From: Microbacterium sp. AB | GTDB lineage: Bacteria; Actinomycetota; Actinomycetes; Actinomycetales; Microbacteriaceae | NCBI RefSeq assembly: GCF_032878875.1 | Contig: NZ_CP118157.1 | Coordinates: 372,001-436,000, forward strand | Length of the DNA: 64,000 nt | Direction: 5' to 3' | Shown here: one piece after another, positions 1 to 64,000 of the stretch | How positions within the stretch are numbered: position 1 is the stretch's first letter | Layout of the letters: every line of letters starts with the position of its first letter | Program-made: the position numbers and the translations under genes | Notes under the pieces: generated by a model | What the model saw: the letters and a program-made list of their open reading frames with translations, nothing else | What the model was told of the DNA's origin: nothing | Database searches by the model: none

Positions 1-774
1 CGTCCCGTCCACGGGCACGTCGAGCGCCGACTCGTCGGCGACGAGGTATGCCCAGTACTCCTGGCTGTCGGCGTAGGTGAACGCGTACGACCCCCCGTCC
101 TCGTCGAGCCGGAGGCCCTCGCGCTCGATGATCATGAGCGCCGTGATGACCTTCGTGATGCTCGCCATCGGCAGGGCGTCGTCGTTCGAGGCGATCGTCC
201 CGCCGGGGCCGTCCACGGCCGCGAGGGCCGCGGTGCCGTCCGCGGGCCAGGTGACGGGGAACTCCTCGCCGATCGGGGTCTCGACCGTGAGGTCCGAGAT
301 GCTCGGCTGGACGTTCGAGAGCGGCCAGAACGCCGTGGCCACGACGTAGCCGAAGGCGAGGGCCCCGACGGCGATGACGGGGCCGACCCATCCGCGGCCG
401 CGCGTGCGCTCGGGAAGAAGGGGAGGCTCGACGGGGACGAGGCGGCTCGTCGACAGCGCGCCCGCCGCACTCGACGTGCCGACGGCGGCGGGGTCGACCC
501 ATCCGAGCGCCGTCAGGGGCGCCGCCGCGGCGGGCTCGCCCCTCGAGGCGGATGCGGCCGGGGCGCCGGGACCCTCGGCGCCGCCGCGCCGGGCGCCCGT
601 CCGGGGGCTCTTGCGCGACCCTCCCTCGGCCGACCTGCGGGCATCCGCCCTCAGCCGGCGCTCCGCCGCGGCGTCCGCGCGCGCGAAGATGTCGCCGCGC
701 TCGGGGGCCGCGGCGTCACCGGCCCCGGACGTCGCGTCGGGGGTCCCGGGCGCCGGGGAGTCGTCGATTGCCAC
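1..774 (-). CDS. D-alanyl-D-alanine carboxypeptidase family protein (partial, C-terminus beyond window)
   Basis: Serine-type peptidase of the penicillin-binding DacA class, which trims the terminal D-Ala from peptidoglycan stem peptides outside the membrane. The open frame runs leftwards from a GTG at 774 to the window edge without a stop. It reads a roughly 130-residue Ala/Pro/Arg-rich, probably disordered cytoplasmic region, one membrane segment (WVGPVIAVGALAFGYVV, about residues 134-156), then an exported domain with the SxxK motif SITK (Ser about residue 205) followed by VITALMII, typical of the family. The GTG start is supported by a TAGCGT hexamer six bases upstream, implying a leaderless transcript. 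The SxN and KTG boxes lie outside the window, so activity cannot be confirmed. The long N-terminal tail before the anchor is unusual for plain DacA. Confidence 0.82.
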   Translation of the reverse strand, partial: MAIDDSPAPGTPDATSGAGDAAAPERGDIFARADAAAERRLRADARRSAEGGSRKSPRTGARRGGAEGPGAPAASASRGEPAAAAPLTALGWVDPAAVGTSSAAGALSTSRLVPVEPPLLPERTRGRGWVGPVIAVGALAFGYVVATAFWPLSNVQPSISDLTVETPIGEEFPVTWPADGTAALAAVDGPGGTIASNDDALPMASITKVITALMIIEREGLRLDEDGGSYAFTYADSQEYWAYLVADESALDVPVDGT

Positions 775-780
775 GGGCCT

Positions 781-786
781 ACGCTA
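781..786 (-). promoter_or_regulatory. -10 hexamer TAGCGT for the carboxypeptidase gene
   Basis: On the minus strand TAGCGT is followed by exactly six bases and then the GTG start at 774. That spacing places the transcription start at the start codon (leaderless). The same geometry recurs at several other genes in this window. Confidence 0.55.
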
Positions 787-831
787 CCCCGTCCCGGCTC
801 CGAGGCCTCGGCATCCGCGCCCCGGGACGAC

Positions 832-837
832 TACAAT
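832..837 (+). promoter_or_regulatory. -10 hexamer TACAAT upstream of the TPP riboswitch
   Basis: TACAAT lies about 15 bases before the first conserved riboswitch bases, so the transcript would begin just ahead of the aptamer. No clear -35 box was seen. Confidence 0.5.
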
Positions 838-849
838 CGGCGTCACATC

Positions 850-938
850 ACACGGGAGTCCGCCGAGCGGGCTGAGAGGACGCGAGCAGCGCGTCGACCG
901 TCGAACCTGATCCGGGTCATGCCGGCGCAGGAAGGAGA
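850..938 (+). promoter_or_regulatory. TPP riboswitch (THI box)
   Basis: The aptamer landmarks are all present: the 5' arm GGGAGTCC, the pyrimidine-sensing GGCTGAGAGGA loop, and the 3' segment GAACCTGATCCGGGTCATGCCGG ending in CGCAGGAAGGA (given here in parts: GAACCTGATC, then CGGGTCATGCCGG). The terminal AGGAAGGAG also serves as the ribosome binding site of the next gene, starting 944. Control is therefore probably translational: thiamine pyrophosphate binding would lock the Shine-Dalgarno in the closing helix. No intrinsic terminator is visible between aptamer and gene. The riboswitch independently identifies the downstream ECF system as a thiamine or thiamine-precursor importer. Confidence 0.95.
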
Positions 939-943
939 ACAGG

Positions 944-1564
944 ATGTCTGCATCCGCGTCCGGAAACAGGACCGCAGAAGCCCGCCGCTACACGTGGCGC
1001 GTCGTCGACATCGTCGTGGCGAGCGTGATCGGCGTCGCCTGCGCCGTGATCTTCCTCGTCTGGAACATCGGCTACGAGCTGCCGAGCTCGCTGCTCGGTC
1101 CGCTGCTCCCCGGCCTCGGCGGGCTGCTGGCGGGGCCGTGGCTCATCGCCGGGGTCATCGGCGGGCTCGTCGTGCGCAAGCCGGGCGCCGCGATCTACAC
1201 CGAGCTGCTCGCCGCCGTGATCTCCGCCCTGGTCGGCAACCGGTGGGGTCCTCTCACGATCGTGTCCGGCCTCGTGCAGGGGCTGGGGGCCGAGATCGTC
1301 CTCGCGATCTTCCTCTACCGGGCGTTCGGGCCGGCCGTCGCCGCGCTCTCGGGGGCCGCCGCCGGACTCGCCGCCGGCGTCAACGACAGCCTCGTCTGGT
1401 ACGCCGCCGCCGACGGCGCGTTCAAGGCGATCTACATCGTCTCCACGACGGTCTCCGGCGCGGTCGTCGCCGGACTGGGCGGATGGGCCGTCGTCCGCGC
1501 GCTGGCGGCGACGGGGGCGCTCGGCCGTTTCGCCGCGGGACGCGACGTCGCCCGCCGCGTCTGA
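944..1564 (+). CDS. ykoE: ECF transporter substrate-binding component, YkoE family (thiamine/HMP)
   Basis: Integral membrane S component that would bind thiamine or hydroxymethylpyrimidine and dock on the ECF module encoded downstream. The 206-residue protein has about six hydrophobic segments, and its YkoE-like core includes VWNIGYELP and a Gly/Leu-rich second segment. The start at ATG 944 follows the riboswitch's own AGGAAGGA ribosome site. The stop lies just before the GTG of the ATPase gene, so the three transporter genes form a tight operon. Substrate assignment rests on family plus the TPP riboswitch. Confidence 0.9.
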   Translation: MSASASGNRTAEARRYTWRVVDIVVASVIGVACAVIFLVWNIGYELPSSLLGPLLPGLGGLLAGPWLIAGVIGGLVVRKPGAAIYTELLAAVISALVGNRWGPLTIVSGLVQGLGAEIVLAIFLYRAFGPAVAALSGAAAGLAAGVNDSLVWYAAADGAFKAIYIVSTTVSGAVVAGLGGWAVVRALAATGALGRFAAGRDVARRV

Positions 1565-1565
1565 C

Positions 1566-3059
1566 GTGTCGCGCGTCGATACGCGTCCTTCCGCCGTCGT
1601 CGCGGAGGGGTGGGGTTGGCGATACGGCACGCGGAAGGCGTGGGCTGCGCGCCGCATCTCGCTGCGCATCGAGCCGGGGGAGCGCGTGCTCCTCCTCGGA
1701 GCGAGCGGGGCGGGCAAGTCGACGGTCCTCCACGCGCTCGCGGGCGTGCTCGGCGGGGCCGACGAGGGGGAGCAGGCCGGCCGGCTGCTCGTGGACGGCG
1801 CCGATCCGGCATCCGCCCGCGGGCGCGCCGGCCTCGTCCAGCAGGATCCCGATGCGCAGGCGGTGCTCGCCCGGGTCGGCGACGACGTCGCCTTCGGCTG
1901 CGAGAACCTCGGCGTCGCGCGCGAGGAGACCTGGGCGCGGGTTCGCGAGGCGCTCGATCTCGTCGGGCTCGACGTCCCGCTCGACCGTTCCACCTCGGCG
2001 CTGTCGGGCGGTCAGAAGCAGCGGCTCGCGCTCGCGGGCGCCCTCGCGATGCGGCCGGGCCTGCTCCTGCTCGACGAGCCGACGGCGAATCTCGACCCCG
2101 ACGGGGTCGCCGAGGTGCGCGACGCCGTGGGCCGCGTGGTCGACCGCACCGGCGCGACGCTGGTCGTCGTCGAGCACCGCGTGGACGTGTGGCTCCCGCT
2201 CGTCGACCGCGTCGTCGTCCTCGGCACCCCGTCCGGCGGGGGAGAGGGCGTGATCGCCGACGGGAGCCCGTCGGACGTGCTGGTCGACCGTGGCGCCGCG
2301 CTCGCCGCGGGGGGAGTGTGGGTGCCGGGCATCCCGCCGCGGCGCCCGGGGCCGCCCGCCGCGGCTCCGGGCGAGGTGCTGTTGAGCGCGCGCGACCTCC
2401 GCGTCGCACGTGCGCGCGGCGTCGCCGTCGCGGGCCCCATGGACCTCGAGGCGCGGCCGGGCGAGGTGCTCGGCATCACGGGCGCCAACGGAGCGGGCAA
2501 GTCCACGCTCGCGCGAACGCTGGCGGGCCTTCTCGCGCCCTTCGGCGGGGACGTCCTCGCTTCGCCCCGGCTCGCGGAGGGGGTGGGAGCCGCGCCCGTC
2601 CGCTGGTCGTCGCGTCAGCTGCTGACCCGGATCGGCACCGTCCTGCAGTCGCCCGACCATCAGCTCCTGGCGCGCACCGTCCGGGGTGAGCTCGAGGTCG
2701 GGACGCGGGCGTTGCGGCTGCCGGAGGCGGAGATCCGGAGACGGACCGACGAGCTGCTCGGATCGCTGCGCCTCGCCCGTCTCGCCGACGCGAACCCGCA
2801 CACGCTCTCGGGCGGCGAGAAGCGTCGTCTGACGGTCGCGGCGATGCTCGCGACGCGGCCGCGCGTGTGCGTCCTGGACGAGCCGACCTTCGGGCAGGAC
2901 GCCACCACCTGGGCGGAGCTCGTCGCGATCGTCGCGCGCCTGCGGGACGGCGAGGACGGCGAGCCGGCCGCCGTGGTCGCCGTCACGCACGATGCGGAGG
3001 TGCTCGCGGCGCTGCACGCCCGTGAGCACCGCGTCGTCCCCGCGGGCGTCCGCTCGTGA
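1566..3059 (+). CDS. ykoD: ECF transporter energy-coupling ATPase with two fused ATP-binding domains (YkoD type)
   Basis: Cytoplasmic ATPase driving the thiamine ECF importer. The 497-residue protein carries two complete ABC ATPase units. Walker A GASGAGKST is at about 45-53 and GANGAGKST at about 306-314. Signature motifs are LSGGQKQR and LSGGEKRR, and the Walker B segments are LLLLDEPTA and VCVLDEPTF. Both units look catalytically complete. Fusion of the A and A' subunits is normal for the YkoD type. Start GTG 1566 is one base after the ykoE stop, and the gene overlaps the next by four bases (GTGA). Confidence 0.93.
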   Translation: MSRVDTRPSAVVAEGWGWRYGTRKAWAARRISLRIEPGERVLLLGASGAGKSTVLHALAGVLGGADEGEQAGRLLVDGADPASARGRAGLVQQDPDAQAVLARVGDDVAFGCENLGVAREETWARVREALDLVGLDVPLDRSTSALSGGQKQRLALAGALAMRPGLLLLDEPTANLDPDGVAEVRDAVGRVVDRTGATLVVVEHRVDVWLPLVDRVVVLGTPSGGGEGVIADGSPSDVLVDRGAALAAGGVWVPGIPPRRPGPPAAAPGEVLLSARDLRVARARGVAVAGPMDLEARPGEVLGITGANGAGKSTLARTLAGLLAPFGGDVLASPRLAEGVGAAPVRWSSRQLLTRIGTVLQSPDHQLLARTVRGELEVGTRALRLPEAEIRRRTDELLGSLRLARLADANPHTLSGGEKRRLTVAAMLATRPRVCVLDEPTFGQDATTWAELVAIVARLRDGEDGEPAAVVAVTHDAEVLAALHAREHRVVPAGVRS

Positions 3060-3841
3060 TCCCCGCTCCGGTCGTCGCGCGCGGGCCGCTCGCGGACGTC
3101 AACCCCGTCGCGAAGCTCGGGGCCGCTCTGCTCATCGCCTTCCCGCTCATCCTCACCGTCGACGTCGTCTCGGCGCTCGTCGCCCTCGTGCTCGAGATTC
3201 CGCTGCTCGTCGCGGCGGGTCTCGGATGGGGCGCGTTCTGGCGCCGCACGTCTCCGGTCTGGATCGCCGCTCCGCTCGCGGCGGTCACGATCGCGCTCTA
3301 CGGGGAGCCGAGCGGGACCGTCCATCTGGAATGGCTGCTCGTCCGGGTGAGCGACGGGTCGCTCGCCCTGGCGGCGGCGACGTTCCTGCGTGTGCTGGCG
3401 CTCGCGCTGCCGGGGGTCGTCCTCTTCTCGACCGTGGATCCGACCGACCTCGCCGACGGGCTCGCACAACGTGTGCGGCTGCCGGCGCGGTTCGTGCTGG
3501 GCGCGCTGGGAGGCATGCGGCTCGTGGGCCTGCTGGTCGACGACTGGCGTGAGCTCGCCATCGCACGCCGCGCGCGCGGCGTCGCCGACACGGGCCGCGT
3601 CCGGCGCCTGCTCGGGATGGCGTTCGCCCTCGTCGTGCTCGCGCTGCGCCGGGGCGCGACCCTCGCCACCTCGATGGAGGCCCGCGGCTTCGGCGGCACG
3701 GCACGCCGCACGTGGGCGCGGGAGTCGCGCTGGGGAGCGCGCGAGCGGGCGCTCCTGTGCGCGGGCCTCGGGATCTCGCTCACGGCGATCGCGGTCTCGG
3801 TCGCGACGGGCGCGTGGAACTTCATCCTCGGCCCGTCCTGA
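3056..3841 (+). CDS. ykoC: ECF transporter transmembrane (T) component, YkoC type
   Basis: Membrane coupling subunit (EcfT/CbiQ family) linking ATPase motion to the S component. It has 261 residues with several hydrophobic helices, and the Ala-Arg-rich stretch RRARGVADTGRVRR in the cytoplasmic region corresponds to the family's coupling helix (consensus ARG). The GTG start overlaps the ATPase stop by four bases, indicating translational coupling. It is the last gene of the riboswitch-controlled operon; no thiamine-binding YkoF homologue follows. Confidence 0.9.
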   Translation: MIPAPVVARGPLADVNPVAKLGAALLIAFPLILTVDVVSALVALVLEIPLLVAAGLGWGAFWRRTSPVWIAAPLAAVTIALYGEPSGTVHLEWLLVRVSDGSLALAAATFLRVLALALPGVVLFSTVDPTDLADGLAQRVRLPARFVLGALGGMRLVGLLVDDWRELAIARRARGVADTGRVRRLLGMAFALVVLALRRGATLATSMEARGFGGTARRTWARESRWGARERALLCAGLGISLTAIAVSVATGAWNFILGPS

Positions 3842-3846
3842 GCGGG

Positions 3847-3870
3847 CCGGGGCGGCGGACCGTCCCCCGG
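3847..3870. terminator. hairpin between convergent ykoC and Nramp-like genes
   Basis: CCGGGGCGG and CCGTCCCCCGG can pair around a CGGA loop (one G-T pair and a bulge). It fills the 29-base gap between two convergent genes. There is no T-run on either side, so this is a plausible rather than canonical bidirectional terminator. Confidence 0.4.
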
Positions 3871-5133
3871 TCAGCCGATGACGCTCGCGATCGCGTTCCA
3901 GACCTGGTAGACGCCGAGCACGACGAACAGGATCGTCGTGACGCCGAGCGCCACGTTGAGGTACCACCTGTTCCGGAACCCGCGCGGCACGCGGTCGCTG
4001 TTGAGGATGGGCAGCAGCGTGATCGCGAGGAACGGCATGAAGAGCGCCCCGAGCACGCCGTACAGCAGGACGAGGAAGACGGGCTGGTCGAGGAACAGGA
4101 GGAGCATCGGCGGGAACGTCAGCCAGAGCACGTAGACCTTGAACCATCTGCCGTTGGCCCGGGAGTCGGGATGCTCGGAGCCCTTGCCCGTGACGTTGCC
4201 CATGAAGTCGGCGAACATGAGCGAGACGCCGTTCCACACGCCGAGCACGGAGGAGAAGCCCGCGGCCCAGAAGCCGATGAGGAACCACACGCCGATGACC
4301 TCCCCGTAGCGTTCGCGCAGCACGCCGTCGAGCTCGAGCAGTCCCTGGTCGCTCGCCGAGATCGCGACGCCGGCGGCCTGCACGACCTCGACGCCGACGA
4401 TGAGCATCGAGATGACGAAGACCCCCGTCACGATGTACGCGACGGTGTTGTCGATGCGCATGACCTTCAGGAACTGCGGCTTGTCCCATCCCTTCTCGCG
4501 CAGCCAGTAGCCGTAGGCGGCGAGGGTGATGGTGCCGCCCACCCCGCCGGCCAGGGCGAGCGTGTAGAAGACGGCGTTGGGCTCGTCGGGGATGAGCGGC
4601 ACGAGGCCCGTGATCGCGTCGAGCACGTTGGGCGCCGCGATGACGGCGAGGATGACGATGGTGACGAACATGACGCCCACGAGCGCCGCCGTGATCCGCT
4701 CGAAGAACCTGTAGCGGCCGAACCAGATGAGGACGAACCCGATGAGACCGGTGGCGACGGCCCAGACCCACAGCGGACCGCCGAAGAGCGCCGCGAGGGG
4801 GAGCGCGGTCGAGCTCATCGCGGAGGCGCCGTAGACGAAGCCCCAGATGACGATGTACGGCGCGAAGTACCAGACCGGCCAGCGGCCGAGCGAGCGCCAT
4901 CCCTCGAAGATCGTCTTCCCCGTGGCGACCGTGTAACGCCCCGCGCCCTCGACGAGCACGATCTTCAGGACGACGCCGAGGACGACCGCCCACAGCAGCA
5001 TGTAGCCGTAGTTCGACCCCGCGACGAGCGTGGCGACCATGTCGGCGGAGCCGACGCCGGTCGCCGCGACGACGAGTCCGGGGCCGATCACCTTCCATCG
5101 CGGGGCCCGGGTGTCGGGTGCGTTCGTCATCAT
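3871..5133 (-). CDS. Nramp-family transporter lacking the canonical DPGN and MPH motifs
   Basis: Multi-spanning membrane protein of 420 residues with Nramp-like order: GPGLVVAA before helix 1, about eleven hydrophobic helices, and a cytoplasmic loop with GRYTVATGKT. In classical manganese/iron Nramp proteins helix 1 holds DPGN and helix 6 holds a Met-Pro-His motif. Here helix 1 reads GVGSADMVA (about residues 26-34) and helix 6 reads GGVGGTITLAAYGYWL, so the Asp, Asn and Met metal ligands are not in their usual places. The ion may therefore differ (magnesium has been shown for some divergent members) or may not be a metal. Start ATG 5133 has a strong GAGGAGGT site. An in-frame ATG at 5130 is an alternative. 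It is transcribed alone, convergent with ykoC. Confidence 0.78.
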   Translation of the reverse strand: MMTNAPDTRAPRWKVIGPGLVVAATGVGSADMVATLVAGSNYGYMLLWAVVLGVVLKIVLVEGAGRYTVATGKTIFEGWRSLGRWPVWYFAPYIVIWGFVYGASAMSSTALPLAALFGGPLWVWAVATGLIGFVLIWFGRYRFFERITAALVGVMFVTIVILAVIAAPNVLDAITGLVPLIPDEPNAVFYTLALAGGVGGTITLAAYGYWLREKGWDKPQFLKVMRIDNTVAYIVTGVFVISMLIVGVEVVQAAGVAISASDQGLLELDGVLRERYGEVIGVWFLIGFWAAGFSSVLGVWNGVSLMFADFMGNVTGKGSEHPDSRANGRWFKVYVLWLTFPPMLLLFLDQPVFLVLLYGVLGALFMPFLAITLLPILNSDRVPRGFRNRWYLNVALGVTTILFVVLGVYQVWNAIASVIG

Positions 5134-5463
5134 GCGTACCTCCTCGTACCGCGGATGCCTCTCTCGGGTCGTCTTCGTACCCTATCCACGGGGCGCCGAC
5201 GCCCGAGGGAGGCGAGGGCGTCCCGGATGGCCGCGTTCTCACCGCCGGTGCCGGTGGCCCGCTCGGGACGTCTTCGCGGACCGCGACCGAGAGGGGGCGG
5301 TCCTCCTCGTCGAGCACGATCTGACGCAGCGTGACGCCGATGCTCGCGACGAGCCGAAGGGAGGGATTGTGCGCGTCCGCCAAGAAGTTTGACCGCCGCC
5401 CGGGGATGCGGTGGAGGATGGTCGGGCGTGCATCCGCGCGCCGAGACGTTCGAAGGAGAGCGG
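5134..5463. other. 330-base gap between divergent genes; one weak minus-strand reading frame
   Basis: No confident gene. It must hold the divergent promoters for the Nramp-like gene and the SDR gene. A minus-strand frame from TTG 5383 reads about 42 protein-like residues (ADAHNPSLRLVASIG, then VTLRQIVLDEEDRPLSVAV) with GC-rich third positions, then loses that character and runs on into the Nramp gene out of frame. It could be a decayed fragment or chance. Confidence 0.4.
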
Positions 5464-6303
5464 ATGATCCCCGACGGTTCCCTCGCAGGTCGCACGATCC
5501 TCATGTCGGGCGGCAGCCGCGGCATCGGCCTCGCGATCGCGCTGCGTGCCGCGCGCGACGGCGCGAACGTCGCCCTGCTCGCGAAGACCGACACGCCCCA
5601 TCCGAAGCTCGAGGGAACGATCCACACGGCGGCGGAGGCCATCCGCGAGGCCGGTGGACAGGCGCTCGCCATCGTCGGCGACGTCCGCGACGACGACGCG
5701 ATCGCCCAGGCCGTGCTCCAGACGGTGGGCGCCTTCGGGGGCGTGGACGTCGTCGTGAACAACGCGAGCGTCATCGACCTGTCGGGGTCGGAGGACCTGA
5801 GCGCCAAGAGGTACGACCTCATGCAGGACGTCAACGTGCGCGGCGCGTTCATGCTCAGCCGCGCCGCCATCCCGGCGCTCCGCGAGAGCGCGAACCCGCA
5901 CATCCTGTCGCTCTCGCCGCCCCTCAACGCCACCCCGCGGTGGCTCGGCGCGCATCCCGGATACAGCCTGGCGAAGTTCGGGATGACGATGGCCACGCTG
6001 GGGCTCGCGGCCGAGCTCGCGGACGCGGGGATCGCGGCGAACGCGCTGTGGCCGAAGACCCTCATCGCGACCGCAGCCGTGCGGAACGTCATCGGCGGCG
6101 AGACCATGATGGCTCGCAGCCGGAAGCCGGAGATCTACGCCGACGCCGCGCACGTCGTGCTCACGCAGCCCGCGCGGTCGCTCACCGGACGTACGCTCCT
6201 GGTCGAGGACGTCCTCGACCGGGCGGGCGTGACCGACCTCTCGGGCTACGCCGCCGTGCCGGGCACGCCCGACGCGGACCTCATCCCCGACGTGTTCCTG
6301 TAG
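5464..6303 (+). CDS. SDR family oxidoreductase (HSDL2-like)
   Basis: NAD(P)-dependent short-chain dehydrogenase of 279 residues. The nucleotide motif SGGSRGIGLAIA is near the N-terminus. NNAS, the catalytic YSLAK (HPGYSLAKFGM) and an upstream Ser in HILSLSPP make the usual triad. The long substrate-side insert AKTDTPHPKLEGTIHTAA and the tail match the HSDL2/YfhR-like subgroup rather than 3-oxoacyl-ACP reductases. ATG 5464 is chosen because AAGGAGAG lies five to ten bases upstream. A longer in-frame start at 5389 lacks a ribosome site. The substrate is unknown. The gene stands alone and ends at a strong hairpin. Confidence 0.85.
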   Translation: MIPDGSLAGRTILMSGGSRGIGLAIALRAARDGANVALLAKTDTPHPKLEGTIHTAAEAIREAGGQALAIVGDVRDDDAIAQAVLQTVGAFGGVDVVVNNASVIDLSGSEDLSAKRYDLMQDVNVRGAFMLSRAAIPALRESANPHILSLSPPLNATPRWLGAHPGYSLAKFGMTMATLGLAAELADAGIAANALWPKTLIATAAVRNVIGGETMMARSRKPEIYADAAHVVLTQPARSLTGRTLLVEDVLDRAGVTDLSGYAAVPGTPDADLIPDVFL

Positions 6304-6334
6304 GCGTCGGCGAACCGCCTCGCGGTCGTCGGCG

Positions 6335-6361
6335 GTCCTCCGCGCGGGCCGCGCGGAGGAC
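6335..6361. terminator. perfect 12-bp stem terminator between convergent genes
   Basis: GTCCTCCGCGCG and its exact complement CGCGCGGAGGAC flank a three-base loop in the 61-base gap between the SDR gene and the deaminase gene. The stem is symmetrical and can act on both transcripts, although it lacks a T-tract. Confidence 0.7.
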
Positions 6362-6364
6362 GCC

Positions 6365-7477
6365 TCACACCAGGCCGAACTCCGCGTCCAGTGCGGCGAT
6401 CTCGGCGGCGACCTCGGCGCGCAGCGCGGTGCGCTCTGCCTCCGGAAGCCACGACGCGTCGACGGCGCGCAGCGCCATGGCGCTCATCTGGGCGTGCGTC
6501 GCGCCGATCCGCTCGTTCAGGATCGTGTACTCGTTCGCGAGCGTCGTGGGGAACATGCCGGGGTCGTCCGAGCACGGGACGACCCCGAGCCCGGCGTCGA
6601 GCATGGCGCGGATGGAGGCGCGACGCCATGGGCGCCACGAGCGGCGCGAGGTCGTCGACCCGACCGTGAAGGTCACGCCCTCGTCGCGGACACGCGCGAC
6701 GACCTCGGGGTCCTCGAGCACGTAGTAGCCGTGGTCGATGCGGTCGCAGCCGAGCACGTCGAGGCACGTGACCGTGTTCTGCGCGCTCGGCGCGTGCTCC
6801 GAGGAATGCGCCGTGCGTCCCAGGCCCGCCTCGCCCGCGAGCCGGTAGGCGTCGGCGAACCGCTCGGGCGGCCCCGCCGTCTCGAGGTTGTCGAGGCCGA
6901 TGCCCGCGACGTACTCGTGCGGGTTGTCGACGACCTCGCGGACGCGCGCGAGCGCCTCCTCGCCGCTCTTCGAGCGGTCGATGCCCTTGATCATCCGACC
7001 CGTCATGCCGAAGTCGCGCTCGGCCATCCGGATGCCCTCCGCGTACGCCTCGACGCTTCCCGCATAGCCGAGCGACGCCAGGTGCCCGGGGACGTCGTCG
7101 AAGAAGAGCTCCAGATGACGCACGTTGCTCGTGCGGTGCGCGTCCTCGAACGCCTCGTACACGATGCGCGTGAGGTCGTCGGCGTCGCGGAGCGTCTCGA
7201 TGACCCACCTCGACGCCTGGAAGAGCGAGTACGACACGTCGGGCTCGTCGGCCGAGCGGCCCTGGGGCACGGGGACGACCGTGTCGCGGTAGAGCGCGGG
7301 ATCGGGCGGCAGCGAGTTGATGTCGGCGAAGATGCGCTCGGGCTCGTCGGGCAGGTCGAGCCCCTCGCGCCGGGCGAGCTCGGCGAACGTCGTCGCCCTC
7401 ACCGCGCCGATGAGATGGCAGTGCAGCTCGACCTTGGGGAGCCTCTCGATCCAGTCCGACGGGACGGCCCCCGTCAC
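6365..7477 (-). CDS. adenosine deaminase family protein (divergent)
   Basis: Zinc amidohydrolase of 370 residues in the adenosine/adenine/AMP deaminase fold. Visible motifs are VELHCHLIGA (metal HxH), a strand ending in TAHSSEHAPSAQ (the family normally has HAGE), RIDHGYY (normally RIxHG) and VPCSDDPGMF (metal Asp). The segment that is usually CPTSN reads VGSTTSRRSW, so purine specificity is doubtful and the substrate may be another amine-bearing ring. The GTG start at 7477 overlaps the stop of the binding-protein gene by four bases. It is thus the last gene of the ABC operon and probably acts on the imported compound. Confidence 0.82.
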   Translation of the reverse strand: MTGAVPSDWIERLPKVELHCHLIGAVRATTFAELARREGLDLPDEPERIFADINSLPPDPALYRDTVVPVPQGRSADEPDVSYSLFQASRWVIETLRDADDLTRIVYEAFEDAHRTSNVRHLELFFDDVPGHLASLGYAGSVEAYAEGIRMAERDFGMTGRMIKGIDRSKSGEEALARVREVVDNPHEYVAGIGLDNLETAGPPERFADAYRLAGEAGLGRTAHSSEHAPSAQNTVTCLDVLGCDRIDHGYYVLEDPEVVARVRDEGVTFTVGSTTSRRSWRPWRRASIRAMLDAGLGVVPCSDDPGMFPTTLANEYTILNERIGATHAQMSAMALRAVDASWLPEAERTALRAEVAAEIAALDAEFGLV

Positions 7478-8547
7478 TGGGCCGTCACCTCGCGCGCGAA
7501 GCGGTCGACCCACTCGCTGCGCGTCGGGACGAGCTCCGTCGGGTCGAGCGTCTCGTAGCCGGCCGCCACGGGGTCGGCGGCGATGTCGCCGACGACGGCC
7601 GTGATCTCCTCCGGGATCTCGGCGCCGGGGTTCACGGGCAGATCGCCCACGATCGCGGCCGAGGAGGTCTGCGCCTCGACGCCGAGGAGGTAGTCGATGA
7701 ACTGCTGGGCGGCATCCACGTTCGCCGCTCCCGTCGGGACCATCGCGCGGTTCGTCGCCATGTACGCTCCCGTGGCCGGGGCGGTCCACGCCACGGGCTC
7801 GCCCGAGGCGACGAGGTCGGTCGCGAAGCCGTTGAGCGAGTCGGCCGCGACGATCTCGCCCTGCGTGATGAGGTTCGTCACCTCGGTCGAGGAGCTGTAG
7901 AACTGCAGGATGCTCGGCGCCCACCCGCCCATCGTCGAGAACGCCGTGTCGACGTCGTAGGGGCCGTCGCCGTAGGTCGCCGCGACGCCGCTGATCGCGA
8001 GCTGGCCCGCCGTCACGGAGATGTCGGGCAGCGCGAGCCGGCCGGCGTACGCGTCGTCGGCGTACAGGTCCCAGCTCGCGGCCTCGTCGGCCGAGAGCTC
8101 GTCCGTTCGGTACAGCGTCCCGTTCAGCTGGTAGCTGTAGGCGGGGCCGAGGTAGGCGTCCTCGGTCGCGAAGCCCGCGATCTCGGAGAGGCTCGGCACC
8201 GCGTCGGCGTCGACCTGCTGGAACAGGTCGTCCTCCTGGCCGAGAGCGGCGTAGTAGTCGCTGATGAGCATGACGTCGACGCCGGGGTCCTCCCCGCCGG
8301 AGAGCTGCAGCTGCGAGAGGCGGTCGGCGTTGGAGCCGGTGTCGACCTCGACGGCGATGCCGGTGGCCTCCGTGAACGGGTCGATCACCGCCTCCTGGAA
8401 CTGCTCGGCGCCGAACGGGAAGGTGCTGACGACGAGCGTGTCGGCGTCGGCGGCGTCGCCGCCGGACGCCGAGCAGCCGGCGAGGGCGACGGCGCCGATG
8501 ACGGCGCCGGAGGCGAGCCCGATGGCCCGGACGGGGATGTGGCGCAT
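7474..8547 (-). CDS. ABC transporter solute-binding lipoprotein (polyamine-type, family 1)
   Basis: Extracytoplasmic ligand-binding protein of 357 residues for the adjacent importer. The signal peptide ends in a lipobox, ALAGC (Cys about residue 25), so it is membrane-tethered. The body has the PotD/PotF-like layout, with VVSTFPFGAEQF near the start, VDVMLISDYY, then a hinge and the C-terminal NRAMVPTGAANVDAAQQFIDYLL. It lies after the ATPase gene (25-base gap) and couples by GTGA overlap to the deaminase. The ligand cannot be read from sequence. Context suggests a nitrogenous, perhaps purine-like, compound. Confidence 0.88.
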   Translation of the reverse strand: MRHIPVRAIGLASGAVIGAVALAGCSASGGDAADADTLVVSTFPFGAEQFQEAVIDPFTEATGIAVEVDTGSNADRLSQLQLSGGEDPGVDVMLISDYYAALGQEDDLFQQVDADAVPSLSEIAGFATEDAYLGPAYSYQLNGTLYRTDELSADEAASWDLYADDAYAGRLALPDISVTAGQLAISGVAATYGDGPYDVDTAFSTMGGWAPSILQFYSSSTEVTNLITQGEIVAADSLNGFATDLVASGEPVAWTAPATGAYMATNRAMVPTGAANVDAAQQFIDYLLGVEAQTSSAAIVGDLPVNPGAEIPEEITAVVGDIAADPVAAGYETLDPTELVPTRSEWVDRFAREVTAQ

Positions 8548-8572
8548 GATGAGGTCCTTTCGAGGGGGTGCT

Positions 8573-9568
8573 TCAGTCGGCGAGCGCGACGAGGCGGGAG
8601 GCGGGAGCCGTGACCGTGACGCGGTCGCCGGGGGAGACGTGGGGCGCGCCGTCGGAGCGGATGTCGGAGAGGAGCCGCGTCTCGCCCTCCGCGTCGCGCG
8701 CGGCGACCGTGATGAGCAGGTCGACGCCGCGGTAGGCGACGTCGGTCACGGTGCCCTCGACAGCGAGCCCCTCGCCCCTCTCGACGGCGCCGGCGACGAC
8801 GGACACGTGCTCGGGACGCACGGTGACGAGGCCGGCGGGCGTCCGCACGAAGTTCTCGTAGCCGAGGAAGTCGGCGACGAACCGGTCGGCGGGGGCGCCG
8901 AAGACCTCGGACGGCGCGCCCTGCTGCATGATCCTGCCCGCGCGCATGAGCACCATCTCGTCGCTCATCTCCAGCGCCTCGTCCTGATCGTGCGTGACGA
9001 GCACGACGGTGAGGCCCGTCTCCGCCTGGATGCGGCGGATCTCGGCGCGCATCTGCACGCGCAGGCGGGCGTCGAGGTTCGACAGGGGCTCGTCGAGCAG
9101 GAGGAGCTTGGGGCGGACGGCGACGGCTCGGGCGAGCGCGACACGCTGCTGCTGGCCGCCAGAGAGAGCCCGCGGCCTGCGCGAGGCGAGGTGCTCGAGG
9201 CCGACGAGCTCGAGGCTCTCGGCCACGCGTGCCGCGCGATCCGCCTTCGAGACGCCGCGCAGCTTGAGCCCGTAGCCCACGTTGTCGGCGACGGTCATGT
9301 GGGGGAAGAGCGCGTACGACTGGAAGACCATGCCGAGCCCGCGCTTCTCGGGCGGCGTCGTCGTGGCGTCGACGCCGTCGATGAGGATGCGTCCGGACGT
9401 CGGGCGGGTGTACCCGGCGAGCATGCGGAGCGACGTCGTCTTGCCGCATCCCGACGGGCCGAGGAGGGTCGTGAGCTTGCCGGACGGGATCGACAGGTCG
9501 ATGTCGTCGACGGCGGTGACCTCCCCGAACACCTGGCTGACGGAGACGAACTGGGCAGCGGCGTTCAT
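8573..9568 (-). CDS. ABC transporter ATP-binding protein (PotA/FbpC-like)
   Basis: ATPase of the importer, 331 residues. It has Walker A GPSGCGKTT, signature LSGGQQQRVALARA, Walker B LLLLDEPLSN, an H-loop in VTHDQDEAL and a C-terminal TOBE domain (VTVRPEHVSVV onward), as in the polyamine/iron family. Its ATG at 9568 overlaps the end of the upstream permease gene by four bases (ATGA). The operon order on the minus strand is permease, permease, ATPase, binding protein, deaminase. Confidence 0.93.
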   Translation of the reverse strand: MNAAAQFVSVSQVFGEVTAVDDIDLSIPSGKLTTLLGPSGCGKTTSLRMLAGYTRPTSGRILIDGVDATTTPPEKRGLGMVFQSYALFPHMTVADNVGYGLKLRGVSKADRAARVAESLELVGLEHLASRRPRALSGGQQQRVALARAVAVRPKLLLLDEPLSNLDARLRVQMRAEIRRIQAETGLTVVLVTHDQDEALEMSDEMVLMRAGRIMQQGAPSEVFGAPADRFVADFLGYENFVRTPAGLVTVRPEHVSVVAGAVERGEGLAVEGTVTDVAYRGVDLLITVAARDAEGETRLLSDIRSDGAPHVSPGDRVTVTAPASRLVALAD

Positions 9569-10362
9569 CGGTTGATGCCTCCGAAGATCTTGGCGAAGCC
9601 GACCGTGCGCTCGGCGATGACGGCGATGACGACGGTGGCCGCGAGGATGAGGGTGGAGGTGGCGGCCACCATCGGGTCGTAGCTCTGCTGCACGTAGTCG
9701 AGCATCGTGATCGGCAGGGTCTGGGTCGTGCGGCTCTGCAGGAGGAGCGAGAGGGGCACGTTGTTGAACGAGGTGATGAAGCTCAGCAGCGCCGCGGAGA
9801 AGATGCCCGGCCGCAGCACGGGGAGCGTGATCGTCCAGAACGTGCGCAGCGGCGACGCCCCGAGCCCGCGTGCGGCCTCCTCGAGGGCGGGGTCGGCGCC
9901 GGCGAGCGCCGCGCCCGTCACGCGCACGGCGTAGGGGAGGAGCAGGGCCGTGTGGCCGATGAGGAGGACGGGCCCGTTGTCGAGGCGGAACGTCACGATG
10001 AGCTGCTGGAAGAGCGCCAGCCCCACGACGAGCTCGGGGACGATGAGCGGGGACAGGAAGAGGGCCTCGACGACGCCCTTGCCCGGCAGCCTCCCGCGAT
10101 GGATGGCGAGGGTCGCGGGCACGCCCACGAGCAGCGCGAGGAACGTCGCGAGGACGGCGATCTCGGCGCTCGTGACGAGCGAGCCGATGAACGGCTGGTA
10201 GGAGAGCGCCTCGCCGAACCACCGCAGCGACAGGCCCTCCGGCGGGAAGCGGAGCGTGCTCCCTCCCGTGAACGCGGTGGCGACCACGAAGAGGATCGGC
10301 ACGATCATGATGATGTAGCCGGCCACTGCGAGCGCGGTGGCGACGGGGCGGCGGGTGCTCAC
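9565..10362 (-). CDS. ABC transporter permease (PotC-like)
   Basis: Second membrane subunit, 265 residues with six predicted helices and the EAA-type cytoplasmic loop (EEAARGLGASPLRTFWTITLP). The motif RFPPEGLSLRWF is typical of PotC/YdcV-type permeases and appears again in the permease at 19984. The GTG start at 10362 overlaps the preceding permease stop by four bases. Confidence 0.9.
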   Translation of the reverse strand: MSTRRPVATALAVAGYIIMIVPILFVVATAFTGGSTLRFPPEGLSLRWFGEALSYQPFIGSLVTSAEIAVLATFLALLVGVPATLAIHRGRLPGKGVVEALFLSPLIVPELVVGLALFQQLIVTFRLDNGPVLLIGHTALLLPYAVRVTGAALAGADPALEEAARGLGASPLRTFWTITLPVLRPGIFSAALLSFITSFNNVPLSLLLQSRTTQTLPITMLDYVQQSYDPMVAATSTLILAATVVIAVIAERTVGFAKIFGGINR

Positions 10363-11183
10363 GAGGTCGCCCCCTTCCTGCCCACGACGGTCGACACCGC
10401 GGAGACGGCGAACACGAGGATCGTCATGATGAGCGCGGTCGCCGAGGCGCTCGCCCAGTCGACCGTGACGCTGGAGTACGAGAACAGCTGGGTCGAGAGC
10501 ATCCGGTTGCCCGAGCCGCCCAGCAGGTACGGCGTCGTGTAGGCCGTGACGGCCCCGGCGAACACGAGGGTCGCGGCCACGACGACGCCGGGCAGCGAGA
10601 GCGGGAGGACGACGTCCCAGAACGTGCGCGTGCGCGAGGCGCCGAGCCCCCGTGCGGCGTCGTCGAGGCCGGCGTCGACCTGCGAGACCGCGGAGTAGCA
10701 CGTGATGACCGCGAGCGGCAGGAACAGCTGGGTGAGGCCGAGCACGATCGCGAGCGGCGTGTAGAGCAGCTGCGGCGCCTGGTCCACGATGCCCAGGCCC
10801 ACGAGCAGCTGGCCGATGGCGCCGTTCGATCCGAGCACGACGAGCCAGCCGAAGGTCCGGACGACGTTGCTGAGCAGCAGCGGGAAGATGGCCAGCGCGA
10901 GGAAGACGCCGGACCAGCGCGACGTCGACCGTGCGAGCAGGTAGGCGATGGGGAAGCCGAGACCCACGCAGATCGCCGTGACGATGAGGCCGAGCAGGAG
11001 CGTCCGCCCGATGATGGCGAGGTCGTACGGATCGGTGAGCATCTCGCCGAAGCGCGCGAAGATGTCGGGCGTCGCCGTGCCGGGCGGCGAGAAGAGCATC
11101 GCGAGCGACGGCACGAGGAAGCCGATGAGCAGGAACGCGAGCCCTGGGAGCAGCAGGAGCGCGGGCGTGAGGCGGGATCTCAT
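10359..11183 (-). CDS. ABC transporter permease (PotB-like)
   Basis: First gene of the deaminase-linked ABC operon: 274 residues, six helices and an EAA loop (DDAARGLGASRTRTFWDVVLP). The start at ATG 11183 is preferred over the longer reading from 11225. GGAGG sits six bases upstream of 11183, and the longer version would begin inside the operator palindrome at 11211-11224. Its promoter faces the divergent LacI gene. Confidence 0.9.
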   Translation of the reverse strand: MRSRLTPALLLLPGLAFLLIGFLVPSLAMLFSPPGTATPDIFARFGEMLTDPYDLAIIGRTLLLGLIVTAICVGLGFPIAYLLARSTSRWSGVFLALAIFPLLLSNVVRTFGWLVVLGSNGAIGQLLVGLGIVDQAPQLLYTPLAIVLGLTQLFLPLAVITCYSAVSQVDAGLDDAARGLGASRTRTFWDVVLPLSLPGVVVAATLVFAGAVTAYTTPYLLGGSGNRMLSTQLFSYSSVTVDWASASATALIMTILVFAVSAVSTVVGRKGATS

Positions 11184-11210
11184 CGCAGCCTCCAGGATCG
11201 ATCGTGAGAA

Positions 11211-11224
11211 TGTAACCGGTTGCA
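11211..11224. promoter_or_regulatory. LacI-family operator 1 (near +1 of the ABC operon)
   Basis: TGTAACCGGTTGCA is a near-perfect palindrome around the central CG typical of LacI/GalR operators. A minus-strand -10 candidate TAGCGT (11229-11234) lies four bases upstream in that direction, so a bound repressor would cover the start of transcription of the ABC operon. Confidence 0.75.
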
Positions 11225-11290
11225 TGACACGCTACGACGCACGATGATACGAGTGCCAACCAGCGGTGTAAACATCCTGTTACAAACGCC

Positions 11291-11304
11291 TGAAACCGGT
11301 TCCA
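11291..11304. promoter_or_regulatory. LacI-family operator 2 (overlapping the -35 region of the lacI-type gene)
   Basis: TGAAACCGGTTCCA shares the AACCGGTT core with operator 1, 80 bases away. With a TAGGAT -10 at 11315-11320, its position matches the -35 region of the regulator gene, which suggests autoregulation. The paired sites could also support DNA looping. Confidence 0.72.
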
Positions 11305-11335
11305 AGCCGCGCGTTAGGATGGCGGAGGACAGGGG

Positions 11336-12289
11336 GTGCGGATGGCCACGATCGCCGATGTCGCGACGCTCGCCGGGGTCTCGAAGGCGACGGCGTCGCG
11401 GGCGTTCTCGCGGCCGGAGATGGTGTCGCCCGCCACCGCGCAGCGTGTGCGCGACGCGGCCGGCAAGCTCGGCTTCGTCGTCAACAACACCGCGCGGCTG
11501 CTCGCCGGGGGCCGCACGGGCGTCATCGCCCTCGTGGTCCCGACCCTCGACAACAGCTTCTTCACGCCGATCATCGGCGGGGCCCAGGCGCGCGCCGACG
11601 CGGCCGGCTTCCAGCTCACCGTCGTCGTGCATCCCCTCGAGCGCACGGGCGAGCTGGCGGCCTTCGAGCGCCTGTCGCGGCAGGTCGACGGCTTCATCGT
11701 CGTCGCCCCCCGCGGCACGGACGACCTCGTCGTGACCGCGGGCGGGAGCAAGCCGTCGGTGCTCGTCGACAGGGAGATCGACGGGGTGACGTCCGTCGTC
11801 GCGGACACCGCGTCGGCCTTCGGCTCCCTCGCCGAGCGCTTCGTCCGCGACGGCCATGAACGACTCGTGTACGTCGGCGGGCCCGAGGGCTCATGGCAGG
11901 ACGCGCAGCGCACGGCCGCCGTGCGCGCCGCGGCCGAGGCGCTCGGCGCGCGGCTGGGCGTCGTCGGCCCCCACCCGTCCACGTTCGCCGCCGGCGTCGC
12001 AGCGGCGGCCGACGTCCGCCGTCACGATCCCACCGCCGTCATCCCCTACGCGACGGCCATCGGCCTCGGCATCCAGTACGCGTACCTCGCCGACGGCGCG
12101 AAGCCCCCCGTCGTCAGCTCCGAACGGGCGATCGTCGAGGCGCTCGGCCTGCGCGGGGTGCCCGCCATCGACGTCGACGGGCAGGAGCTCGGGCGGCTGG
12201 CCGCCGAGCTCGTCATCGCCCGCATCGCCGACCCGGCCACGCCTCCCGCGCAGTCGCGGCTGGTCGTCCCCGTCGACTGGGGCGCATGA
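11336..12289 (+). CDS. LacI-family transcriptional regulator
   Basis: DNA-binding regulator of 317 residues. The N-terminal helix-turn-helix reads ATIADVATLAGVSKATASRAFSR with the hinge helix NNTARLLAGGR, followed by a periplasmic-binding-like sensor domain. It is divergent from the ABC/deaminase operon and flanked by two AACCGGTT palindromes, so it very probably represses that operon and itself. GTG 11336 has GGAGG seven bases upstream. ATG 11342, two codons in, is a near-equal alternative. The effector is presumably the imported compound or its product. Confidence 0.9.
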   Translation: MRMATIADVATLAGVSKATASRAFSRPEMVSPATAQRVRDAAGKLGFVVNNTARLLAGGRTGVIALVVPTLDNSFFTPIIGGAQARADAAGFQLTVVVHPLERTGELAAFERLSRQVDGFIVVAPRGTDDLVVTAGGSKPSVLVDREIDGVTSVVADTASAFGSLAERFVRDGHERLVYVGGPEGSWQDAQRTAAVRAAAEALGARLGVVGPHPSTFAAGVAAAADVRRHDPTAVIPYATAIGLGIQYAYLADGAKPPVVSSERAIVEALGLRGVPAIDVDGQELGRLAAELVIARIADPATPPAQSRLVVPVDWGA

Positions 12290-12312
12290 GGCGGCGCGCT
12301 CCGCGACGCCGG

Positions 12313-12406
12313 GCACAACGCAGGAGATCTGCTCGCCGGTGAAGGTCGTATCCGCGCAGACACGCGGGCGTGGTCGTCGCGCGTCGCCGAATCTCCTGCG
12401 TCGTGC
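12313..12406. repeat. palindromic element A, 16-bp arms around a small internal hairpin
   Basis: GCACAACGCAGGAGAT at 12313-12328 and its complement (one mismatch) at 12391-12406 enclose 62 bases with an inner stem CCGCG/CGCGG (12352-12367). It lies in the gap between the convergent LacI and phosphotransferase genes. Architecture and setting match element B at 63489-63590, though the sequences differ. Confidence 0.7.
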
Positions 12407-12442
12407 TCGGGGCGCCGGGCGCGGGGCGCGGGTAAGCGTCCG

Positions 12443-13168
12443 CTACGTCGCGTTCCAGAGGTCGCGGTAGTACGCGATCCGCTCCTCGTCCGGCGCGACC
12501 CCGTAGGCCGCGACGAGGGCGCCCTCCCAGCCGGGCCCGTAGTTCCACGCCGTGCTCATCGCGGCGACCGCGATGTCCGCCCAGCGGTCGCCGACGCCGA
12601 GCGCGCCGAGGTCGACGTGGCCCGACCACCGCCCGTCGTCGCCGATGAGCGTGTTGGGGCAGCACGCGTCGCCGTGGCAGACGACGAGCCGGTCGACGGG
12701 TGGATGGTCCCGGAGCCGGTCGGGCACGCGGATGCCCCGCTCCCCGGCGGCGGCGATGCGGTCGGGCACACGCCACGACCACGGGCATCCGTCGACGGGC
12801 AGCCTCTCATGGAGCGCGCGCAGCCCTTCCCCCACGGCGCGGACGGCCGTCGCGGGGTCGTCGAGCCAGCGCGCGGACACCGCGCTCTCGCCGTCGAGCG
12901 CCTCCGTGACGAGCCACTCGTGCGTGGGGTCCGTCCCGCCCGCGAGCACGCGCGGCACGCGCAGCCATCGCCCGGCCCACGCGAGCCGCTCGGCCTCGGC
13001 GGCCATGCTCGTCTCGGCGTCGTGCGGGCCCCACTTGATGAAGCGGCCGTCGTCCGTGCGGAAGGTGAGCCCGCCGATGCCGTTCCGCCAGACGGGCTCG
13101 AGCCGGGCTCCGTCCGCGAGCGCCCGCACGCGCTCGGGCACGACGACATCGGCGGCGGGCATGCTCAT
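12443..13168 (-). CDS. aminoglycoside 3'-phosphotransferase-like kinase
   Basis: Protein-kinase-fold small-molecule kinase of 241 residues in the APH(3') family. It has FIKWGPHD in the nucleotide-binding lobe, the Brenner-type loop VCHGDACCPNTLI with catalytic Asp, and the metal-binding HVDLGALGVGDRWADIAVA. All key residues are present, but chromosomal homologues in soil actinobacteria often do not confer resistance and the substrate is unproven. ATG 13168 is preceded at six bases by CAGGAT, suggesting a leaderless transcript. The gene is divergent from the copper chaperone. Confidence 0.85.
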   Translation of the reverse strand: MSMPAADVVVPERVRALADGARLEPVWRNGIGGLTFRTDDGRFIKWGPHDAETSMAAEAERLAWAGRWLRVPRVLAGGTDPTHEWLVTEALDGESAVSARWLDDPATAVRAVGEGLRALHERLPVDGCPWSWRVPDRIAAAGERGIRVPDRLRDHPPVDRLVVCHGDACCPNTLIGDDGRWSGHVDLGALGVGDRWADIAVAAMSTAWNYGPGWEGALVAAYGVAPDEERIAYYRDLWNAT

Positions 13169-13174
13169 CCCGCC

Positions 13175-13180
13175 ATCCTG
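13175..13180 (-). promoter_or_regulatory. -10 hexamer CAGGAT, leaderless geometry, for the phosphotransferase
   Basis: On the minus strand CAGGAT, six bases, then ATG 13168. It fits the leaderless pattern found at 781, 13748, 39042 and 61183. Confidence 0.45.
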
Positions 13181-13196
13181 CCCGGTTCGCCCGTGT

Positions 13197-13225
13197 TTGA
13201 CGAGGATACCCTAGGGGGGTACCCT
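13197..13225 (+). promoter_or_regulatory. promoter with CsoR-type copper operator in the spacer
   Basis: TTGACG (13197-13202) and TACCCT (13220-13225) are 17 bases apart. Between them, at 13206-13222, ATACCC-N5-GGGTAC resembles CsoR boxes (TACCC/GGGTA arms with a G-rich centre). A CsoR repressor bound here would block polymerase until copper is present. No csoR gene is in the window. Confidence 0.7.
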
Positions 13226-13280
13226 CGTCGGGACCGAACGGATGCGCCCGGGTGCTCCGGACAACGAGAGGACGTCAGCC

Positions 13281-13598
13281 ATGACCATCGAACGAGTCGA
13301 GCTCGGAGTGAAGGACACCTCCGCCGGATGCGCGTGCTGTGCCGCCCCGACGCAGCAGGACGCCCCCGCGGAGACCGCGTCGGCGTCGGAGGACGTCGTC
13401 CTCGTGGAGGGCATGACCTGCGGGCACTGCGTCTCGAGCGTCACCGAGGAGCTCACCGCGGTCGAGGGCGTCGAGGGCGTCGAGGTCGATCTCGTCGCCG
13501 GCGGGGTCTCGACGGTCACCATCCGCCGGTCCGGCCCGCTGGCCCGCGACGCCGTCGAGGAGGCGGTCCGGGAGGCCGGATACTCCGTCGCTCGCTGA
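13281..13598 (+). CDS. heavy-metal-associated domain protein (CopZ-like copper chaperone)
   Basis: Small cytoplasmic metal-binding protein of 105 residues. The C-terminal HMA domain begins VVLVEGMTCGHCVSSVTEEL, where the CxxC binds Cu(I). The roughly 40-residue N-terminal extension has an extra cysteine cluster, GCACC, that could add a second site and is not standard in CopZ. ATG 13281 is preferred over 13242 because the extra 13 codons look non-coding and GAGAGGA precedes the ATG region. The CsoR-like promoter supports copper-induced expression. A partner CopA ATPase is not in view. Confidence 0.85.
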   Translation: MTIERVELGVKDTSAGCACCAAPTQQDAPAETASASEDVVLVEGMTCGHCVSSVTEELTAVEGVEGVEVDLVAGGVSTVTIRRSGPLARDAVEEAVREAGYSVAR

Positions 13599-13652
13599 GC
13601 GGCGGCGCGGGGGTCGCTCGCTGAGCGCGGCGTCGAAGGAGGGGTCGACGAG

Positions 13653-13763
13653 ATGGCCGACGTCGTCCTGGGGAAGGACGACGACGTCGATGCTGGGGTC
13701 GTCGCTCTCGCCGCCCCGGCACCAGCGGCCTCGCAGGCCCCACCCCCTACGCTGGAGGCATGA
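13653..13763 (+). CDS. possible small ORF (36 residues) overlapping the rlmN start
   Basis: ATG 13653 has a good AAGGAGG site nine bases upstream and reads [20 protein letters not shown] and an Ala/Pro-rich tail, ending TGA at 13761-13763 so that the stop overlaps the rlmN ATG (ATGA). It could be a translation-coupling leader. However, the rlmN -10 lies inside its 3' end, and the composition is generic. I recognise no family. Confidence 0.2.
13748..13753 (+). promoter_or_regulatory. -10 hexamer TACGCT, leaderless geometry, for rlmN
   Basis: TACGCT, then six bases, then ATG 13760. A GGAGG also occurs but only one base from the ATG, too close to act as a ribosome site, which favours leaderless initiation. 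Confidence 0.55.
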
Positions 13764-15001
13764 CCGAGAGCCCCGAACGCCCGACGAACACCGGTGTCCG
13801 TCAGGTGCGCCCGCGCACCGAGGGCTGGCGGCAGCAGAAGGACGCCACGGGCCGGCCGCTGCTGCAGTTCGCGAGCCCCCAGCGCGGGAAGCCCCCCGTG
13901 CACCTCGCCGACCTCACGCCCGACGAGCGCGTGGCGAAGGTGACCGAGCTCGGCCTCCCGGCTTTCCGGGCCAAGCAGATCGCCAAGCACTACTTCACGC
14001 ACCACACGAGCGACCCCGCGGACATGACGGATCTGCCGGCCGAGGGCCGGGAGGAGCTCGTCGCCGGTCTCCTCCCGCCGCTGCTCACCGAGGTGCGACG
14101 CCTGCAGACCGACGGCGGCGACACCATCAAGTTCCTCTGGAAGCTGCACGACGGCGCCCTCGTCGAGTCGGTGCTCATGCGCTATCCCGGCCGCATCACC
14201 CTCTGCGTCTCGTCGCAGGCGGGCTGCGGCATGAACTGCCCCTTCTGCGCGACGGGCCAGGCGGGCCTCACCCGCAACATGTCCGCCGCGGAGATCGTCG
14301 AGCAGATCGTGCGCGCGAACCGGGCCATCGCGTCGGGCGAGCTCGGCGGCAAGAAGGCGGACGACCACAGCGCCGAGCGCGTGTCGAACATCGTCTTCAT
14401 GGGGATGGGCGAGCCGCTCGCCAACTACAACCGCGTCATGCAGGCGGTGCGCGTCATGGTCGACAAGAAGGAGGGTCTCGGGATGAGCGCCCGCGGCATC
14501 ACGGTGTCGACCGTCGGGCTCGTGCCGGCGATCCGGAAGCTCGCCGCCGAGGCCATCCCCGTCACGTTCGCGCTCTCCCTGCACGCGCCCGACGACGAGC
14601 TGCGCGACGAGCTCATCCCGATCAACTCGCGCTGGAAGGTCGACGAGGCGCTCGACGCCGCGCGCGCCTACTTCGAGGCGACGGGGCGCCGCGTCTCGAT
14701 CGAGTACGCCCTCATCCGCGACATGAACGACCATCCGTGGCGCGCCGACCTCCTCGCCGAGAAGCTCAACGCGCGCGGGCGCGGCTGGGTGCACGTCAAT
14801 CCCATCCCGCTGAACCCCACCCCGGGGTCGGTGTGGGACGCCTCCGAGCGCTCCGTGCAGAACGAGTTCGTCCGGCGCCTCAACGACGCGGGCGTCCCCA
14901 CGACGATCCGCGACACGCGAGGCAAGGAGATCGACGGCGCCTGCGGCCAGCTCGTCGCGACGGAGGACGACGAGACGGCCGCGGAGGCGGTCACGGCCTG
15001 A
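13760..15001 (+). CDS. rlmN: 23S rRNA (adenine-2503-C2)-methyltransferase RlmN
   Basis: Radical-SAM methyltransferase of 413 residues that methylates A2503 of 23S rRNA (and A37 of some tRNAs). The radical SAM motif is [44 protein letters not shown] and the late cysteine in DGACGQLVA (the methyl-carrying Cys) are all present. Length is normal for actinobacterial RlmN. It is a housekeeping gene transcribed alone. Confidence 0.97.
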
Positions 15002-15023
15002 TCGCGCCGTTCGCCGACGATCC

Positions 15024-16637
15024 CTACGCGGGGACGACGAGCGAGAGCAGCATCACCCAGACGCACATCCCGCCGAGCATCGCGAGGCTGTAGCCGATCG
15101 ACGTCCGCAGGATCTCGCCCTCGCGGCCCGAGAGCCCCACAGACCCCGCGGCGATCGCGATCGACTGCGGCGAGACGATCTTCGCCACGGCGCCCCCGGC
15201 CGTGTTCGCCGCGACGAGCAGCGTCGGGTCGACGCCGATCCCGTCGGCCGTGATGTGCTGGAGCGCCGCGAACAGCGTGTTGTTGTTGACGACGGATCCC
15301 GTGACGAACACGCCGAACCACCCGATGACGGGGGAGAGCAGCGGGAAGAGCACCCCCACGGCGGCGAGCGCGTTGCCGATGGAGGCCGATCCGCCGGAGT
15401 AGTTGGCGACGTTCGCCACGACGAGGACGAGCGCGATGAGCGCGATCGGCTTCCACAGCATCCGCACGGTCGCCTCGAGCTCCTCGAGGAGCTGCGTCCT
15501 CGAGAGCTGCGGGGTCGTGAAGAAGGTGATGAGCACGGCGAGCAGGATCGCGGTCCCCGTCGCGCCGATCGGGCTGAACGTCCACACCGCGCTCGACGCC
15601 TCCTCCGCGCCCGCCGGCACGACGACGCCCGTGATGCCGGGGATGGGCACGGACAAGACGGTGCCGGAGAGGGCTCCGCCCTCCGCGAAGAGGGCCTTCG
15701 ACCAGGGGACGCTCCACGCGAAGACGACGGCGGTGAGGATGTAGAAGGGGCTCCACGCGACGACCACGTCACGGAAGCCCTGTCTCTCGGGCTCCGCGGC
15801 GACCCCGCCGTCCTCGCGGTAGATGTGAGAGGGCTTCCAGACGCGCCCCACCGCGAAGACCACGACCATCGCCGTGAGGCCCGGGAGGATGTCGGCGAGC
15901 TCGGGGCCGAGGAACACCAGGACGCCGGCCTGCACGATGCTGTAGCCGAGCGACACGGCGAGCGTCATGGGCCACGTCTCGCGCAGGCCCCGCCGCCCGT
16001 CGAGGATCGCGACGAGGACGAACGGCACGACGAGCGCGAGCAGCTGCAGCACGACGATCATGAAGACGCTGAGATCGGCCAGATCGACGTCGCCGACCTG
16101 CGCGCCCACGATGACGGGGATGCCGATGGCGCCGTACGCGCCCGCGGCGACGTTGGCGACGAGCGAGAGCATCGCCGCCTTGACGGGGCCGAAGCCCAGC
16201 TGCACGAGCAGGGCCGCGCAGATCGCGATGGGGACGCCGAACCCCGCCGCTCCCTCGAGGAACGCCCCGAACGCGAAGGTGATGAGGAGCACCTGGATGC
16301 GCTGATCGGGGGAGACGCCCGAGATGGACGCCCGGATGATGTCGAATCGTCCGCTCGCGACGGCCAGCCGATACAGCCACACGGCCATGACGATGATGTA
16401 GGCGATCGGCCAGATCGCCGTCAGCACGCCGAGCAGCCCCGCTCCCGCGATCGACGCCGCCGGCATGCCGAACGGCCAGAGCGCGACGATCACCTGCAGG
16501 ACGACGGCGACGATGCCCGCCGTGACGCCCGTCATCCGGAACACCGTGAGGCACAGGAGGAAAGCGAGGATGGGGATCGCGGCGATCAGCGCCGAGAGCC
16601 ACAGCTGCCCGGTCGGGGCGATGCTCTGTTCCCACAT
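15024..16637 (-). CDS. lctP: L-lactate permease (LctP/GlcA family)
   Basis: Membrane symporter for lactate or glycolate, 537 residues with about twelve to fourteen hydrophobic helices. It has the family core AFGAFLEGAAGFGVPIAICAALL and the C-terminal VNNNTLFAALQHIT and NTAGGAVAKIVSPQSIAIA segments. It is convergent with rlmN with only 22 bases between stops, and divergent from the next ABC operon. No lactate dehydrogenase genes are adjacent. Confidence 0.92.
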   Translation of the reverse strand: MWEQSIAPTGQLWLSALIAAIPILAFLLCLTVFRMTGVTAGIVAVVLQVIVALWPFGMPAASIAGAGLLGVLTAIWPIAYIIVMAVWLYRLAVASGRFDIIRASISGVSPDQRIQVLLITFAFGAFLEGAAGFGVPIAICAALLVQLGFGPVKAAMLSLVANVAAGAYGAIGIPVIVGAQVGDVDLADLSVFMIVVLQLLALVVPFVLVAILDGRRGLRETWPMTLAVSLGYSIVQAGVLVFLGPELADILPGLTAMVVVFAVGRVWKPSHIYREDGGVAAEPERQGFRDVVVAWSPFYILTAVVFAWSVPWSKALFAEGGALSGTVLSVPIPGITGVVVPAGAEEASSAVWTFSPIGATGTAILLAVLITFFTTPQLSRTQLLEELEATVRMLWKPIALIALVLVVANVANYSGGSASIGNALAAVGVLFPLLSPVIGWFGVFVTGSVVNNNTLFAALQHITADGIGVDPTLLVAANTAGGAVAKIVSPQSIAIAAGSVGLSGREGEILRTSIGYSLAMLGGMCVWVMLLSLVVPA

Positions 16638-16929
16638 GCGATGACCTCCGATTCGACGGCGAGGCTCACGCTAAGGGCACGGGCGCACCCGTGTCCAAAA
16701 GACGGACGTCCCGGCGTGGCGGCCGGGCGTCGAGATCCTCGCCCGGCGGAAGTCGGAAGGTGACGGCAGGGTGCGTGTCCTCCGCCGCGCTGGGGTAATA
16801 TCTGCGGTGCTGTCCGCCTCCTCCGACCGGTCGTCTGCGACGAGGCGGAAGAGGGCGACGGGGGTCCCGAAGACCCGCCGCCCCGTGCTGCCTCACCCGT
16901 ACCCCACCCGATCCGGAATGCGAACCCCC

Positions 16930-18027
16930 ATGAACCGTTCTTCGACCACGTTCCGCCGCGCCCTCGTCGTCGCATCCTCGGTCGCGGCGGCCGCGCTCCT
17001 CGCCTCCTGCACGAGCGGCGAGGGAGAGGGCTCCGACGCCGAAGGCGGCACGCTCACCGTCGCCGTCTACGCCGGCTCCTGGGGCGAGTCCTTCGACGAG
17101 GCCTTCATCCAGCCCTTCGAGGAGCAGACGGGAGCGACCGTCGAGGTCGTCCCCGGCGGGCCCGCCGACTGGCTGACGGCGCTGCGGTCGAGCCAGGGCG
17201 GCGCCCCGGCCTACGACGTCGTCGCGTTCACGCCGAACGTGACCCCCAACGCCGTCGCCGCGGGCGTCGTCGCGCCGCTCGACACCGACCGGATCGACGC
17301 GTTCGACGAGCTCAACACGACGCTCGTCGAGCAGAGCCTCATCGACGGCACGCAGTACGGCGTGCCGCTCACGGTCGGAGCGACCGGCATCGCATACCGC
17401 ACCGACCAGATCGAGACGCCTCCGACCGACTGGTCGGACCTGCTCGACCCCGAGTACTGCGGTCACGTCGCGATCTCGCCGCTGACCTTCAACACGGGCG
17501 TCGAGTTCCTTGCGGGTCTCATCAATGAGAACGGCGGCAGCATCTCCGACCCGGACGACGTCGACGCCGCCTTCGACCAGCTCGCCGGGATCGCCGACTG
17601 CGCCTCCGCCTTCCCCGCCGACGGCACGAGCGTGGAGACCGCCCTGTCCAACGGCGACGCGTGGATCGCGGCGCACTGGGACGGCCGCGCGTTCGTGCAG
17701 GCCAACGCGGGGGAACCGATCGGCTACGTCTACCCGGCGTCGGGCTCGGTCGGGGCGCTGACCTCGCTGTTCGTCGCGGAGGGCACCGAGAACGAGGACC
17801 TCGCCTACGCGTTCCTCGACGTCATCGCGTCGAGCGACTACCAGCCGACGTTCTCGGAGGGCACGTGGTACGCGGCCTCGAACGACGACAACGTGTACCC
17901 GGAGCAGTTCGCCGAGCAGATCGCCCACGGCGAGGGCGCATACGACGACTTCGTCTGGGTCGACTACGAGACCATCGCGCCCGAGCTGGGCGACCTGCAG
18001 GCGCGCTGGCAGCAGATCTTCGAGTGA
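16930..18027 (+). CDS. ABC transporter solute-binding lipoprotein (PotD-like)
   Basis: Extracytoplasmic binding protein of 365 residues opening the first HyuAB operon. The signal peptide MNRSSTTFRRALVVASSVAA leads to the lipobox LLASC. The mature part starts GGTLTVAVYAGSWGESFDEAF, typical of polyamine/opine family-1 binders. Two extra Cys (EYCGHV and ADCASAF) could form a disulfide. ATG 16930 is chosen because the signal peptide begins there. A TAATAT at 16796-16801 is a likely -10. The stop overlaps the ATPase ATG by one base. Confidence 0.88.
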   Translation: MNRSSTTFRRALVVASSVAAAALLASCTSGEGEGSDAEGGTLTVAVYAGSWGESFDEAFIQPFEEQTGATVEVVPGGPADWLTALRSSQGGAPAYDVVAFTPNVTPNAVAAGVVAPLDTDRIDAFDELNTTLVEQSLIDGTQYGVPLTVGATGIAYRTDQIETPPTDWSDLLDPEYCGHVAISPLTFNTGVEFLAGLINENGGSISDPDDVDAAFDQLAGIADCASAFPADGTSVETALSNGDAWIAAHWDGRAFVQANAGEPIGYVYPASGSVGALTSLFVAEGTENEDLAYAFLDVIASSDYQPTFSEGTWYAASNDDNVYPEQFAEQIAHGEGAYDDFVWVDYETIAPELGDLQARWQQIFE

Positions 18028-19094
18028 TGCCGGCGGACGGCGGGCGCCCGGCCGCGCAGGGCCGGGTCGAGATCAGCGGGCTGAGCGTCGGCTACGGCGG
18101 CACGCCCGTGCTGGAGCTGGACGAGCTGACGATCGAGGCGGGCGAGTTCCTCTCGGTGCTCGGCCCGTCCGGGTGCGGCAAGTCCACGCTCCTGGGCGCG
18201 CTCGCGGGGTTCGTCTCCGTCGACGACGGCTCGATCCGCATCGATGGACGCGACGTCACCCGTCTCGCCCCCAACCACCGCGAGACGGGGCTGGTCTTCC
18301 AGAGCTACGCGCTGTTCCCGCACATGACGGTCCGCCGCAACCTCGAGTACGGTCTGCGCGTCCGCCGCGTGCCCCGCGCCGAGCGCGACGAGCGGGTGCG
18401 GGACGCGCTCCGCCTGGTCGACCTGGAGCCGTATGCGGACCGGGCCCCCGCGCAGCTCTCGGGCGGCCAGCAGCAGCGCGTCGCGATCGCCCGCGCGCTG
18501 GTCACCAGGCCTCGCGTCCTGCTGCTCGACGAGCCGCTGTCGAACCTCGACGCCAAGCTGCGCCGTCAGATGCGCCACGAGCTGCGCGAGCTGCAGCGCG
18601 AGGTCGGCACGACGACCGTGTTCGTCACGCACGACCAGGCCGAGGCCCTGGCGCTCTCGGACCGCGTCGTCCTCCTCGCGGACGGCGGCCTCGAGCAGCT
18701 CGGCACCCCGGAGGAGCTCTACCGCACGCCGCGCACGCGGTTCGCGGCCGACTTCGTGGGTGCCGCGAACGTCGTCCCGGTGGTGGACGGGCCGGCCTCG
18801 GACGACGCGGAGCGCACCGTCCTGGGAGTGCCCCTCCCCGGGATCGGCCCGGCCGTCGACGCGGTCGCGCTGCGTCCCGAGCACCTGCGTCTCGTCGCGG
18901 AGGGCGAGGGACTGGTCTCGGCGACCGTGGTGTCGGCGGGCTTCGCCGGCGAGCGCTACGAGTACCGTCTCCGCGCCGCGGACGGCACCGAGCTGCTCGC
19001 CTCCCCGCCGGACGCCCAGCACCGCCTCGCGCCGGGGAGCGTCGTCGGGGTGGCCTGGGACGAGGGCGAGCCGATCCCGATCGGCGGCCGCTGA
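18027..19094 (+). CDS. ABC transporter ATP-binding protein (PotA-like)
   Basis: ATPase of 355 residues with GPSGCGKST (Walker A), LSGGQQQRVAIARAL (signature), VLLLDEPLSNLD (Walker B), FVTHDQAEAL (H-loop) and a C-terminal TOBE region (VALRPEHLRLV). It energises the permease pair that follows. ATG 18027 overlaps the previous stop, and the next ATG follows the stop directly, so the genes are probably co-translated. Confidence 0.93.
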   Translation: MPADGGRPAAQGRVEISGLSVGYGGTPVLELDELTIEAGEFLSVLGPSGCGKSTLLGALAGFVSVDDGSIRIDGRDVTRLAPNHRETGLVFQSYALFPHMTVRRNLEYGLRVRRVPRAERDERVRDALRLVDLEPYADRAPAQLSGGQQQRVAIARALVTRPRVLLLDEPLSNLDAKLRRQMRHELRELQREVGTTTVFVTHDQAEALALSDRVVLLADGGLEQLGTPEELYRTPRTRFAADFVGAANVVPVVDGPASDDAERTVLGVPLPGIGPAVDAVALRPEHLRLVAEGEGLVSATVVSAGFAGERYEYRLRAADGTELLASPPDAQHRLAPGSVVGVAWDEGEPIPIGGR

Positions 19095-19991
19095 ATGACC
19101 GCGCCTCCTCGCCGCGCCGCAGACCGTCTCCCCGGGCTCGTGCCGGCGCTCGTCCCGACGGCCTTCATCGTGCTGGCCTTCCTCGTGCCGCTGGGCGGCC
19201 TGCTCGTGCTGAGCCTGCGTCCCACGGACGAGCTCAACAACCCGCTGCCGGGTCTCACGCTCGACCAGTACGCCACGGTGTTCTCCACCGGCTACCTCTG
19301 GGGGTCGGTGCTCGAGAGCCTGTGGCTCGCGGTGCGGGTCAGCGCGACCTCCCTCGTGCTCGCGTTCCCGGTCGCGTGGTACCTGGCCCGTTCGACGTCG
19401 CGGGCGGGCAAGAGCATCGTCTTCGTCGCGACGCTGTCCCCCCTGCTCACCAGCGAGGTCGTGCGCTCGTTCGGATGGCGCGTCGTGATGGGCGGCGAGG
19501 GACCGGTCAACGTCGTGCTGCAGGCGCTCGGGGTCGTGGACGAGCCGCTGTCCCTGCTGCGCTCGCCGTGGACCGTCTTCATCGCGGTCGTGCACGTCAT
19601 GCTGCCGTTCGCGATCATCGCGCTCTCGGCATCGCTGGGCGCCATCGACACCGACCTGCTGCACGCGTCCGCCGTGCTCGGAGCCTCGAAGACGCGCACG
19701 TTCCTCTCCGTCGTCGTGCCGATGGCCGCTCCCGGCATCGTCGCGGCGCTCGTGATCGTGTTCTCGCTGTCGATGGGGGTCTACGTCACGCCGATGCTCG
19801 TCGGGGGAGCCAACCAGCCGCTGGCCGGCCTGCGCATCCAGACCGAGGCGATGACGACCTTCGACCAGCCCGGCGCCGCCGCGCTGAGCTTCGTGCTGCT
19901 GGTCGTCACGCTCGCGGTGTGCGCCCTGCTCGGCGGCCTGGGGCGTCTCGCGGAGCCCGGGCGGCTCGTCGGGAGGAGGGGCCGTGGCTGA
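19095..19991 (+). CDS. ABC transporter permease (PotB-like)
   Basis: Membrane subunit of 298 residues with six helices and an EAA loop near LHASAVLGASKTRTFLSVVVP. It begins at the base after the ATPase stop and overlaps the next permease by eight bases. Confidence 0.9.
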   Translation: MTAPPRRAADRLPGLVPALVPTAFIVLAFLVPLGGLLVLSLRPTDELNNPLPGLTLDQYATVFSTGYLWGSVLESLWLAVRVSATSLVLAFPVAWYLARSTSRAGKSIVFVATLSPLLTSEVVRSFGWRVVMGGEGPVNVVLQALGVVDEPLSLLRSPWTVFIAVVHVMLPFAIIALSASLGAIDTDLLHASAVLGASKTRTFLSVVVPMAAPGIVAALVIVFSLSMGVYVTPMLVGGANQPLAGLRIQTEAMTTFDQPGAAALSFVLLVVTLAVCALLGGLGRLAEPGRLVGRRGRG

Positions 19992-20799
19992 GCACGCGCC
20001 CTCGTCCGTCCGCGCCCCGTGGTGGCGTCGGGCCGTCGCGCTGACGCCCGTCGTCCTCGTCTGCGCGTTCCTGCTGCTGCCCCTCGTCGTCGTGGCGATC
20101 AGCTCCCTCACCTCGGCGAGCAACTTCCGCTTCCCGCCCGAGGGGCTCTCGCTGCGCTGGTACGCGGAGGTCTTCGCCTCGCGGGACTGGCTCTCCTCGC
20201 TCGGCACGTCCCTCCTGCTCGCGGTGCTCGTCGCCCCCGTCGTCGTCGTGCTGGGCACGCTCGGCGGCTACGCGATCGGCGCGGGGCGGTTCCCCGGCCG
20301 GCGCGTGCTGTCGGTGCTGTTCCTGTCGCCGCTGGCGGTGCCGGGGATCATGATCGGCCTCGCGCTGCTGTACCAGTTCCAGTCCACGGGGATGCGCGGA
20401 TCCGTGCTGGGCATCTGGGTCGCCCACCTCGTCGTGACCTTCCCCTTCTGCGTGCGCGTCGCCGCGGTCAGCGCCGCCTCGCTCGACAGGCGCCTGGTCC
20501 ACGCCGCGCGCGTCCTCGGGGCGTCGCGTCTGCGCGCCTTCCTGACCGTGACCATCCCGCTCATGCGCCCCGGCATCGTCGCGGGGGCGTTCCTCGCCGC
20601 CGTCATCTCGCTCGGAGAGGTCGCGGTGTCGGTCTTCGTGGCGGGCTCCGGGACGACGACCGTCCCCGTGCGCATCTACTCGGCGGTCCAGGTGCAGCTG
20701 GAGCCCACCGTCGCGGCCGTGTCGACGCTCCTCCTGCTGCTGAGCGTCGTGACGATCGCCGTTCTCGACCGCACCGTCCGCATCTCGAGGTTCCTATGA
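19984..20799 (+). CDS. ABC transporter permease (PotC-like)
   Basis: Second membrane subunit of 271 residues. It has the RFPPEGLSLRWY motif, close to that of the permease at 9565-10362, and the EAA loop HAARVLGASRLRAFLTVTIP. GTG start. The stop overlaps the hyuA ATG (ATGA), tying transport to the downstream hydrolase. Confidence 0.9.
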   Translation: MAEHAPSSVRAPWWRRAVALTPVVLVCAFLLLPLVVVAISSLTSASNFRFPPEGLSLRWYAEVFASRDWLSSLGTSLLLAVLVAPVVVVLGTLGGYAIGAGRFPGRRVLSVLFLSPLAVPGIMIGLALLYQFQSTGMRGSVLGIWVAHLVVTFPFCVRVAAVSAASLDRRLVHAARVLGASRLRAFLTVTIPLMRPGIVAGAFLAAVISLGEVAVSVFVAGSGTTTVPVRIYSAVQVQLEPTVAAVSTLLLLLSVVTIAVLDRTVRISRFL

Positions 20800-22961
20800 C
20801 GACACGGCGGACCGGCGCCCGCTGGCGCATCGGCATCGATGTGGGCGGCACGTTCACCGACCTCGTCGCCGTGCCGGGCGACGGATCGGCGTGGTGGCTC
20901 GACGACGCCGTCACCCACAAGGTGGCGAGCACGCCGCACGATCCCTCCGAGGGCGTCGAGCGGGGGCTGGGCGAGCTGCTCGAGCGCGGCGTCGCGGTCG
21001 AGTCGGTCGCCGCCATCACCCACGGCACCACGATCGGGCTCAACGCCATCCTGCAGGGCCGTGTCGCGCGCGCCGCGCTCGTCACGAGCACGGGGCACCG
21101 GGACGTGCTGCAGATCGCCCGGGCGCGCATGCCGCGCAGCTTCGACCTGCACGCGCTGCCGGCCGAGCCCCTCATCCCGCGATCGCGGGTGTTCGAGCTC
21201 GACCGCAGGTACTCCGCGTCCGGAGACGTCGTGCCCGGCCGGTCCGGCGACCTCGCGCCCCTCGCCGCGCGTCTGGCGGGAGCGCAGGCGGAGGTCGTCG
21301 TCGTCAGCCTCATCGGCGGGTACGCCGCGCACGCCGACGAGATCGACGTCGTGCGTCGTCTCGGGGAGATGCTCGACGCGCCCGTGCGGTCGGCGGCAGG
21401 GCTGTGGCCGCAGGCCGGGGAGTACGAGCGCGTGACGCTCGCCCTGCTCGACGCGCAGATCACGCCCCTGATGACGCGCTATCTCACGTCCCTGCAGCGG
21501 CGTCTGACGGGCCTGCGCGTGCAGGCGCCGCTGTACATCTCCACGTCCAACGGCGGGTCGGTCTCGCTCGAGGCGGCGATCGCCCAGCCCATCCAGACCG
21601 TGCTCTCCGGGCCGGCGTCCGGCGTCTCCGCCGCGGCGGCGACATGGCCGGGCCGCAACCTCGTGACCTTCGACATGGGCGGCACGAGCAGCGACATCGG
21701 CGTGCTGCACGGCGGCGCCCCCGTGCTCACGACGTCGGCCGCGGTGGGTCCGTACCCCCTCATCACGCCCGTCGTCGAGGTGTCGGCGATCGGCGCGGGC
21801 GGGGGCTCCGTGATCCGGGCCGACCACGGCGGCGCCGAGCCGGTGCTGCGGGTCGGGCCCGAGAGCGTCGGCGCCGTGCCGGGGCCCGCGAGCTACGGGG
21901 CCGGAGGAGAGCACCCCGCGCTCACCGACGCGTACGTGCACGGCGGCGTGATCGACCCCGCGCACTTCCTGGGCGGCACGTTCCCGCTGCGGCCCGACCT
22001 CGCGACCTCGGCGCTCTCCGCCGTGGCGGCCGCCCTCGACCCCGCGAGCGCGCTCGACCCCCGCACGGCGGCGGACGGCGTCGTCGACGCGTCGCTGCGG
22101 CTCGCCGCGGCGGGCATGGCGGCGCGGCTGCGCCGTGTGCTCGCGGCGCGCGGGGAGGTGCCCGAGCGCTACAGCCTCGTCGCCTTCGGCGGGGCCGGGG
22201 CGACGCACGCCGCCCTGCTGGCCGCGGAGGTCGGCATCGCCAGCGTGCTCGTGCCCGCCACGGCGGGCACCTTCTGCGCCGTCGGGGCCGCCATCGCCCC
22301 CATCCGCCGGGACTGGGCGCGGACCCTGCGCGTCGCGATCGACGCCGACGCCGCGGACCGGCTCGAGGAGGCCTGCGCGGCCCTGCAGCAGGAGGCCCTG
22401 GCCTGGCTGCGACAGGACCAGCCCCGTGCGATCGCCTCGCTGGGCTTCAGCGCCGACCTGAACTACGCCGGGCAGCCCACCACGCTCGAGATCCCGCTGA
22501 GCGAGGAGTCCGACGCCGCGCAGGCCCCCGGGATCGACGCGGCCGTCGTGTTGCGCCGGTTCGCGGAGCGCCACGCGCAGGTCCACGGCTTTGCCGACGA
22601 CGTCGCGCAGGTGCGCGCCAGCACGGTGCGCGCGAGCATGACGGTGCGGCTCGGCGAGGTGCGGCAGGGCGAGGGCGCCGGATCGTTCCGCGGCGCCGGC
22701 CGCCGCGAGGTGCGGTACGACGGCACGACGCGTGCTGCGGGGGTCTACGCGCTCGCGGCGGACGGCGGGCTCACGTCGATCGCGGGTCCCGCCGTGATCG
22801 AGCGTCCCGACACGACGGTCCTCGTGCCCGCGGGATGGCGCGCGACGGCGGGGGAGGCGGGGAGCATCCGCCTGGACCGGAGCGTCCTCGATCGGGGCAC
22901 GGAGGATCGGAGCACGGAGGATCGGGGCGTCCCGGACGGAAGCAGGGAGCGGGCATGCTGA
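20796..22961 (+). CDS. hyuA: hydantoinase/oxoprolinase family protein, HyuA subunit (cluster 1)
   Basis: ATP-dependent amide-ring hydrolase subunit (N-methylhydantoinase A / 5-oxoprolinase alpha / acetophenone carboxylase type), 721 residues. The N-terminal nucleotide site RIGIDVGGTFTDLVAV, ITHGTTIGLNAILQG, FDMGGTSSDIGVL and FGGAGATHAALLA are all family landmarks. The C-terminus ends in five Asp-Arg-type pentapeptides encoded by a tandem repeat (22875-22934), an odd tail probably grown by slippage. It pairs with HyuB, which overlaps by seven bases. The ring substrate is unknown but is presumably brought in by the linked importer. Confidence 0.9.
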   Translation: MTTRRTGARWRIGIDVGGTFTDLVAVPGDGSAWWLDDAVTHKVASTPHDPSEGVERGLGELLERGVAVESVAAITHGTTIGLNAILQGRVARAALVTSTGHRDVLQIARARMPRSFDLHALPAEPLIPRSRVFELDRRYSASGDVVPGRSGDLAPLAARLAGAQAEVVVVSLIGGYAAHADEIDVVRRLGEMLDAPVRSAAGLWPQAGEYERVTLALLDAQITPLMTRYLTSLQRRLTGLRVQAPLYISTSNGGSVSLEAAIAQPIQTVLSGPASGVSAAAATWPGRNLVTFDMGGTSSDIGVLHGGAPVLTTSAAVGPYPLITPVVEVSAIGAGGGSVIRADHGGAEPVLRVGPESVGAVPGPASYGAGGEHPALTDAYVHGGVIDPAHFLGGTFPLRPDLATSALSAVAAALDPASALDPRTAADGVVDASLRLAAAGMAARLRRVLAARGEVPERYSLVAFGGAGATHAALLAAEVGIASVLVPATAGTFCAVGAAIAPIRRDWARTLRVAIDADAADRLEEACAALQQEALAWLRQDQPRAIASLGFSADLNYAGQPTTLEIPLSEESDAAQAPGIDAAVVLRRFAERHAQVHGFADDVAQVRASTVRASMTVRLGEVRQGEGAGSFRGAGRREVRYDGTTRAAGVYALAADGGLTSIAGPAVIERPDTTVLVPAGWRATAGEAGSIRLDRSVLDRGTEDRSTEDRGVPDGSRERAC
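22890..22934 (+). repeat. three tandem 15-bp units at the 3' end of hyuA
   Basis: Units at 22890-22904, 22905-22919 and 22920-22934 follow the consensus GATCGGRGCACGGAG, the last one diverging at its end. A degenerate fourth copy lies just before (22875-22889). They encode DRGTE, DRSTE and DRGVP in frame, so copy number can vary without a frameshift. Confidence 0.85.
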
Positions 22962-24964
22962 GCACGGTCGAGAAGGACGTCGCGCAGACGCGGCTGCAGG
23001 CGACGGCCGAGGAGATGTGCCTCACGCTGCAGCGCGCCAGCCGCAGCCTGTACGTCCGCGACGCGGCCGACTTCGCGTGCGCCGTCGCCGATCTGTCCGG
23101 CCGCTTCGTGGCCTATCCGCAGCAGATCGGCGTCTCGGGTTTCCTCGGGCTGGACCTGGGACCCGCCGTCGCCGCGGCGACCGCGGGCGAGCCGCTCGCG
23201 CCCGGCGATGTGCTCCTGACCAACGACCCGTACCTGTCGCACGGCCTGTCGACGCACCTGCCCGACGTCCACGCCATCGCCCCGTACTTCGAGGGCGGCG
23301 AGCTGATCGGCTACGGATGGGCCTTCGTGCACGTCTCGGACATCGGCGGCCGGGTGCCGTCCTCGGTGAGCGTCGTCAACGACTCGATCTACGCCGAGGG
23401 CCTGCGCATCCCGCCCGTGCGCTACGTGCGGGCGGGGCGCGTGGTCGACGAGGTCGAGGCCTTCCTCTCCGCGAACTCCCGCACGCCCGAGGCGAACCGC
23501 GGCGATCTGCACGCGATGCTGGCCGCGCTCTCGACCGGCCGGCGCCGCGTCGGCGAGCTCTCGGGCGAGCTCGGCGCCGAGGGCTTCGCCGAGGTGGGGT
23601 CCTTCGCGCGGGCGCAGACGGCCGCGCGCGCCCGGGCCGCGCTGCGCACGCTGCGGGACGGCGTCTACCGCTTCGAGGACTACCTCGACAACGACGGCGT
23701 CGGCCAGACGCCGCTGCGCATCGTCGTGACGGCGACCGTGTCGGACGGGCACGTGCATCTCGACCTCACCGGCACCGATCCGCAGGTCGAGGCCGCTCTC
23801 AACATGGTGACGTTCGGCGAGGCGCACTCCTGGGTCGTGACGCGGCTCTTCGCGCTGATCGGCACGCTCGACCCTTCCATCCCGCTCGGCGGGGGGCTCA
23901 TGGACGCGATCGGCTTCCACGCGCCCGAGGGCACGCTGCTCAACGCCGTCGGCGCGGCGGCGACCGGCGTGCGGCACGCCACCACGTCGCGCGTCAACGA
24001 CGTCGTCTCGGGCGCGCTGATCCAGGCGGCCCCCGACGTGCTGCCGGCCGCGTCGAGCGGACTCGTCGTGCCCGTCGTCTTCGCCGCCTCCGACGGCTCG
24101 CGCATCGACGTCGTCGAGCCCATGGTCGGCGGCACCGGGGCGCGGAAGGGCTCCGACGGGGCCGACGGGCGCGACTCGGGCATCTCGAACCTCTCGAACA
24201 ACAGCGTCGAGGTGGTCGAGTCGGACGTCGCGGTGCGCGTCCTGCGGTACGCCTCGCGCCCCGACTCCGGCGGGCCCGGCCGATGGCGCGGCGGCGTCGG
24301 CCTCGAGCTCGAGTTCGAGGCGCTGACCGAGGGGGCGCTGCTCGCCCGCGGCCTGGAGCGGCTGCGGTTCCGCCCCTGGGGCTTCGCCGGAGGGCATCCC
24401 GGGGCGGCCACGGAGCTCGTGGTCAACGAGGGGGAGCCCGACGAGGAGCGCCTCTCGATCGTCGACGTGCGCCCCCTGCGCGCGGGCGACCGCGTGGTGC
24501 TGCGCACCGCGGGGGCCGGCGGGTACGGCGACCCGCTCCAGCGCGATCCGGAGGCCGTCCGCGACGATGTCGAGGCGGGTCTCGTCTCGGTCGCACAGGC
24601 CCGGGAGGCGTACGGCGTCGTGATCGAGCACGGCGACGTCGACGCCGCCCGTACGGGGGCGCTCCGCGCCGAGCGCCCCGAGCCGGACGGCCTCCGGCCG
24701 GAGGGCCATCGTCTGGGCGCGGAGCGGGACCGCTGGGATCGCGCCTTCCCGTCGCACGTCGCCGACCGGCTGCAGGCACGGCTGCAGACCCTGCCCGTGA
24801 CGACGCGGTCCGCGCGGCGGCGCGCGATCCTGGGCGAGGTCCTGCGCACGCTGCCCGCCGGCTTCCCCGCCGTCCCCGCCGGCGACGCCGCCCTCGCCGC
24901 CGCCGCGCACCGCTTCGCCGCCCTCGTCGACGATCTCGGCGGAGCCCCTCAGTCCGCGTCGTAG
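22955..24964 (+). CDS. hyuB: hydantoinase/oxoprolinase family protein, HyuB subunit (cluster 1)
   Basis: Partner subunit of HyuA, 669 residues. Family landmarks are ATAEEMCLTLQRASRSLYVRD at the N-terminus, LTNDPYLSHGLSTHLPDVH, GWAFVHVSDIGGRVPSSVS, ANRGDLHAMLAAL and the C-terminal RPWGFAGGHPGA and AGGYGDPLQRDP. HyuA and HyuB together perform ATP-dependent hydrolysis or carboxylation of cyclic amides or ketones. The ATG at 22955 overlaps the hyuA end. The 3' end overlaps the convergent GntR gene by 16 bases. Confidence 0.9.
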   Translation: MLSTVEKDVAQTRLQATAEEMCLTLQRASRSLYVRDAADFACAVADLSGRFVAYPQQIGVSGFLGLDLGPAVAAATAGEPLAPGDVLLTNDPYLSHGLSTHLPDVHAIAPYFEGGELIGYGWAFVHVSDIGGRVPSSVSVVNDSIYAEGLRIPPVRYVRAGRVVDEVEAFLSANSRTPEANRGDLHAMLAALSTGRRRVGELSGELGAEGFAEVGSFARAQTAARARAALRTLRDGVYRFEDYLDNDGVGQTPLRIVVTATVSDGHVHLDLTGTDPQVEAALNMVTFGEAHSWVVTRLFALIGTLDPSIPLGGGLMDAIGFHAPEGTLLNAVGAAATGVRHATTSRVNDVVSGALIQAAPDVLPAASSGLVVPVVFAASDGSRIDVVEPMVGGTGARKGSDGADGRDSGISNLSNNSVEVVESDVAVRVLRYASRPDSGGPGRWRGGVGLELEFEALTEGALLARGLERLRFRPWGFAGGHPGAATELVVNEGEPDEERLSIVDVRPLRAGDRVVLRTAGAGGYGDPLQRDPEAVRDDVEAGLVSVAQAREAYGVVIEHGDVDAARTGALRAERPEPDGLRPEGHRLGAERDRWDRAFPSHVADRLQARLQTLPVTTRSARRRAILGEVLRTLPAGFPAVPAGDAALAAAAHRFAALVDDLGGAPQSAS

Positions 24965-25656
24965 GGCGTCGTCACCGTCAGCGAGATGCGCCGGCTCGCG
25001 TAGAAGGTCACGTTCACCTCGTGGACGACGCCGTCGGTGCCGGTCAGCACCGCCTCGCGCAGGAGCAGCGGCTCGCCGGGAGCCACGCGCAGCTGGCCGG
25101 CGAAGCGCTCGGTCGCGCTCAGGGCGTCGACCCTCGCGTCGCACGAGGCGAGCGGGACGCCGAAGGTCCGAGCGAACGACCGCGCCATGTCGGTGTCGCC
25201 GCGCCCCGCCGGCGACGGGCGACGGCGCTCGCTCCCCCGCCAGAACGACGTCCGCACGGCGAGGGGCGTGCCGTCGAGCTCGATCCGCGAGTCGGCGAGG
25301 AGGTAGTGCCCCTCGTCGGGCTCGCCGAAGAGCCGCACGAGCGCGTCGGAGGCCGGGACGCTCTCCTCGTGGAGCGTCACCTGCCGGTAGCGCTCGGTCG
25401 TCGCGGCCTGGTACGCGAGCGGGAGGTCGATCGCGAAGTCGGCGAACCGCGAGTCGACGAGCGTCCCCGAACGCTGGCGGCGCCGCAGGAGCCCGTCGGC
25501 GGTGAGGTGGCCGAGAACCTCGCGGACCTCCGTGCGGCTCGCTCCCGTCGCGTGCTGCAGCGTGGTCTCGTCGATCGGCGCCTCGGGGGACGGGACGTCG
25601 CGCACCCAGCCGCGGATCAGCGCATACGAGTGTCGGATGCGAAGCGGCGGGGCCAT
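24949..25656 (-). CDS. GntR-family regulator (HutC/UTRA type)
   Basis: Transcriptional regulator of 235 residues. A winged helix (ALIRGWVRDVPSPEAP, then TTLQHATGASRTEVREVLGHL and ADGLLRRRQRSGTLVD) is followed by a UTRA-like ligand domain ending PLLLREAVLTGTDGVVHEVNVTFYASRR. ATG 25656 is chosen because the frame upstream to 25824 has no domain character. It lies between the two HyuAB clusters, convergent with the first and divergent from the second, so control of the second operon is the simplest guess. Confidence 0.85.
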   Translation of the reverse strand: MAPPLRIRHSYALIRGWVRDVPSPEAPIDETTLQHATGASRTEVREVLGHLTADGLLRRRQRSGTLVDSRFADFAIDLPLAYQAATTERYRQVTLHEESVPASDALVRLFGEPDEGHYLLADSRIELDGTPLAVRTSFWRGSERRRPSPAGRGDTDMARSFARTFGVPLASCDARVDALSATERFAGQLRVAPGEPLLLREAVLTGTDGVVHEVNVTFYASRRISLTVTTPYDAD

Positions 25657-25886
25657 ATCGGAAGCGTAGCCGTGGCCGCCGCCGCCGGTCGCGGCTTCTG
25701 TTGCGCTCTCTTTCCAACCCCGCGTTTTTCCGGGGCCGACGAGCCGGCCGTGGGATGCGCGCTCGCGCATTGGGCCGCCGGAGCAGCTGATCGACGGGTG
25801 TCGATTTGTCTGCTCCGCGTTCATCGAGTTCTCTGGAGGACGGAGCGGCCGTGCCCGACCGCGTCGCTCCGTCGAGGAGACCCGCC

Positions 25887-26957
25887 GTGAGCAGCTGGAA
25901 GACCCTGTCCGTCCATGACCCGATCGACGCCGCCGCGTCGTCGGCGGACGTCGTCTACGCGACGGGGGACGCCGTGGCCCAGGGCGAGGCGCACGGGCGG
26001 CACGCCGCCGAGAAGATCCGCGCGAACGTCGCCCTCATCGACCGCATCGTCGCCGACCACCCGGGCATCGGCCGGGACGAGTTCGACGAGCTGGTCGCCC
26101 GCAACCACGCGTTCGCGACGACGCAGGACCCCGACCTCGCGCCCATCGTCGCGGGCATCGCGGCGGGCTCCGGACTGCCCGAGAAGGCGCTCTGGGGGCT
26201 CAACCTGCCCGCGCACTTCCTCCTGGGGCGCATCGCGCAGGAGTGCTCGCAGCTCTACCTCGGCGCTCCGCGGGCGACGGGCGCCTTCCTCGCGAAGACG
26301 CGCGACTTCCCCGCCGACCGGGCGTTCGCCCAGGTCGTCGTGGTCTCGGAGCACGCCGACGGGACGCGCACGATCGCCGGTCACACGGCGGGCTCGGTCA
26401 CGTGGCCGGGAAGCGGCCTGACCTCGCACGGCGTCGCGTACTCCACCTCGGGCGTGTGGTCGGACCGGGTGATGGCGGACGCCGCACGGGCGGACGCGGG
26501 ATGGCTGCTCTTCAACGGCGACGTCATCGCCCGCACGGCGCGCAGCGCGCGCGAGTTCGCCGAGCTCGCGGCCGCCCAGTCCCGCCTTGTCGGGATCAAC
26601 CTCGTCGCCGCCGACCCCGAGGAGGCGTTCGGCGTCGAGCTGACGGCGACGGAGGCGTCGATCGTCCCCGCCGCGGACGGCCGGCTCATCCGCACGAACC
26701 ACTACGCGACGCAGACGGGCGAGTTCGGCGCGATCGGCCCGCGCGAGAGCGAGTATGAGAACACCTTCCGGCGTGAGCGCTTCCTCTCCGGCGCCACGGA
26801 CGGCGCGTCGGCCCGCCGAGGGCTCGACGACGTCCTCCGCATCATGGAGAGCGCGCCCATCTGCCGCGAGGCCGAGCCCGCATCGGGCAGCGTCTCCGAG
26901 TACACCTCCGTCGCGGACATCGCGTCCGGCGCCTTCGCCATCCGACTCGCCGCCTGA
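25887..26957 (+). CDS. C45/acyl-CoA:6-APA acyltransferase-like amidase
   Basis: Ntn-hydrolase of 356 residues resembling the isopenicillin-N acyltransferase (AAT) and peptidase C45 group, which cleave or transfer acyl groups on amide bonds after self-processing. The expected nucleophile is Cys120 in IAQECSQLYLG. The normal Gly before Cys is Glu here, so processing may differ. GAFLAKTRDFP and TNHYAT further fit the family. GTG 25887 has AGGAG seven bases upstream. No signal peptide, so it is cytoplasmic. It opens the large peptide-importer/HyuAB operon (30 bases to the next gene), suggesting that imported amides are first deacylated here. Confidence 0.75.
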   Translation: MSSWKTLSVHDPIDAAASSADVVYATGDAVAQGEAHGRHAAEKIRANVALIDRIVADHPGIGRDEFDELVARNHAFATTQDPDLAPIVAGIAAGSGLPEKALWGLNLPAHFLLGRIAQECSQLYLGAPRATGAFLAKTRDFPADRAFAQVVVVSEHADGTRTIAGHTAGSVTWPGSGLTSHGVAYSTSGVWSDRVMADAARADAGWLLFNGDVIARTARSAREFAELAAAQSRLVGINLVAADPEEAFGVELTATEASIVPAADGRLIRTNHYATQTGEFGAIGPRESEYENTFRRERFLSGATDGASARRGLDDVLRIMESAPICREAEPASGSVSEYTSVADIASGAFAIRLAA

Positions 26958-26987
26958 CAGACGGCTCCGTCCCCCTGAGGAATCCCC

Positions 26988-28520
26988 ATGAACAGCGCAC
27001 ACCGGCTCCCCGCCGTCCTCGCCGCAGGCGCGGCCATCGCCCTCGTCCTCAGCGCCTGCAGCTCGGCGGTCACGGGCGGCGGCTCCGGCGACGACGGAGA
27101 GCGGGACACCCTCCGCATCGGCCTGTCGGGCGGCGTCAACACGCTCGACCCGCACAACACCGCGAGCGTCGGCAGCGACCTCTCCGTCATCGGGTCGATC
27201 TACTCCGCGCTCGTGCACCGCACGGCGGACGGCGAGATGGAGCCGGACGCCGCGGAGTCGTGGGAGCGGATCGACGCGCTCACCTGGCGGTTCACGCTCG
27301 ACCCCGACGTGATCTTCTCGAACGGCGACCCTCTCACGGCCGAGGACGTCGTGTGGAACTTCGAGCGCGTGCAGGATCCCGACCTCGCGCTGCGCCTGCA
27401 GTCGTTCTTCACGAACGTCGTCGAGGTGACGGCCGAGGACGAGACGACCGTCACCATCCGCACCGAGCAGCCCGACGCCGACCTGCTGCAGGGGCTGTCG
27501 TTCTTCTACCTCCTCGACCCCGCGTGGGCCGAGGAGCACGACCCGGCGGCGGAGGCGATGGGCTCCGGCCCCTACGAGCTGACCGACTACACGCCCAAGG
27601 GCGCGCTCACGCTCGAGGCCCGCGACGACCACTGGTCGGATCCCGCGGAGATCCAGACGGTGGAGTATGCGGACCTCGGAGGATCGGAGGCCGAGGTGAA
27701 CGCGCTGCAGACGGGCGAGATCGATCTCGTGAGCGGCCTGGCGCCCAAGGACATCGAGCGCTTCGACGGCAACGACGACGTGACCCTCGAGCCCATCGCA
27801 TCCAGCCGCGCGGCGTTCGTGAAGCTCAACACGACGCTCGCGCCCGTCGACGACGTCCGTGTCCGTCAGGCCCTCAACTACGCCGTCGACAAGCAGGCGA
27901 TCATCGACTCCATCCTGCGCGGCACCGTCGAGCCGAGCAACGGGCAGATCCTCACCGACAACTTCACCGGCTACGATCCCGAGCTCACGGCGTACGAATA
28001 CGACCCGGAGAAGGCGCGTGAGCTCCTCGCGGAGGCCGGGTACGCGGACGGCTTCACGATCGCCCTCGAGTACCCCACGGACACCTACGTCGAGAGCGAC
28101 GCCATCGTGCAGGCCGTCGCCGCGCAGCTCGCCGAGGTCGGCGTGACCGTCGAGGCGTCGACTGCGCCGTTCGACGTGTGGCTGTCGAAGTACGTGCAGG
28201 AGGGCGACATGGCCCAGAGCATCTACATCACGCAGTCGTGGCAGACCACGAGCGGGTTCCTCGGCCTGTTCGAGCAGTCGAGCCCCTACGCGTACTGGAA
28301 CGACGACACCTACACCGAGCTGCTGGACACCGCGCGGTTCGCCGAGACCGCCGAGGAGCAGGACGCCGCCTACGCCGAGACGCTCGCCCACTTCCGCGAG
28401 CAGGCTCCCGTGCTCTTCCTCTTCCCCCAGCCGGCGATCTACGGGCACGACGCCGCGCTGGAGTGGACGCCGTCGGCGGACGGCTGGATCCTCCCGTATG
28501 ACATGGCCTTCACCGGATGA
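26988..28520 (+). CDS. ABC transporter solute-binding lipoprotein (peptide/opine family 5)
   Basis: Binding protein of 510 residues with signal peptide and lipobox (LVLSACSS). The family-5 signature region is VNTLDPHNTASVGSDLSVIGSIY, followed by DAAESWERIDALTWRFTLDPDVIFSNGDPLTAEDVVWNFER. Such proteins bind peptides, opines, nickel chelates or glutathione. A strong hairpin directly after the gene (28538-28572) probably raises its expression relative to the permeases. Confidence 0.92.
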   Translation: MNSAHRLPAVLAAGAAIALVLSACSSAVTGGGSGDDGERDTLRIGLSGGVNTLDPHNTASVGSDLSVIGSIYSALVHRTADGEMEPDAAESWERIDALTWRFTLDPDVIFSNGDPLTAEDVVWNFERVQDPDLALRLQSFFTNVVEVTAEDETTVTIRTEQPDADLLQGLSFFYLLDPAWAEEHDPAAEAMGSGPYELTDYTPKGALTLEARDDHWSDPAEIQTVEYADLGGSEAEVNALQTGEIDLVSGLAPKDIERFDGNDDVTLEPIASSRAAFVKLNTTLAPVDDVRVRQALNYAVDKQAIIDSILRGTVEPSNGQILTDNFTGYDPELTAYEYDPEKARELLAEAGYADGFTIALEYPTDTYVESDAIVQAVAAQLAEVGVTVEASTAPFDVWLSKYVQEGDMAQSIYITQSWQTTSGFLGLFEQSSPYAYWNDDTYTELLDTARFAETAEEQDAAYAETLAHFREQAPVLFLFPQPAIYGHDAALEWTPSADGWILPYDMAFTG

Positions 28521-28537
28521 CGACGGCTCGCCCGGAT

Positions 28538-28572
28538 GCCGCGGCCGTCCCCGTCACGGGGGCGGCCGCGGC
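28538..28572 (+). promoter_or_regulatory. intercistronic hairpin ending at the permease start codon
   Basis: GCCGCGGCCG pairs with CGGCCGCGGC (10 bp), and CCCC/GGGG extends the stem inside, with a GTCAC loop. The right arm ends immediately before ATG 28573, leaving no accessible ribosome site. It could stabilise the upstream binding-protein mRNA and damp permease translation. Confidence 0.75.
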
Positions 28573-29502
28573 ATGATCTCGTATCTCGCCTGGCGCGTCT
28601 CGGCGGGCGTGCTCGTCGTGCTCGCCGTGACGACGACGTGCTTCGTCGCGCTGCACCTCTCGGGCGACCCCGTGCTCATGCTCGTGCCCGCGGGGGCGCC
28701 GCCGGAGGTCATCGAGAACACCCGGCGTGCGCTCGGCTTCGACCGGCCGTTCCTCGTGCAGTTCGGGACGTTCGTCGCGCAGGCCTTCACGGGCCGCTTC
28801 CCCGACAGCATCGTCACGGGCGGGCCCGCGCTCGAGCTCGTGCTGTCGCGCGTGCCCGCGACGGTCGACCTCGCGATCGCGGCGACGGTGCTCGGCCTCG
28901 TCGTCGGCCTGCTGCTCGGCTACCTGGCGGGCAGCGTCCGCAACCCCGTCGTGCGCGGCGCCGCGACGGCGGTGACGTCGCTCCTCCAGGCGACGCCGAG
29001 CTTCTTCATCGCCGTCGTCGCGGTGCTCGTCGTCGCCGTGAACCTGCGCCTGCTCCCGACGGGCGGGGCGGGCACCCCGGCTCAGCTCATCCTGCCGAGC
29101 ACCGTGCTCGCCCTGTCGATCGCGCCGAGCATCGCCCGGGTGTTCCGCGGCACGCTCGTGGAGGTGCGACGGGAGGACTACGTCTTCGCACTGCGCACGC
29201 GCGGCGTGCGGGAGTCCCGCGTGCTCGCGCGCCACATCCTGCCGAACTCGGCGCTGCCGCTCGTCACCGTGCTCGGGATGGAGTTCGGCTCGCTCCTCGG
29301 CGGCACCGTCATCGTGGAGCAGATCTTCTCGTGGCCCGGCGTCGGCCGGCTCATCGTCGACTCGATCTTCCAGCGGGACTTCCCCGTCGTGCTCGCGGGC
29401 GTGGTGTTCCTCAGCGCGGCGCTCGCCGTGCTCAACATCGTCGTGGACCTCGTCTACGTCGCGATCGACCCGCGCGTCCGGCTTTCGGGAGGGGCGCGAT
29501 GA
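28573..29502 (+). CDS. ABC transporter permease (DppB-like)
   Basis: Membrane subunit of 309 residues with the DppB layout: MISYLAWRVSAGVLVVLAVTT helix, a periplasmic segment with GDPVLMLVPAGAPPE, and the loop REDYVFALRTRGVRESRVLARHILPN (EAA motif). ATG 28573 is preferred to 28498 because the hydrophobic domain starts there, although it directly abuts a hairpin. The stop overlaps the next ATG (ATGA). Confidence 0.92.
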   Translation: MISYLAWRVSAGVLVVLAVTTTCFVALHLSGDPVLMLVPAGAPPEVIENTRRALGFDRPFLVQFGTFVAQAFTGRFPDSIVTGGPALELVLSRVPATVDLAIAATVLGLVVGLLLGYLAGSVRNPVVRGAATAVTSLLQATPSFFIAVVAVLVVAVNLRLLPTGGAGTPAQLILPSTVLALSIAPSIARVFRGTLVEVRREDYVFALRTRGVRESRVLARHILPNSALPLVTVLGMEFGSLLGGTVIVEQIFSWPGVGRLIVDSIFQRDFPVVLAGVVFLSAALAVLNIVVDLVYVAIDPRVRLSGGAR

Positions 29503-30364
29503 GGCGCCTGCGCTCCCGGGTCGCCGCGACGGACGCCGGCCTCGTCGTCGGCGTCGTGGCGACCGCGGTCGTGCTCCTCGCCACGATGGTCGGGCCCCTC
29601 CTCCTGCCCTTCGACCCGCTGCAGCAGGATCTGTCGAGGACCCTCCTGCCTCCCGGGAGCGTCACCGACCGCGGCGTTCATCTCTTCGGCACGGACGACC
29701 TCGGCCGCGACGTGCTCGCCCGCACGCTCGCCGGCGGGCGCATCCCGATCCTCGTGGGCCTCGGCGCCGTGGCGTGCGGGGGCGTCTTCGGGACGGTGCT
29801 CGGGCTCGCCGCCGGGTTCCTCGGGGGATGGGCCGACAACGTGCTCTCGCGCCTCGCCGACGTCCAGCTGTCGCTGCCGTCGATCCTCGTCGCGCTCACG
29901 CTCCTGGCGTTCTCGGGGCAGAACATCGCCATGCTCGTCGCGGTCATCGCCGTGACGGGATGGCCGGCGTACTTCCGCCTCGTGCGCTCCGCGACGCTCC
30001 AGCTGCGGGTCCGCCCGTTCGTCGACGCCGCGATCTCGTCGGGGCAGAGCCGTGCGTCGGTCGTCGTGCGGCACCTCCTGCCGAACGTCCGCGTGCTCCT
30101 CGTCATGTGCGTCACCCTCGACTTCTCCCGCGCGATCCTCATGGAGGCCGGTCTCAGCTTCCTCGGGCTCGGCGTGTCGCCGCCGTCCCCCGACTGGGGG
30201 CTCATGGTGTCGCAGGGGCAGTCGCTGCTGACGATCGCGTGGTGGATGGCGACGTTCCCCGGCATCGCGATCGTCGTGCTCGTGCTCGCGGTCAACCTCG
30301 TCGGCGACTGGCTGAGCGCGCGCCGCGAGGTCGCCGACGCCGCGGCGGAGAGGCAGGTGCTCGC

Positions 30365-30368
<4 letters not shown>
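29499..30368 (+). CDS. ABC transporter permease (DppC-like)
   Basis: Second permease of 289 residues. It has HLFGTDDLGRDVLARTLAGGRIPILVG, typical of DppC, the EAA loop FVDAAISSGQSRASVVVRHLLPN, and SFLGLGVSPPSPDWG near the end. It overlaps its neighbours by four bases on both sides. Confidence 0.93.
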
Positions 30369-31932
<1,564 letters not shown>

Positions 31933-31936
<4 letters not shown>

Positions 31937-34035
31937 CCCGCGGCGGATACCGCATCGGGATCGACGTGGGCGGCACGTTCACCGACTTCGCCGTCGTCGA
32001 CGTGACGGGAGGGGAGGCGGCCGTGTCGTTCAAGGTGCCCAGCACCTCGTCCGACCCTGCCCGGGCGGTGCTGTCCGGCCTCGCGCACGCCGTGGGGGAC
32101 CTCGTCCCCGCGGACGCCGTCGAGGCCGTCGTGCACGGCACGACGATCGGCCTCAACACGATCGTGCAGCGCGCGGGGGCCCACGTCGGGCTCGTCGTGA
32201 CGCGCGGCTTCCGCGACGTCATGCAGCTCACCCAGCGGCTGCCGGAGGAGTACGACCTGCGTCAGCCGCACCTTCCGTCCCTCGTGGCGCGGGAGGACAT
32301 CGTCGAGATCGACGCGCGGCTCGACGCCCGCGGCGCCGTGCTCGCGCGCCCCGACGGGCACGAGCTCGACCGGGTGGCCGACGAGCTGCGCACGCGCGGC
32401 GTCACGGCGGTGGCGCTCTCCGTGCTGCACGGCTACGCCGACCCCGCGTTCGAGGCACGGCTGGCGGAGGAGATCGAGCGCCGTCTGCCCGGCGTGCCCG
32501 TCTCGGCGGCGGCCCTCCTGTGGCCGCAGATCCGCGAGTACGAGCGCACGGCGCTCGCGACGATCAACGCGTACGTCGCCCCGCTCATGCGCCGCTACCT
32601 GGGGGAGCTCCGCACGGGCATCCGCGATCTCGGCGTCGACGCGCCGCTCTTCGTCACGACGAGCGCCGGAGGCTGCATCGGCGTGGAGTCGGCGATCGAC
32701 CGCCCCGTCGAGACGCTGCTGTCGGGCCCGGCGTCGGGCGTGATGGCGGGGGCGCTGCTCTCGCGGGCGACCGGGGCCGATCTCATCTCGCTCGACATGG
32801 GCGGCACCTCGACCGACATCTCCGTCATCTCCGGCGGGCAGCCGGCGTTCGCGACGCGGAGCGAGGTGGGAGGCATCCCCCTCATCACGCCCGTCGTCGA
32901 CGTCAACGCGATCGGCACGGGCGGCGGGTCGATCGTCTGGGTCGACGGGCAGGGGCTGCTGCGCGTCGGCCCCCGCAGCGCGGGCGCGGATCCGGGTCCC
33001 ATCGCGTTCGGCCGCGGCGGCGAGGAGCTCACCCTCACCGACGTCTACCTGCTCGCGGGAATCCTCTCGCCGGCGTCGTTCGAGCACCGCTTCGGCGCGT
33101 TGCGGCTGGAGCGTGCGCGCGAGGAGGCCGAGCGGATCGCCCGCGTGCTCGGCCACGAGGGCGACGACCCCGTGGCGTTCACGACGGCGGGGGCGCTCGA
33201 GCTGTCGACGGCGCTCGCGGCGAGCGAGCTGCGGAAGATGCTCGCACGGCACGGGCGCACGGCGTCGCAGTTCGCCATCGCGCCCTTCGGCGGCGCAGGG
33301 CCCGTCGCCGGAGCGCTGCTCGCCGAGGAGGTCGGCTCCGCCGAGGTGATCGTGCCGCTCAACGCCGGGACGTTCTGCGCGCTGGGGGCCGCGTGGTCCG
33401 ACATCCGCCGCGAGCTGCTGCGCGGCGTGGGGCGGCCGCTCGCGGAGAGCGCGGAGACGATCGCCGCTCTCGCGGAGACCCTGCGACGCGACGGCGTGGA
33501 CTGGGCGACGGCGCAGCTCGGAGACGCCGACGCCGCGCGCCGCGTGACCTGCCGCACGAGCTTCTCGGCGCGCTACCGCGGCCAGGTCTACGAGCTGCAC
33601 GTCGCGATACCGGACGACGACCTCCCGCTCGACGCCGCCGAGCTCGCCGAGCGCTTCCACACGGAGCACGCGCGCGAGTTCGGCTACCGCGACACGGCGT
33701 CCCCCGTCGAGGCGATCGCCGTCCGGGCGGTCGTCATCGCCGCAGCCCCCGGAGAGCCCTCCCTCGCCGCGCATCCCGCAGACGGACGTCCGGGCGACCG
33801 GGATCGCGAGCGCCGGATGCTCGTCGGCGGCGCATGGCGCACGGTCCCCGTCCGCGGCCTCGCGGATCTGGAGGCCGGCGGCGTGGCGGGCCCGGCGGCG
33901 TTCGACCTGCCGGACTCGACGATCCTCGTGCCGGACGGATGGACGGCGGCGCCGTCGGACGGCGCCGTGCGCCTCCGCCGGACGCCGGCCGCGGTCGCCG
34001 CGCCCGGACGCGCCCTGACGGGGGCACGCGCATGA
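31933..34035 (+). CDS. hyuA: hydantoinase/oxoprolinase family protein, HyuA subunit (cluster 2)
   Basis: ATP-dependent ring-hydrolase subunit of 700 residues: RIGIDVGGTFTDFAVV, VVHGTTIGLNTIVQRAG, SLDMGGTSTDISVIS and FGGAGPVAGALLAEE. It resembles the cluster 1 protein but lacks the repeat tail, and the two are clearly not a recent duplication (first halves differ at many positions). It is encoded directly after the peptide-type ABC ATPase, overlapping by four bases, so it presumably acts on a compound imported by that system. Confidence 0.9.
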
Positions 34036-36071
34036 CCGCCGCCGGGTCGGCCTCCGTCAGGAGGAGCCTCCACACTCCCGCCGTCTCCGCCCGCCTCCAG
34101 GCCATCGCGGTCGAGATGAGCTACACGATCAAGCGCACGAGCCGCTCGCTCTACGTGAAGGACGGCGAGGACTTCTGCGCGTCGGTGGCGGGGCTGGACG
34201 GCCTGCTGCTGGCGGCACCCGACTCGGTCGGCTCGACGCTGCTCACGATCGTCGACGTCAGCGCGACGCTCGAGGCGGTGGGGCCGCTGAAGCCCGGCGA
34301 CGTCGTCATCACGAACGACGCGCACACCTCGAAGGGACTCAGCACGCACCTTCCCGACATCCACGTCGTCGCGCCGTACTTCCACGAGGGCGAGATCGTC
34401 GCGTACGGATGGGCGTTCATCCACTGCTCCGACATCGGAGGGCGCGTGCCGAGCAGCGTCTCCCCCTTCAACCGGACGGTGTACGAGGAGGGGCTGCAGA
34501 TCCCGCCGACGCTGCTGTCGGACGGCGGCGCGCTCAACGAGCCGCTCCTCGACCTCATCCGCCTCAACACGCGCACGGCGGAGGCGAACGTCTCCGACAT
34601 CCGGGCGATGCTCGCGGGGATCCGGGCAGGCGAGCGGCAGATCGCCGAGCTCGTCGCGCGCTACGGCGCGGACGAGTTCGCGGCCGTCCAGCGCGATCTG
34701 CAGCGCGGCGCCGCCGAGCACGCGCGCGCCCTCTTCCGGACGCTCCCGGCCGGGACCTATCGCTTCAGCGACTTCCTCGACGACGACGGCGTCTCGCGCC
34801 ATCCCGTGCGCTTCGCCGTCACGACGCGCATCGAGGAGTCGGGGGACGTCGTCGTCGACTTCCGCGGCACCGACCCGCAGGTGCCGTCGGCCTACAACAT
34901 CGTCAGCCACGGCCGGCCGCACGCGATGGTGACCGGCCGCGTGCGCTCCGTGCTGCAGACGCTCGATCCCGCGACCCCCGTCCACGGCGGCCACACGGGC
35001 GCGATCACGGTGGCGGCGCCGGCCGGCTCGGTCGTGAACGCCGCGTATCCGGCGGCGATGGGCGTGCGCCACGGCTCGGCCGTGCGCGTGTCCGACGCCG
35101 TGGGCGGCTGCTTCGCGCAGGCGGCGCCCCGCGTCATGCCGGCCGCGGGAAGCGGCGTGGTCATCCCGATCGTCGTGTCGGAGCAGCACGAGCACGGCCG
35201 GTCGTCGCAGGTGCTCACGCGCATCTTCGGCGGCTTCGGCGGCGCCTACGGCCTCGACGGGCACGACGGCAAGGACAACAGCTACTCGAACCTCGCGTCG
35301 AGCCCGATGGAGTCGTCGGAGTCGGAGCTGCGCGTGCGCGTGATCGACTACTCCCTGCGCCCGGACTCCGGCGGGGCGGGCCGGTGGCGCGGCGGCATGG
35401 GACGGCAGCTGACGTTCGAGATCCTCGCCGACGGGACGCAGGTCCTCGGGCGCGGCCTGGAGCGCTTCACGTTCCGCCCCTGGGGCGTGGCGGGCGGGCA
35501 GCCGGGCGAGAAGATGCGGCTCGTGCTCAACGAGGGGACCGAGCGCGAGCGGGAGCTCGGCAAGATCGACGTCCTCTCGGTCGATCGGGGCGACACCGTG
35601 ACGTTCCGCTCGCCGGGCGGGGGCGGATGGGGGGACCCGTTCCTGCGCGATGCCGCGGCCGTGCTCGCCGACGTGCGCGCGGGGCTCGTCTCGGTCGAGG
35701 CGGCGCGCGAGGCGTACGGCGTGTGCATCGCGGAGGACGCGCACGGGCTCGTCGTCGCCGCCGAGGCGACGGACGCCGCGCGGGCGGCGAGGCCCCTCGT
35801 CCACGACGAGGAGGCGCATGCGTTCGCCTTCGGGCCCGAACGCGACGCCTGGGACGACGTGTTCCCCGAGGCCTGGTACGACCGGTTCGAGAGCGTGCTG
35901 TTCGCCGCGCCGGCCGACGCGCGGCAGCGCCTGCGCACCGGACTGTTCGACGAGGTGCTCGCCGCGCTGCCGGAGCGGTTCCCGAACGACCAGGGCGACG
36001 GGCGTGCGCGCACCCTCGCGCGCCGGCACGCGGAGGCGCTGCTCGTCGCGCTCGAGCGTGGCGGGACATGA
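34032..36071 (+). CDS. hyuB: hydantoinase/oxoprolinase family protein, HyuB subunit (cluster 2)
   Basis: Partner of the preceding HyuA, 679 residues. It has VEMSYTIKRTSRSLYVKDGEDF, ITNDAHTSKGLSTHLPDIH, GWAFIHCSDIGGRVPSSVSP, RPWGVAGGQPGEKMR and GGGWGDPFLRDAA. Compared with cluster 1, the DPYLSHG loop is replaced by DAHTSKG, near the conserved core, which may reflect a different substrate. The ATGA overlaps with hyuA and with the FAD-protein gene show that the four genes are translated as one block. Confidence 0.9.
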   Translation: MTAAGSASVRRSLHTPAVSARLQAIAVEMSYTIKRTSRSLYVKDGEDFCASVAGLDGLLLAAPDSVGSTLLTIVDVSATLEAVGPLKPGDVVITNDAHTSKGLSTHLPDIHVVAPYFHEGEIVAYGWAFIHCSDIGGRVPSSVSPFNRTVYEEGLQIPPTLLSDGGALNEPLLDLIRLNTRTAEANVSDIRAMLAGIRAGERQIAELVARYGADEFAAVQRDLQRGAAEHARALFRTLPAGTYRFSDFLDDDGVSRHPVRFAVTTRIEESGDVVVDFRGTDPQVPSAYNIVSHGRPHAMVTGRVRSVLQTLDPATPVHGGHTGAITVAAPAGSVVNAAYPAAMGVRHGSAVRVSDAVGGCFAQAAPRVMPAAGSGVVIPIVVSEQHEHGRSSQVLTRIFGGFGGAYGLDGHDGKDNSYSNLASSPMESSESELRVRVIDYSLRPDSGGAGRWRGGMGRQLTFEILADGTQVLGRGLERFTFRPWGVAGGQPGEKMRLVLNEGTERERELGKIDVLSVDRGDTVTFRSPGGGGWGDPFLRDAAAVLADVRAGLVSVEAAREAYGVCIAEDAHGLVVAAEATDAARAARPLVHDEEAHAFAFGPERDAWDDVFPEAWYDRFESVLFAAPADARQRLRTGLFDEVLAALPERFPNDQGDGRARTLARRHAEALLVALERGGT

Positions 36072-37963
36072 CGCTCCGCATCGCGATCGTCGGCGGAGGG
36101 CCGAGGGGGCTCTCCGTGCTCGAGCGCCTGTGCGCGGGGGCGGCCCGCGGACCCGGCCTCGCGCTCGAGGTGCTGCTCTACGAGCCGGGGACGCCGGGAG
36201 CCGGGCGCGTCTGGGATCCGGCCCAGCCGCGCGAGCTCCTCATGAACACGCGCGCCGGCGAGGTGACGATCTTCCCCGACGAGACGGTGCCGGTCTCGCT
36301 GCCCGCTCGGCACGGGCCGACGCTGCTGGAATGGGCGCGCGCCGTCGCCTCGCGCGACGACGCCGCGTGGGCGGCGTGGCCGCTCCTCGCCGAGGGGCGC
36401 CGCGACATCGCCGCGGACCTCGTCGACGAGTGCGCCCGCATCGCGCCGACGGGCTTCCCGTCGCGCGCGCTCTACGGCGCCTATCTCGCGGACGTCCTCC
36501 GCGCGCTGCGCGACGCGCCTCCGGAGGGGGTCGTCATCCGCCATCGCGCCCGCCGCGTCGTCGATGTCGTCGTCGACGGCCCGTCGCGGCTCGTCGTGGA
36601 CGACACCGGCCGGGCCGAGCGCGTCGACGCCGCCGTGCTCGCGCTCGGATGGCTCGACGCCGAGCATCCGCGACCGGCGGGCGATCGCTGGATCGGTCCC
36701 GACAACCCGATCGACCAGGATCTGTCGCGCATCGCCGCAGGGGAGCGCGTGCTGCTCACGGGTCTCGGCATGAGCATGTTCGACAACCTCGCGCGCCTCA
36801 CCGAGGGGCGCGGCGGCCGGTTCGTCGTGGTGCCCGGCGCGGCCGGCGCGCCCCTGCGCTACGTGCCGAGCGGGCGCGAGCCGCTCCTCGTCATCGGCTC
36901 CGCCTCGGGGCGGCCGTACTGGCCGAAGCCCGTGCTGAGCGCCCCGCCGCGCGCGCAGCGCCGTGACCACCTCGACGCCGTGCTGGAGCGCGCCGGCCTC
37001 CTCGACTTCGACGCCGACATCTGGCCGGCGCTCGTCGCCGACGCCGCATCCGAGTTCTATCGCGTCCTCCGCGAGCGGCGGCCGACCGCCTTCTCCGCGC
37101 CGGCGGAGGAGGTCGACGCGCGGGTCGCGCGGCTCGCCGCCGCGGGCCGCGACGCGCACGACCGGCTCGCGGGCCTCGCCGAGACGATTCTGCGCGATCC
37201 CTCCGACGGCCTCCCCGCCGCCGAGCTGCTCGGGGCGACGCCCCCTCCCTCCGCCGGCGCCGCATGGCTGCTCCGGCGTCTCGGGACGACGGCGGACGCG
37301 GTGGAGCGCGGCGAGGACGGCCCGCTCGTGCGCGCGCTGACGTCGCTCAGCGGCGCCAGGGCGGTGCTCGCGGCGCCGCTCGCCGAGGGGCGCGTGTCCG
37401 CCCGCTCCCGGGCGGACGGATACCGCCGGTACGGCGCGGCGGCTCCGCGTCTCGGCGGCGGCCCGCCCGTGCAGCGCGTGCGGCAGCTGCTCGCTCTGGT
37501 CGACGTCGGCGTCGCCGTCCTCCTCGGACCCGGGCTGCGCGCGGCCCCGGAGGAGAACGGCCTCGGATTCTCCTGCGCGGACGGAGGGGGCGCGCGGCTC
37601 CACGTCGACTGGGTCGTGGAGTCGTGGATGCACAGGCCGTCCGTCGCGCGCACCGCCGATCCGCTCCTGCGGGCGCTGCGCGATCGCGGCGTCGCCTCGG
37701 CGTTCGCCGTGCGCGACGACACGGGGGAGTTCGTCAGCGACGCGCTCCACGTCGATCCCGCGGACGGGGCGCTCGTCTCCGCCCGGGGCGCGCGCGTCGA
37801 CGGTCTCCACGCCGTCGGCATCCCGTCGGACGAGCAGCTCGGTCACAGCGTCGTCAGCCCCGTCCCCCGTTCCGGGTCGCGGTTCCTCGCCCAGACCGAC
37901 GCGGCCGCCCGAGCCGTCATCGAGCACGCGGCGGCGGGCGCTGCGGAGAGGACGTGCCCGTGA
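36068..37963 (+). CDS. FAD/NAD(P)-binding protein (NAD_binding_9-like)
   Basis: Predicted flavoprotein of 631 residues. The N-terminal Rossmann motif is IAIVGGGPRGLSVLERL (GxGxxG at residues 8-13), followed by GRVWDPAQPRELLMNTRAGEVTIF, typical of the FAD-NAD(P)-binding family, then VLLTGLGMSMFDNLARLT as a second dinucleotide-type turn. No known catalytic assignment fits. Members occur in amino-acid, siderophore and nitrogen-compound clusters. Its place after HyuAB and before the CMD protein suggests an oxidative step on the hydrolysis product. Confidence 0.75.
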   Translation: MTLRIAIVGGGPRGLSVLERLCAGAARGPGLALEVLLYEPGTPGAGRVWDPAQPRELLMNTRAGEVTIFPDETVPVSLPARHGPTLLEWARAVASRDDAAWAAWPLLAEGRRDIAADLVDECARIAPTGFPSRALYGAYLADVLRALRDAPPEGVVIRHRARRVVDVVVDGPSRLVVDDTGRAERVDAAVLALGWLDAEHPRPAGDRWIGPDNPIDQDLSRIAAGERVLLTGLGMSMFDNLARLTEGRGGRFVVVPGAAGAPLRYVPSGREPLLVIGSASGRPYWPKPVLSAPPRAQRRDHLDAVLERAGLLDFDADIWPALVADAASEFYRVLRERRPTAFSAPAEEVDARVARLAAAGRDAHDRLAGLAETILRDPSDGLPAAELLGATPPPSAGAAWLLRRLGTTADAVERGEDGPLVRALTSLSGARAVLAAPLAEGRVSARSRADGYRRYGAAAPRLGGGPPVQRVRQLLALVDVGVAVLLGPGLRAAPEENGLGFSCADGGGARLHVDWVVESWMHRPSVARTADPLLRALRDRGVASAFAVRDDTGEFVSDALHVDPADGALVSARGARVDGLHAVGIPSDEQLGHSVVSPVPRSGSRFLAQTDAAARAVIEHAAAGAAERTCP

Positions 37964-39009
37964 CCCCCGGCCATCCGTCGCCGTCGCGCAGCGGCCTCGT
38001 GCGCCTCGTCCACGACGTCGACCGGCTCGTCCTCACGCCGCCGGGACCCTCGCCGCTGCCGGTGCGCACGCGGCTGCGGATCGGCCTGCGCACGGCCGGC
38101 GTCAACGCCGCCGCGACGCTGGGGGACCGGCTCGCCGCGGAGCTCCGCGCACGCGGATGGGGCGCCGACGTCCTCGTGGTCTCCGACGCCGGCCGCTGGG
38201 GCGAGCTCGACGAGCGGGAGGGCGCGCTCCTCGAGCTGTGCGATCAGATGGCCGTCGATCCCTCCGACCTCGACGGCGACGACGTCCTCCGCCTGCGGGG
38301 ACTCGGCGTCTCCAGCGCCGCGATCGTCGCGGCCGCCCAGGCCGTCGCCTATGCGAGCTTCCGCGCGCGGCTCGACGCCGGCCTCGCCCTCCTCGGCCGG
38401 AGCGACGGGCGGCCCTCCGCGTCGCCCTCCGAGCCGGCGACGCCGCCGCTCCGCCGCATCCTGCCGGAGGGGGCCGGTGCCTTCCCCGTGCTCGCCTGGC
38501 GGCCGTGGGTCGAGCCGGGCGACCCGCCGCGCACACCCGGGGACGGCCTCCCGGCGACCCTGACGCCGTTCTACCGCACGCTCGCGCACGAGCCGGAGGT
38601 GCTCGCCGCGCGCACGGCGCTCTACGACGCGATCATGACGGGCGAGGGGGAGCTGCCGCGCGCCGATCGCGAGCTCGTCGCGCTCGTGACCTCGCTCACG
38701 ACGGGATGCGAGTACTGCGCGGGCGTGCACGGACGCCGCCACATCCAGCTCTCTGGCGACCGGGCCACGGCCGTCCGGCTCGCGGCCTCCGGGTCCCTCG
38801 ACGGCGCGGGGCTGGATGCACGCCGGGCGGCGCTCGCGATCCTCGCGGCCCGCAGCGCGTCGACGCCCTCGGCGCTCGACGGCGACGATCTGGCACGGCT
38901 GTCCGCGGCGGGCCTCAGCGCGGCGGAGACCGCGGAGGCGATCGCCGTGGCCGCCCTGTTCGCGTGGGCGAACCGGCTCATGATGGCGCTGGGCGCGCCC
39001 CGGGCGTGA
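37960..39009 (+). CDS. two-unit CMD/alkylhydroperoxidase-like fusion protein
   Basis: Protein of 349 residues built of two carboxymuconolactone-decarboxylase/AhpD-like units. The first (about 1-145) has the helical core LLELCDQMAVDPSDL and AAIVAAAQAVAYASFRARLDAGLALLG but no CxxC. The second has the redox motif TTGCEYCAGVHGRRH (Cys250, Cys253, His257) inside DRELVALVTSLT. This looks like a fusion of the two adjacent-gene families known as Avi_7170 (CMD domain) and Avi_7169 (alkylhydroperoxidase domain). GTG 37960 is chosen because it overlaps the previous stop (GTGA) and has GAGAGGA upstream. An alternative GTG lies two codons earlier. Confidence 0.78.
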   Translation: MTPGHPSPSRSGLVRLVHDVDRLVLTPPGPSPLPVRTRLRIGLRTAGVNAAATLGDRLAAELRARGWGADVLVVSDAGRWGELDEREGALLELCDQMAVDPSDLDGDDVLRLRGLGVSSAAIVAAAQAVAYASFRARLDAGLALLGRSDGRPSASPSEPATPPLRRILPEGAGAFPVLAWRPWVEPGDPPRTPGDGLPATLTPFYRTLAHEPEVLAARTALYDAIMTGEGELPRADRELVALVTSLTTGCEYCAGVHGRRHIQLSGDRATAVRLAASGSLDGAGLDARRAALAILAARSASTPSALDGDDLARLSAAGLSAAETAEAIAVAALFAWANRLMMALGAPRA

Positions 39010-39041
39010 TCCGATCGGCCCGCGCCGCGGGCGCGGCCCGC

Positions 39042-39047
39042 TAGCGT
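39042..39047 (+). promoter_or_regulatory. -10 hexamer TAGCGT, leaderless geometry, for the aldo/keto reductase
   Basis: TAGCGT, six bases, then ATG 39054, with no Shine-Dalgarno in between. Confidence 0.55.
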
Positions 39048-39053
39048 GGGCAC

Positions 39054-40067
39054 ATGGTCAACTATCGCTATCTCGGCAACAGCGGCTTCAAGGTCTCGGA
39101 GATCACGTACGGCAACTGGGTCACCCACGCCTCGCAGGTCGAGAACGATGCGGCGATCGCCACCGTGCACGCCGCGCTCGACGCCGGCATCACCACCTTC
39201 GACACCGCGGACACGTACGCCAACACCGCCGCGGAGGAGGTGCTCGCCGAGGCGCTGAAGGGACAGCGCCGCGAGGGGCTCGAGATCTTCACGAAGGTCT
39301 ACTTCCCCATCGGGCACAAGGGGCCGAACGACACCGGCCTCAGCCGCAAGCACATCCTCGACGGCATCCACGGGTCGCTGCGCCGCCTGAACGTCGACTA
39401 CGTCGACCTCTACCAGGCGCACCGGTTCGACTACGAGACCCCGCTGGAGGAGACGTTCCAGGCGTTCGCCGACGTCGTCCGTCAGGGCAAGGCGCTGTAC
39501 ATCGGCGTCTCCGAGTGGACGGCCGAGCAGCTGCGCGAGGGGCACGCTCTCGCGAAGGAGCTCGGCGTCCAGCTCGTCTCGAACCAGCCGCAGTACTCCC
39601 TGCTCCACCGGGTGATCGAGGGCAAGGTCGTGCCCGCCTCCGAGGAGCTGGGCATCTCGCAGATCGTCTGGTCTCCCATGGCGCAGGGCGTGCTGAGCGG
39701 GAAGTACCTGCCGGGACAGCCCGTGCCTGCGGGCAGCCGCGCGACCGACGAGAAGAGCGGCGCCGGGTTCATCAAGAGCCTCCTGCGCGACGAGGTGCTC
39801 ACGGCCGTGCAGAACCTCAAGCCGATCGCGGCCGACCTGGGGCTCACGCTTCCGCAGCTCGCCATCGCGTGGGTCCTGCAGAACCCCAATGTGGCCGCGG
39901 CGCTCGTGGGGGCGTCGCGCCCCGAGCAGCTCGCCGACACCGTCAAGGCGTCGGGCGTGACGCTCGAGCCGGGGGTCCTCGCCGCCATCGAGCAGGCGCT
40001 CGAAGGCGTCGTGAACGACGACCCGGAGGACACGTACTCGGTGTCGCCGAAGACCCGTCTCGCCTGA
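39054..40067 (+). CDS. aldo/keto reductase (K+-channel beta-subunit-like family)
   Basis: NADPH-dependent carbonyl reductase of 337 residues. The catalytic set is D-Y-K-H: FDTADTYAN (Asp, Tyr), IFTKVYFP (Lys) and YQAHRFD (His). GVSEWTAEQL and ASRPEQLADTVKASG (cofactor site) match the Kv-beta/YghZ-type AKR6/AKR14 group. The gene has its own apparent leaderless promoter, so it is probably not part of the preceding operon. The substrate is unknown; general aldehyde detoxification is common in the group. Confidence 0.9.
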   Translation: MVNYRYLGNSGFKVSEITYGNWVTHASQVENDAAIATVHAALDAGITTFDTADTYANTAAEEVLAEALKGQRREGLEIFTKVYFPIGHKGPNDTGLSRKHILDGIHGSLRRLNVDYVDLYQAHRFDYETPLEETFQAFADVVRQGKALYIGVSEWTAEQLREGHALAKELGVQLVSNQPQYSLLHRVIEGKVVPASEELGISQIVWSPMAQGVLSGKYLPGQPVPAGSRATDEKSGAGFIKSLLRDEVLTAVQNLKPIAADLGLTLPQLAIAWVLQNPNVAAALVGASRPEQLADTVKASGVTLEPGVLAAIEQALEGVVNDDPEDTYSVSPKTRLA

Positions 40068-40113
40068 GCCCTCCGTGCCCGCCCGCGCCGCGATGGCCGG
40101 GCGGGCACGCCCC

Positions 40114-40119
40114 TAGGAT
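40114..40119 (+). promoter_or_regulatory. -10 hexamer TAGGAT for the IclR-type gene
   Basis: TAGGAT ends seven bases before GTG 40127, so the transcript probably starts at or next to that codon. The ATG at 40118 overlaps the hexamer itself and is unlikely to be transcribed. Confidence 0.5.
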
Positions 40120-40126
40120 GGTGGTC

Positions 40127-40912
40127 GTGGGGGATCAGAGGTCGCAGGACGGCTCGGTGCAGTCCGTGGACCGGGCGCTGCAGATCCTGAACCTGCTCGC
40201 CGAGGCGCCGTCGCTGGGCGTCAGCGAGATCTCGCGAGAACTCGGGGTGCACCGTTCGACGGCGTTCCGGCTGCTGGCGACGCTGGAGTCGCACAACTAC
40301 GTCGAGCAGGAGAGCCGTCGCGGCACCTACCGGCTCGGGTTCGGCGTGCTCCGTCTCTCGGGCCAGGTCGAGGCCCGCACCGATCTCGTCAAGGAGGCGC
40401 AGCTCGTCTGCGATGAGGTGACGGACGAGCTCAACGAGACGAGCAACGTCGCGATCCTCGACGACGGCGCCGCCGTCAACATCTGCCAGACCACGGGGAC
40501 GCGCCTGGTCGCGGTGACGCAGCAGTACGTCGGGCGGCGCACGCCGCTGCACGCCACGTCGACCGGCAAGATCCTCCTCGCGCACGCGCCGGCCGATGTC
40601 CTGCGATCGACGCTGTCGGGCTCGCTCGAGGCCTTCACCCCGCACACCGTCACGGATGCGGCGGAGCTCGAGACGCGTCTCGAGGAGATCCGCGACCGCG
40701 GCTGGGCCGCCGCCGTCGAGGAGTGGGAGTCGGACACGAACGCGGTCGCCGTCGCCGTGAGCGATCGCGCGGGCGGAGTCGTCGCGGCGCTGAGCGTGAC
40801 GGCGCCGAGCTTCCGGATGTCTCCCGACGGGTTCCCCGGCATCGTCGCGGTGCTGCGCCGTCACGCACAGCATCTGAGCGCCCGGCTGGGCTCGGCCGGC
40901 GACCCGGCCTGA
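40127..40912 (+). CDS. IclR-family transcriptional regulator
   Basis: Regulator of 261 residues. The winged helix VQSVDRALQILNLLAEAPSL, with VSEISRELGVHRSTAFRLLATL, leads into an IclR effector domain (RTPLHATSTGKILLAHAP, AVAVAVSDRAGGVVAALSVTAPSFRM). GTG 40127 is chosen from the leaderless -10 position; ATG 40118 is the longer option. It lies immediately upstream of, and codirectional with, the Rieske/BCCT operon. The 16-bp inverted repeat in the gap after it (41015-41054) is the natural binding-site candidate. Confidence 0.9.
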   Translation: MGDQRSQDGSVQSVDRALQILNLLAEAPSLGVSEISRELGVHRSTAFRLLATLESHNYVEQESRRGTYRLGFGVLRLSGQVEARTDLVKEAQLVCDEVTDELNETSNVAILDDGAAVNICQTTGTRLVAVTQQYVGRRTPLHATSTGKILLAHAPADVLRSTLSGSLEAFTPHTVTDAAELETRLEEIRDRGWAAAVEEWESDTNAVAVAVSDRAGGVVAALSVTAPSFRMSPDGFPGIVAVLRRHAQHLSARLGSAGDPA

Positions 40913-40987
40913 GCCCCCTCGCGTCGATCGCGTGTCGGCGTCTGTTTCGGGTCCGTGAATTCCTCGGGTCGTTTGGTCGCGTTCCTC

Positions 40988-41016
40988 TTGACAGCGTTCT
41001 GGTGCGCTCCCAATGT
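40988..41016 (+). promoter_or_regulatory. sigma-70 type promoter of the Rieske/BCCT operon
   Basis: TTGACA (40988-40993) and CAATGT (41011-41016) are 17 bases apart. The last two bases of the -10 are also the first two of the 40-bp palindrome. Confidence 0.72.
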
Positions 41017-41054
41017 GTTGTGCAATACGCGAAATCGTGCGTAATACACAACAC
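41015..41054. promoter_or_regulatory. 40-bp operator palindrome, site 1 (betaine regulon)
   Basis: Arms GTGTTGTGCAATACGC (41015-41030) and GCGTAATACACAACAC (41039-41054) match as inverted repeats at 14 of 16 positions around an 8-base centre. It overlaps the -10 end and the transcription start, a repressor position. By hand alignment it matches site 2 (59765-59804) at 25 of 40 positions, with identical length and ends. Confidence 0.82.
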
Positions 41055-41088
41055 GTTCACATCCTGGGACGGGGGAGGCTCCGATCGC

Positions 41089-41430
41089 ATGCTGCGCATC
41101 TGCTCGCTGGACGAACTGACCGACGACGAGGGCATCCGCATCGATGCCGTCTCCCCTCCCATCGCGGTGTTCCTGACCTCCGAGGGGGAGGTGTGCGCGC
41201 TCGACGACACGTGCACCCATCAGGACGCATCCCTCGCGGAGGGATGGGTCGAAGGCGGCCGCGTCGAGTGCCCCCTGCACGCGAGCACGTTCTCGCTGCG
41301 GACGGGCGAGGTCGACGCCCCGCCGGCGACGCGCGGCGTCAGGGCGCATCAGGTCGAGGTGATCGACGGGGAGGTCTTCGTCGAGCTCTCCACCGCGGAG
41401 CCGAACCTTCCTCCCGGGGTGGTGTACTGA
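41089..41430 (+). CDS. Rieske [2Fe-2S] ferredoxin
   Basis: Small electron carrier of 113 residues. The cluster ligands are C42-x-H44 (DDTCTHQDASL) and C61-x2-H64 (VECPLHASTF), as in ferredoxins of three-component ring-hydroxylating oxygenases. It would pass electrons from the FAD reductase (next gene) to the oxygenase. ATG 41089 has GGGGGAGG ten bases upstream. The stop overlaps the reductase ATG by one base. Confidence 0.93.
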   Translation: MLRICSLDELTDDEGIRIDAVSPPIAVFLTSEGEVCALDDTCTHQDASLAEGWVEGGRVECPLHASTFSLRTGEVDAPPATRGVRAHQVEVIDGEVFVELSTAEPNLPPGVVY

Positions 41431-42614
41431 TGCCCCGCGTCGCGATCGTCGGCGCCGGGCTCGCCGGCTACACCGTCGCGCGCACCCTTCGTGCGGCGGG
41501 CCACGAGGGGGAGATCGTCGTGGTGGGCGCCGAGGCGCACCGGCCGTACGACCGTCCCCCGCTCAGCAAGGCCTACCTCTCGGGCGAGCTCGACGCGGCG
41601 GGCATCGCGCTGGAGGGCGACGAGGAGATCGGCGTCGGATGGCGTCTCGGCGTCGCGGCCGTCGGACTGGACGCCGGCACCCGGGCCCTCGCGCTCTCCG
41701 ACGGAAGCGTGCTGGGAGCGGACGAGATCGTCCTCGCCGTGGGGGCGTCGCCGCGGGAACTGCCCGAGCTGCCGGGTGCGCCGTCCGGCGCGCCGGCGCA
41801 CGTGCTCGGGACGAGGGAGCACGCCGACGCCCTGCGTGCGGCGCTCGTCCCCGGAGCCGAGGTCGTGATCGCGGGGGCGGGATTCGTCGGCCTCGAGGTC
41901 GCCGCCGCCGCGATCGCCGCCGGCGCGGCGTCCGTGACGGTCGTCTGCGCCGATACGTCTCCGCTGCGCCGGTTCGGCGCCGAGGCGAGCGCCGCCGTGC
42001 GCGGGCTGCACGAACGCTCCGGCGTGCGCTTCGTGACGGGCGTGCGCGTCGTCGGCGTCGAGCGCTCCCCGGACGGTCGCCCTGTCGGCGTGCGGCTGGG
42101 CGACGGGCGCGTGGCGGAGGGGTCGGTGGTCGTCGCGGGGATCGGCGCCGTCCCGTCCACCGGCTGGCTCGCGGGCAGCGGTCTCGCCCTCACGCCCTGG
42201 CGAGCCGTCGCGTGCGACGACCGGGGGCGTGCGGCCCCGGGGATCCACGCCGCCGGAGACTGCGCCGCCTGGGGAGAGGTCTCCTGCGGGCACTGGACGC
42301 TCGCGCGGGAGCAGGCCTCGCGCGCGGCCGAAGACATCGTCGCCCCCGGGACGGCCGCGGCGTCGGGGGAGCCTCCCTATGTGTGGAGCGACCAGCACGG
42401 CGCGAGAGTGCAGTTCGCCGGGCGCCTCCGCGGCGACGAGACGGTCTCGGTCGCCGCGGGCGACGTCGCGGCGGGCGACCCGCTCCTCGTCTACCGCGAC
42501 TCCCGCGGCGAGGAGGTCGCCGCGTTCGGCATCGACCAGCCCCGCCTCATGATGCGCTGGCGCAAGACGCACCGCGCCGTCGCCTCGCCCTCCCCGCAGG
42601 TCGCGGCCGCATGA
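41430..42614 (+). CDS. FAD-dependent ferredoxin reductase (NAD(P)H:ferredoxin type)
   Basis: Flavoprotein of 394 residues like the reductases of aromatic dioxygenases and putidaredoxin reductase. It has VAIVGAGLAGYTVARTLR (FAD), HRPYDRPPLSKAYL, VVIAGAGFVGLEVAAAAIA (NAD(P)) and GIHAAGDCAAW (FAD ribityl site). It delivers electrons to the Rieske ferredoxin encoded just before. It is organised as one operon with the oxygenase 37 bases downstream. Confidence 0.93.
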   Translation: MPRVAIVGAGLAGYTVARTLRAAGHEGEIVVVGAEAHRPYDRPPLSKAYLSGELDAAGIALEGDEEIGVGWRLGVAAVGLDAGTRALALSDGSVLGADEIVLAVGASPRELPELPGAPSGAPAHVLGTREHADALRAALVPGAEVVIAGAGFVGLEVAAAAIAAGAASVTVVCADTSPLRRFGAEASAAVRGLHERSGVRFVTGVRVVGVERSPDGRPVGVRLGDGRVAEGSVVVAGIGAVPSTGWLAGSGLALTPWRAVACDDRGRAAPGIHAAGDCAAWGEVSCGHWTLAREQASRAAEDIVAPGTAAASGEPPYVWSDQHGARVQFAGRLRGDETVSVAAGDVAAGDPLLVYRDSRGEEVAAFGIDQPRLMMRWRKTHRAVASPSPQVAAA

Positions 42615-42651
42615 GAACCGTCCCGTTCGAGCTCAGGAGAGGGCACGCACG

Positions 42652-43782
42652 ATGATCATCGAGCAGTTGGACAACCCGCTTCCCGGCTCCCTGCTGCCCA
42701 CGCTGGCGGGCGGCTACTACACCGACCCCGCCGTGTTCGCACAGGAGCAGGAGCGCATCTTCGAGCAGTCCTGGTTCTGCGTCGTCCACGGCAGCGACAT
42801 CCCGGACCCCGGCGACTACAGGCTCGTGCAGGTGGGCCGCGAGCAGCTCATCGTGTCGCGCAACCGCAGGCGCGAGGTCCGGGCGTTCTTCAACGTCTGC
42901 CGCCACCGCGGCATGCGCGTGTGCACGGAGGAGGCGGGCACGCGGCGCACCTTCCAGTGCGGCTATCACGCGTGGACGTACGACCTCGACGGGAGGCTGA
43001 TCGCCGCGCCCAACCTCACCCGGATGCCCGACATCGACCGCGACGACTACGGCCTGCGGCGCATCCACGTCCGCGAGTGGCTCGGATACGTCTGGGTGTG
43101 CACGGCGGAGGAGGCGCCGTCGTTCGAGGAGACGGTGCTGAGCGAGGTGGTGAACCGTCTCGGCGAGGTGGAGAGCCTCGACCGCTACCAGGTCGAGAAC
43201 CTCGCGATCGGCAGACGGATCGCGTACGACGTCCATGCGAACTGGAAGCTCGTCATCGAGAACTTCATGGAGTGCTACCACTGCGCGACCATCCATCCGG
43301 AGCTCACGCAGGTGATCCCCGAGTTCGCCGAGGGCTGGGCCGCGCAGACGAACGTGGGCCTCGGCGCCGAGTTCGGCGAGGGCATCGAGGGCTTCACGGT
43401 CGACGGGTCGGCCGGGGCGGCCGAGCTGCCGCTCATCGCCCCCGGCCAGGAGCGGCGGTACTTCGCCATCACCATCCGGCCCAACGTCTTCGTCAACATG
43501 GTCCCGGACCACGTCATCGTCCACCGGATGTTCCCGGTCAGCGAGTCGTCCACCTACGTCGAGTGCGACTGGCTGTTCCTGCCGGAGGTGGTGGACTCCG
43601 CCAGGGACGTCTCGAAGTCGGTGGAGCTGTTCGACCGGGTCAACCTGCAGGACTTCGACGCGTGCGAGAAGACCCAGCCCGCGATGTCGTCGCGTCTCTA
43701 CCGCACGGGCGGCGCGCTCGTCCCGGCGGAGCACCACATCGCCTTCTTCCACCAGTGGCTCGTCGAGGCGTTGCGACCGTGA
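42652..43782 (+). CDS. Rieske non-haem iron oxygenase, probable glycine betaine (quaternary amine) demethylase
   Basis: Catalytic oxygenase of 376 residues. The Rieske cluster is C83-x-H85 (VCRHRG) and C103-x2-H106 (CGYHAW). Mononuclear iron ligands are probably H210 and H215 (MECYHCATIH) plus D334 (NLQDFDACE). The bridging position holds Glu207 instead of the usual Asp, as in the choline monooxygenase/GbcA/CntA group acting on quaternary amines. A BCCT carrier follows directly, and dimethylglycine and sarcosine oxidases share the operator, so glycine betaine to dimethylglycine plus formaldehyde is the best guess. Carnitine or stachydrine remain possible. Confidence 0.82.
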   Translation: MIIEQLDNPLPGSLLPTLAGGYYTDPAVFAQEQERIFEQSWFCVVHGSDIPDPGDYRLVQVGREQLIVSRNRRREVRAFFNVCRHRGMRVCTEEAGTRRTFQCGYHAWTYDLDGRLIAAPNLTRMPDIDRDDYGLRRIHVREWLGYVWVCTAEEAPSFEETVLSEVVNRLGEVESLDRYQVENLAIGRRIAYDVHANWKLVIENFMECYHCATIHPELTQVIPEFAEGWAAQTNVGLGAEFGEGIEGFTVDGSAGAAELPLIAPGQERRYFAITIRPNVFVNMVPDHVIVHRMFPVSESSTYVECDWLFLPEVVDSARDVSKSVELFDRVNLQDFDACEKTQPAMSSRLYRTGGALVPAEHHIAFFHQWLVEALRP

Positions 43783-45563
43783 GCGACCGCGACACCACCC
43801 GAAGCCTCCTGACCTCGCTCAGGGACGCCGGCGGCGCCGATGCGCCCCGTCCGCGTCGCACGGGCGTCGACAGGATCGTCTTCGGCGCCGCGGCGGTCAT
43901 CGCCGTCGCCTTCGTCGCCTGGGGCGTGTCCGCCCCGTCGGGGCTCGGCGCCGTCGCATCGAGTGCGCTGTCGTGGACGATGGACACGCTCGGCTGGCTC
44001 TTCGTCATCGCCGCGTCCGTGTTCACGGTGTTCGTGCTCGTCGTCGCCCTCGGACGCTTCGGCCGCGTCCCGCTCGGCCGCGACGGCGACACGCCGCAGT
44101 ACCGCACGTCGTCGTGGATCGCGATGATGTTCGCGACGGGCATGGGCATCGGCCTCGTCTTCTACGGCGTCGCCGAGCCGCTGTACTTCTACGTCTCGCC
44201 CCCGCCCGGCACGGTCGAGGGGCAGACCCCCGAGGCGCTGAGCGTCGCGATGGGCCAGACGCTCTTCCACTGGACCCTGTTCCCGTGGGCCATGTACGCG
44301 ATCGTCGGCCTCGGCATGGCGTACGGCACCTACCGGCTCGGGCGCAGCCAGCTGTTCTCGTCCATGTTCACGTCCCTGTTCGGCCCGCGCGTCGTGGACG
44401 GCGCGGGAGGGCGCGTCATCAACGTCCTCGCGATCATCGCCACGCTGTTCGGCTCGGCGTGCTCGCTCGGGCTCGGCGCCCTGCAGATCGGCGGCGGCAT
44501 CGCCTACGCCGGCCTGCTGCCCGAGGCGGGCACGCCCCTGCTCGTGATCGTCATCGCGGTCCTCACGGCGGCGTTCGTCGCCTCCGCCGTCTCCGGGATC
44601 GAGCGCGGCATCCAGTGGCTGTCGAACATCAACATGCTGCTCGCGGTCGTGCTGGCGCTCGTCGTCTTCGTGGGCGGCCCGACGCTGTTCATCCTCAACG
44701 TCCTGCCCGACGCGATCGGCGCGTTCGTCGGGAACCTGCCGGAGATGGCATCGCGGACGGCGGTCGCCGGCGACGCCTCGCTCGCCGAGTGGATGTCGGG
44801 GTGGACGGTCTTCTACTGGGCGTGGTGGATCTCGTGGACGCCCTTCGTGGGGCTGTTCATCGCGCGCATCTCGCGCGGGCGGACCATCCGGCAGTTCGTC
44901 ACCGGGGTGCTGCTGGTCCCCTCCCTCGTCTCGACGATCTGGTTCACGGTCTTCGGCGGCGGGGCGATCGGCCTCCAGGAGCGGGCGGAGGAGGCGGGCG
45001 ACACCGGCGCGGCGCTCGTGGACGTGGTCGGCGGCGTTCCCGACATCGACTTCGACACCGCTCTGTTCACCCTCCTCGACGCCCTGCCGTTCCCGACGTG
45101 GGCGACGGTCGCGCTCTTCGTCCTCGCCGCCGTGCTCATCGCGATCTTCTTCGTCACCGGAGCCGACTCCGCGTCGATCGTCATGGGCTCGCTGAGCGAG
45201 AACGGCGCCGAGGACCCGACCCGCAAGACCGTGATCTTCTGGGGCGTCTCGACCGGAGCGGTCGCTGCGGTCATGCTGCTCGCCGGCGGCGACGACCCCG
45301 CAGCGGCTCTGAACGGGCTGAAGAACATCACGATCGTCTCGGCGGTGCCGTTCGTGGTCGTCATGCTCGTGCTGTGCGTCGCGCTGTGGCGCGATCTCGC
45401 GCGCGACCCCCTCGTGATCCGGGGAGACCTGGCCCGCCACCTGCTGGTCGAGAGCGTCGCGAGCGGCGTGGAGACGCACGCCGGCGAGCCGTTCCAGCTC
45501 AGCACGGTCGAGGTGGAGGCGGCGGTCGTCGACGAGGGCGGAGAGGCGTCGTCGCCGTCGTGA
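43779..45563 (+). CDS. BCCT-family betaine/carnitine/choline transporter
   Basis: Secondary transporter of 594 residues with about twelve helices. It has the family landmarks SSWIAMMFATGMGIGLVFYGVAEP (in two parts) and the aromatic-box helix WTVFYWAWWISWTPFVGLFI, which binds the trimethylammonium group. The glycine-rich MFATGMGIGL favours sodium- or proton-driven symport. The C-terminal tail is acidic and lacks the long basic osmosensing extension of BetP-like carriers, consistent with a catabolic role. The GTG start overlaps the oxygenase stop. Confidence 0.93.
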   Translation: MSDRDTTRSLLTSLRDAGGADAPRPRRTGVDRIVFGAAAVIAVAFVAWGVSAPSGLGAVASSALSWTMDTLGWLFVIAASVFTVFVLVVALGRFGRVPLGRDGDTPQYRTSSWIAMMFATGMGIGLVFYGVAEPLYFYVSPPPGTVEGQTPEALSVAMGQTLFHWTLFPWAMYAIVGLGMAYGTYRLGRSQLFSSMFTSLFGPRVVDGAGGRVINVLAIIATLFGSACSLGLGALQIGGGIAYAGLLPEAGTPLLVIVIAVLTAAFVASAVSGIERGIQWLSNINMLLAVVLALVVFVGGPTLFILNVLPDAIGAFVGNLPEMASRTAVAGDASLAEWMSGWTVFYWAWWISWTPFVGLFIARISRGRTIRQFVTGVLLVPSLVSTIWFTVFGGGAIGLQERAEEAGDTGAALVDVVGGVPDIDFDTALFTLLDALPFPTWATVALFVLAAVLIAIFFVTGADSASIVMGSLSENGAEDPTRKTVIFWGVSTGAVAAVMLLAGGDDPAAALNGLKNITIVSAVPFVVVMLVLCVALWRDLARDPLVIRGDLARHLLVESVASGVETHAGEPFQLSTVEVEAAVVDEGGEASSPS

Positions 45564-45578
45564 GGTGAGACCGGACTT

Positions 45579-45610
45579 CCCCGCCGATCCCCCTCCGGCC
45601 AACGGCGGGG
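45579..45610. terminator. hairpin between convergent BCCT and VOC genes
   Basis: CCCCGCCG (45579-45586) and CGGCGGGG (45603-45610) form a perfect 8-bp stem with a 16-base loop in the 47-base gap between the two stops. Confidence 0.5.
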
Positions 45611-45967
45611 TCAGTCGGCGGCGTCGACGACGCAGAACCGGCTCCCCTCCGGGTCCTCCATGATGATGTAGTCCGCGTCCGCGGGTCTCCGGTCCCCGTG
45701 CACCTCGCGCGCGCCCAGGGCGGTGAGGCGCCGCACCTCGGCGGCCCGATCCCGCGCGTACAGGTCGAGATGCATCCGGGGCGGGAGCACCCGCTCGGAC
45801 GGAAGCGCGTCCAGGGAGATGTTCGGTCCCGCCCCGTTCCGGGGCCGCAACACCACGAAATCCGTCGAGGCGGGCTCGCGCGCGACGTAGTCCAGGGCCG
45901 CGGACCAGAATCGCGTCTGCGACGCGATGTCCTCGACGCGAACGACGATCGACCCCACCCTCGACAT
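45611..45967 (-). CDS. VOC-family (glyoxalase-like) protein
   Basis: Small protein of 118 residues in the vicinal-oxygen-chelate fold: VGSIVVRVEDIASQTRFWSAALDY at the start, MHLDLYARDRAAEVRRLTALGA and IMEDPEGSRFCVVD at the end. The usual metal ligands are partly present (His in MHLDL, the Glu of MEDPEG), but the family is functionally diverse. ATG 45967 is preferred; an upstream ATG 45979 adds four residues. Convergent with the BCCT gene. No link to its neighbours is evident. Confidence 0.82.
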   Translation of the reverse strand: MSRVGSIVVRVEDIASQTRFWSAALDYVAREPASTDFVVLRPRNGAGPNISLDALPSERVLPPRMHLDLYARDRAAEVRRLTALGAREVHGDRRPADADYIIMEDPEGSRFCVVDAAD

Positions 45968-46017
45968 GGCCCCGAGCATACGTGCGGTCCGCCGTCGGCC
46001 GCCGCGGCGGACGCCTC

Positions 46018-47373
46018 CTAGGGCCGGGCGGCGCGCTCCCCCTCGGACAGCGCGGCGGCCTCTGCGAGGACCGATGCGATCGCCGCCGCGCCCTCGGCGA
46101 CGACCCCGGCGGTCACCCTCACGAACGGCGCGGCGGACTCCGCTCCGACGACGAACGGCGTCCCCGCGGCGACGCCGATGCCCGCGGCGGCCAGGTGCAC
46201 GAGCGCCGCGCGCTCGTCGGCCACCGGGAGCCGCAGGTTGAGCCCGTCGGGGCGGCCGACGTCCACCCCGCGGGCGCCCAGCGCGTCGGCGAGGACCCCC
46301 GCGCGATCGCGGTACGCGCGCCGCGCCGCGCGCACGACCTCCGCCGAGGCGGGGTCGGTCAGCAGGTCGACCAGCACGGCCTGCAGCAGCCTCGACGTCC
46401 ACGCCGGCCCCAGCATGCGGCGCGCGACCACGCGCTCGACGATACGCGCCGGCCCGCCGACGGCGGCGAGGCGCAGGTCGGGGCCGTGCGACTTCGAGAA
46501 GCTGCGCACGTGCACGACCTGCTCGGGCAGCCACGTGCCGAGGGTCACGTCGGGGGCGTCGGCGATGGGGCCGGAGTGGTCGTCCTCGACGACGACCACG
46601 CGGTCGCCGTCGCGGGAGGCCGCGATGACGCGGGCGAGCTCGTGCGCGCGATCCGTCGTCATCGACGCCCCCGTGGGGTTCTGCGCGCGCGGCTGCACGA
46701 GCACGGCGACGGGCCGGCGGGCGAGGGCGGCGGCGAGGGACGCGGGCGTGACCCCCTCGGAGTCGAGCGCGAGCGGCACCGGCTCGGCGCCGAGGACCTC
46801 GATCAGGTCGAGGAAGTGGGGGAAGCCGGGCGACTCCACCGCGACGCGATCCCCGAACCGCACGAGCTGCCCCAGCGTGCGGTCGATCCCGTCGAGCGCC
46901 CCGTCGACCACCGTGATCGTCTCGGCGCGCGACGGCCACATCGCCTCGAGCAGGGAGCCGAGCGCGGGGAGGACCGGCAGGTCGCGGTAGCGCCCCGCCT
47001 CGGCGCGCGGCGAGACGCGGGAGAAGGCCGGTCCGAGTGCCGGCAGCAGCGCGGGATCGGGCGTGCCGAGCGACAGGTCGAGCCGCGGCTCGCCGCCGCC
47101 GCTCATCCCCTGGATGCGCGGCGTGAGCCAATCGCGGGGCGTCTCGCGCACGAAGGTGCCCGCCCTCCCGCGCGAGACGATGACCCCCGCCCGGGCGAGC
47201 GCCTGCCAGGCGGCGCTCACGGTGGCCGGGCTGACCGAGAGGACGGAGGCGATCTCGCGCACCGTGGGGAGCCGGTCGCCCGGGGCGAGCACGCCATCGG
47301 TGACGAGGCGAGCGAGCACCCCGGCGATGCCCTGCGGGGTGCGGTCGGGGAACTCCGCGTCGATCCTCTGCAC
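46018..47373 (-). CDS. MocR-type regulator (GntR helix-turn-helix fused to class I aminotransferase domain)
   Basis: PLP-dependent transcription factor of 451 residues. The N-terminal winged helix is GDRLPTVREIASVLSVSPAT with VSAAWQALARAGVI. The aminotransferase-like domain contains VQPRAQNPTGASMTTDRA, VVVEDDHSG and the PLP Lys294 in VRSFSKSHGPDLRL. Such proteins sense PLP adducts of amino compounds (GabR, PdxR, TauR). It is divergent from the pyrimidine-catabolic operon, which ends with an aminotransferase, so sensing beta-alanine or beta-aminoisobutyrate is plausible. Confidence 0.9.
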   Translation of the reverse strand: MQRIDAEFPDRTPQGIAGVLARLVTDGVLAPGDRLPTVREIASVLSVSPATVSAAWQALARAGVIVSRGRAGTFVRETPRDWLTPRIQGMSGGGEPRLDLSLGTPDPALLPALGPAFSRVSPRAEAGRYRDLPVLPALGSLLEAMWPSRAETITVVDGALDGIDRTLGQLVRFGDRVAVESPGFPHFLDLIEVLGAEPVPLALDSEGVTPASLAAALARRPVAVLVQPRAQNPTGASMTTDRAHELARVIAASRDGDRVVVVEDDHSGPIADAPDVTLGTWLPEQVVHVRSFSKSHGPDLRLAAVGGPARIVERVVARRMLGPAWTSRLLQAVLVDLLTDPASAEVVRAARRAYRDRAGVLADALGARGVDVGRPDGLNLRLPVADERAALVHLAAAGIGVAAGTPFVVGAESAAPFVRVTAGVVAEGAAAIASVLAEAAALSEGERAARP

Positions 47374-47563
47374 GTGGGCTCCCCTCCTGCGCGCACCGGT
47401 CCGGAGGCTTAACGGTCACGTCACAGGCCGAAACCGAAGAGAAATGTTCAGCCGGAAGAATAACACAAAGAGGCCGGCTCGTCGGCCCGCGCCCGGTCCC
47501 CGGGGCGGCGGCGGGTCCTCCATGACAGGCGATCCTCACCGGATCCGAGACCAGGAGGCGACG
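47374..47563. promoter_or_regulatory. divergent promoter region, locally AT-rich
   Basis: The 190 bases between the MocR gene and the nitrilase gene include an AT-rich patch (about 47425-47472) that stands out from the GC-rich surroundings, consistent with back-to-back promoters and regulator sites. I could not assign a convincing -35/-10 pair or MocR direct repeats by eye. Confidence 0.45.
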
Positions 47564-48412
47564 ATGACGACGGTTCGCGCAGCGATCACGCAGACCACGT
47601 GGACGGGCGACAAGGAGTCGATGCTCGACACGCACGAGCGGTTCGCCCGGGAGGCGGCGGCCGAGGGCGCGCAGATCATCTGCTTCCAGGAGCTGTTCTA
47701 CGGCCCGTACTTCGGCATCACGCAAGACAAGAAGTACTACCGCTACGCGGAGCCGGCCGACGGCCCGATCGTGCAGCGGTTCGCGGCGCTGGCCAAGGAG
47801 CTGGGCCTCGTGACCATCCTCCCCATCTACGAGGAGGAGCAGACCGGCGTGTACTACAACACGGCCGTGGTGGTGGACGCCGACGGCACGATCCTCGGGA
47901 AATACCGCAAGCACCACCTCCCGCACGTCGAGAAGTTCTGGGAGAAGTTCTACTTCCGCCCCGGCAACCTCGGCTATCCCGTCTTCGACACCGCCGTCGG
48001 CAAGGTCGGCGTCATCATCTGCTACGACCGTCACTTCCCCGAGGCCTGGCGCGAGCTCGGCCTGAACGGGGCGCACATGGCCTTCAACCCGAACGCCACC
48101 AAGCCCGGCCTGTCGAACCGGCTGTGGGAGGTGGAGCAGCCGGCTGCCGCCGTCGCGAACGGGTACTTCGTGCTCGCGCCCAACCGCGTCGGGCTCGAGG
48201 ACAACGAGTACGGCGACGAGGCGGTGGACTTCTACGGCAAGAGCCAGATCGTGGACCCGCGCGGCAACCACGTCGGGGAGCTCGGCTCGGGCGAGCACGA
48301 GGAGATCCTCATCCGCGACCTCGACCTCGACCTCGTGCGGCAGATGCGCGACGACTGGCAGTTCTACCGCGACCGCCGGCCCGATTCCTACGGCGAGATC
48401 ACGGCCCCCTGA
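47564..48412 (+). CDS. nitrilase-superfamily N-carbamoyl amidohydrolase (beta-ureidopropionase)
   Basis: Hydrolyses N-carbamoyl-beta-alanine (or N-carbamoyl amino acids) to the amino acid, CO2 and ammonia, third step of reductive pyrimidine breakdown. The 282-residue protein has the Glu43-Lys116-Cys153 triad (CFQELFYGPYF, GKYRKHHLPH, IICYDRHFPEAWRELG). PNATKPGLSNRLWEVEQPAAAVAN is typical of PydC/beta-ureidopropionase. ATG 47564 has AGGAGG five bases upstream. First gene of the operon, 16 bases before the dihydropyrimidinase. Confidence 0.93.
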   Translation: MTTVRAAITQTTWTGDKESMLDTHERFAREAAAEGAQIICFQELFYGPYFGITQDKKYYRYAEPADGPIVQRFAALAKELGLVTILPIYEEEQTGVYYNTAVVVDADGTILGKYRKHHLPHVEKFWEKFYFRPGNLGYPVFDTAVGKVGVIICYDRHFPEAWRELGLNGAHMAFNPNATKPGLSNRLWEVEQPAAAVANGYFVLAPNRVGLEDNEYGDEAVDFYGKSQIVDPRGNHVGELGSGEHEEILIRDLDLDLVRQMRDDWQFYRDRRPDSYGEITAP

Positions 48413-48428
48413 GCGAGCGGAGCACATC

Positions 48429-49871
48429 ATGACCACCACGCTCATCGCGAACGGCACCGTCGTCAACGCGACCGGGACCGGCGCCGCCGACGTCCTCATC
48501 GACGGGGAGACGATCGCCGCCGTGCTCGCACCCGGCTCGACGCTGCTCGGCCACGACCTGGCCGGGTCCGTCGACGCCGTGATCGACGCGGCGGGCAAGT
48601 ACGTGATCCCGGGAGGCGTCGACGCGCACACGCACATGGAGATGCCCTTCGGCGGCACGAACGCCTCCGACACGTTCGAGACGGGCACGCGCGCGGCGGC
48701 GTTCGGCGGCACGACCTCGATCGTCGACTTCGTCGTGCAGTACCCCGAGCAGAGCATCCTGGAGCAGTACCACCTGTGGCACGAGAAGGCCGCGGGCAAC
48801 TGCGCCGTCGACTACGGGTTCCACCAGATCCTGTCGGACGTGCAGGACGCGAGCCTCACCGCGATGGACGAGCTCATCGCCGAGGGCGTGACGAGCTTCA
48901 AGCTCTTCATGGCCTACAAGGGCGTGTTCCTCTCCGACGACGGGCAGATCCTGCGGGCGTTCCAGAAGGGCGCCGACAACGGGGCGATGATGATGATGCA
49001 CGCCGAGAACGGCGCGATGATCGACGTCCTCGTGCAGCAGGCGCTCGCGGAGGGGAAGACCACCCCGTACTTCCACGGCACGACGCGGCCGTGGCAGGCG
49101 GAGGAGGAGGCGACGCACCGGGCGATCATGATCGCCGACCTGACCGGGGCTCCCCTCTACGTCGTGCACGTCAGCGCGAAGCAGGCGGTCGCGCAGATCG
49201 CCGCCGCCCGGGACAGGGGGCTCAACGTCTTCGGCGAGACGTGCCCGCAGTATCTCCACCTCTCCCTCGAGGACCAGCTCGGCGCGTCGAGCGAGGAATG
49301 GGGGGACTTCGAGGGCGCCAAGTGGGTGTGCTCGACGCCGCTGCGCTCGAAGCACGAGGGGCATCAGCAGCGCATGTGGCAGAGCCTGCGCACGAACGAC
49401 ATCCAGATGGTCTCGACCGACCACTGCCCGTTCTGCATGAAGGACCAGAAGGAGATGGGCATCGGCGACTTCTCGAAGATCCCCAACGGGATCGGCTCCG
49501 TCGAGCACCGGGTCGACCTCATGTACCAGGGCGTCGTGACGGGGCAGATCACCCTGCCGCGCTGGGTCGAGCTCACCAGCACGACGCCCGCGCGGATGTT
49601 CGGCATGTACGGGAAGAAGGGCGTCATCCAGCCCGGAGCCGACGGCGACGTCGTCGTCTACGACCCGGACGGGCACACCTCGATCGGCGTCGGCGAGGGA
49701 AGGACGCACCACATGAACATGGACTACTCGGCGTGGGAGGGCTTCGAGATCGACGGGCACGTCGACACCGTGCTGTCGCGCGGCAAGGTCGTCGTCGACG
49801 GCGGACGTTACCTCGGCGCCCGGGGCGACGGCCGCTACATCAAGCGCGGCCTCAGCCAGTACCTCGTCTAG
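48429..49871 (+). CDS. hydA: dihydropyrimidinase / D-hydantoinase
   Basis: Zinc amidohydrolase of 480 residues opening dihydrouracil, dihydrothymine or hydantoin rings. Metal site: GGVDAHTHMEMPFGG, the carboxylated Lys158 in TSFKLFMAYKG, VVHVSAKQAV (His), and Asp in VSTDHCPF. The C-terminal LTSTTPARMFGMYGKKG is family-typical. It supplies N-carbamoyl-beta-amino acids to the preceding amidohydrolase. Ten bases separate it from the LLM gene. Confidence 0.95.
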   Translation: MTTTLIANGTVVNATGTGAADVLIDGETIAAVLAPGSTLLGHDLAGSVDAVIDAAGKYVIPGGVDAHTHMEMPFGGTNASDTFETGTRAAAFGGTTSIVDFVVQYPEQSILEQYHLWHEKAAGNCAVDYGFHQILSDVQDASLTAMDELIAEGVTSFKLFMAYKGVFLSDDGQILRAFQKGADNGAMMMMHAENGAMIDVLVQQALAEGKTTPYFHGTTRPWQAEEEATHRAIMIADLTGAPLYVVHVSAKQAVAQIAAARDRGLNVFGETCPQYLHLSLEDQLGASSEEWGDFEGAKWVCSTPLRSKHEGHQQRMWQSLRTNDIQMVSTDHCPFCMKDQKEMGIGDFSKIPNGIGSVEHRVDLMYQGVVTGQITLPRWVELTSTTPARMFGMYGKKGVIQPGADGDVVVYDPDGHTSIGVGEGRTHHMNMDYSAWEGFEIDGHVDTVLSRGKVVVDGGRYLGARGDGRYIKRGLSQYLV

Positions 49872-49881
49872 GGAGCCGCGC

Positions 49882-50898
49882 ATGGACTTCGGAGTCGTCC
49901 TCCAGACCGATCCTCCCGCCGCGCGCACCGTGCAGCTCGCGAAGCTCGCCGAGGCGCACGGCTTCAGCCACGTGTGGACCTTCGACTCGCACCTGCTGTG
50001 GCAGGAGCCGTACGTCGTCCACGCGGCGATCCTCGCCGAGACCCGGCGCGTCACGGTCGGCCCGTTCGTGACCAATCCGGCCACCCGCGACTGGACGGTG
50101 ACGGCGTCGGTGTTCGCGACCCTCAACGAGATGTACGGCAACCGCACGATCTGCGGCATCGGCCGCGGCGACTCGGCCGTTCGCGTCCTCAACGGCAGGC
50201 CGACGACGCTGAGGGAGCTGCGCGAGTCGATCCACGTCATCCGCGAGCTCGGCAACTCGCGTCCGGTCGCGCACAACGGCGCGACGCTGCAGTTCCCATG
50301 GAGCCGCGGCTCGTCGCTGGAGGTGTGGGTCGCCGCCTACGGCCCGCTGGCGCTCCAGGTCGCCGGCGAGGTCGGCGACGGCTTCATCCTGCAGCTCGCC
50401 GACGTCGACATCGCCTCCTGGATGATCGCGACCGTGAAGGACGCCGCCGCGGCGGCCGGCCGCGACCCCGAGTCGCTCTCGTTCTGCGTCGCGGGCCCCA
50501 TGTACATCGGCGACGACGAGGAGCACATGCGCGACCAGTGCCGCTGGTTCGGCGGCATGGTCGGCAACCACGTCGCCGACATCGTCGCCAAGTACGGCGC
50601 CGATGGCGCCATCCCGAAGGAGCTGGCCGACTACATCGCGGACCGCGAGGGCTACGACTACAACTCGCACGGCCGATCCGACAACGACCACGTCGACTTC
50701 GTGCCCGACGCCGTCGTCGACCGGTTCTGCGTGCTCGGCACGGCGGACGACCACATCGCCAAGCTCCGCGCGCTGCAGGAGATCGGCGTCACCCAGTTCG
50801 CGGGCTACCTCCAGCACGACAACAAGGAGGAGACCCTTCGGGTGTACGGCGAGACCGTCATCCCCGCCCTCACCGAGAGCATCACGGCGAAGAGATGA
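49882..50898 (+). CDS. LLM-class F420-dependent oxidoreductase (TIGR03842-like)
   Basis: Luciferase-like TIM-barrel oxidoreductase of 338 residues: MDFGVVLQTDPPAARTVQLA, VGPFVTNPATRDWTVTASVFATL, GIGRGDSAVRVLNGRP and VWVAAYGPLALQVAGEVGDGF. This subfamily is regularly found beside dihydropyrimidinases in actinobacteria. In this operon, which has no dihydropyrimidine dehydrogenase, it could supply the missing redox step, or act on a side product. Cofactor F420 is inferred from family, not seen. Confidence 0.88.
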   Translation: MDFGVVLQTDPPAARTVQLAKLAEAHGFSHVWTFDSHLLWQEPYVVHAAILAETRRVTVGPFVTNPATRDWTVTASVFATLNEMYGNRTICGIGRGDSAVRVLNGRPTTLRELRESIHVIRELGNSRPVAHNGATLQFPWSRGSSLEVWVAAYGPLALQVAGEVGDGFILQLADVDIASWMIATVKDAAAAAGRDPESLSFCVAGPMYIGDDEEHMRDQCRWFGGMVGNHVADIVAKYGADGAIPKELADYIADREGYDYNSHGRSDNDHVDFVPDAVVDRFCVLGTADDHIAKLRALQEIGVTQFAGYLQHDNKEETLRVYGETVIPALTESITAKR

Positions 50899-51818
50899 GC
50901 GCGGCGACGATCGAGCCCGGTGCGCCGGCGCCGCCCCGTCGGCCCGGCGGGAGCCGCCGGGCGAGCGCCTGGGGATGGGGAGCGGCCGGCGTGCTGCTGA
51001 TCGTCGCCGTGTGGGAGGGCTACAAGCTGCTGGGCCCCGACGACGGCGTCGTGATCGGCGGGGCGCGGGTGCTGCCGCGCACGACGGATCTCGCGATGCC
51101 CCACGCGTGGGACATGGCGGTCCGGCTGCTGGAGCCCGTCACCCGCTCCGAGGGCGCGCCCGCGCTGTGGGTCGCCGTCGCGCTCGCCGCGCTGACGACC
51201 CTCGGCATCGCCGCCGCCGGCTGGCTGATCGGGGTCGTGGTGGGCCTCGGGCTCGCCCTCGTCATGCAGCGCTGGCGGCTGGCCGAGTGGAGCGTCCTCC
51301 CCTGGATCGTCCTCAGCCAGACCGTGCCGCTGATCGCGTTCGCTCCGATCGTGCGGGGCTGGGGCGCGCGGATCGAGATCGGCGCGTTCGAGTGGCAGGA
51401 CTGGATGTCGGTGGCCCTCATCGCGTCGTATCTCGCGTTCTTCCCGATCGCCCTCGGCGCGCTGAGGGGGCTGCAGTCGCCCGACCGGATCCACGTCGAG
51501 CTGATGCACGCCTACGCCGCCGGATACTGGAGGACGCTCGTCGCGCTGCGCCTGCCCGCCGCCGTGCCCCACCTGCTGCCGGCGCTGCGGCTGGCCGCGG
51601 CGAACGCGGTCGTCGGCGCGGTCGTCGCCGAGGTCTCGACGGGGATGCAGGGCGGCATCGGCCGTGTGCTCATCCAGTTCGCGGGCCAGGCCTCGGGCGA
51701 CCCGGCGAAGGCGTGGGGGCCGATCTTCGGCGCCGTCGCGCTGGGGCTCGTGGCGGCGGGAGCGGCGGCGATGCTCGGTCTGCTGCTGAAGGACTACCGG
51801 CGAGGGGAGGCGACATGA
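50895..51818 (+). CDS. ABC transporter permease (SsuC/ThiX-like, pyrimidine importer)
   Basis: Membrane subunit of 307 residues with about six helices and the conserved loop VELMHAYAAGYWRTLVALRLPAAVPHLL. It resembles permeases of nitrate/sulfonate/taurine and pyrimidine-precursor importers. One of two different permeases in this operon, so the transporter probably works as a heterodimer. ATG overlaps the LLM stop (ATGA). Confidence 0.88.
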   Translation: MSAATIEPGAPAPPRRPGGSRRASAWGWGAAGVLLIVAVWEGYKLLGPDDGVVIGGARVLPRTTDLAMPHAWDMAVRLLEPVTRSEGAPALWVAVALAALTTLGIAAAGWLIGVVVGLGLALVMQRWRLAEWSVLPWIVLSQTVPLIAFAPIVRGWGARIEIGAFEWQDWMSVALIASYLAFFPIALGALRGLQSPDRIHVELMHAYAAGYWRTLVALRLPAAVPHLLPALRLAAANAVVGAVVAEVSTGMQGGIGRVLIQFAGQASGDPAKAWGPIFGAVALGLVAAGAAAMLGLLLKDYRRGEAT

Positions 51819-52639
51819 CGATCGCCGACGCGCACGACGTCGCCGACGCGGTCTCCGTCGCCGGGGCGTCCAAGGTCTTCCCGGGAAGGCGCGGCGAGGT
51901 GCACGCCCTCGACGACGTCTCGCTGACCGTGCGCGCCGGCGAGTCCGTGTCGCTGATCGGCCCGTCCGGGTGCGGCAAGTCGACCCTCCTGCGCCTGATC
52001 GCCGACCTCGACTCGCCGACCTCGGGCTCGGTGCAGGTCTTCGGGAAGCCGGCCTCGCGCGCCCGGCGCGATCAGGACTACGGCATCGCCTTCCAGCAGG
52101 CGGGCCTGCTGCCCTGGCGCACCGTCGCCGCGAACATCGGCCTGCCCCTCGAGCTTCACGGCGTCCCCGCCGCCGAGCGCCGCGCGCGCGTCGGCGACCT
52201 CGTGGACCTCGTCGGCCTCGCCGACTTCGCCGACCGCCACCCCGACCAGCTGTCCGGCGGGATGCAGCAGCGTGTGGCGATCGCGCGGGCGCTGGCCGAG
52301 CGGCCGCGGCTGCTGCTGATGGACGAGCCGTTCGGGGCGCTCGACGAGATGACGCGCGAGCGGATGCAGACCGAGCTCTCGCGCATCGCCGCCGAGACGG
52401 GCGCCGCCGTCGTGTTCGTGACGCACTCGATCCCCGAGGCGGTCTTCCTCTCCGACCGCGTCGTGGTGATGTCGCCCCGGCCGGGGCGGATCACGGACAT
52501 CGTCGGGACGGGTCTCGGCGCCGACGTCGCCCGCGACGACGCCCTGCGCGAGTCGCCGCGCTTCTTCGAGCGCGTCACCGCGGTGCGCGAGGCGCTGCAC
52601 GGCGCTCCCGTCCCTGGGCGAGGGCGGGAGCGCCGATGA
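51815..52639 (+). CDS. ABC transporter ATP-binding protein (SsuB/TauB-like)
   Basis: ATPase of 274 residues with GPSGCGKST, the Q-loop FQQAGLLPWRTV, signature LSGGMQQRVAIARAL, Walker B LLLMDEPFGALDEMTR and FVTHSIPEAV. This is the nitrate/sulfonate-type subgroup. It lies between the two permease genes with four-base overlaps. Confidence 0.93.
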   Translation: MTIADAHDVADAVSVAGASKVFPGRRGEVHALDDVSLTVRAGESVSLIGPSGCGKSTLLRLIADLDSPTSGSVQVFGKPASRARRDQDYGIAFQQAGLLPWRTVAANIGLPLELHGVPAAERRARVGDLVDLVGLADFADRHPDQLSGGMQQRVAIARALAERPRLLLMDEPFGALDEMTRERMQTELSRIAAETGAAVVFVTHSIPEAVFLSDRVVVMSPRPGRITDIVGTGLGADVARDDALRESPRFFERVTAVREALHGAPVPGRGRERR

Positions 52640-53433
52640 CGCTCTCCTCCGCTCCCTCGCCGACGGCGCAGCAGGGCCTGCGCATCCTCGCCCCTATCGC
52701 GCTCGGGGTCGTGGGCCTCGGGCTGTGGCAGTTCCTCGTGAGCGTGGTGGGCGTCTCCGACTATCTGCTGCCCAGCCCCGCCGCGATCGTCGGAGAGCTC
52801 GTCGCGTTCGCCCCGGCCATCGCGGGAGCCGCCGCCGTGACGGGAGCGAACGCGCTCGTGGGGCTCGTCGTCGGCATGGTCGTCGCGGTGACGCTCGCCG
52901 CCCTGGCCTCGCGCTGGCACGCCGTCGACGCGATGGCGTCTCCCGTCGTCGCGGCGCTCGCGGTCGTCCCGATCGTCGCGCTCGCCCCCGTGCTCAACTC
53001 GATGTTCGGCGCCGACAGCCAGTTCGGCCGGCAGGCGATCGCGGCGCTCGCCGCTTTCGTGCCGGTCTTCGTCAACGCGCTTCGCGGCCTGCGCCAGGCA
53101 CGGCCCATCCATCGCGAGCTCCTGCACGCCTACGCCGCCACGGGCGCGCAGGCCTTCCGCTTCGTGACCCTCCCCTCCGCCGTGCCCCATCTGATGACCG
53201 GCATCCGCCTGGCGAGCTCCCTCGCGGTCATCTCGGCGCTCGTGGCCGAGTACTTCGGCGGGCCGCGCGGGGGCCTGGGCAGCTTCATCTCGACCTCGGC
53301 GGCCACGAGCGCGTACGCGCGGGCCTGGGCGTACGTCGTGGCCGGCATCGTCATCGGCCTCGCGTTCTTCCTCGTCACGGCGCTGCTCGAGCGTCTCGTG
53401 CTGCGACGCATCCCGTCCGGAGCGACGTCGTGA
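52636..53433 (+). CDS. ABC transporter permease (second subunit, SsuC-like)
   Basis: Membrane subunit of 265 residues with VSDYLLPSPAAIVGELVAF early, the loop LLHAYAATGAQAFRFVTLPSAVPHLM, and ALVAEYFGGPRGGLGSFI, typical of the family. ATG 52636 overlaps the ATPase stop. The gap of 78 bases to the binding-protein gene has no strong hairpin. Confidence 0.9.
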   Translation: MTLSSAPSPTAQQGLRILAPIALGVVGLGLWQFLVSVVGVSDYLLPSPAAIVGELVAFAPAIAGAAAVTGANALVGLVVGMVVAVTLAALASRWHAVDAMASPVVAALAVVPIVALAPVLNSMFGADSQFGRQAIAALAAFVPVFVNALRGLRQARPIHRELLHAYAATGAQAFRFVTLPSAVPHLMTGIRLASSLAVISALVAEYFGGPRGGLGSFISTSAATSAYARAWAYVVAGIVIGLAFFLVTALLERLVLRRIPSGATS

Positions 53434-53511
53434 CGCCGGCCGTCCGCTCGCGCCGTCCGGTCCGCATCCATCCGCACCACCCCGTCGCACACGAACCCGA
53501 AAAGGAATGAC

Positions 53512-54654
53512 ATGAGCCACAGCACACGTCGCCGCAGGGCGACAGGCGCCCTCGCCGTCCCGGCCCTCCTCGTCCTCTCCGCCTGCTCCGGCGACGGGGG
53601 AGGGACCGACAGCGCCGGGGAGGAGCTGACACCGGTCGTCCTGCAGCTGCAGTGGCTGCCGCAGGCGCAGTTCGCCGGCTACTTCGCCGCCGTCGAGCAG
53701 GGCTTCTTCGCCGAGGAGGGGCTCGAGGTGGAGATCGTCCCGTCCGGCGGCGACATCGTCCCGCAGGACGCCCTGGCGAACGGCGACGCCGACTTCGCGA
53801 TCGCGTGGGTGCCCAAGGTGCTCGGATCGATCGAAGCCGGCGCGAACCTCACCAACATCGCGCAGATCTTCCAGCGCTCGGGCACCCTGCAGGTCTCCTG
53901 GGCCGACTCGGGCATCGAATCGGTCGCCGACTTCGAGGGCCAGCGCATCGGCTCGTGGGGCTACGGGAACGAGTGGGAGATCTTCGCGGCGATGGCCGAC
54001 GAGGGTCTGGACGCGTCGACCGTGCAGATCATCACGCAGGACTTCAACATGAACGCCTTCCTGCAGGGCGACATCGACGCGGCGCAGGCGATGACCTACA
54101 ACGAGTACGCGCAGCTGCTGGAGACGGTCGACCCCGACACGGGAGAGCTCTACCGGCCCGAGGACTTCACCGTCATCAGCTACGAGGACACGACGGGCGC
54201 CATGCTGCAGGACGCCGTCTGGGCGGACGCCGAGCGGCTCGAGAGCGACGCCGCATACGCCGAGACCGCCGTCTCGTTCCTCAAGGCCGTCGTCAAGGGA
54301 TGGGTCTTCGCGCGCGACGACCCGGAGGAGGCCGCCGAGACCACGATCGCCCAGGGGTCGGGCTGGGGCCCGAGCCACGAGCTGTGGATGATGAACGAGA
54401 CGAACAAGCTCATCTGGCCCTCGCCGGACGGCGTGGGCGTCGTCGACGAGACGGCGTGGGATCGCACGGTCTCGGCCGCACTCGCCGCCGTCAACGAGAC
54501 CGGTGCGCGCCTCATCACCGCGGAGCCGCCCGCGACGGCGTACTCGAACGAGTACATCCAGGAGGCGCTCGACGCCCTCGAGGGCGAAGGCCTCGATCTC
54601 ACGGGAGACGATTTCGCCCCCCTCGAGGTCGAGCTGCAGGAGGGCGGCAGCTGA
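53512..54654 (+). CDS. ABC transporter solute-binding lipoprotein (NMT1/THI5-like)
   Basis: Binding protein of 380 residues with signal peptide and lipobox VLSAC. The fold signature VVLQLQWLPQAQFAGYFAA then EQGFFAEEGLEVEIVPSGG is that of the THI5/NMT1 group, whose members bind pyrimidines and related rings. This agrees with the operon's pyrimidine-opening enzymes. A strong hairpin follows the gene (54683-54712). Confidence 0.92.
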   Translation: MSHSTRRRRATGALAVPALLVLSACSGDGGGTDSAGEELTPVVLQLQWLPQAQFAGYFAAVEQGFFAEEGLEVEIVPSGGDIVPQDALANGDADFAIAWVPKVLGSIEAGANLTNIAQIFQRSGTLQVSWADSGIESVADFEGQRIGSWGYGNEWEIFAAMADEGLDASTVQIITQDFNMNAFLQGDIDAAQAMTYNEYAQLLETVDPDTGELYRPEDFTVISYEDTTGAMLQDAVWADAERLESDAAYAETAVSFLKAVVKGWVFARDDPEEAAETTIAQGSGWGPSHELWMMNETNKLIWPSPDGVGVVDETAWDRTVSAALAAVNETGARLITAEPPATAYSNEYIQEALDALEGEGLDLTGDDFAPLEVELQEGGS

Positions 54655-54682
54655 CGTCGTCCCGATCGGGGACACCACATCC

Positions 54683-54712
54683 GGGCCGGCGGCCTCGCGG
54701 GACCGCCGGCCC
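54683..54712 (+). promoter_or_regulatory. intercistronic hairpin after the pyrimidine-binding-protein gene
   Basis: GGGCCGGCGG and CCGCCGGCCC form a perfect 10-bp stem with a 10-base loop. It sits 28 bases after the stop and ends 20 bases before the aminotransferase ATG. Without a T-tract it may partly terminate or, more likely, protect the upstream mRNA, like the hairpin at 28538-28572. Confidence 0.65.
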
Positions 54713-54732
54713 CTCAGGAGAGGCACCCATCC

Positions 54733-56067
54733 ATGACCGGCACAGATCCGTCGACCGGCGCCGACTCGTCGCTCGACGCGCTCGCCCACGACCTCGACCG
54801 CGCGCACGTGTTCCACTCCTGGGCGGCGCAGGGGGCGCTCGACCCGCTCGTGATCGCGGGCGGGTCGGGGACCCGTGTCTGGGACCACGCAGGCAGGACC
54901 TATCTCGACTTCTCCAGCCAGCTCGTCAACGTCAACATCGGGCATCAGCACCCCGTCGTGGTCCGCGCGATCCAGGAGCAGGCGGCGCAGCTGGCCACCG
55001 TCGCGCCGTCGACCGCGCACCTCGCCCGCGGCGAGGCCGCGAAGCGCATCGTCGCCCGCGCCCCGGAGGGCTTCCGCAAGGTCTTCTTCACCAACGGGGG
55101 CGCCGACGCCAACGAGAACGCGATCCGCCTGGCGCGGCTGCACACGGGGCGCGACAAGGTCGTGTCGGCCTACCGCTCGTACCACGGCAACACCGGCGCG
55201 GCGATCGTGTCCACGGGCGACTGGCGGCGCGTCCCGAACGAGTACGCCCGCGGGCACGTCCACGTGTTCGGCCCCTATCTCTACCGCAGCGAGTTCTGGG
55301 CCACCACGCCCGAGCAGGAGTCCGAGCGGGCGCTCCGCCACCTGGAGCGCGTCGTGCAGGCCGAGGGCCCGGGATCCGTCGCCGCGGTCCTGCTCGAGTC
55401 GGTGCCCGGGACCGCCGGCGTCCTCGTCCCGCCGCCCGGGTACCTGGCCGGGGTGCGCGCGATCTGCGACCGGTACGGCATCGTGCTCGTCCTCGACGAG
55501 GTGATGGCCGGCTTCGGCCGCACGGGGCGCTGGTTCGCCTTCGAAGGGCACGACGTCGTCCCCGACCTCATCGCCTTCGCGAAGGGGGTCAACTCCGGCT
55601 ACGTGCCCGTGGGCGGCGTCATCATCTCCGACGAGATCGCCGCGGGCTTCGACGAGCGGGTCTTCCCGGGCGGCCTCACCTACTCGGGGCACCCGCTGGC
55701 GGCGGCGTCCATCGTCGCGGCCCTCGACGCGATGGAGGACGAGGGGATCGTGGAGAACGCCCGCCGCGTCGGCGACGATGCGATCGCCCCCGCCCTCGCG
55801 GAGCTCGCCGAGAGACACGAGGTCGTGGGAGAGGTGCGCGGCGACGGCGTGTTCTGGGCGATCGAGCTCGTCGCCGACCGCGCGACGCGAGAGCCGCTGC
55901 CGGACGCCGCGATGGCGGCGCTCAAGAAGGACCTGGTCGGCCGCGGCCTGCTGCCGTTCGTGCAGGACAACCGCATCCACGTCGTGCCGCCCTGCGTCGT
56001 CACCGACGACGAGGTGGCCGAGGCGGTCGCCCTCTACGACGAGGCGCTCGCCGCCCTCCCGCGCTGA
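54733..56067 (+). CDS. class III aminotransferase (beta-alanine/omega-amino acid type)
   Basis: PLP enzyme of 444 residues. VFHSWAAQGALDPLVIAGGSGTRVWD at the N-terminus, FFTNGGADANENAIRLAR, VLVLDEVMAGFGRTGRWFA and Lys284 in FAKGVNSGYVPVGGV define the fold and PLP site. Opening with HSWAAQ fits the beta-alanine/taurine:pyruvate group. As last gene of the pyrimidine operon it would convert beta-alanine to malonate semialdehyde. Its 3' end overlaps the convergent sarcosine oxidase gene by 34 bases. Confidence 0.9.
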   Translation: MTGTDPSTGADSSLDALAHDLDRAHVFHSWAAQGALDPLVIAGGSGTRVWDHAGRTYLDFSSQLVNVNIGHQHPVVVRAIQEQAAQLATVAPSTAHLARGEAAKRIVARAPEGFRKVFFTNGGADANENAIRLARLHTGRDKVVSAYRSYHGNTGAAIVSTGDWRRVPNEYARGHVHVFGPYLYRSEFWATTPEQESERALRHLERVVQAEGPGSVAAVLLESVPGTAGVLVPPPGYLAGVRAICDRYGIVLVLDEVMAGFGRTGRWFAFEGHDVVPDLIAFAKGVNSGYVPVGGVIISDEIAAGFDERVFPGGLTYSGHPLAAASIVAALDAMEDEGIVENARRVGDDAIAPALAELAERHEVVGEVRGDGVFWAIELVADRATREPLPDAAMAALKKDLVGRGLLPFVQDNRIHVVPPCVVTDDEVAEAVALYDEALAALPR

Positions 56068-57221
56068 AGCGCGGGACGCAGCGGGTCGAAGAGCGTCGTC
56101 GGCAGCAGCGACGAGGAGCCGGTGAGCGCGAGGTCGGCGAGGATCTCGCCGACGACGGGCACGAACTTGAAGCCGTGCCCGCTGAAGCCGCACGCGATCT
56201 GCACCTGCTCGTGCAGCGGGTGGGCGCCGATGACGAAGTGCTCGTCGGGGGTGACCGAGTAGAGGCACGTCTTGGCCTGGACGAGCTCCCCCGTCAGCCG
56301 GGGGAACAGCTGCAGCGCGCGCCGGCGCATGTCGTCGACCTCGTCGTCGTGGACGGTGCGGTCGATCGTCTGCGGCGTCGTCGGCGTGCCCCTGCGGAAG
56401 TACCCGAGCTTGAGGCCGCCGCGCGGCCCGTCGGTCATGGGGAAGCCGTAGATCTGCCCGTTGCCGTGCGTCTCCTCGATGTAGACCGGATGGCGCGCGT
56501 CGCTGTAGCTCTCGTACGGCACCCGATCGGTGTCCTCCGGCGCGAACCAGTAGAAGACCATCCGGTCGATGGCCAGGGGCAGGCCGAGCTCGGGCAGGAT
56601 CTGCGGCGCCCACGGCCCGGGCGTGACGACGAGCCTGTCCGCCCCGTAGGCGCCCCGCGTCGTGACGACCTCCACGCCACCGCCCGGCGTCGCCTGCCAG
56701 TGCGTGACGGGCTCGTGGAACCGCAGCGCGGCGCCCTTGCGCGCCGCGACCTCGGCGTTCGCGATGGTCGTCTCCTCCGGGCGCACGTAGCCGGCGTTCG
56801 CCTCGTAGACGGCCATCGCGTCGTCGGCGGGGTCCATGGTCGGGAACCGGCGCCGGATCTCCTCCGCGTCGAGGATCTCGTGGGCGAGGCCGTGCAGCTC
56901 GGCGGCGCTCCTGCTGCCCGTGAACGTCACGTCGTCCGGGTCGCCGATGTAGACGCCTCCGCAGAGCTCCATGATCGCGCGACCCGACTCCTCCTCGAGC
57001 CGGCGCCATCCCTCGTAGGCGCGTCGCAGCAGCGGCACGTACTCCGGGCTCTCGAAGTACGACTGCCGGACGATGCGGGTCCCGCCGTGCGCGGCTCCCT
57101 GATCGTGCCCGGGCGCGAACGTCTCGAGCCCGAGAACGCGTGCGCCGCGCCCGGCGAGGCTGTTCGCCGCGGCGCCTCCCATCGATCCGACGCCGAGGAC
57201 GATGACGTCGTAGTGCTCCAT
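56034..57221 (-). CDS. soxA: monomeric sarcosine oxidase (N-methyl amino acid oxidase)
   Basis: FAD enzyme of 395 residues that would oxidise sarcosine to glycine, formaldehyde and H2O2. The dinucleotide motif is VIVLGVGSMGGAAANSLA. HGGTRIVRQSYFESPEYVPL and the covalent-flavin Cys319 in AKTCLYSVTPDEHFVIG match MSOX/SolA enzymes, as does SGHGFKFVPVVGEI. N-methyl-tryptophan oxidase is the main alternative name in this family. It starts 23 bases after the dimethylglycine oxidase stop, and so shares its promoter and operator. Confidence 0.9.
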   Translation of the reverse strand: MEHYDVIVLGVGSMGGAAANSLAGRGARVLGLETFAPGHDQGAAHGGTRIVRQSYFESPEYVPLLRRAYEGWRRLEEESGRAIMELCGGVYIGDPDDVTFTGSRSAAELHGLAHEILDAEEIRRRFPTMDPADDAMAVYEANAGYVRPEETTIANAEVAARKGAALRFHEPVTHWQATPGGGVEVVTTRGAYGADRLVVTPGPWAPQILPELGLPLAIDRMVFYWFAPEDTDRVPYESYSDARHPVYIEETHGNGQIYGFPMTDGPRGGLKLGYFRRGTPTTPQTIDRTVHDDEVDDMRRRALQLFPRLTGELVQAKTCLYSVTPDEHFVIGAHPLHEQVQIACGFSGHGFKFVPVVGEILADLALTGSSSLLPTTLFDPLRPALQRGRAASASS

Positions 57222-57244
57222 CGGTGCGCTCCTCCCTCCTCGGC

Positions 57245-59743
57245 TCAGCGGCGGATGTGCGTCATCTCCGCGTCGAACAGCGGCTCGGCCCGCACCGTCG
57301 CCGCCTGCCGTTCGGCGAAGTACTCGATCTCGAGCCGCGTCCCGGGCTCGGCCAGGCGGGCGGGGAGCCAGGCGTAGGCGATCGACGCGCCGATCGTGTA
57401 CCCCTGGTCGGCGCTCGCGACGTACCCGACCGCGGCGGTCTCGTCGGCCGCGTACACGGGCTCGCCGCCGAGCACGACGCGTGCGGGGTCGTCGAGGACG
57501 AGCGGCACGAGCCGGCGCGGCGCGGCGCGGGTCGCGAGCGCGTCCCTGCCGACGAAACCGGCCTTGCCCATCCGCACGGCGAAGCCGAGCCCGGCCTCCT
57601 CGGGGGTGTGCTCGCGGTTCATGTCGGCGCCGAACGCGCGGTAGCCCTTCTCAAGCCGCAGGGAGTTGAACGCGCGTCGTCCCGCCGCGATGACGCCGGA
57701 GGGCTGCCCCGCCTCCCAGAGCGTGTCCCAGAGGTACAGGCCGTGATCGGCCGTCGTGTACAGCTCCCATCCGAGCTCTCCGACGTAGCTCACGCGGAGG
57801 GCGAGCACGGGTGCCCCGGCGACGCGGATCGACCGGGCGCGGAAGTACCCGAAGCCGGAGTGCGAGACGTCGTCGTCGGTCACGCGCTGCAGGACCTCCC
57901 GCGCGCGAGGCCCCCACAGGCCGATGCCGCAGCCTCCGGGGGACGCCGGCCGGACGGACACCCCCGGGGGCGCATGCTCGACGAGACGGACGCGGTCGGG
58001 CTCGCCGTTCGTCCCGACGAGGTACCGTTCCTCGCCCAGGCGCGTGACGGTGACGTCGGAGAGGATGCCGCCGCGGTCGTCGAGGAGGAGGCCGTAGACG
58101 ACGCGCCCGATCGCGACGTCGACGTCGTTCGTCAGGAGGCGCTGCAGGAGCTCCGTGGCCCCGGGGCCCTCCACCTCGAGCCGGGGGAGGGGGGAGAGGT
58201 CGTACAGCGCGACGGCGGTGCGGGTGACGTGCGCCTCGGCGGCCGCGATGGGCGACCAGCCCTCGCCCGCCCACGCGTCCCGTGCCGGAACCGTCGTGAG
58301 CCCGTCGAGCAGGTGCGCGTTCGCCTCGAACCAGAGGGGCCGCTCCCATCCGCCGCCCTCGCCGAACACGGCGCCCTGCGCGACGTGGCGCGGATGGAAC
58401 GGGCTCGTGCGCAGCCCGCGCAGTCGTGCCGTCGGCCGGTGGGGATGGCGGATGTCGTAGACCTCGTCGTACGCCTCCTCCGCCCGCTCGCGTGTGAACG
58501 CGCGGCTGACGAGCGCCGGATCGAAGCGCGAGTGGTCGAGGCCGTGGGTGTCGATGCCGGGGTCGCCGGAGACGATCCAGTCGGCCATGACCTGCGCGAC
58601 GCCCGCGGACTGCGTGACCCAGACGGCCTGCGCGAGCCAGACCCCCTCCGTCCCCGGCACGGGGCCGAGCAGGGGGCCGCCGTCGGGCGTGAACGAGAAG
58701 ATGCCGTTGAATCCCGTGTCGAAGGCGACGTCGCGCAGCTCGGGCAGCAGCCGCCTCGCCTCCTCCCACGACGGGGCGAAGTCGTCCCAGGTGAGCGGAT
58801 GCATGGCCGGGTGCACGCCGGTCGCGGCGAACTCGTCCGCCGATGCGATCTGCGACTGCTCGAGCGGGATGGGGCGGTGGTTGTAGGCGCCGACGCCGAT
58901 GCGGTCGACGTATTCGCGCAGGTAGAGGGAGAAGTCCTGATGGCGCAGCATGGGCCGCGACGTCTCGTCGAGCGGGGTGTTCCGCCCGGCCAGAGACGGC
59001 ACGGGCCCGCTGTGGCCGAAGCCGTGCTCCATCGGCTGCATCGGGAGCTCGAACCCGAGCACGTCGCGCGAGATGCCCGGACCCCACAGGCCGGCGCAGG
59101 ACACGACGACGTCGGCGGGCACGTGCTCGGGGGCCGCATCGCGGGAGGGGACGGGGACGACCTCGACGCCCGTGACCCGGCCGCCCTTCCTCGCGATGCC
59201 GACCACGCGCGTCGACCCGACGATGCGGGCGCCCCTGTCCGCGGCCCGCTCGGCCTGCCAGCGGACGGCCGGCACGGACTTGACGACGCCGTCGGTGGGG
59301 GTGAGGAAGCCGCCGAGCACGGACGCCGGGTCGAGGCCCGGCCAGAGCCTCGCGCACTCGTCGGCATCCACGAGGGAGGAGGGCACGCCCCACGACGAGG
59401 CGAGCCCGTGACGTCGCCGGAGGTCGTGGAGGCGCTCGGGCGTGGTCGCGATCTCCAGGCCGCCCACGCGCTTGACGAGCCACTGCCCGTCGAGCCGGAC
59501 GCCGTCGAGCTTGTCGAGCGTGCGCGCGGCGAGCCTCGTCATGGTGCGGTCGGCGGTGGTCTGGAAGACGAAACCGGGGGCGTGGGACGACGACCCGCCC
59601 GTGACGTAGAGCGGCCCCTGGTCGAACACGGTCACGTCGGCGATGCCGCGCAGGGTGAGCTCGTCGGCGAGGGCCGAGCCCACCACCCCGAGCCCGACGA
59701 TCACGACGCGCGGCTGTGCGGCGAGGGGGGAGAGCTCGGCCAC
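57245..59743 (-). CDS. dmg: dimethylglycine oxidase (FAD domain plus GcvT-like folate domain)
   Basis: Bifunctional enzyme of 832 residues closely resembling Arthrobacter globiformis dimethylglycine oxidase. The FAD domain opens RVVIVGLGVVGSALADEL, and the covalent-flavin His54 lies in GGSSSHAPGF. GFNGIFSFTPDGGPLLGPV and EAYDEVYDIRHPHRPTARL follow. The C-terminal half is an aminomethyltransferase-like folate domain (AVALYDLSPLPRLEVEGPGA, RVSYVGELGWELYTTADHG, RLEKGYRAFGADMNREHTPEEAG). The known enzyme turns dimethylglycine into sarcosine and can pass the carbon to tetrahydrofolate instead of releasing formaldehyde. GTG 59743 is preceded by GAGGTGATCC. Its promoter carries the regulon operator. 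Confidence 0.92.
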   Translation of the reverse strand: MAELSPLAAQPRVVIVGLGVVGSALADELTLRGIADVTVFDQGPLYVTGGSSSHAPGFVFQTTADRTMTRLAARTLDKLDGVRLDGQWLVKRVGGLEIATTPERLHDLRRRHGLASSWGVPSSLVDADECARLWPGLDPASVLGGFLTPTDGVVKSVPAVRWQAERAADRGARIVGSTRVVGIARKGGRVTGVEVVPVPSRDAAPEHVPADVVVSCAGLWGPGISRDVLGFELPMQPMEHGFGHSGPVPSLAGRNTPLDETSRPMLRHQDFSLYLREYVDRIGVGAYNHRPIPLEQSQIASADEFAATGVHPAMHPLTWDDFAPSWEEARRLLPELRDVAFDTGFNGIFSFTPDGGPLLGPVPGTEGVWLAQAVWVTQSAGVAQVMADWIVSGDPGIDTHGLDHSRFDPALVSRAFTRERAEEAYDEVYDIRHPHRPTARLRGLRTSPFHPRHVAQGAVFGEGGGWERPLWFEANAHLLDGLTTVPARDAWAGEGWSPIAAAEAHVTRTAVALYDLSPLPRLEVEGPGATELLQRLLTNDVDVAIGRVVYGLLLDDRGGILSDVTVTRLGEERYLVGTNGEPDRVRLVEHAPPGVSVRPASPGGCGIGLWGPRAREVLQRVTDDDVSHSGFGYFRARSIRVAGAPVLALRVSYVGELGWELYTTADHGLYLWDTLWEAGQPSGVIAAGRRAFNSLRLEKGYRAFGADMNREHTPEEAGLGFAVRMGKAGFVGRDALATRAAPRRLVPLVLDDPARVVLGGEPVYAADETAAVGYVASADQGYTIGASIAYAWLPARLAEPGTRLEIEYFAERQAATVRAEPLFDAEMTHIRR

Positions 59744-59764
59744 GGATCACCTCGACTCGACATG

Positions 59765-59804
59765 GTGTTGCTCTATTCGCAACGACGTGTAGATCGCGCA
59801 ACAC
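59765..59804. promoter_or_regulatory. 40-bp operator palindrome, site 2 (betaine regulon)
   Basis: It begins GTGTTGCTCTATTCGC and ends CGCGCAACAC, so the outer seven bases (GTGTTGC/GCAACAC) are perfectly inverted. Total length is 40, as in site 1 (41015-41054), and 25 of 40 bases agree. On the minus strand it overlaps the last two bases of the -10 element, the same geometry as site 1. Confidence 0.75.
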
Positions 59805-59831
59805 GCTACGGGCTCCCGCATGCTCCGGCAA
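59803..59831 (-). promoter_or_regulatory. promoter of the dimethylglycine/sarcosine oxidase operon
   Basis: On the minus strand TTGCCG (59826-59831) and TAGCGT (59803-59808) are 17 bases apart. The -10 ends two bases inside the operator. Confidence 0.62.
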
Positions 59832-59895
59832 GAGCGCGTCGACGAGGGAGACCCGATGTTTACATCGGCGTTACGCGGGCCTCGGTCTCGTCCGG

Positions 59896-61176
59896 TCAGC
59901 GCAGGCCCGAGGCGATCGCCGCTGCGGCCGCTGCGGCGCGGGACGACACGCCGAGCTTCCGGTAGAGGTGGCTCGTGTGGAACTTGACCGTGTTCTCGCT
60001 GATGCCCAGCGTCGTCGCGATCTGGCGGTTCCGTTGCCCCGCCGCGATCAGGCGCAGCACGTCCCGCTCGCGCGGGGCGAGATCCCAGCCGGAGGTCGCA
60101 GGAGGGGGAGCGTCGAGGGGAAGCGTCACGTCGATCTCCGACCCCCAGCCCGGCACGCCCGTCAGCTCGGCGCGGCCGCCGAGGATCGAGACGCGCGCCT
60201 GCACCTGCCGCAGTTCCGCGACGGAGCCGTCGAGTGCGCCCGCTCCGTCGTCGCGCAGCTTGATGAGGAGGTTCGTCCCGTCGCAGTCCCACTGGATGCG
60301 GACGCGCGTCGTGTCGGGCTGATCGTTGAAGGCGAGCACGGCGCTGCGGACGATGGCGCGAGCGGCATGGGCGACCTCTCCGGGCAGGGCGCGTCCGTCC
60401 GCCGGCGGTTCGACGAACTGCACGTCCAGCCTGCCGAAACGGGTGAGCGGGCGAAGGTCTGCGCGGAGCCGTTCGAAGGCGCTCGCGACGGGCTCCTCGG
60501 TGAGCGCGACGACGACGTCGCTGCGGGTCTTCGCGTGCACGAGTGCTGTCGTCGCGAGCTCGACGGCGGCTGCGCGGGCTCGGCGGTCGTCGATCCCCGT
60601 GTTGCGGAGGAGGGCGAGCAGGGACTCCAGATCGGTCGCATGGCTTTCGGTGAGCTCCGTCGTCACCCGCAGCCGCTCGGCCGACGCGGCGCGCGACTCG
60701 ACGAGGTATGCGGGGCTGGCGTCCGAGACCTGCTGTCGGATCCGCGTCGCGGCCATCTCCCACACGATCCGCACGTATGCGCTCGCGGTCGTCGTGTCCT
60801 CGAGCGCCGCCGCATCCTCCGCGTCCGGTTCGCACAGCACGAGGATCGCGCCGGTCGGTGCGGCGAGCGCGAGGACGGGACGGTCCTGTCCGCCGATCCG
60901 CGCGGTGCGGACGTCCTCGCCCGAGGCGAGGCGCCGCCGCACGTCCTCGAGCTCGAGGATGGAGGCGTGCTCGGTGATCTCGGGGTCGCCGGCCTTCTTC
61001 TGCGGGCGGCCCGTGCAGTCCTCCGTGAAGATCAGCAGGGCGCGATGGCCCACGACCTCGCGCAGCGCCTGTCGAAGTCGCTGCGCGATCTCCGGGAGGG
61101 TCGCCGTGGCGACGGCCGCCACGGACGCGGCCGTCGCGGGGCTGGTGTGGGAGAGAGGGGAGAGGTGGGCTGCCAC
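59896..61176 (-). CDS. LuxR-type regulator fused to a degenerate histidine-kinase ATPase domain
   Basis: Protein of 426 residues. Residues about 30-150 look GAF-like (VLALAAPTGAILVLCEP). 165-220 form a helical pair where a HisKA_3 phospho-helix would be, but ELTESH replaces the usual ELHD. 265-355 match HATPase_c (LRDDGAGALDG; ILGGRAELTGVPGWGSEIDVTLPL), although the N-box Asn is not evident. 363-420 is a LuxR helix-turn-helix (LAPRERDVLRLIAAGQRNRQIA, given as family core, with ISENTVKFHTSHLYRKLGV). No receiver domain. GTG 61176 fits a leaderless -10. It is divergent from PHI/HPS and probably controls them, perhaps in response to formaldehyde or ATP. Confidence 0.82.
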   Translation of the reverse strand: MAAHLSPLSHTSPATAASVAAVATATLPEIAQRLRQALREVVGHRALLIFTEDCTGRPQKKAGDPEITEHASILELEDVRRRLASGEDVRTARIGGQDRPVLALAAPTGAILVLCEPDAEDAAALEDTTTASAYVRIVWEMAATRIRQQVSDASPAYLVESRAASAERLRVTTELTESHATDLESLLALLRNTGIDDRRARAAAVELATTALVHAKTRSDVVVALTEEPVASAFERLRADLRPLTRFGRLDVQFVEPPADGRALPGEVAHAARAIVRSAVLAFNDQPDTTRVRIQWDCDGTNLLIKLRDDGAGALDGSVAELRQVQARVSILGGRAELTGVPGWGSEIDVTLPLDAPPPATSGWDLAPRERDVLRLIAAGQRNRQIATTLGISENTVKFHTSHLYRKLGVSSRAAAAAAAIASGLR

Positions 61177-61182
61177 GACATC

Positions 61183-61188
61183 AGGGTA
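61183..61188 (-). promoter_or_regulatory. -10 hexamer TACCCT, leaderless geometry, for the LuxR-type gene
   Basis: On the minus strand TACCCT, six bases, then GTG 61176. Confidence 0.5.
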
Positions 61189-61213
61189 GTCGTGTGACGA
61201 CGCATGACCATAA

Positions 61214-61264
61214 CCACCCGTTCGGGTGGCACAACGGGTCGAATGGGTGATGGCGCCCACCCGT
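61214..61264. promoter_or_regulatory. cluster of CGGGTG/CACCCG repeats in the LuxR-PHI divergent promoter
   Basis: CCACCCGTTCGGGTGG (61214-61229) has 7-bp arms around TT. Further on come ACGGGT (61233-61238), GGGTGATGGCGCCCACCC and ACCCGT (ending about 61264), so the same ACCCG/CGGGT half-site recurs several times in both orientations. This is a likely binding region for the divergent LuxR-type protein. Confidence 0.6.
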
Positions 61265-61278
61265 ATCGCGCGACGACG

Positions 61279-61848
61279 ATGGACATCATGTCTGAGACGT
61301 CCGCCGCAGCGCTTTCCCTTGTCGTCGACGAGATCGTCGAAGCCGCACGAGGTGTGGACCCCGCAGAGCTGGACGCGGTCGCGGATGCGATCGCCGGCGC
61401 CGAGCGCGTCTTCGTCCTCGGACAAGGGCGCTCCGGCATCGCCCTGAAGGCCTTCGCGATGCGTCTCATGCACCTCGGCCTCGAGACGCACGTCGTGGGC
61501 GAGACGACCTCTCCCGCGGTGCGCGAGGGCGATGCGCTCGTCGTGGCGTCGGGCTCCGGGACGACCGAGACCGTCGTCCGTGGGGCGCGCAAGGCCGCTG
61601 AGCTGGGCGTGACCGTCATCGCGATCACCGCCGAAGCCGACTCGCCGCTGTCGCAGACGGCGCACGTGGTGCTGCGCGTCCGCGCGGCCGTCAAGACCGA
61701 CCACGGCTCCGCCGCGTCGCAGCAGTACGCGGGCAGCCTGTTCGAGCAGACCGTCCTGCTCGTCGGCGACGCCGTCTTCCAGGCGCTCTGGCAGCGCAGC
61801 GGCACGGCCGCGGAGGACCTCTGGCCCCGCCACGCGAACCTCGAATAG
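61279..61848 (+). CDS. hxlB: 6-phospho-3-hexuloisomerase (PHI)
   Basis: SIS-domain isomerase of about 189 residues converting hexulose 6-phosphate to fructose 6-phosphate, second step of the ribulose monophosphate pathway. RVFVLGQGRSGIALKAFAMRLMHLG, VVASGSGTTETVV and the C-terminal AASQQYAGSLFEQTVLLVGDAV are characteristic. ATG 61279 is given; ATG 61288 (MSETS) is equally possible, and neither has a strong ribosome site. Directly followed by HPS (23 bases). Confidence 0.92.
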   Translation: MDIMSETSAAALSLVVDEIVEAARGVDPAELDAVADAIAGAERVFVLGQGRSGIALKAFAMRLMHLGLETHVVGETTSPAVREGDALVVASGSGTTETVVRGARKAAELGVTVIAITAEADSPLSQTAHVVLRVRAAVKTDHGSAASQQYAGSLFEQTVLLVGDAVFQALWQRSGTAAEDLWPRHANLE

Positions 61849-61871
61849 ATCCCATCGAAAGGAAACACCCC

Positions 61872-62498
61872 ATGACGAAGCTTCAGGTCGCCATCGACCT
61901 CCTCAGCACGGACGCCGCGCTCGAACTGGCCGGAAAGGTCGCGCCCTACGTCGACATCATCGAGCTGGGGACGCCGCTCATCAAGAGCGAGGGCCTCAGC
62001 GTCATCCGCGCCGTCAAGGACGCACACCCCGACAAGACGGTCTTCGCCGATCTGAAGACGGCCGACGCGGGCGCGCTCGAGGCGCAGATCGCCTTCGATG
62101 CCGGAGCGGACCTCGTGACCGTGCTCGGCACGGCCGACGACTCGACGATCGCGGGTGCGGTGTCGGTCGCGAAGGACAAGGGCAAGGGCGTGGTCGTCGA
62201 CCTCATCGGCGTCGCCGACAAGGCCGCCCGTGCCCGTGAGGTGCACGCGCTCGGAGCCGAGTTCGTCGAGTTCCACGCGGGCCTCGACGAGCAGGCGCAG
62301 CCGGGCTTCAGCCTTGGCACGCTGCTCGAGGCGGGAACCGCGTCGAACGTGCCGTTCTCGGTGGCGGGCGGCGTGAGCACCGCGACGATCGCTGATGTGC
62401 AGAGCGCAGGCGCGCAGGTCGCCGTCGCAGGCGGAGCGATCTACTCCGCCGAGGACCCCGCAGCGGCCGCCAAGGCGCTGCGCGACGCGATCGTCTGA
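61872..62498 (+). CDS. hxlA: 3-hexulose-6-phosphate synthase (HPS)
   Basis: TIM-barrel aldolase of 208 residues that condenses formaldehyde with ribulose 5-phosphate. VAIDLLS near the N-terminus, IIELGTPLIKSEG, the catalytic DxK in VFADLKTADAG, VEFHAGLDEQAQ and VAGGVST fit the orotidine-decarboxylase superfamily member HPS. ATG 61872 follows GAAAGGA. In a non-methylotroph it detoxifies and recovers formaldehyde, here probably produced by the betaine demethylation enzymes nearby. Confidence 0.95.
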   Translation: MTKLQVAIDLLSTDAALELAGKVAPYVDIIELGTPLIKSEGLSVIRAVKDAHPDKTVFADLKTADAGALEAQIAFDAGADLVTVLGTADDSTIAGAVSVAKDKGKGVVVDLIGVADKAARAREVHALGAEFVEFHAGLDEQAQPGFSLGTLLEAGTASNVPFSVAGGVSTATIADVQSAGAQVAVAGGAIYSAEDPAAAAKALRDAIV

Positions 62499-62561
62499 GA
62501 GAGCACGGGTTCCTCCGAGCCCGATGAACGATCATCCGGTCGTTCTTGGCATGATGCATAG

Positions 62562-63473
62562 GTGACACCTTCCCGGCCGCGCCTCACCTGGACGCGTGCG
62601 GTTGCCTACGCTCTCGCGGCCTCGGGGCTCGTCGTCCTCGCGCTCATGGCGGTCTTCGCCTCGCGCTGGATGACGAGCTTCGGGCCGGTCCAGGACTTCG
62701 TCCGCGCCTACCCCGGCGAGTACGAGCTCCCCTCCTTCGTGAAGACGGGCATCCCCGCCTGGGCGTCGTGGACGCACTTCCTCAACGCGTTCTTCCTCGT
62801 GCTGGTCATCCGGTCTGGGCTCCGCGTGCGGGGCGAGAAGGTCGCGGGAGGGCTGTGGTCGTCGAAGCGCGTGAAGAAGCGCCGGATGAGCCTCGCGCTC
62901 TGGGCGCACATCGCGATCGACGTCCTGTGGCTCGTCAACGGGGTCGTTTTCGTCGTGCTGCTCTTCGCCACCGGTCACTGGGCGCGGATCGTGCCGACGA
63001 GCTGGGAGGTCTTCCCGAACGCGCTCTCGGCGCTCATCCAGTACGTCTCGCTCGATTGGCCGACGCACAACGGATGGGTGAACTACAACGCGCTGCAGCA
63101 GCTGAGCTACTTCGCCGTGACGTTCCTCGCGGCCCCCGTCGCCGCGGTCACGGGCTTCCGGCTCAGCGCCTTCTGGCCGAAGGGGAACGAGCGCCTGACA
63201 CGCGCCTTCCCGCTGGAGTGGGCGAAGGCGCTGCACTTCCCGACGATGCTCTTCTTCGTGGCGTTCGTCGTCGTGCACGTGGGCCTCGTGTTTGCCACGG
63301 GTGCGCTGCGCAACCTCAACCACATGTACGCCGGTCAGGACGCCGTCAGCTGGACCGGGTTCTGGATCTTCGCGCTGTCGCTCGTGGCGATGGTGTCCGG
63401 CTGGTTCCTCGTGAAGGACCGCGTCATCGCCCCCATCGCGAAGCTCTTCGGGGACGTCCGCCTGCGCAAGTGA
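62562..63473 (+). CDS. cytochrome b/b561-type membrane protein
   Basis: Membrane protein of 303 residues with about five helices and histidines in helical positions suited to haem b: ASWTHFLNAFFLV, LWAHIAIDVLWLVN, and KALHFPTMLFFVAFVVVHVGLVF. It resembles the b-type subunits of formate dehydrogenase and Ni-Fe hydrogenase and stand-alone cytochrome b561 proteins. No dehydrogenase subunits accompany it, so its electron donor is unknown. GTG 62562 is the only sensible start. CATGAT six bases upstream could again be a leaderless -10. Confidence 0.82.
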   Translation: MTPSRPRLTWTRAVAYALAASGLVVLALMAVFASRWMTSFGPVQDFVRAYPGEYELPSFVKTGIPAWASWTHFLNAFFLVLVIRSGLRVRGEKVAGGLWSSKRVKKRRMSLALWAHIAIDVLWLVNGVVFVVLLFATGHWARIVPTSWEVFPNALSALIQYVSLDWPTHNGWVNYNALQQLSYFAVTFLAAPVAAVTGFRLSAFWPKGNERLTRAFPLEWAKALHFPTMLFFVAFVVVHVGLVFATGALRNLNHMYAGQDAVSWTGFWIFALSLVAMVSGWFLVKDRVIAPIAKLFGDVRLRK

Positions 63474-63488
63474 GCGCGAGCAGACCCG

Positions 63489-63590
63489 GCCCGCCCCGAT
63501 CGCCAGCGACAATCCATCCCACCCGCGAGAATGCGTCCAGCGCGCGCATTCTGACCGTGCAGGTGGATTGTCGCTGAGGAGGGGCGGGGC
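63489..63590. repeat. palindromic element B, double-armed with inner hairpin
   Basis: Perfect 13-bp arms CAGCGACAATCCA (63504-63516) and TGGATTGTCGCTG (63564-63576), extended outward by GCCCGCCCC and GGGGCGGGGC, enclose a perfect inner stem AGAATGCG (63528-63535)/CGCATTCT (63545-63552). It lies in the gap between convergent genes, like element A at 12313-12406. Confidence 0.8.
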
Positions 63591-63611
63591 AACCAGGGGG
63601 CGGGAGACCGG

Positions 63612-64000
63612 TCAGGCCGCGGGCTCGTCCTCGAGGCAGTCGAGGTCGTGGGCGCCGGGCCGCGCGTGCGGGACGCCCTGCTCCACAGGCAGGCTCGCAT
63701 CCTTCTCCCACCCGGACCACGAGTCGACGTAGAGCGCGACCGGCTGCGACAGGAGGGCCCCGAGGAAGACGAGCGCCGAGCTCGCGACGCCGCCGCCGCA
63801 GTACGCCGCCACCTCGTGGCGTCCGAGCGCTCGGCGCGCCAGCATCCATCTCCGCAGCTCCGCCGGTGGACGCAGCAGGCCGCCGTCGTCGACGATCTCG
63901 TGCGCCGGCGCGTGCACCGCACCGGGGATGTGCCCCGTGCGCGGGTGATCGACCAGCCCGTGGAACGCGCTCGCGGGGCGCCCGTCGAGCAGGGTCCCGA
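63612..64000 (-). CDS. rhodanese-type sulfurtransferase (partial, N-terminus beyond window)
   Basis: C-terminal rhodanese domain of a thiosulfate or 3-mercaptopyruvate sulfurtransferase. The visible 129 residues open GTLLDGRPASAFHG and HPRTGHIPGAVHAPAHEIVD, with the active-site loop VAAYCGGGVASSALVFLGALL (catalytic Cys followed by Gly-Gly-Gly) and VALYVDSWSGWEKD. The frame is open to the window edge, so the start and the N-terminal, usually inactive, domain are not seen. Confidence 0.88.
   Translation of the reverse strand, partial: GTLLDGRPASAFHGLVDHPRTGHIPGAVHAPAHEIVDDGGLLRPPAELRRWMLARRALGRHEVAAYCGGGVASSALVFLGALLSQPVALYVDSWSGWEKDASLPVEQGVPHARPGAHDLDCLEDEPAA

Follow-up and report, generated by a model that had tools for sequence, protein, structure and literature searches.

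A probable glycine betaine regulon with a shared tandem operator and an adjacent IclR-family regulator in Microbacterium sp. AB

In the present study, two operons within a stretch of 64,000 nucleotides of the Microbacterium sp. AB genome (the window) were analyzed, and these operons very probably form a single glycine betaine regulon, in which the IclR-family protein encoded at 40127 would bind each of two operators and block transcription, a ligand would release this protein, and a GlnR-like box would probably add nitrogen input; what we infer is the binding, the choice between repression and activation, the effector, an input through GlnR, and which substrate the Rieske enzyme takes exactly. 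A shared operator for both operons had been claimed in a preliminary description of this DNA, and this claim is upheld by the conservation of the sites, their uniqueness in the own genome, and their linkage to and co-occurrence with IclR. Glycine betaine, an abundant osmolyte, can be either hoarded or eaten, and a cell must choose between the two. With a regulator named, an operator precisely defined and an input of nitrogen status predicted, this choice becomes testable, and the operator can help to flag genuine betaine oxygenases among the many look-alike Rieske enzymes.

Enzymes of the two operons

The first operon, on the plus strand, contains genes for a Rieske-type ferredoxin of an oxygenase system (41089..41430; Pfam Rieske, and NCBIfam PRK09965, dioxygenase ferredoxin subunit, over the cut-off), a FAD-dependent ferredoxin reductase (41430..42614; Pfam Pyr_redox_2 and Reductase_C), a Rieske oxygenase alpha subunit of the group V (quaternary ammonium) type (42652..43782), and a BCCT-family betaine/choline/carnitine carrier (43779..45563; Pfam BCCT, 547 bits), which lies over the cut-off of TIGR00842 and below that of the betaine_BCCT equivalog. 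The oxygenase is proposed to be a glycine betaine monooxygenase. Its E-C-Y-H-C motif, aligned to CntA, holds the bridging Glu and the Cys-X-X-Cys beside the mononuclear iron, and a Cys pair is described for some group V members in the accessible part of PMC10952381. The enzyme shares the group V motif with GbcA, which is also its top NCBIfam model, although the score of 214 bits is far below the cut-off (670); however, the GbcA/GbcB system has a GbcB-type reductase, whereas the window operon encodes a separate ferredoxin and FAD reductase, and the GbcB model is absent among the matches listed for these two proteins.

The second operon, on the minus strand, encodes an N,N-dimethylglycine oxidase (DMGO; 57245..59743), for which membership is indicated by full-length similarity and by the DAO, FAO_M, GCV_T and GCV_T_C domains. 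The dimethylglycine oxidase 1pj5, presumably from Arthrobacter globiformis, matches nearly the whole protein (830 bits, residues 7-830). In the A. globiformis locus (L086), a site of the same type as the operators described below precedes the Rieske ferredoxin and reductase genes, and no site scoring at least 14 was found before its two DMGO genes (49% identical) within the examined stretch of this locus. The second protein is a monomeric sarcosine oxidase-type flavoenzyme (56034..57221). The earlier label of sarcosine oxidase holds for the nearest solved structures, which are sarcosine oxidases (321 bits to 7exs and 246 to MSOX 1el5), and fails at the NCBIfam soxA_mon model, where the score of 260.9 bits does not reach the cut-off of 479.65; the PRK11259 model for N-methyl-L-tryptophan oxidase is above its cut-off. 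Uptake of betaine by the BCCT carrier would thus be followed by Rieske demethylation to dimethylglycine, oxidation to sarcosine by DMGO, and conversion to glycine by the sarcosine oxidase-type enzyme.

Tandem operators and their conservation

Operator 1 (41015..41054, plus strand) and operator 2 (59765..59804, minus strand) had been described previously as 40-bp palindromes with GTGTTG...CAACAC ends and 25 of 40 matching bases, and the coordinates, lengths, ends and this identity, counted plus strand against plus strand, proved correct; in the operon direction, 22 of 40 bases match. The two sites contain 15 and 12 of 20 possible dyad pairs. At least 15 pairs are found at 11 positions of the window, operator 1 among them, and at least 13 pairs at 162 positions, and palindromicity was discarded as evidence since the window has many dyads that equal or surpass those of the operators. 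In contrast to the dyads, the recurrence of the ends at this spacing exceeds chance: the literal pattern GTGTTG-N28-CAACAC occurs in the 3.64-Mb genome at the two operators only; as a conserved motif, this pattern was also discarded, with 8 matches in 7 of 294 other genomes of the genus. The own genome is the only one with agreement of profile and IclR in which the literal pattern is present; conservation is visible only with a matrix.

By reading, the better anatomy of each 40-bp site is a pair of putative 17-bp palindromes of the GTT-N11-AAC type with centres 19 bp apart, at 41017-41033 and 41036-41052 in operator 1 and with the same tandem geometry in operator 2. This spacing lies within the 18-22 nt between palindrome centres given for tandem IclR sites in the accessible text of Suvorova and Gelfand (2021, PMC8222616), and the tandem palindromes, the GTT-11-AAC frame and the catabolic operons are in common with the IclR regulons described therein. 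Compared by eye with the GTTYCRYW3RYGRAAC consensus, the sites retain the GTT-11-AAC frame but differ from it in having G/C at positions 4/14, and the inner boxes are degenerate. The terms 'betaine', 'sarcosine' and 'Rieske' are absent from the main text of that paper, and its supplementary tables may list such a group. Promoter 1 (40988..41016, plus strand; -35 TTGACA at 40988-40993, -10 CAATGT at 41011-41016) and promoter 2 (59803..59831, minus strand; -35 TTGCCG at 59831-59826, -10 TAGCGT at 59808-59803) were read from the sequence, and the 17-bp spacing assigned earlier to both pairs was recovered. The last two bases of each -10 are part of the operator, such that both operators begin within the -10 and extend downstream, and a similar layout was seen by eye in several relatives. 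TTGACA is found at the position matching promoter 1 in six related loci (L011, L012, L014, L015, L016 and L018), and TTGACG in L017.

Conservation, and not palindromicity, is decisive for the two sites being real. A matrix built from the two window sites alone gave 287 matches above 12 in 80 related loci, compared with a mean of 5.2 and a maximum of 27 for 50 permutations of this matrix, and 187 of the 287 fall in the 350 bp ahead of a pathway gene or of iclR, regions that make up 8% of the area. The absence of the palindrome from orthologous promoters had been named beforehand as a refutation of the regulon; by matrix, the palindrome is conserved upstream of related betaine genes. With a 22-site matrix, which includes both window sites and sites from some of the 80 loci scored, the 250 bp preceding the gene contained a site for 63 of 65 ferredoxin genes and 58 of 78 iclR genes that could be scored, but for no more than 16 of 34 such DMGO genes; the ferredoxin site of L017 scored only 8.5 in register, and equivalents of operator 2 are located upstream of DMGO in L011, L133 and L134. 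A scan of the own genome, of the kind suggested previously but performed with the 22-site profile (150 of 161 first-look candidates scored), reported operators 1 and 2 at E<=10 and no further regulon member.

Moreover, the site co-occurs with the IclR ortholog. Among 295 genomes of the genus, the site was present in 8 of 10 genomes with the ortholog and in 3 of 285 without it (Fisher 5.6e-12), and after removal of two training genomes the counts were 6 of 8 and 3 of 285 (Fisher 2.8e-9). Among 396 genomes of the order, IclR was found in 24, the site in 43 and both in 17 (Fisher 3.2e-13); 7 of the 24 IclR genomes had no site at E<=0.05. Genome G223 possesses IclR (58%), DMGO (50%) and BCCT, yet no site, and G151 has no site upstream of iclR, on a contig without a ferredoxin promoter. 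In the three genomes of the genus with a site and no IclR ortholog (G011, G064 and G168), no nearby pathway gene exceeded the 60-bit cut apart from one weak AKR match of 63 bits in G011, and these sites are taken as chance or as sites of other regulators.

The IclR regulator and alternative explanations

The candidate regulator (40127..40912, plus strand) exceeds the cut-offs of Pfam IclR_C (132.6 bits) and HTH_IclR (69.2 bits). Its choice in the preliminary description is supported by an IclR relative at most 6 kb from the Rieske gene in 71 of the 80 related loci, by the co-occurrence in genus and order, and by the fit to a profile of pathway-adjacent IclR proteins. Among the HTH_IclR places of the own genome, 40127 is the only good fit to this profile, at 353 bits with the next at 119, a comparison in which the profile includes the window protein and the other HTH_IclR proteins are only 17-31% identical to it. 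Herein, we propose that, without substrate, IclR would bind each operator as two dimers on the neighbouring palindromes 19 bp apart, that these dimers would cover the -10 and the start region and block transcription, and that betaine or a pathway intermediate would cause release. Across 78 IclR sequences, the mean conservation of the HTH (0.86) is higher than that of the effector domain (0.72), and the conservation pattern gave no grounds for proposing an effector pocket.

PcaU/PobR-type IclR proteins are ligand-responsive activators, and IclR proteins can also activate. The same regulon might therefore be governed by IclR as such an activator, or by both modes, in which case some other cause would account for the contact of site and -10, and the PcaR/PcaU/PobR model is indeed the second-best NCBIfam match of the regulator (158.8 bits, below the cut-off). 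We consider this unlikely, since each operator extends from within the -10 in the downstream direction, with a similar layout by eye in several relatives, which suits blocking; paired 17-bp palindromes that lie 19 bp apart and cover the -10/start region, in the published IclR geometry, suggest repression. That another regulator, encoded elsewhere, binds the sites and that IclR is merely adjacent appears very improbable: 26 of the 396 genomes of the order have the site without an IclR match at 1e-60, but this explanation is opposed by the co-occurrence in genus and order, the tandem geometry of the IclR type, the sites upstream of most scorable iclR genes and the location of the site at most 200 bp from the iclR gene in 15 of the 17 genomes of the order having both. 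A chance likeness of the two palindromes would agree with dyad scores that are ordinary for the window; contradicted by the permuted-matrix, own-genome and co-occurrence tests, it can practically be dismissed.

The regulon might also serve another quaternary amine, such as stachydrine, carnitine or a choline derivative, in which case the Rieske enzyme would not be a betaine monooxygenase. This is consistent with the GbcA score below the cut-off and with the best solved-structure matches, namely the putative dioxygenase 3n0q, 3vca/4qup (which we take to be stachydrine demethylase) and carnitine monooxygenase. However, the site is common to the operon for DMGO and the sarcosine oxidase-type enzyme. 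Moreover, four congeners have IclR and the site before a non-orthologous Rieske gene, 27-29% identical to that of the window and GbcA-like in the two tested, with a GbcB-like gene at the corresponding place in the one tested; the retention of regulator and site with a GbcA-like oxygenase supports betaine as the substrate. Further against another amine, purU-, mscR- and betB-like genes are located behind the same type of site elsewhere. Another amine is thus improbable, and betaine is the more probable substrate. Of the 299 sites, 91 were unassigned, and among the clusters behind them those with purU-, mscR- and betB-like genes were retained, with one protein of each tested; the betB protein, cut to 400 residues, scored 452 against a cut-off of 669, and therefore betB is a best-match name only. 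Other clusters of reading frames behind the 91 sites, which included opposite-strand frames that looked spurious by eye, were dropped.

Known systems, a wider circuit and nitrogen input

GbdR is an AraC-type activator. In Pseudomonas, GbdR is tied to glycine betaine catabolism (accessible part of PMC3572970), whereas in the window no AraC-family regulator but an IclR protein adjoins the operon, together with DMGO and a three-component Rieske system. Among the literature matches listed, neither an IclR regulator of betaine demethylation nor a regulator of glycine betaine demethylation in Actinobacteria was found. We tentatively propose, as a possibility somewhat short of an even chance, an ancient actinobacterial circuit for quaternary-amine demethylation, in which a single lineage of IclR and the tandem operator belonging to it, placed in some orders at fixed spacing below a GlnR box, might have retained control of the pathway. 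Around them, the first enzyme (three-component Rieske versus GbcA/GbcB-like) would have been exchanged, as would the order of the operon and its accessory genes (mscR for formaldehyde disposal, purU for one-carbon recycling, and betB). The conserved core would be the regulator and site, not the oxygenase, and if this is true, the site could be used to assign betaine oxygenases.

A predicted GlnR-like box, new here, lies upstream of both operators, as TTCAC-N6-GAAAC read on the minus strand (40944..40959), 71 nt from operator 1, and as GTAAC-N6-GTAAA on the minus strand (59859..59874), 70 nt from operator 2. Scored against gTnAC-n6-GaAAc, the type given for actinomycete GlnR boxes in the accessible part of PMC10704036, the boxes match 8/9 and 7/9 consensus positions; for the box at operator 2, the pattern GTWWCN6GTAAAC has only two occurrences in the genome. 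The box would probably add activation under nitrogen limitation. For comparison, AmtR controls creatine utilisation in Corynebacterium glutamicum (accessible part of PMC8864220), where a nitrogen regulator likewise governs how an actinobacterium uses a methylated nitrogen compound, but with TetR-family AmtR and creatine instead of IclR and betaine. A GlnR-like box in all operator promoters was discarded, since in 121 pooled promoters the best-match mean of 6.33 was only slightly above that of shuffles (5.94), with a box of at least 8/9 in 8 promoters compared with 1.45 expected and a shuffle maximum of 5. The box is clear only in 21 hand-listed promoters, from Micrococcales and one Propionibacteriales MAG, among which it was first noticed: a box of at least 7/9 positions was present at an offset of 69-71 in 11, with the offset of operator 1 recurring in related promoters, and the best-offset mean of 5.76 exceeded all 500 shuffles (maximum 4.57). 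These shuffles were mononucleotide with relatedness among promoters left in, and the probably mis-anchored L017 DMGO promoter was counted as a miss. The box was absent at this offset from four GbcA-type promoters (L135-L138). As a separate observation, two ammonium-transporter promoters of the own genome, read without a control, contain one perfect GlnR box and one of 8/9.

A shared predicted operator upstream of both operons

Re-reading of the sequence bore out the two palindromes of the preliminary description, at 41015-41054 and 59765-59804, and their 25/40 identity on the same strand; in operon direction, the identity is 22/40. Site 1 (41015-41054) precedes the ferredoxin-reductase-Rieske-BCCT operon on the + strand, and site 2 (59765-59804), 18.7 kb away, precedes the operon for N,N-dimethylglycine oxidase (DMGO) and a sarcosine-oxidase-type enzyme on the - strand. 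The dyads pair at 15/20 and 12/20 positions, respectively, and dyads of this quality are common within the window, so symmetry alone is weak proof. The ends GTGTTG...CAACAC with 28 bases between them occur twice in the own genome (3,636,743 bases), with 8 matches in 7 of the 294 other genus genomes. The consensus of 22 aligned operators, both window sites included, is nTGTTGCGTAnTGCGAAnnACGTTGCGTAATnCGCAACAn, and the operator consists of two GTT-N11-AAC palindromes whose centres lie 19 bp apart. This spacing is within the 18-22 nt given for tandem palindromes of IclR proteins of 94 orthologous groups in PMC8222616, where the arrangement is related to tetramer binding.

Related loci were collected with the window Rieske protein as query, and the best 80 of 586 confirmed stretches were analyzed. 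In these 80 loci, a matrix built from the two window sites produced 287 matches above 12, whereas 50 column-permuted matrices averaged 5.2 and never exceeded 27; merging of adjoining matches was applied to the real matrix but not to the permuted ones, which biases the comparison against the real matrix. The top scores were 38.5 and 24.1, respectively. At least one match was observed in 75/80 loci, and 187 of the 287 matches fell in the 350 bp preceding pathway or iclR genes, regions that make up 8% of the area. The palindrome is thus conserved in the promoters of orthologous operons, a check that had been proposed together with the sites. By eye, the element follows TTGACA and abuts the -10 box in the ferredoxin promoters of six relatives (L011, L012, L014, L015, L016 and L018); a seventh (L017) has a similar layout with an in-register score of just 8.5. 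Using the 22-site matrix in the same best 80 of 586 loci, a site was found within 250 bp upstream of 63/65 ferredoxin, 58/78 iclR, 17/79 Rieske alpha, 16/34 DMGO, 8/69 reductase, 5/10 BCCT and 0/12 sarcosine-oxidase-type genes, counts that omit genes below 100 bits, start-truncated genes and genes lacking upstream sequence. The low counts presumably reflect genes internal to operons.

Association with the IclR protein and gene order

The genome scan suggested in the preliminary description was performed with the 22-site profile at E<=10. Of 161 first-look candidates, 150 were scored, and no place in the own genome other than the two window sites was reported. Among 295 genus genomes, a profile match (E<=0.05, under stricter filters that lose weak matches) was present in 11, a relative of the window IclR protein (gene at 40127..40912, + strand; E<=1e-60) in 10, and both in 8 (Fisher p = 5.6e-12); with the two genomes that contributed sites to the profile (the own genome and G079) left out, the association persisted (6/8 vs 3/285, p = 2.8e-9). 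Two genomes carry the IclR protein without a site: in G151, the contig that bears the gene has 3,975 bases and does not include the ferredoxin promoter, and no site lies upstream of iclR; in G223, the IclR protein is more distant (58%) and the DMGO is 50% identical. A locus of G223 (L153) encodes a BCCT carrier 80% identical to that of the window, near DMGO (50%) and IclR (59%, tblastn) genes and with no detectable operator, and is perhaps a paralogous circuit.

In 396 genomes of the order, a sample that may include genomes used to build the profile, the IclR protein was found in 24, the site in 43 and both in 17 (p = 3.2e-13); in 15 of the 17, no more than 200 bp separated a site from iclR, and in the remaining two, the site was on another contig. 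The 7 genomes with IclR and no site, and the 26 with a site and no IclR match, count against a strict one-to-one link. The own genome contains 18 HTH_IclR places, and a profile of pathway-adjacent IclR proteins, which includes the window protein itself, fits that protein alone well (353 bits), the next-best place scoring 119 bits.

Of the best 80 of 586 loci, 74 contained an IclR relative and 71 had one at most 6 kb from the Rieske gene; the same stretches contained DMGO (at least 45% identity) in 37/80 and a sarcosine-oxidase-type gene in 14/80. The two operons are divergent in Microbacterium sp. 18062 (L011), where iclR lies between them and is encoded on the same strand as DMGO; an Agromyces MAG (L012) has iclR, Rieske, DMGO and monomeric sarcosine oxidase-type (MSOX) genes all in one orientation. 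Six proteins of the region separating the window operons had no match above 60 bits in 15-20 kb stretches of ten genus genomes, which suggests an insertion or rearrangement at 46018-56067. From their translations, judged by eye, the ORFs there are regulator/aminotransferase-like, ureidopropionase-like, dihydropyrimidinase-like, luciferase-like, ABC transporter and aminotransferase. On a plain reading, the cluster would have been split in the window lineage, each part having an operator.

Pathway enzymes and exchange of the oxygenase

The IclR protein, Rieske-type ferredoxin, FAD ferredoxin reductase and BCCT carrier were assigned by Pfam and NCBIfam. The dimethylglycine oxidase of the preliminary description held, the 831-residue enzyme matching dimethylglycine oxidase 1pj5 end to end (830 bits). 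The sarcosine oxidase named for its neighbour agrees with the nearest solved structures, which are sarcosine oxidases (321 and 246 bits), but not with NCBIfam, where the sole cut-off passed is that of the N-methyl-L-tryptophan oxidase model. For the Rieske oxygenase alpha subunit, the best NCBIfam model is GbcA, at 214 bits and under the cut-off of 670. Its E-C-Y-H-C motif aligns with the bridging Glu and Cys pair of carnitine monooxygenase CntA. According to PMC10952381, group V enzymes are those linked to quaternary ammonium substrates, and a Cys-X-X-Cys next to the iron is found exclusively in some of them.

In four genus genomes (G254, G058, G007 and G233; L135-L138), an orthologous IclR protein, 68-71% identical, and a site were found before a Rieske gene merely 27-29% identical to the window oxygenase, and DMGO and MSOX relatives were present in all four stretches. 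The GbcA model gave 367-372 bits for the Rieske genes of L137 and L138 and a similar gene of G222 (L134), below the cut-off of 670; the gene after Rieske in L138 scored best with the GbcB model (280 bits; cut-off, 500). A single regulator and a single site would thus serve two non-orthologous first enzymes. We infer that the window oxygenase acts on glycine betaine, for which this exchange is the best sequence evidence here.

GlnR-like box, proposed working model and possible wider regulon

A second shared element, a GTWWC-N6-GTRAA box, lies about 70 nt before both operators, at 40944-40959 (71 nt upstream of operator 1) and 59874-59859 (70 nt upstream of operator 2). Scored against the GlnR consensus in PMC10704036, at least 7 of 9 positions matched at offset 69-71 in 11 of 21 promoters (Micrococcales and one Propionibacteriales MAG), and the best-offset mean exceeded all 500 shuffles; the box had been spotted in these same promoters before scoring, and they include related genomes, with kinship uncorrected. 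It precedes both promoters in three genomes (the window, L011 and L133). Among 121 pooled promoters, the box is barely enriched, and the claim is therefore confined to these orders. Of two ammonium-transporter genes in the own genome, one has a perfect upstream GlnR box and the other 8/9 (no control set). Two matches to GTWWC-N6-GTAAAC were found in the own genome, one of them in the DMGO promoter; the other (G000:C1:81404-81420, L157) lies between DeoR-type regulator and oxidoreductase-like ORFs, judged by eye.

As the most likely working model, we propose that IclR would repress from an operator covering the -10 and start region, that betaine or a pathway intermediate would relieve this repression, and that GlnR would activate from the upstream box. 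Whatever goes beyond the sequence evidence we infer, and the data support no particular ligand. Among the open-access titles and abstract beginnings listed for these topics (betaine, dimethylglycine, sarcosine oxidase, Rieske, choline or demethylation in combination with IclR; betaine and sarcosine in combination with GlnR; the A. globiformis DMGO operon), none described an IclR regulator of betaine demethylation, a weak negative; a single paper, PMC3141670, contained both 'IclR' and 'dimethylglycine'. The parts are ordinary, and the putative regulon was not found described; the conserved circuit is open to direct testing.

At a score of at least 14, the 22-site matrix found 299 sites in 76 of the best 80 of 586 loci, 91 of them not upstream of any query gene. 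The ORFs behind these 91 sites include S-(hydroxymethyl)mycothiol dehydrogenase (mscR-like; TIGR03451) and formyltetrahydrofolate deformylase PurU, both above cut-off, and a betaine-aldehyde-dehydrogenase-like (betB-like) ORF below cut-off, each judged on one protein. Demethylation releases formaldehyde and one-carbon units, and the mscR-, purU- and betB-like genes fit the disposal of both. Within the same best 80 of 586 loci, a site lay within 320 bp upstream of 46/50 mscR-like genes and of 25/30 and 28/47 purU- and betB-like genes, respectively. In relatives that include Streptomyces, this operator type likewise stands before genes of these three kinds, for example betB- and purU-like genes at L037 15535 and L039 15555 and mscR-like genes at L023 6211 and L026 4376.
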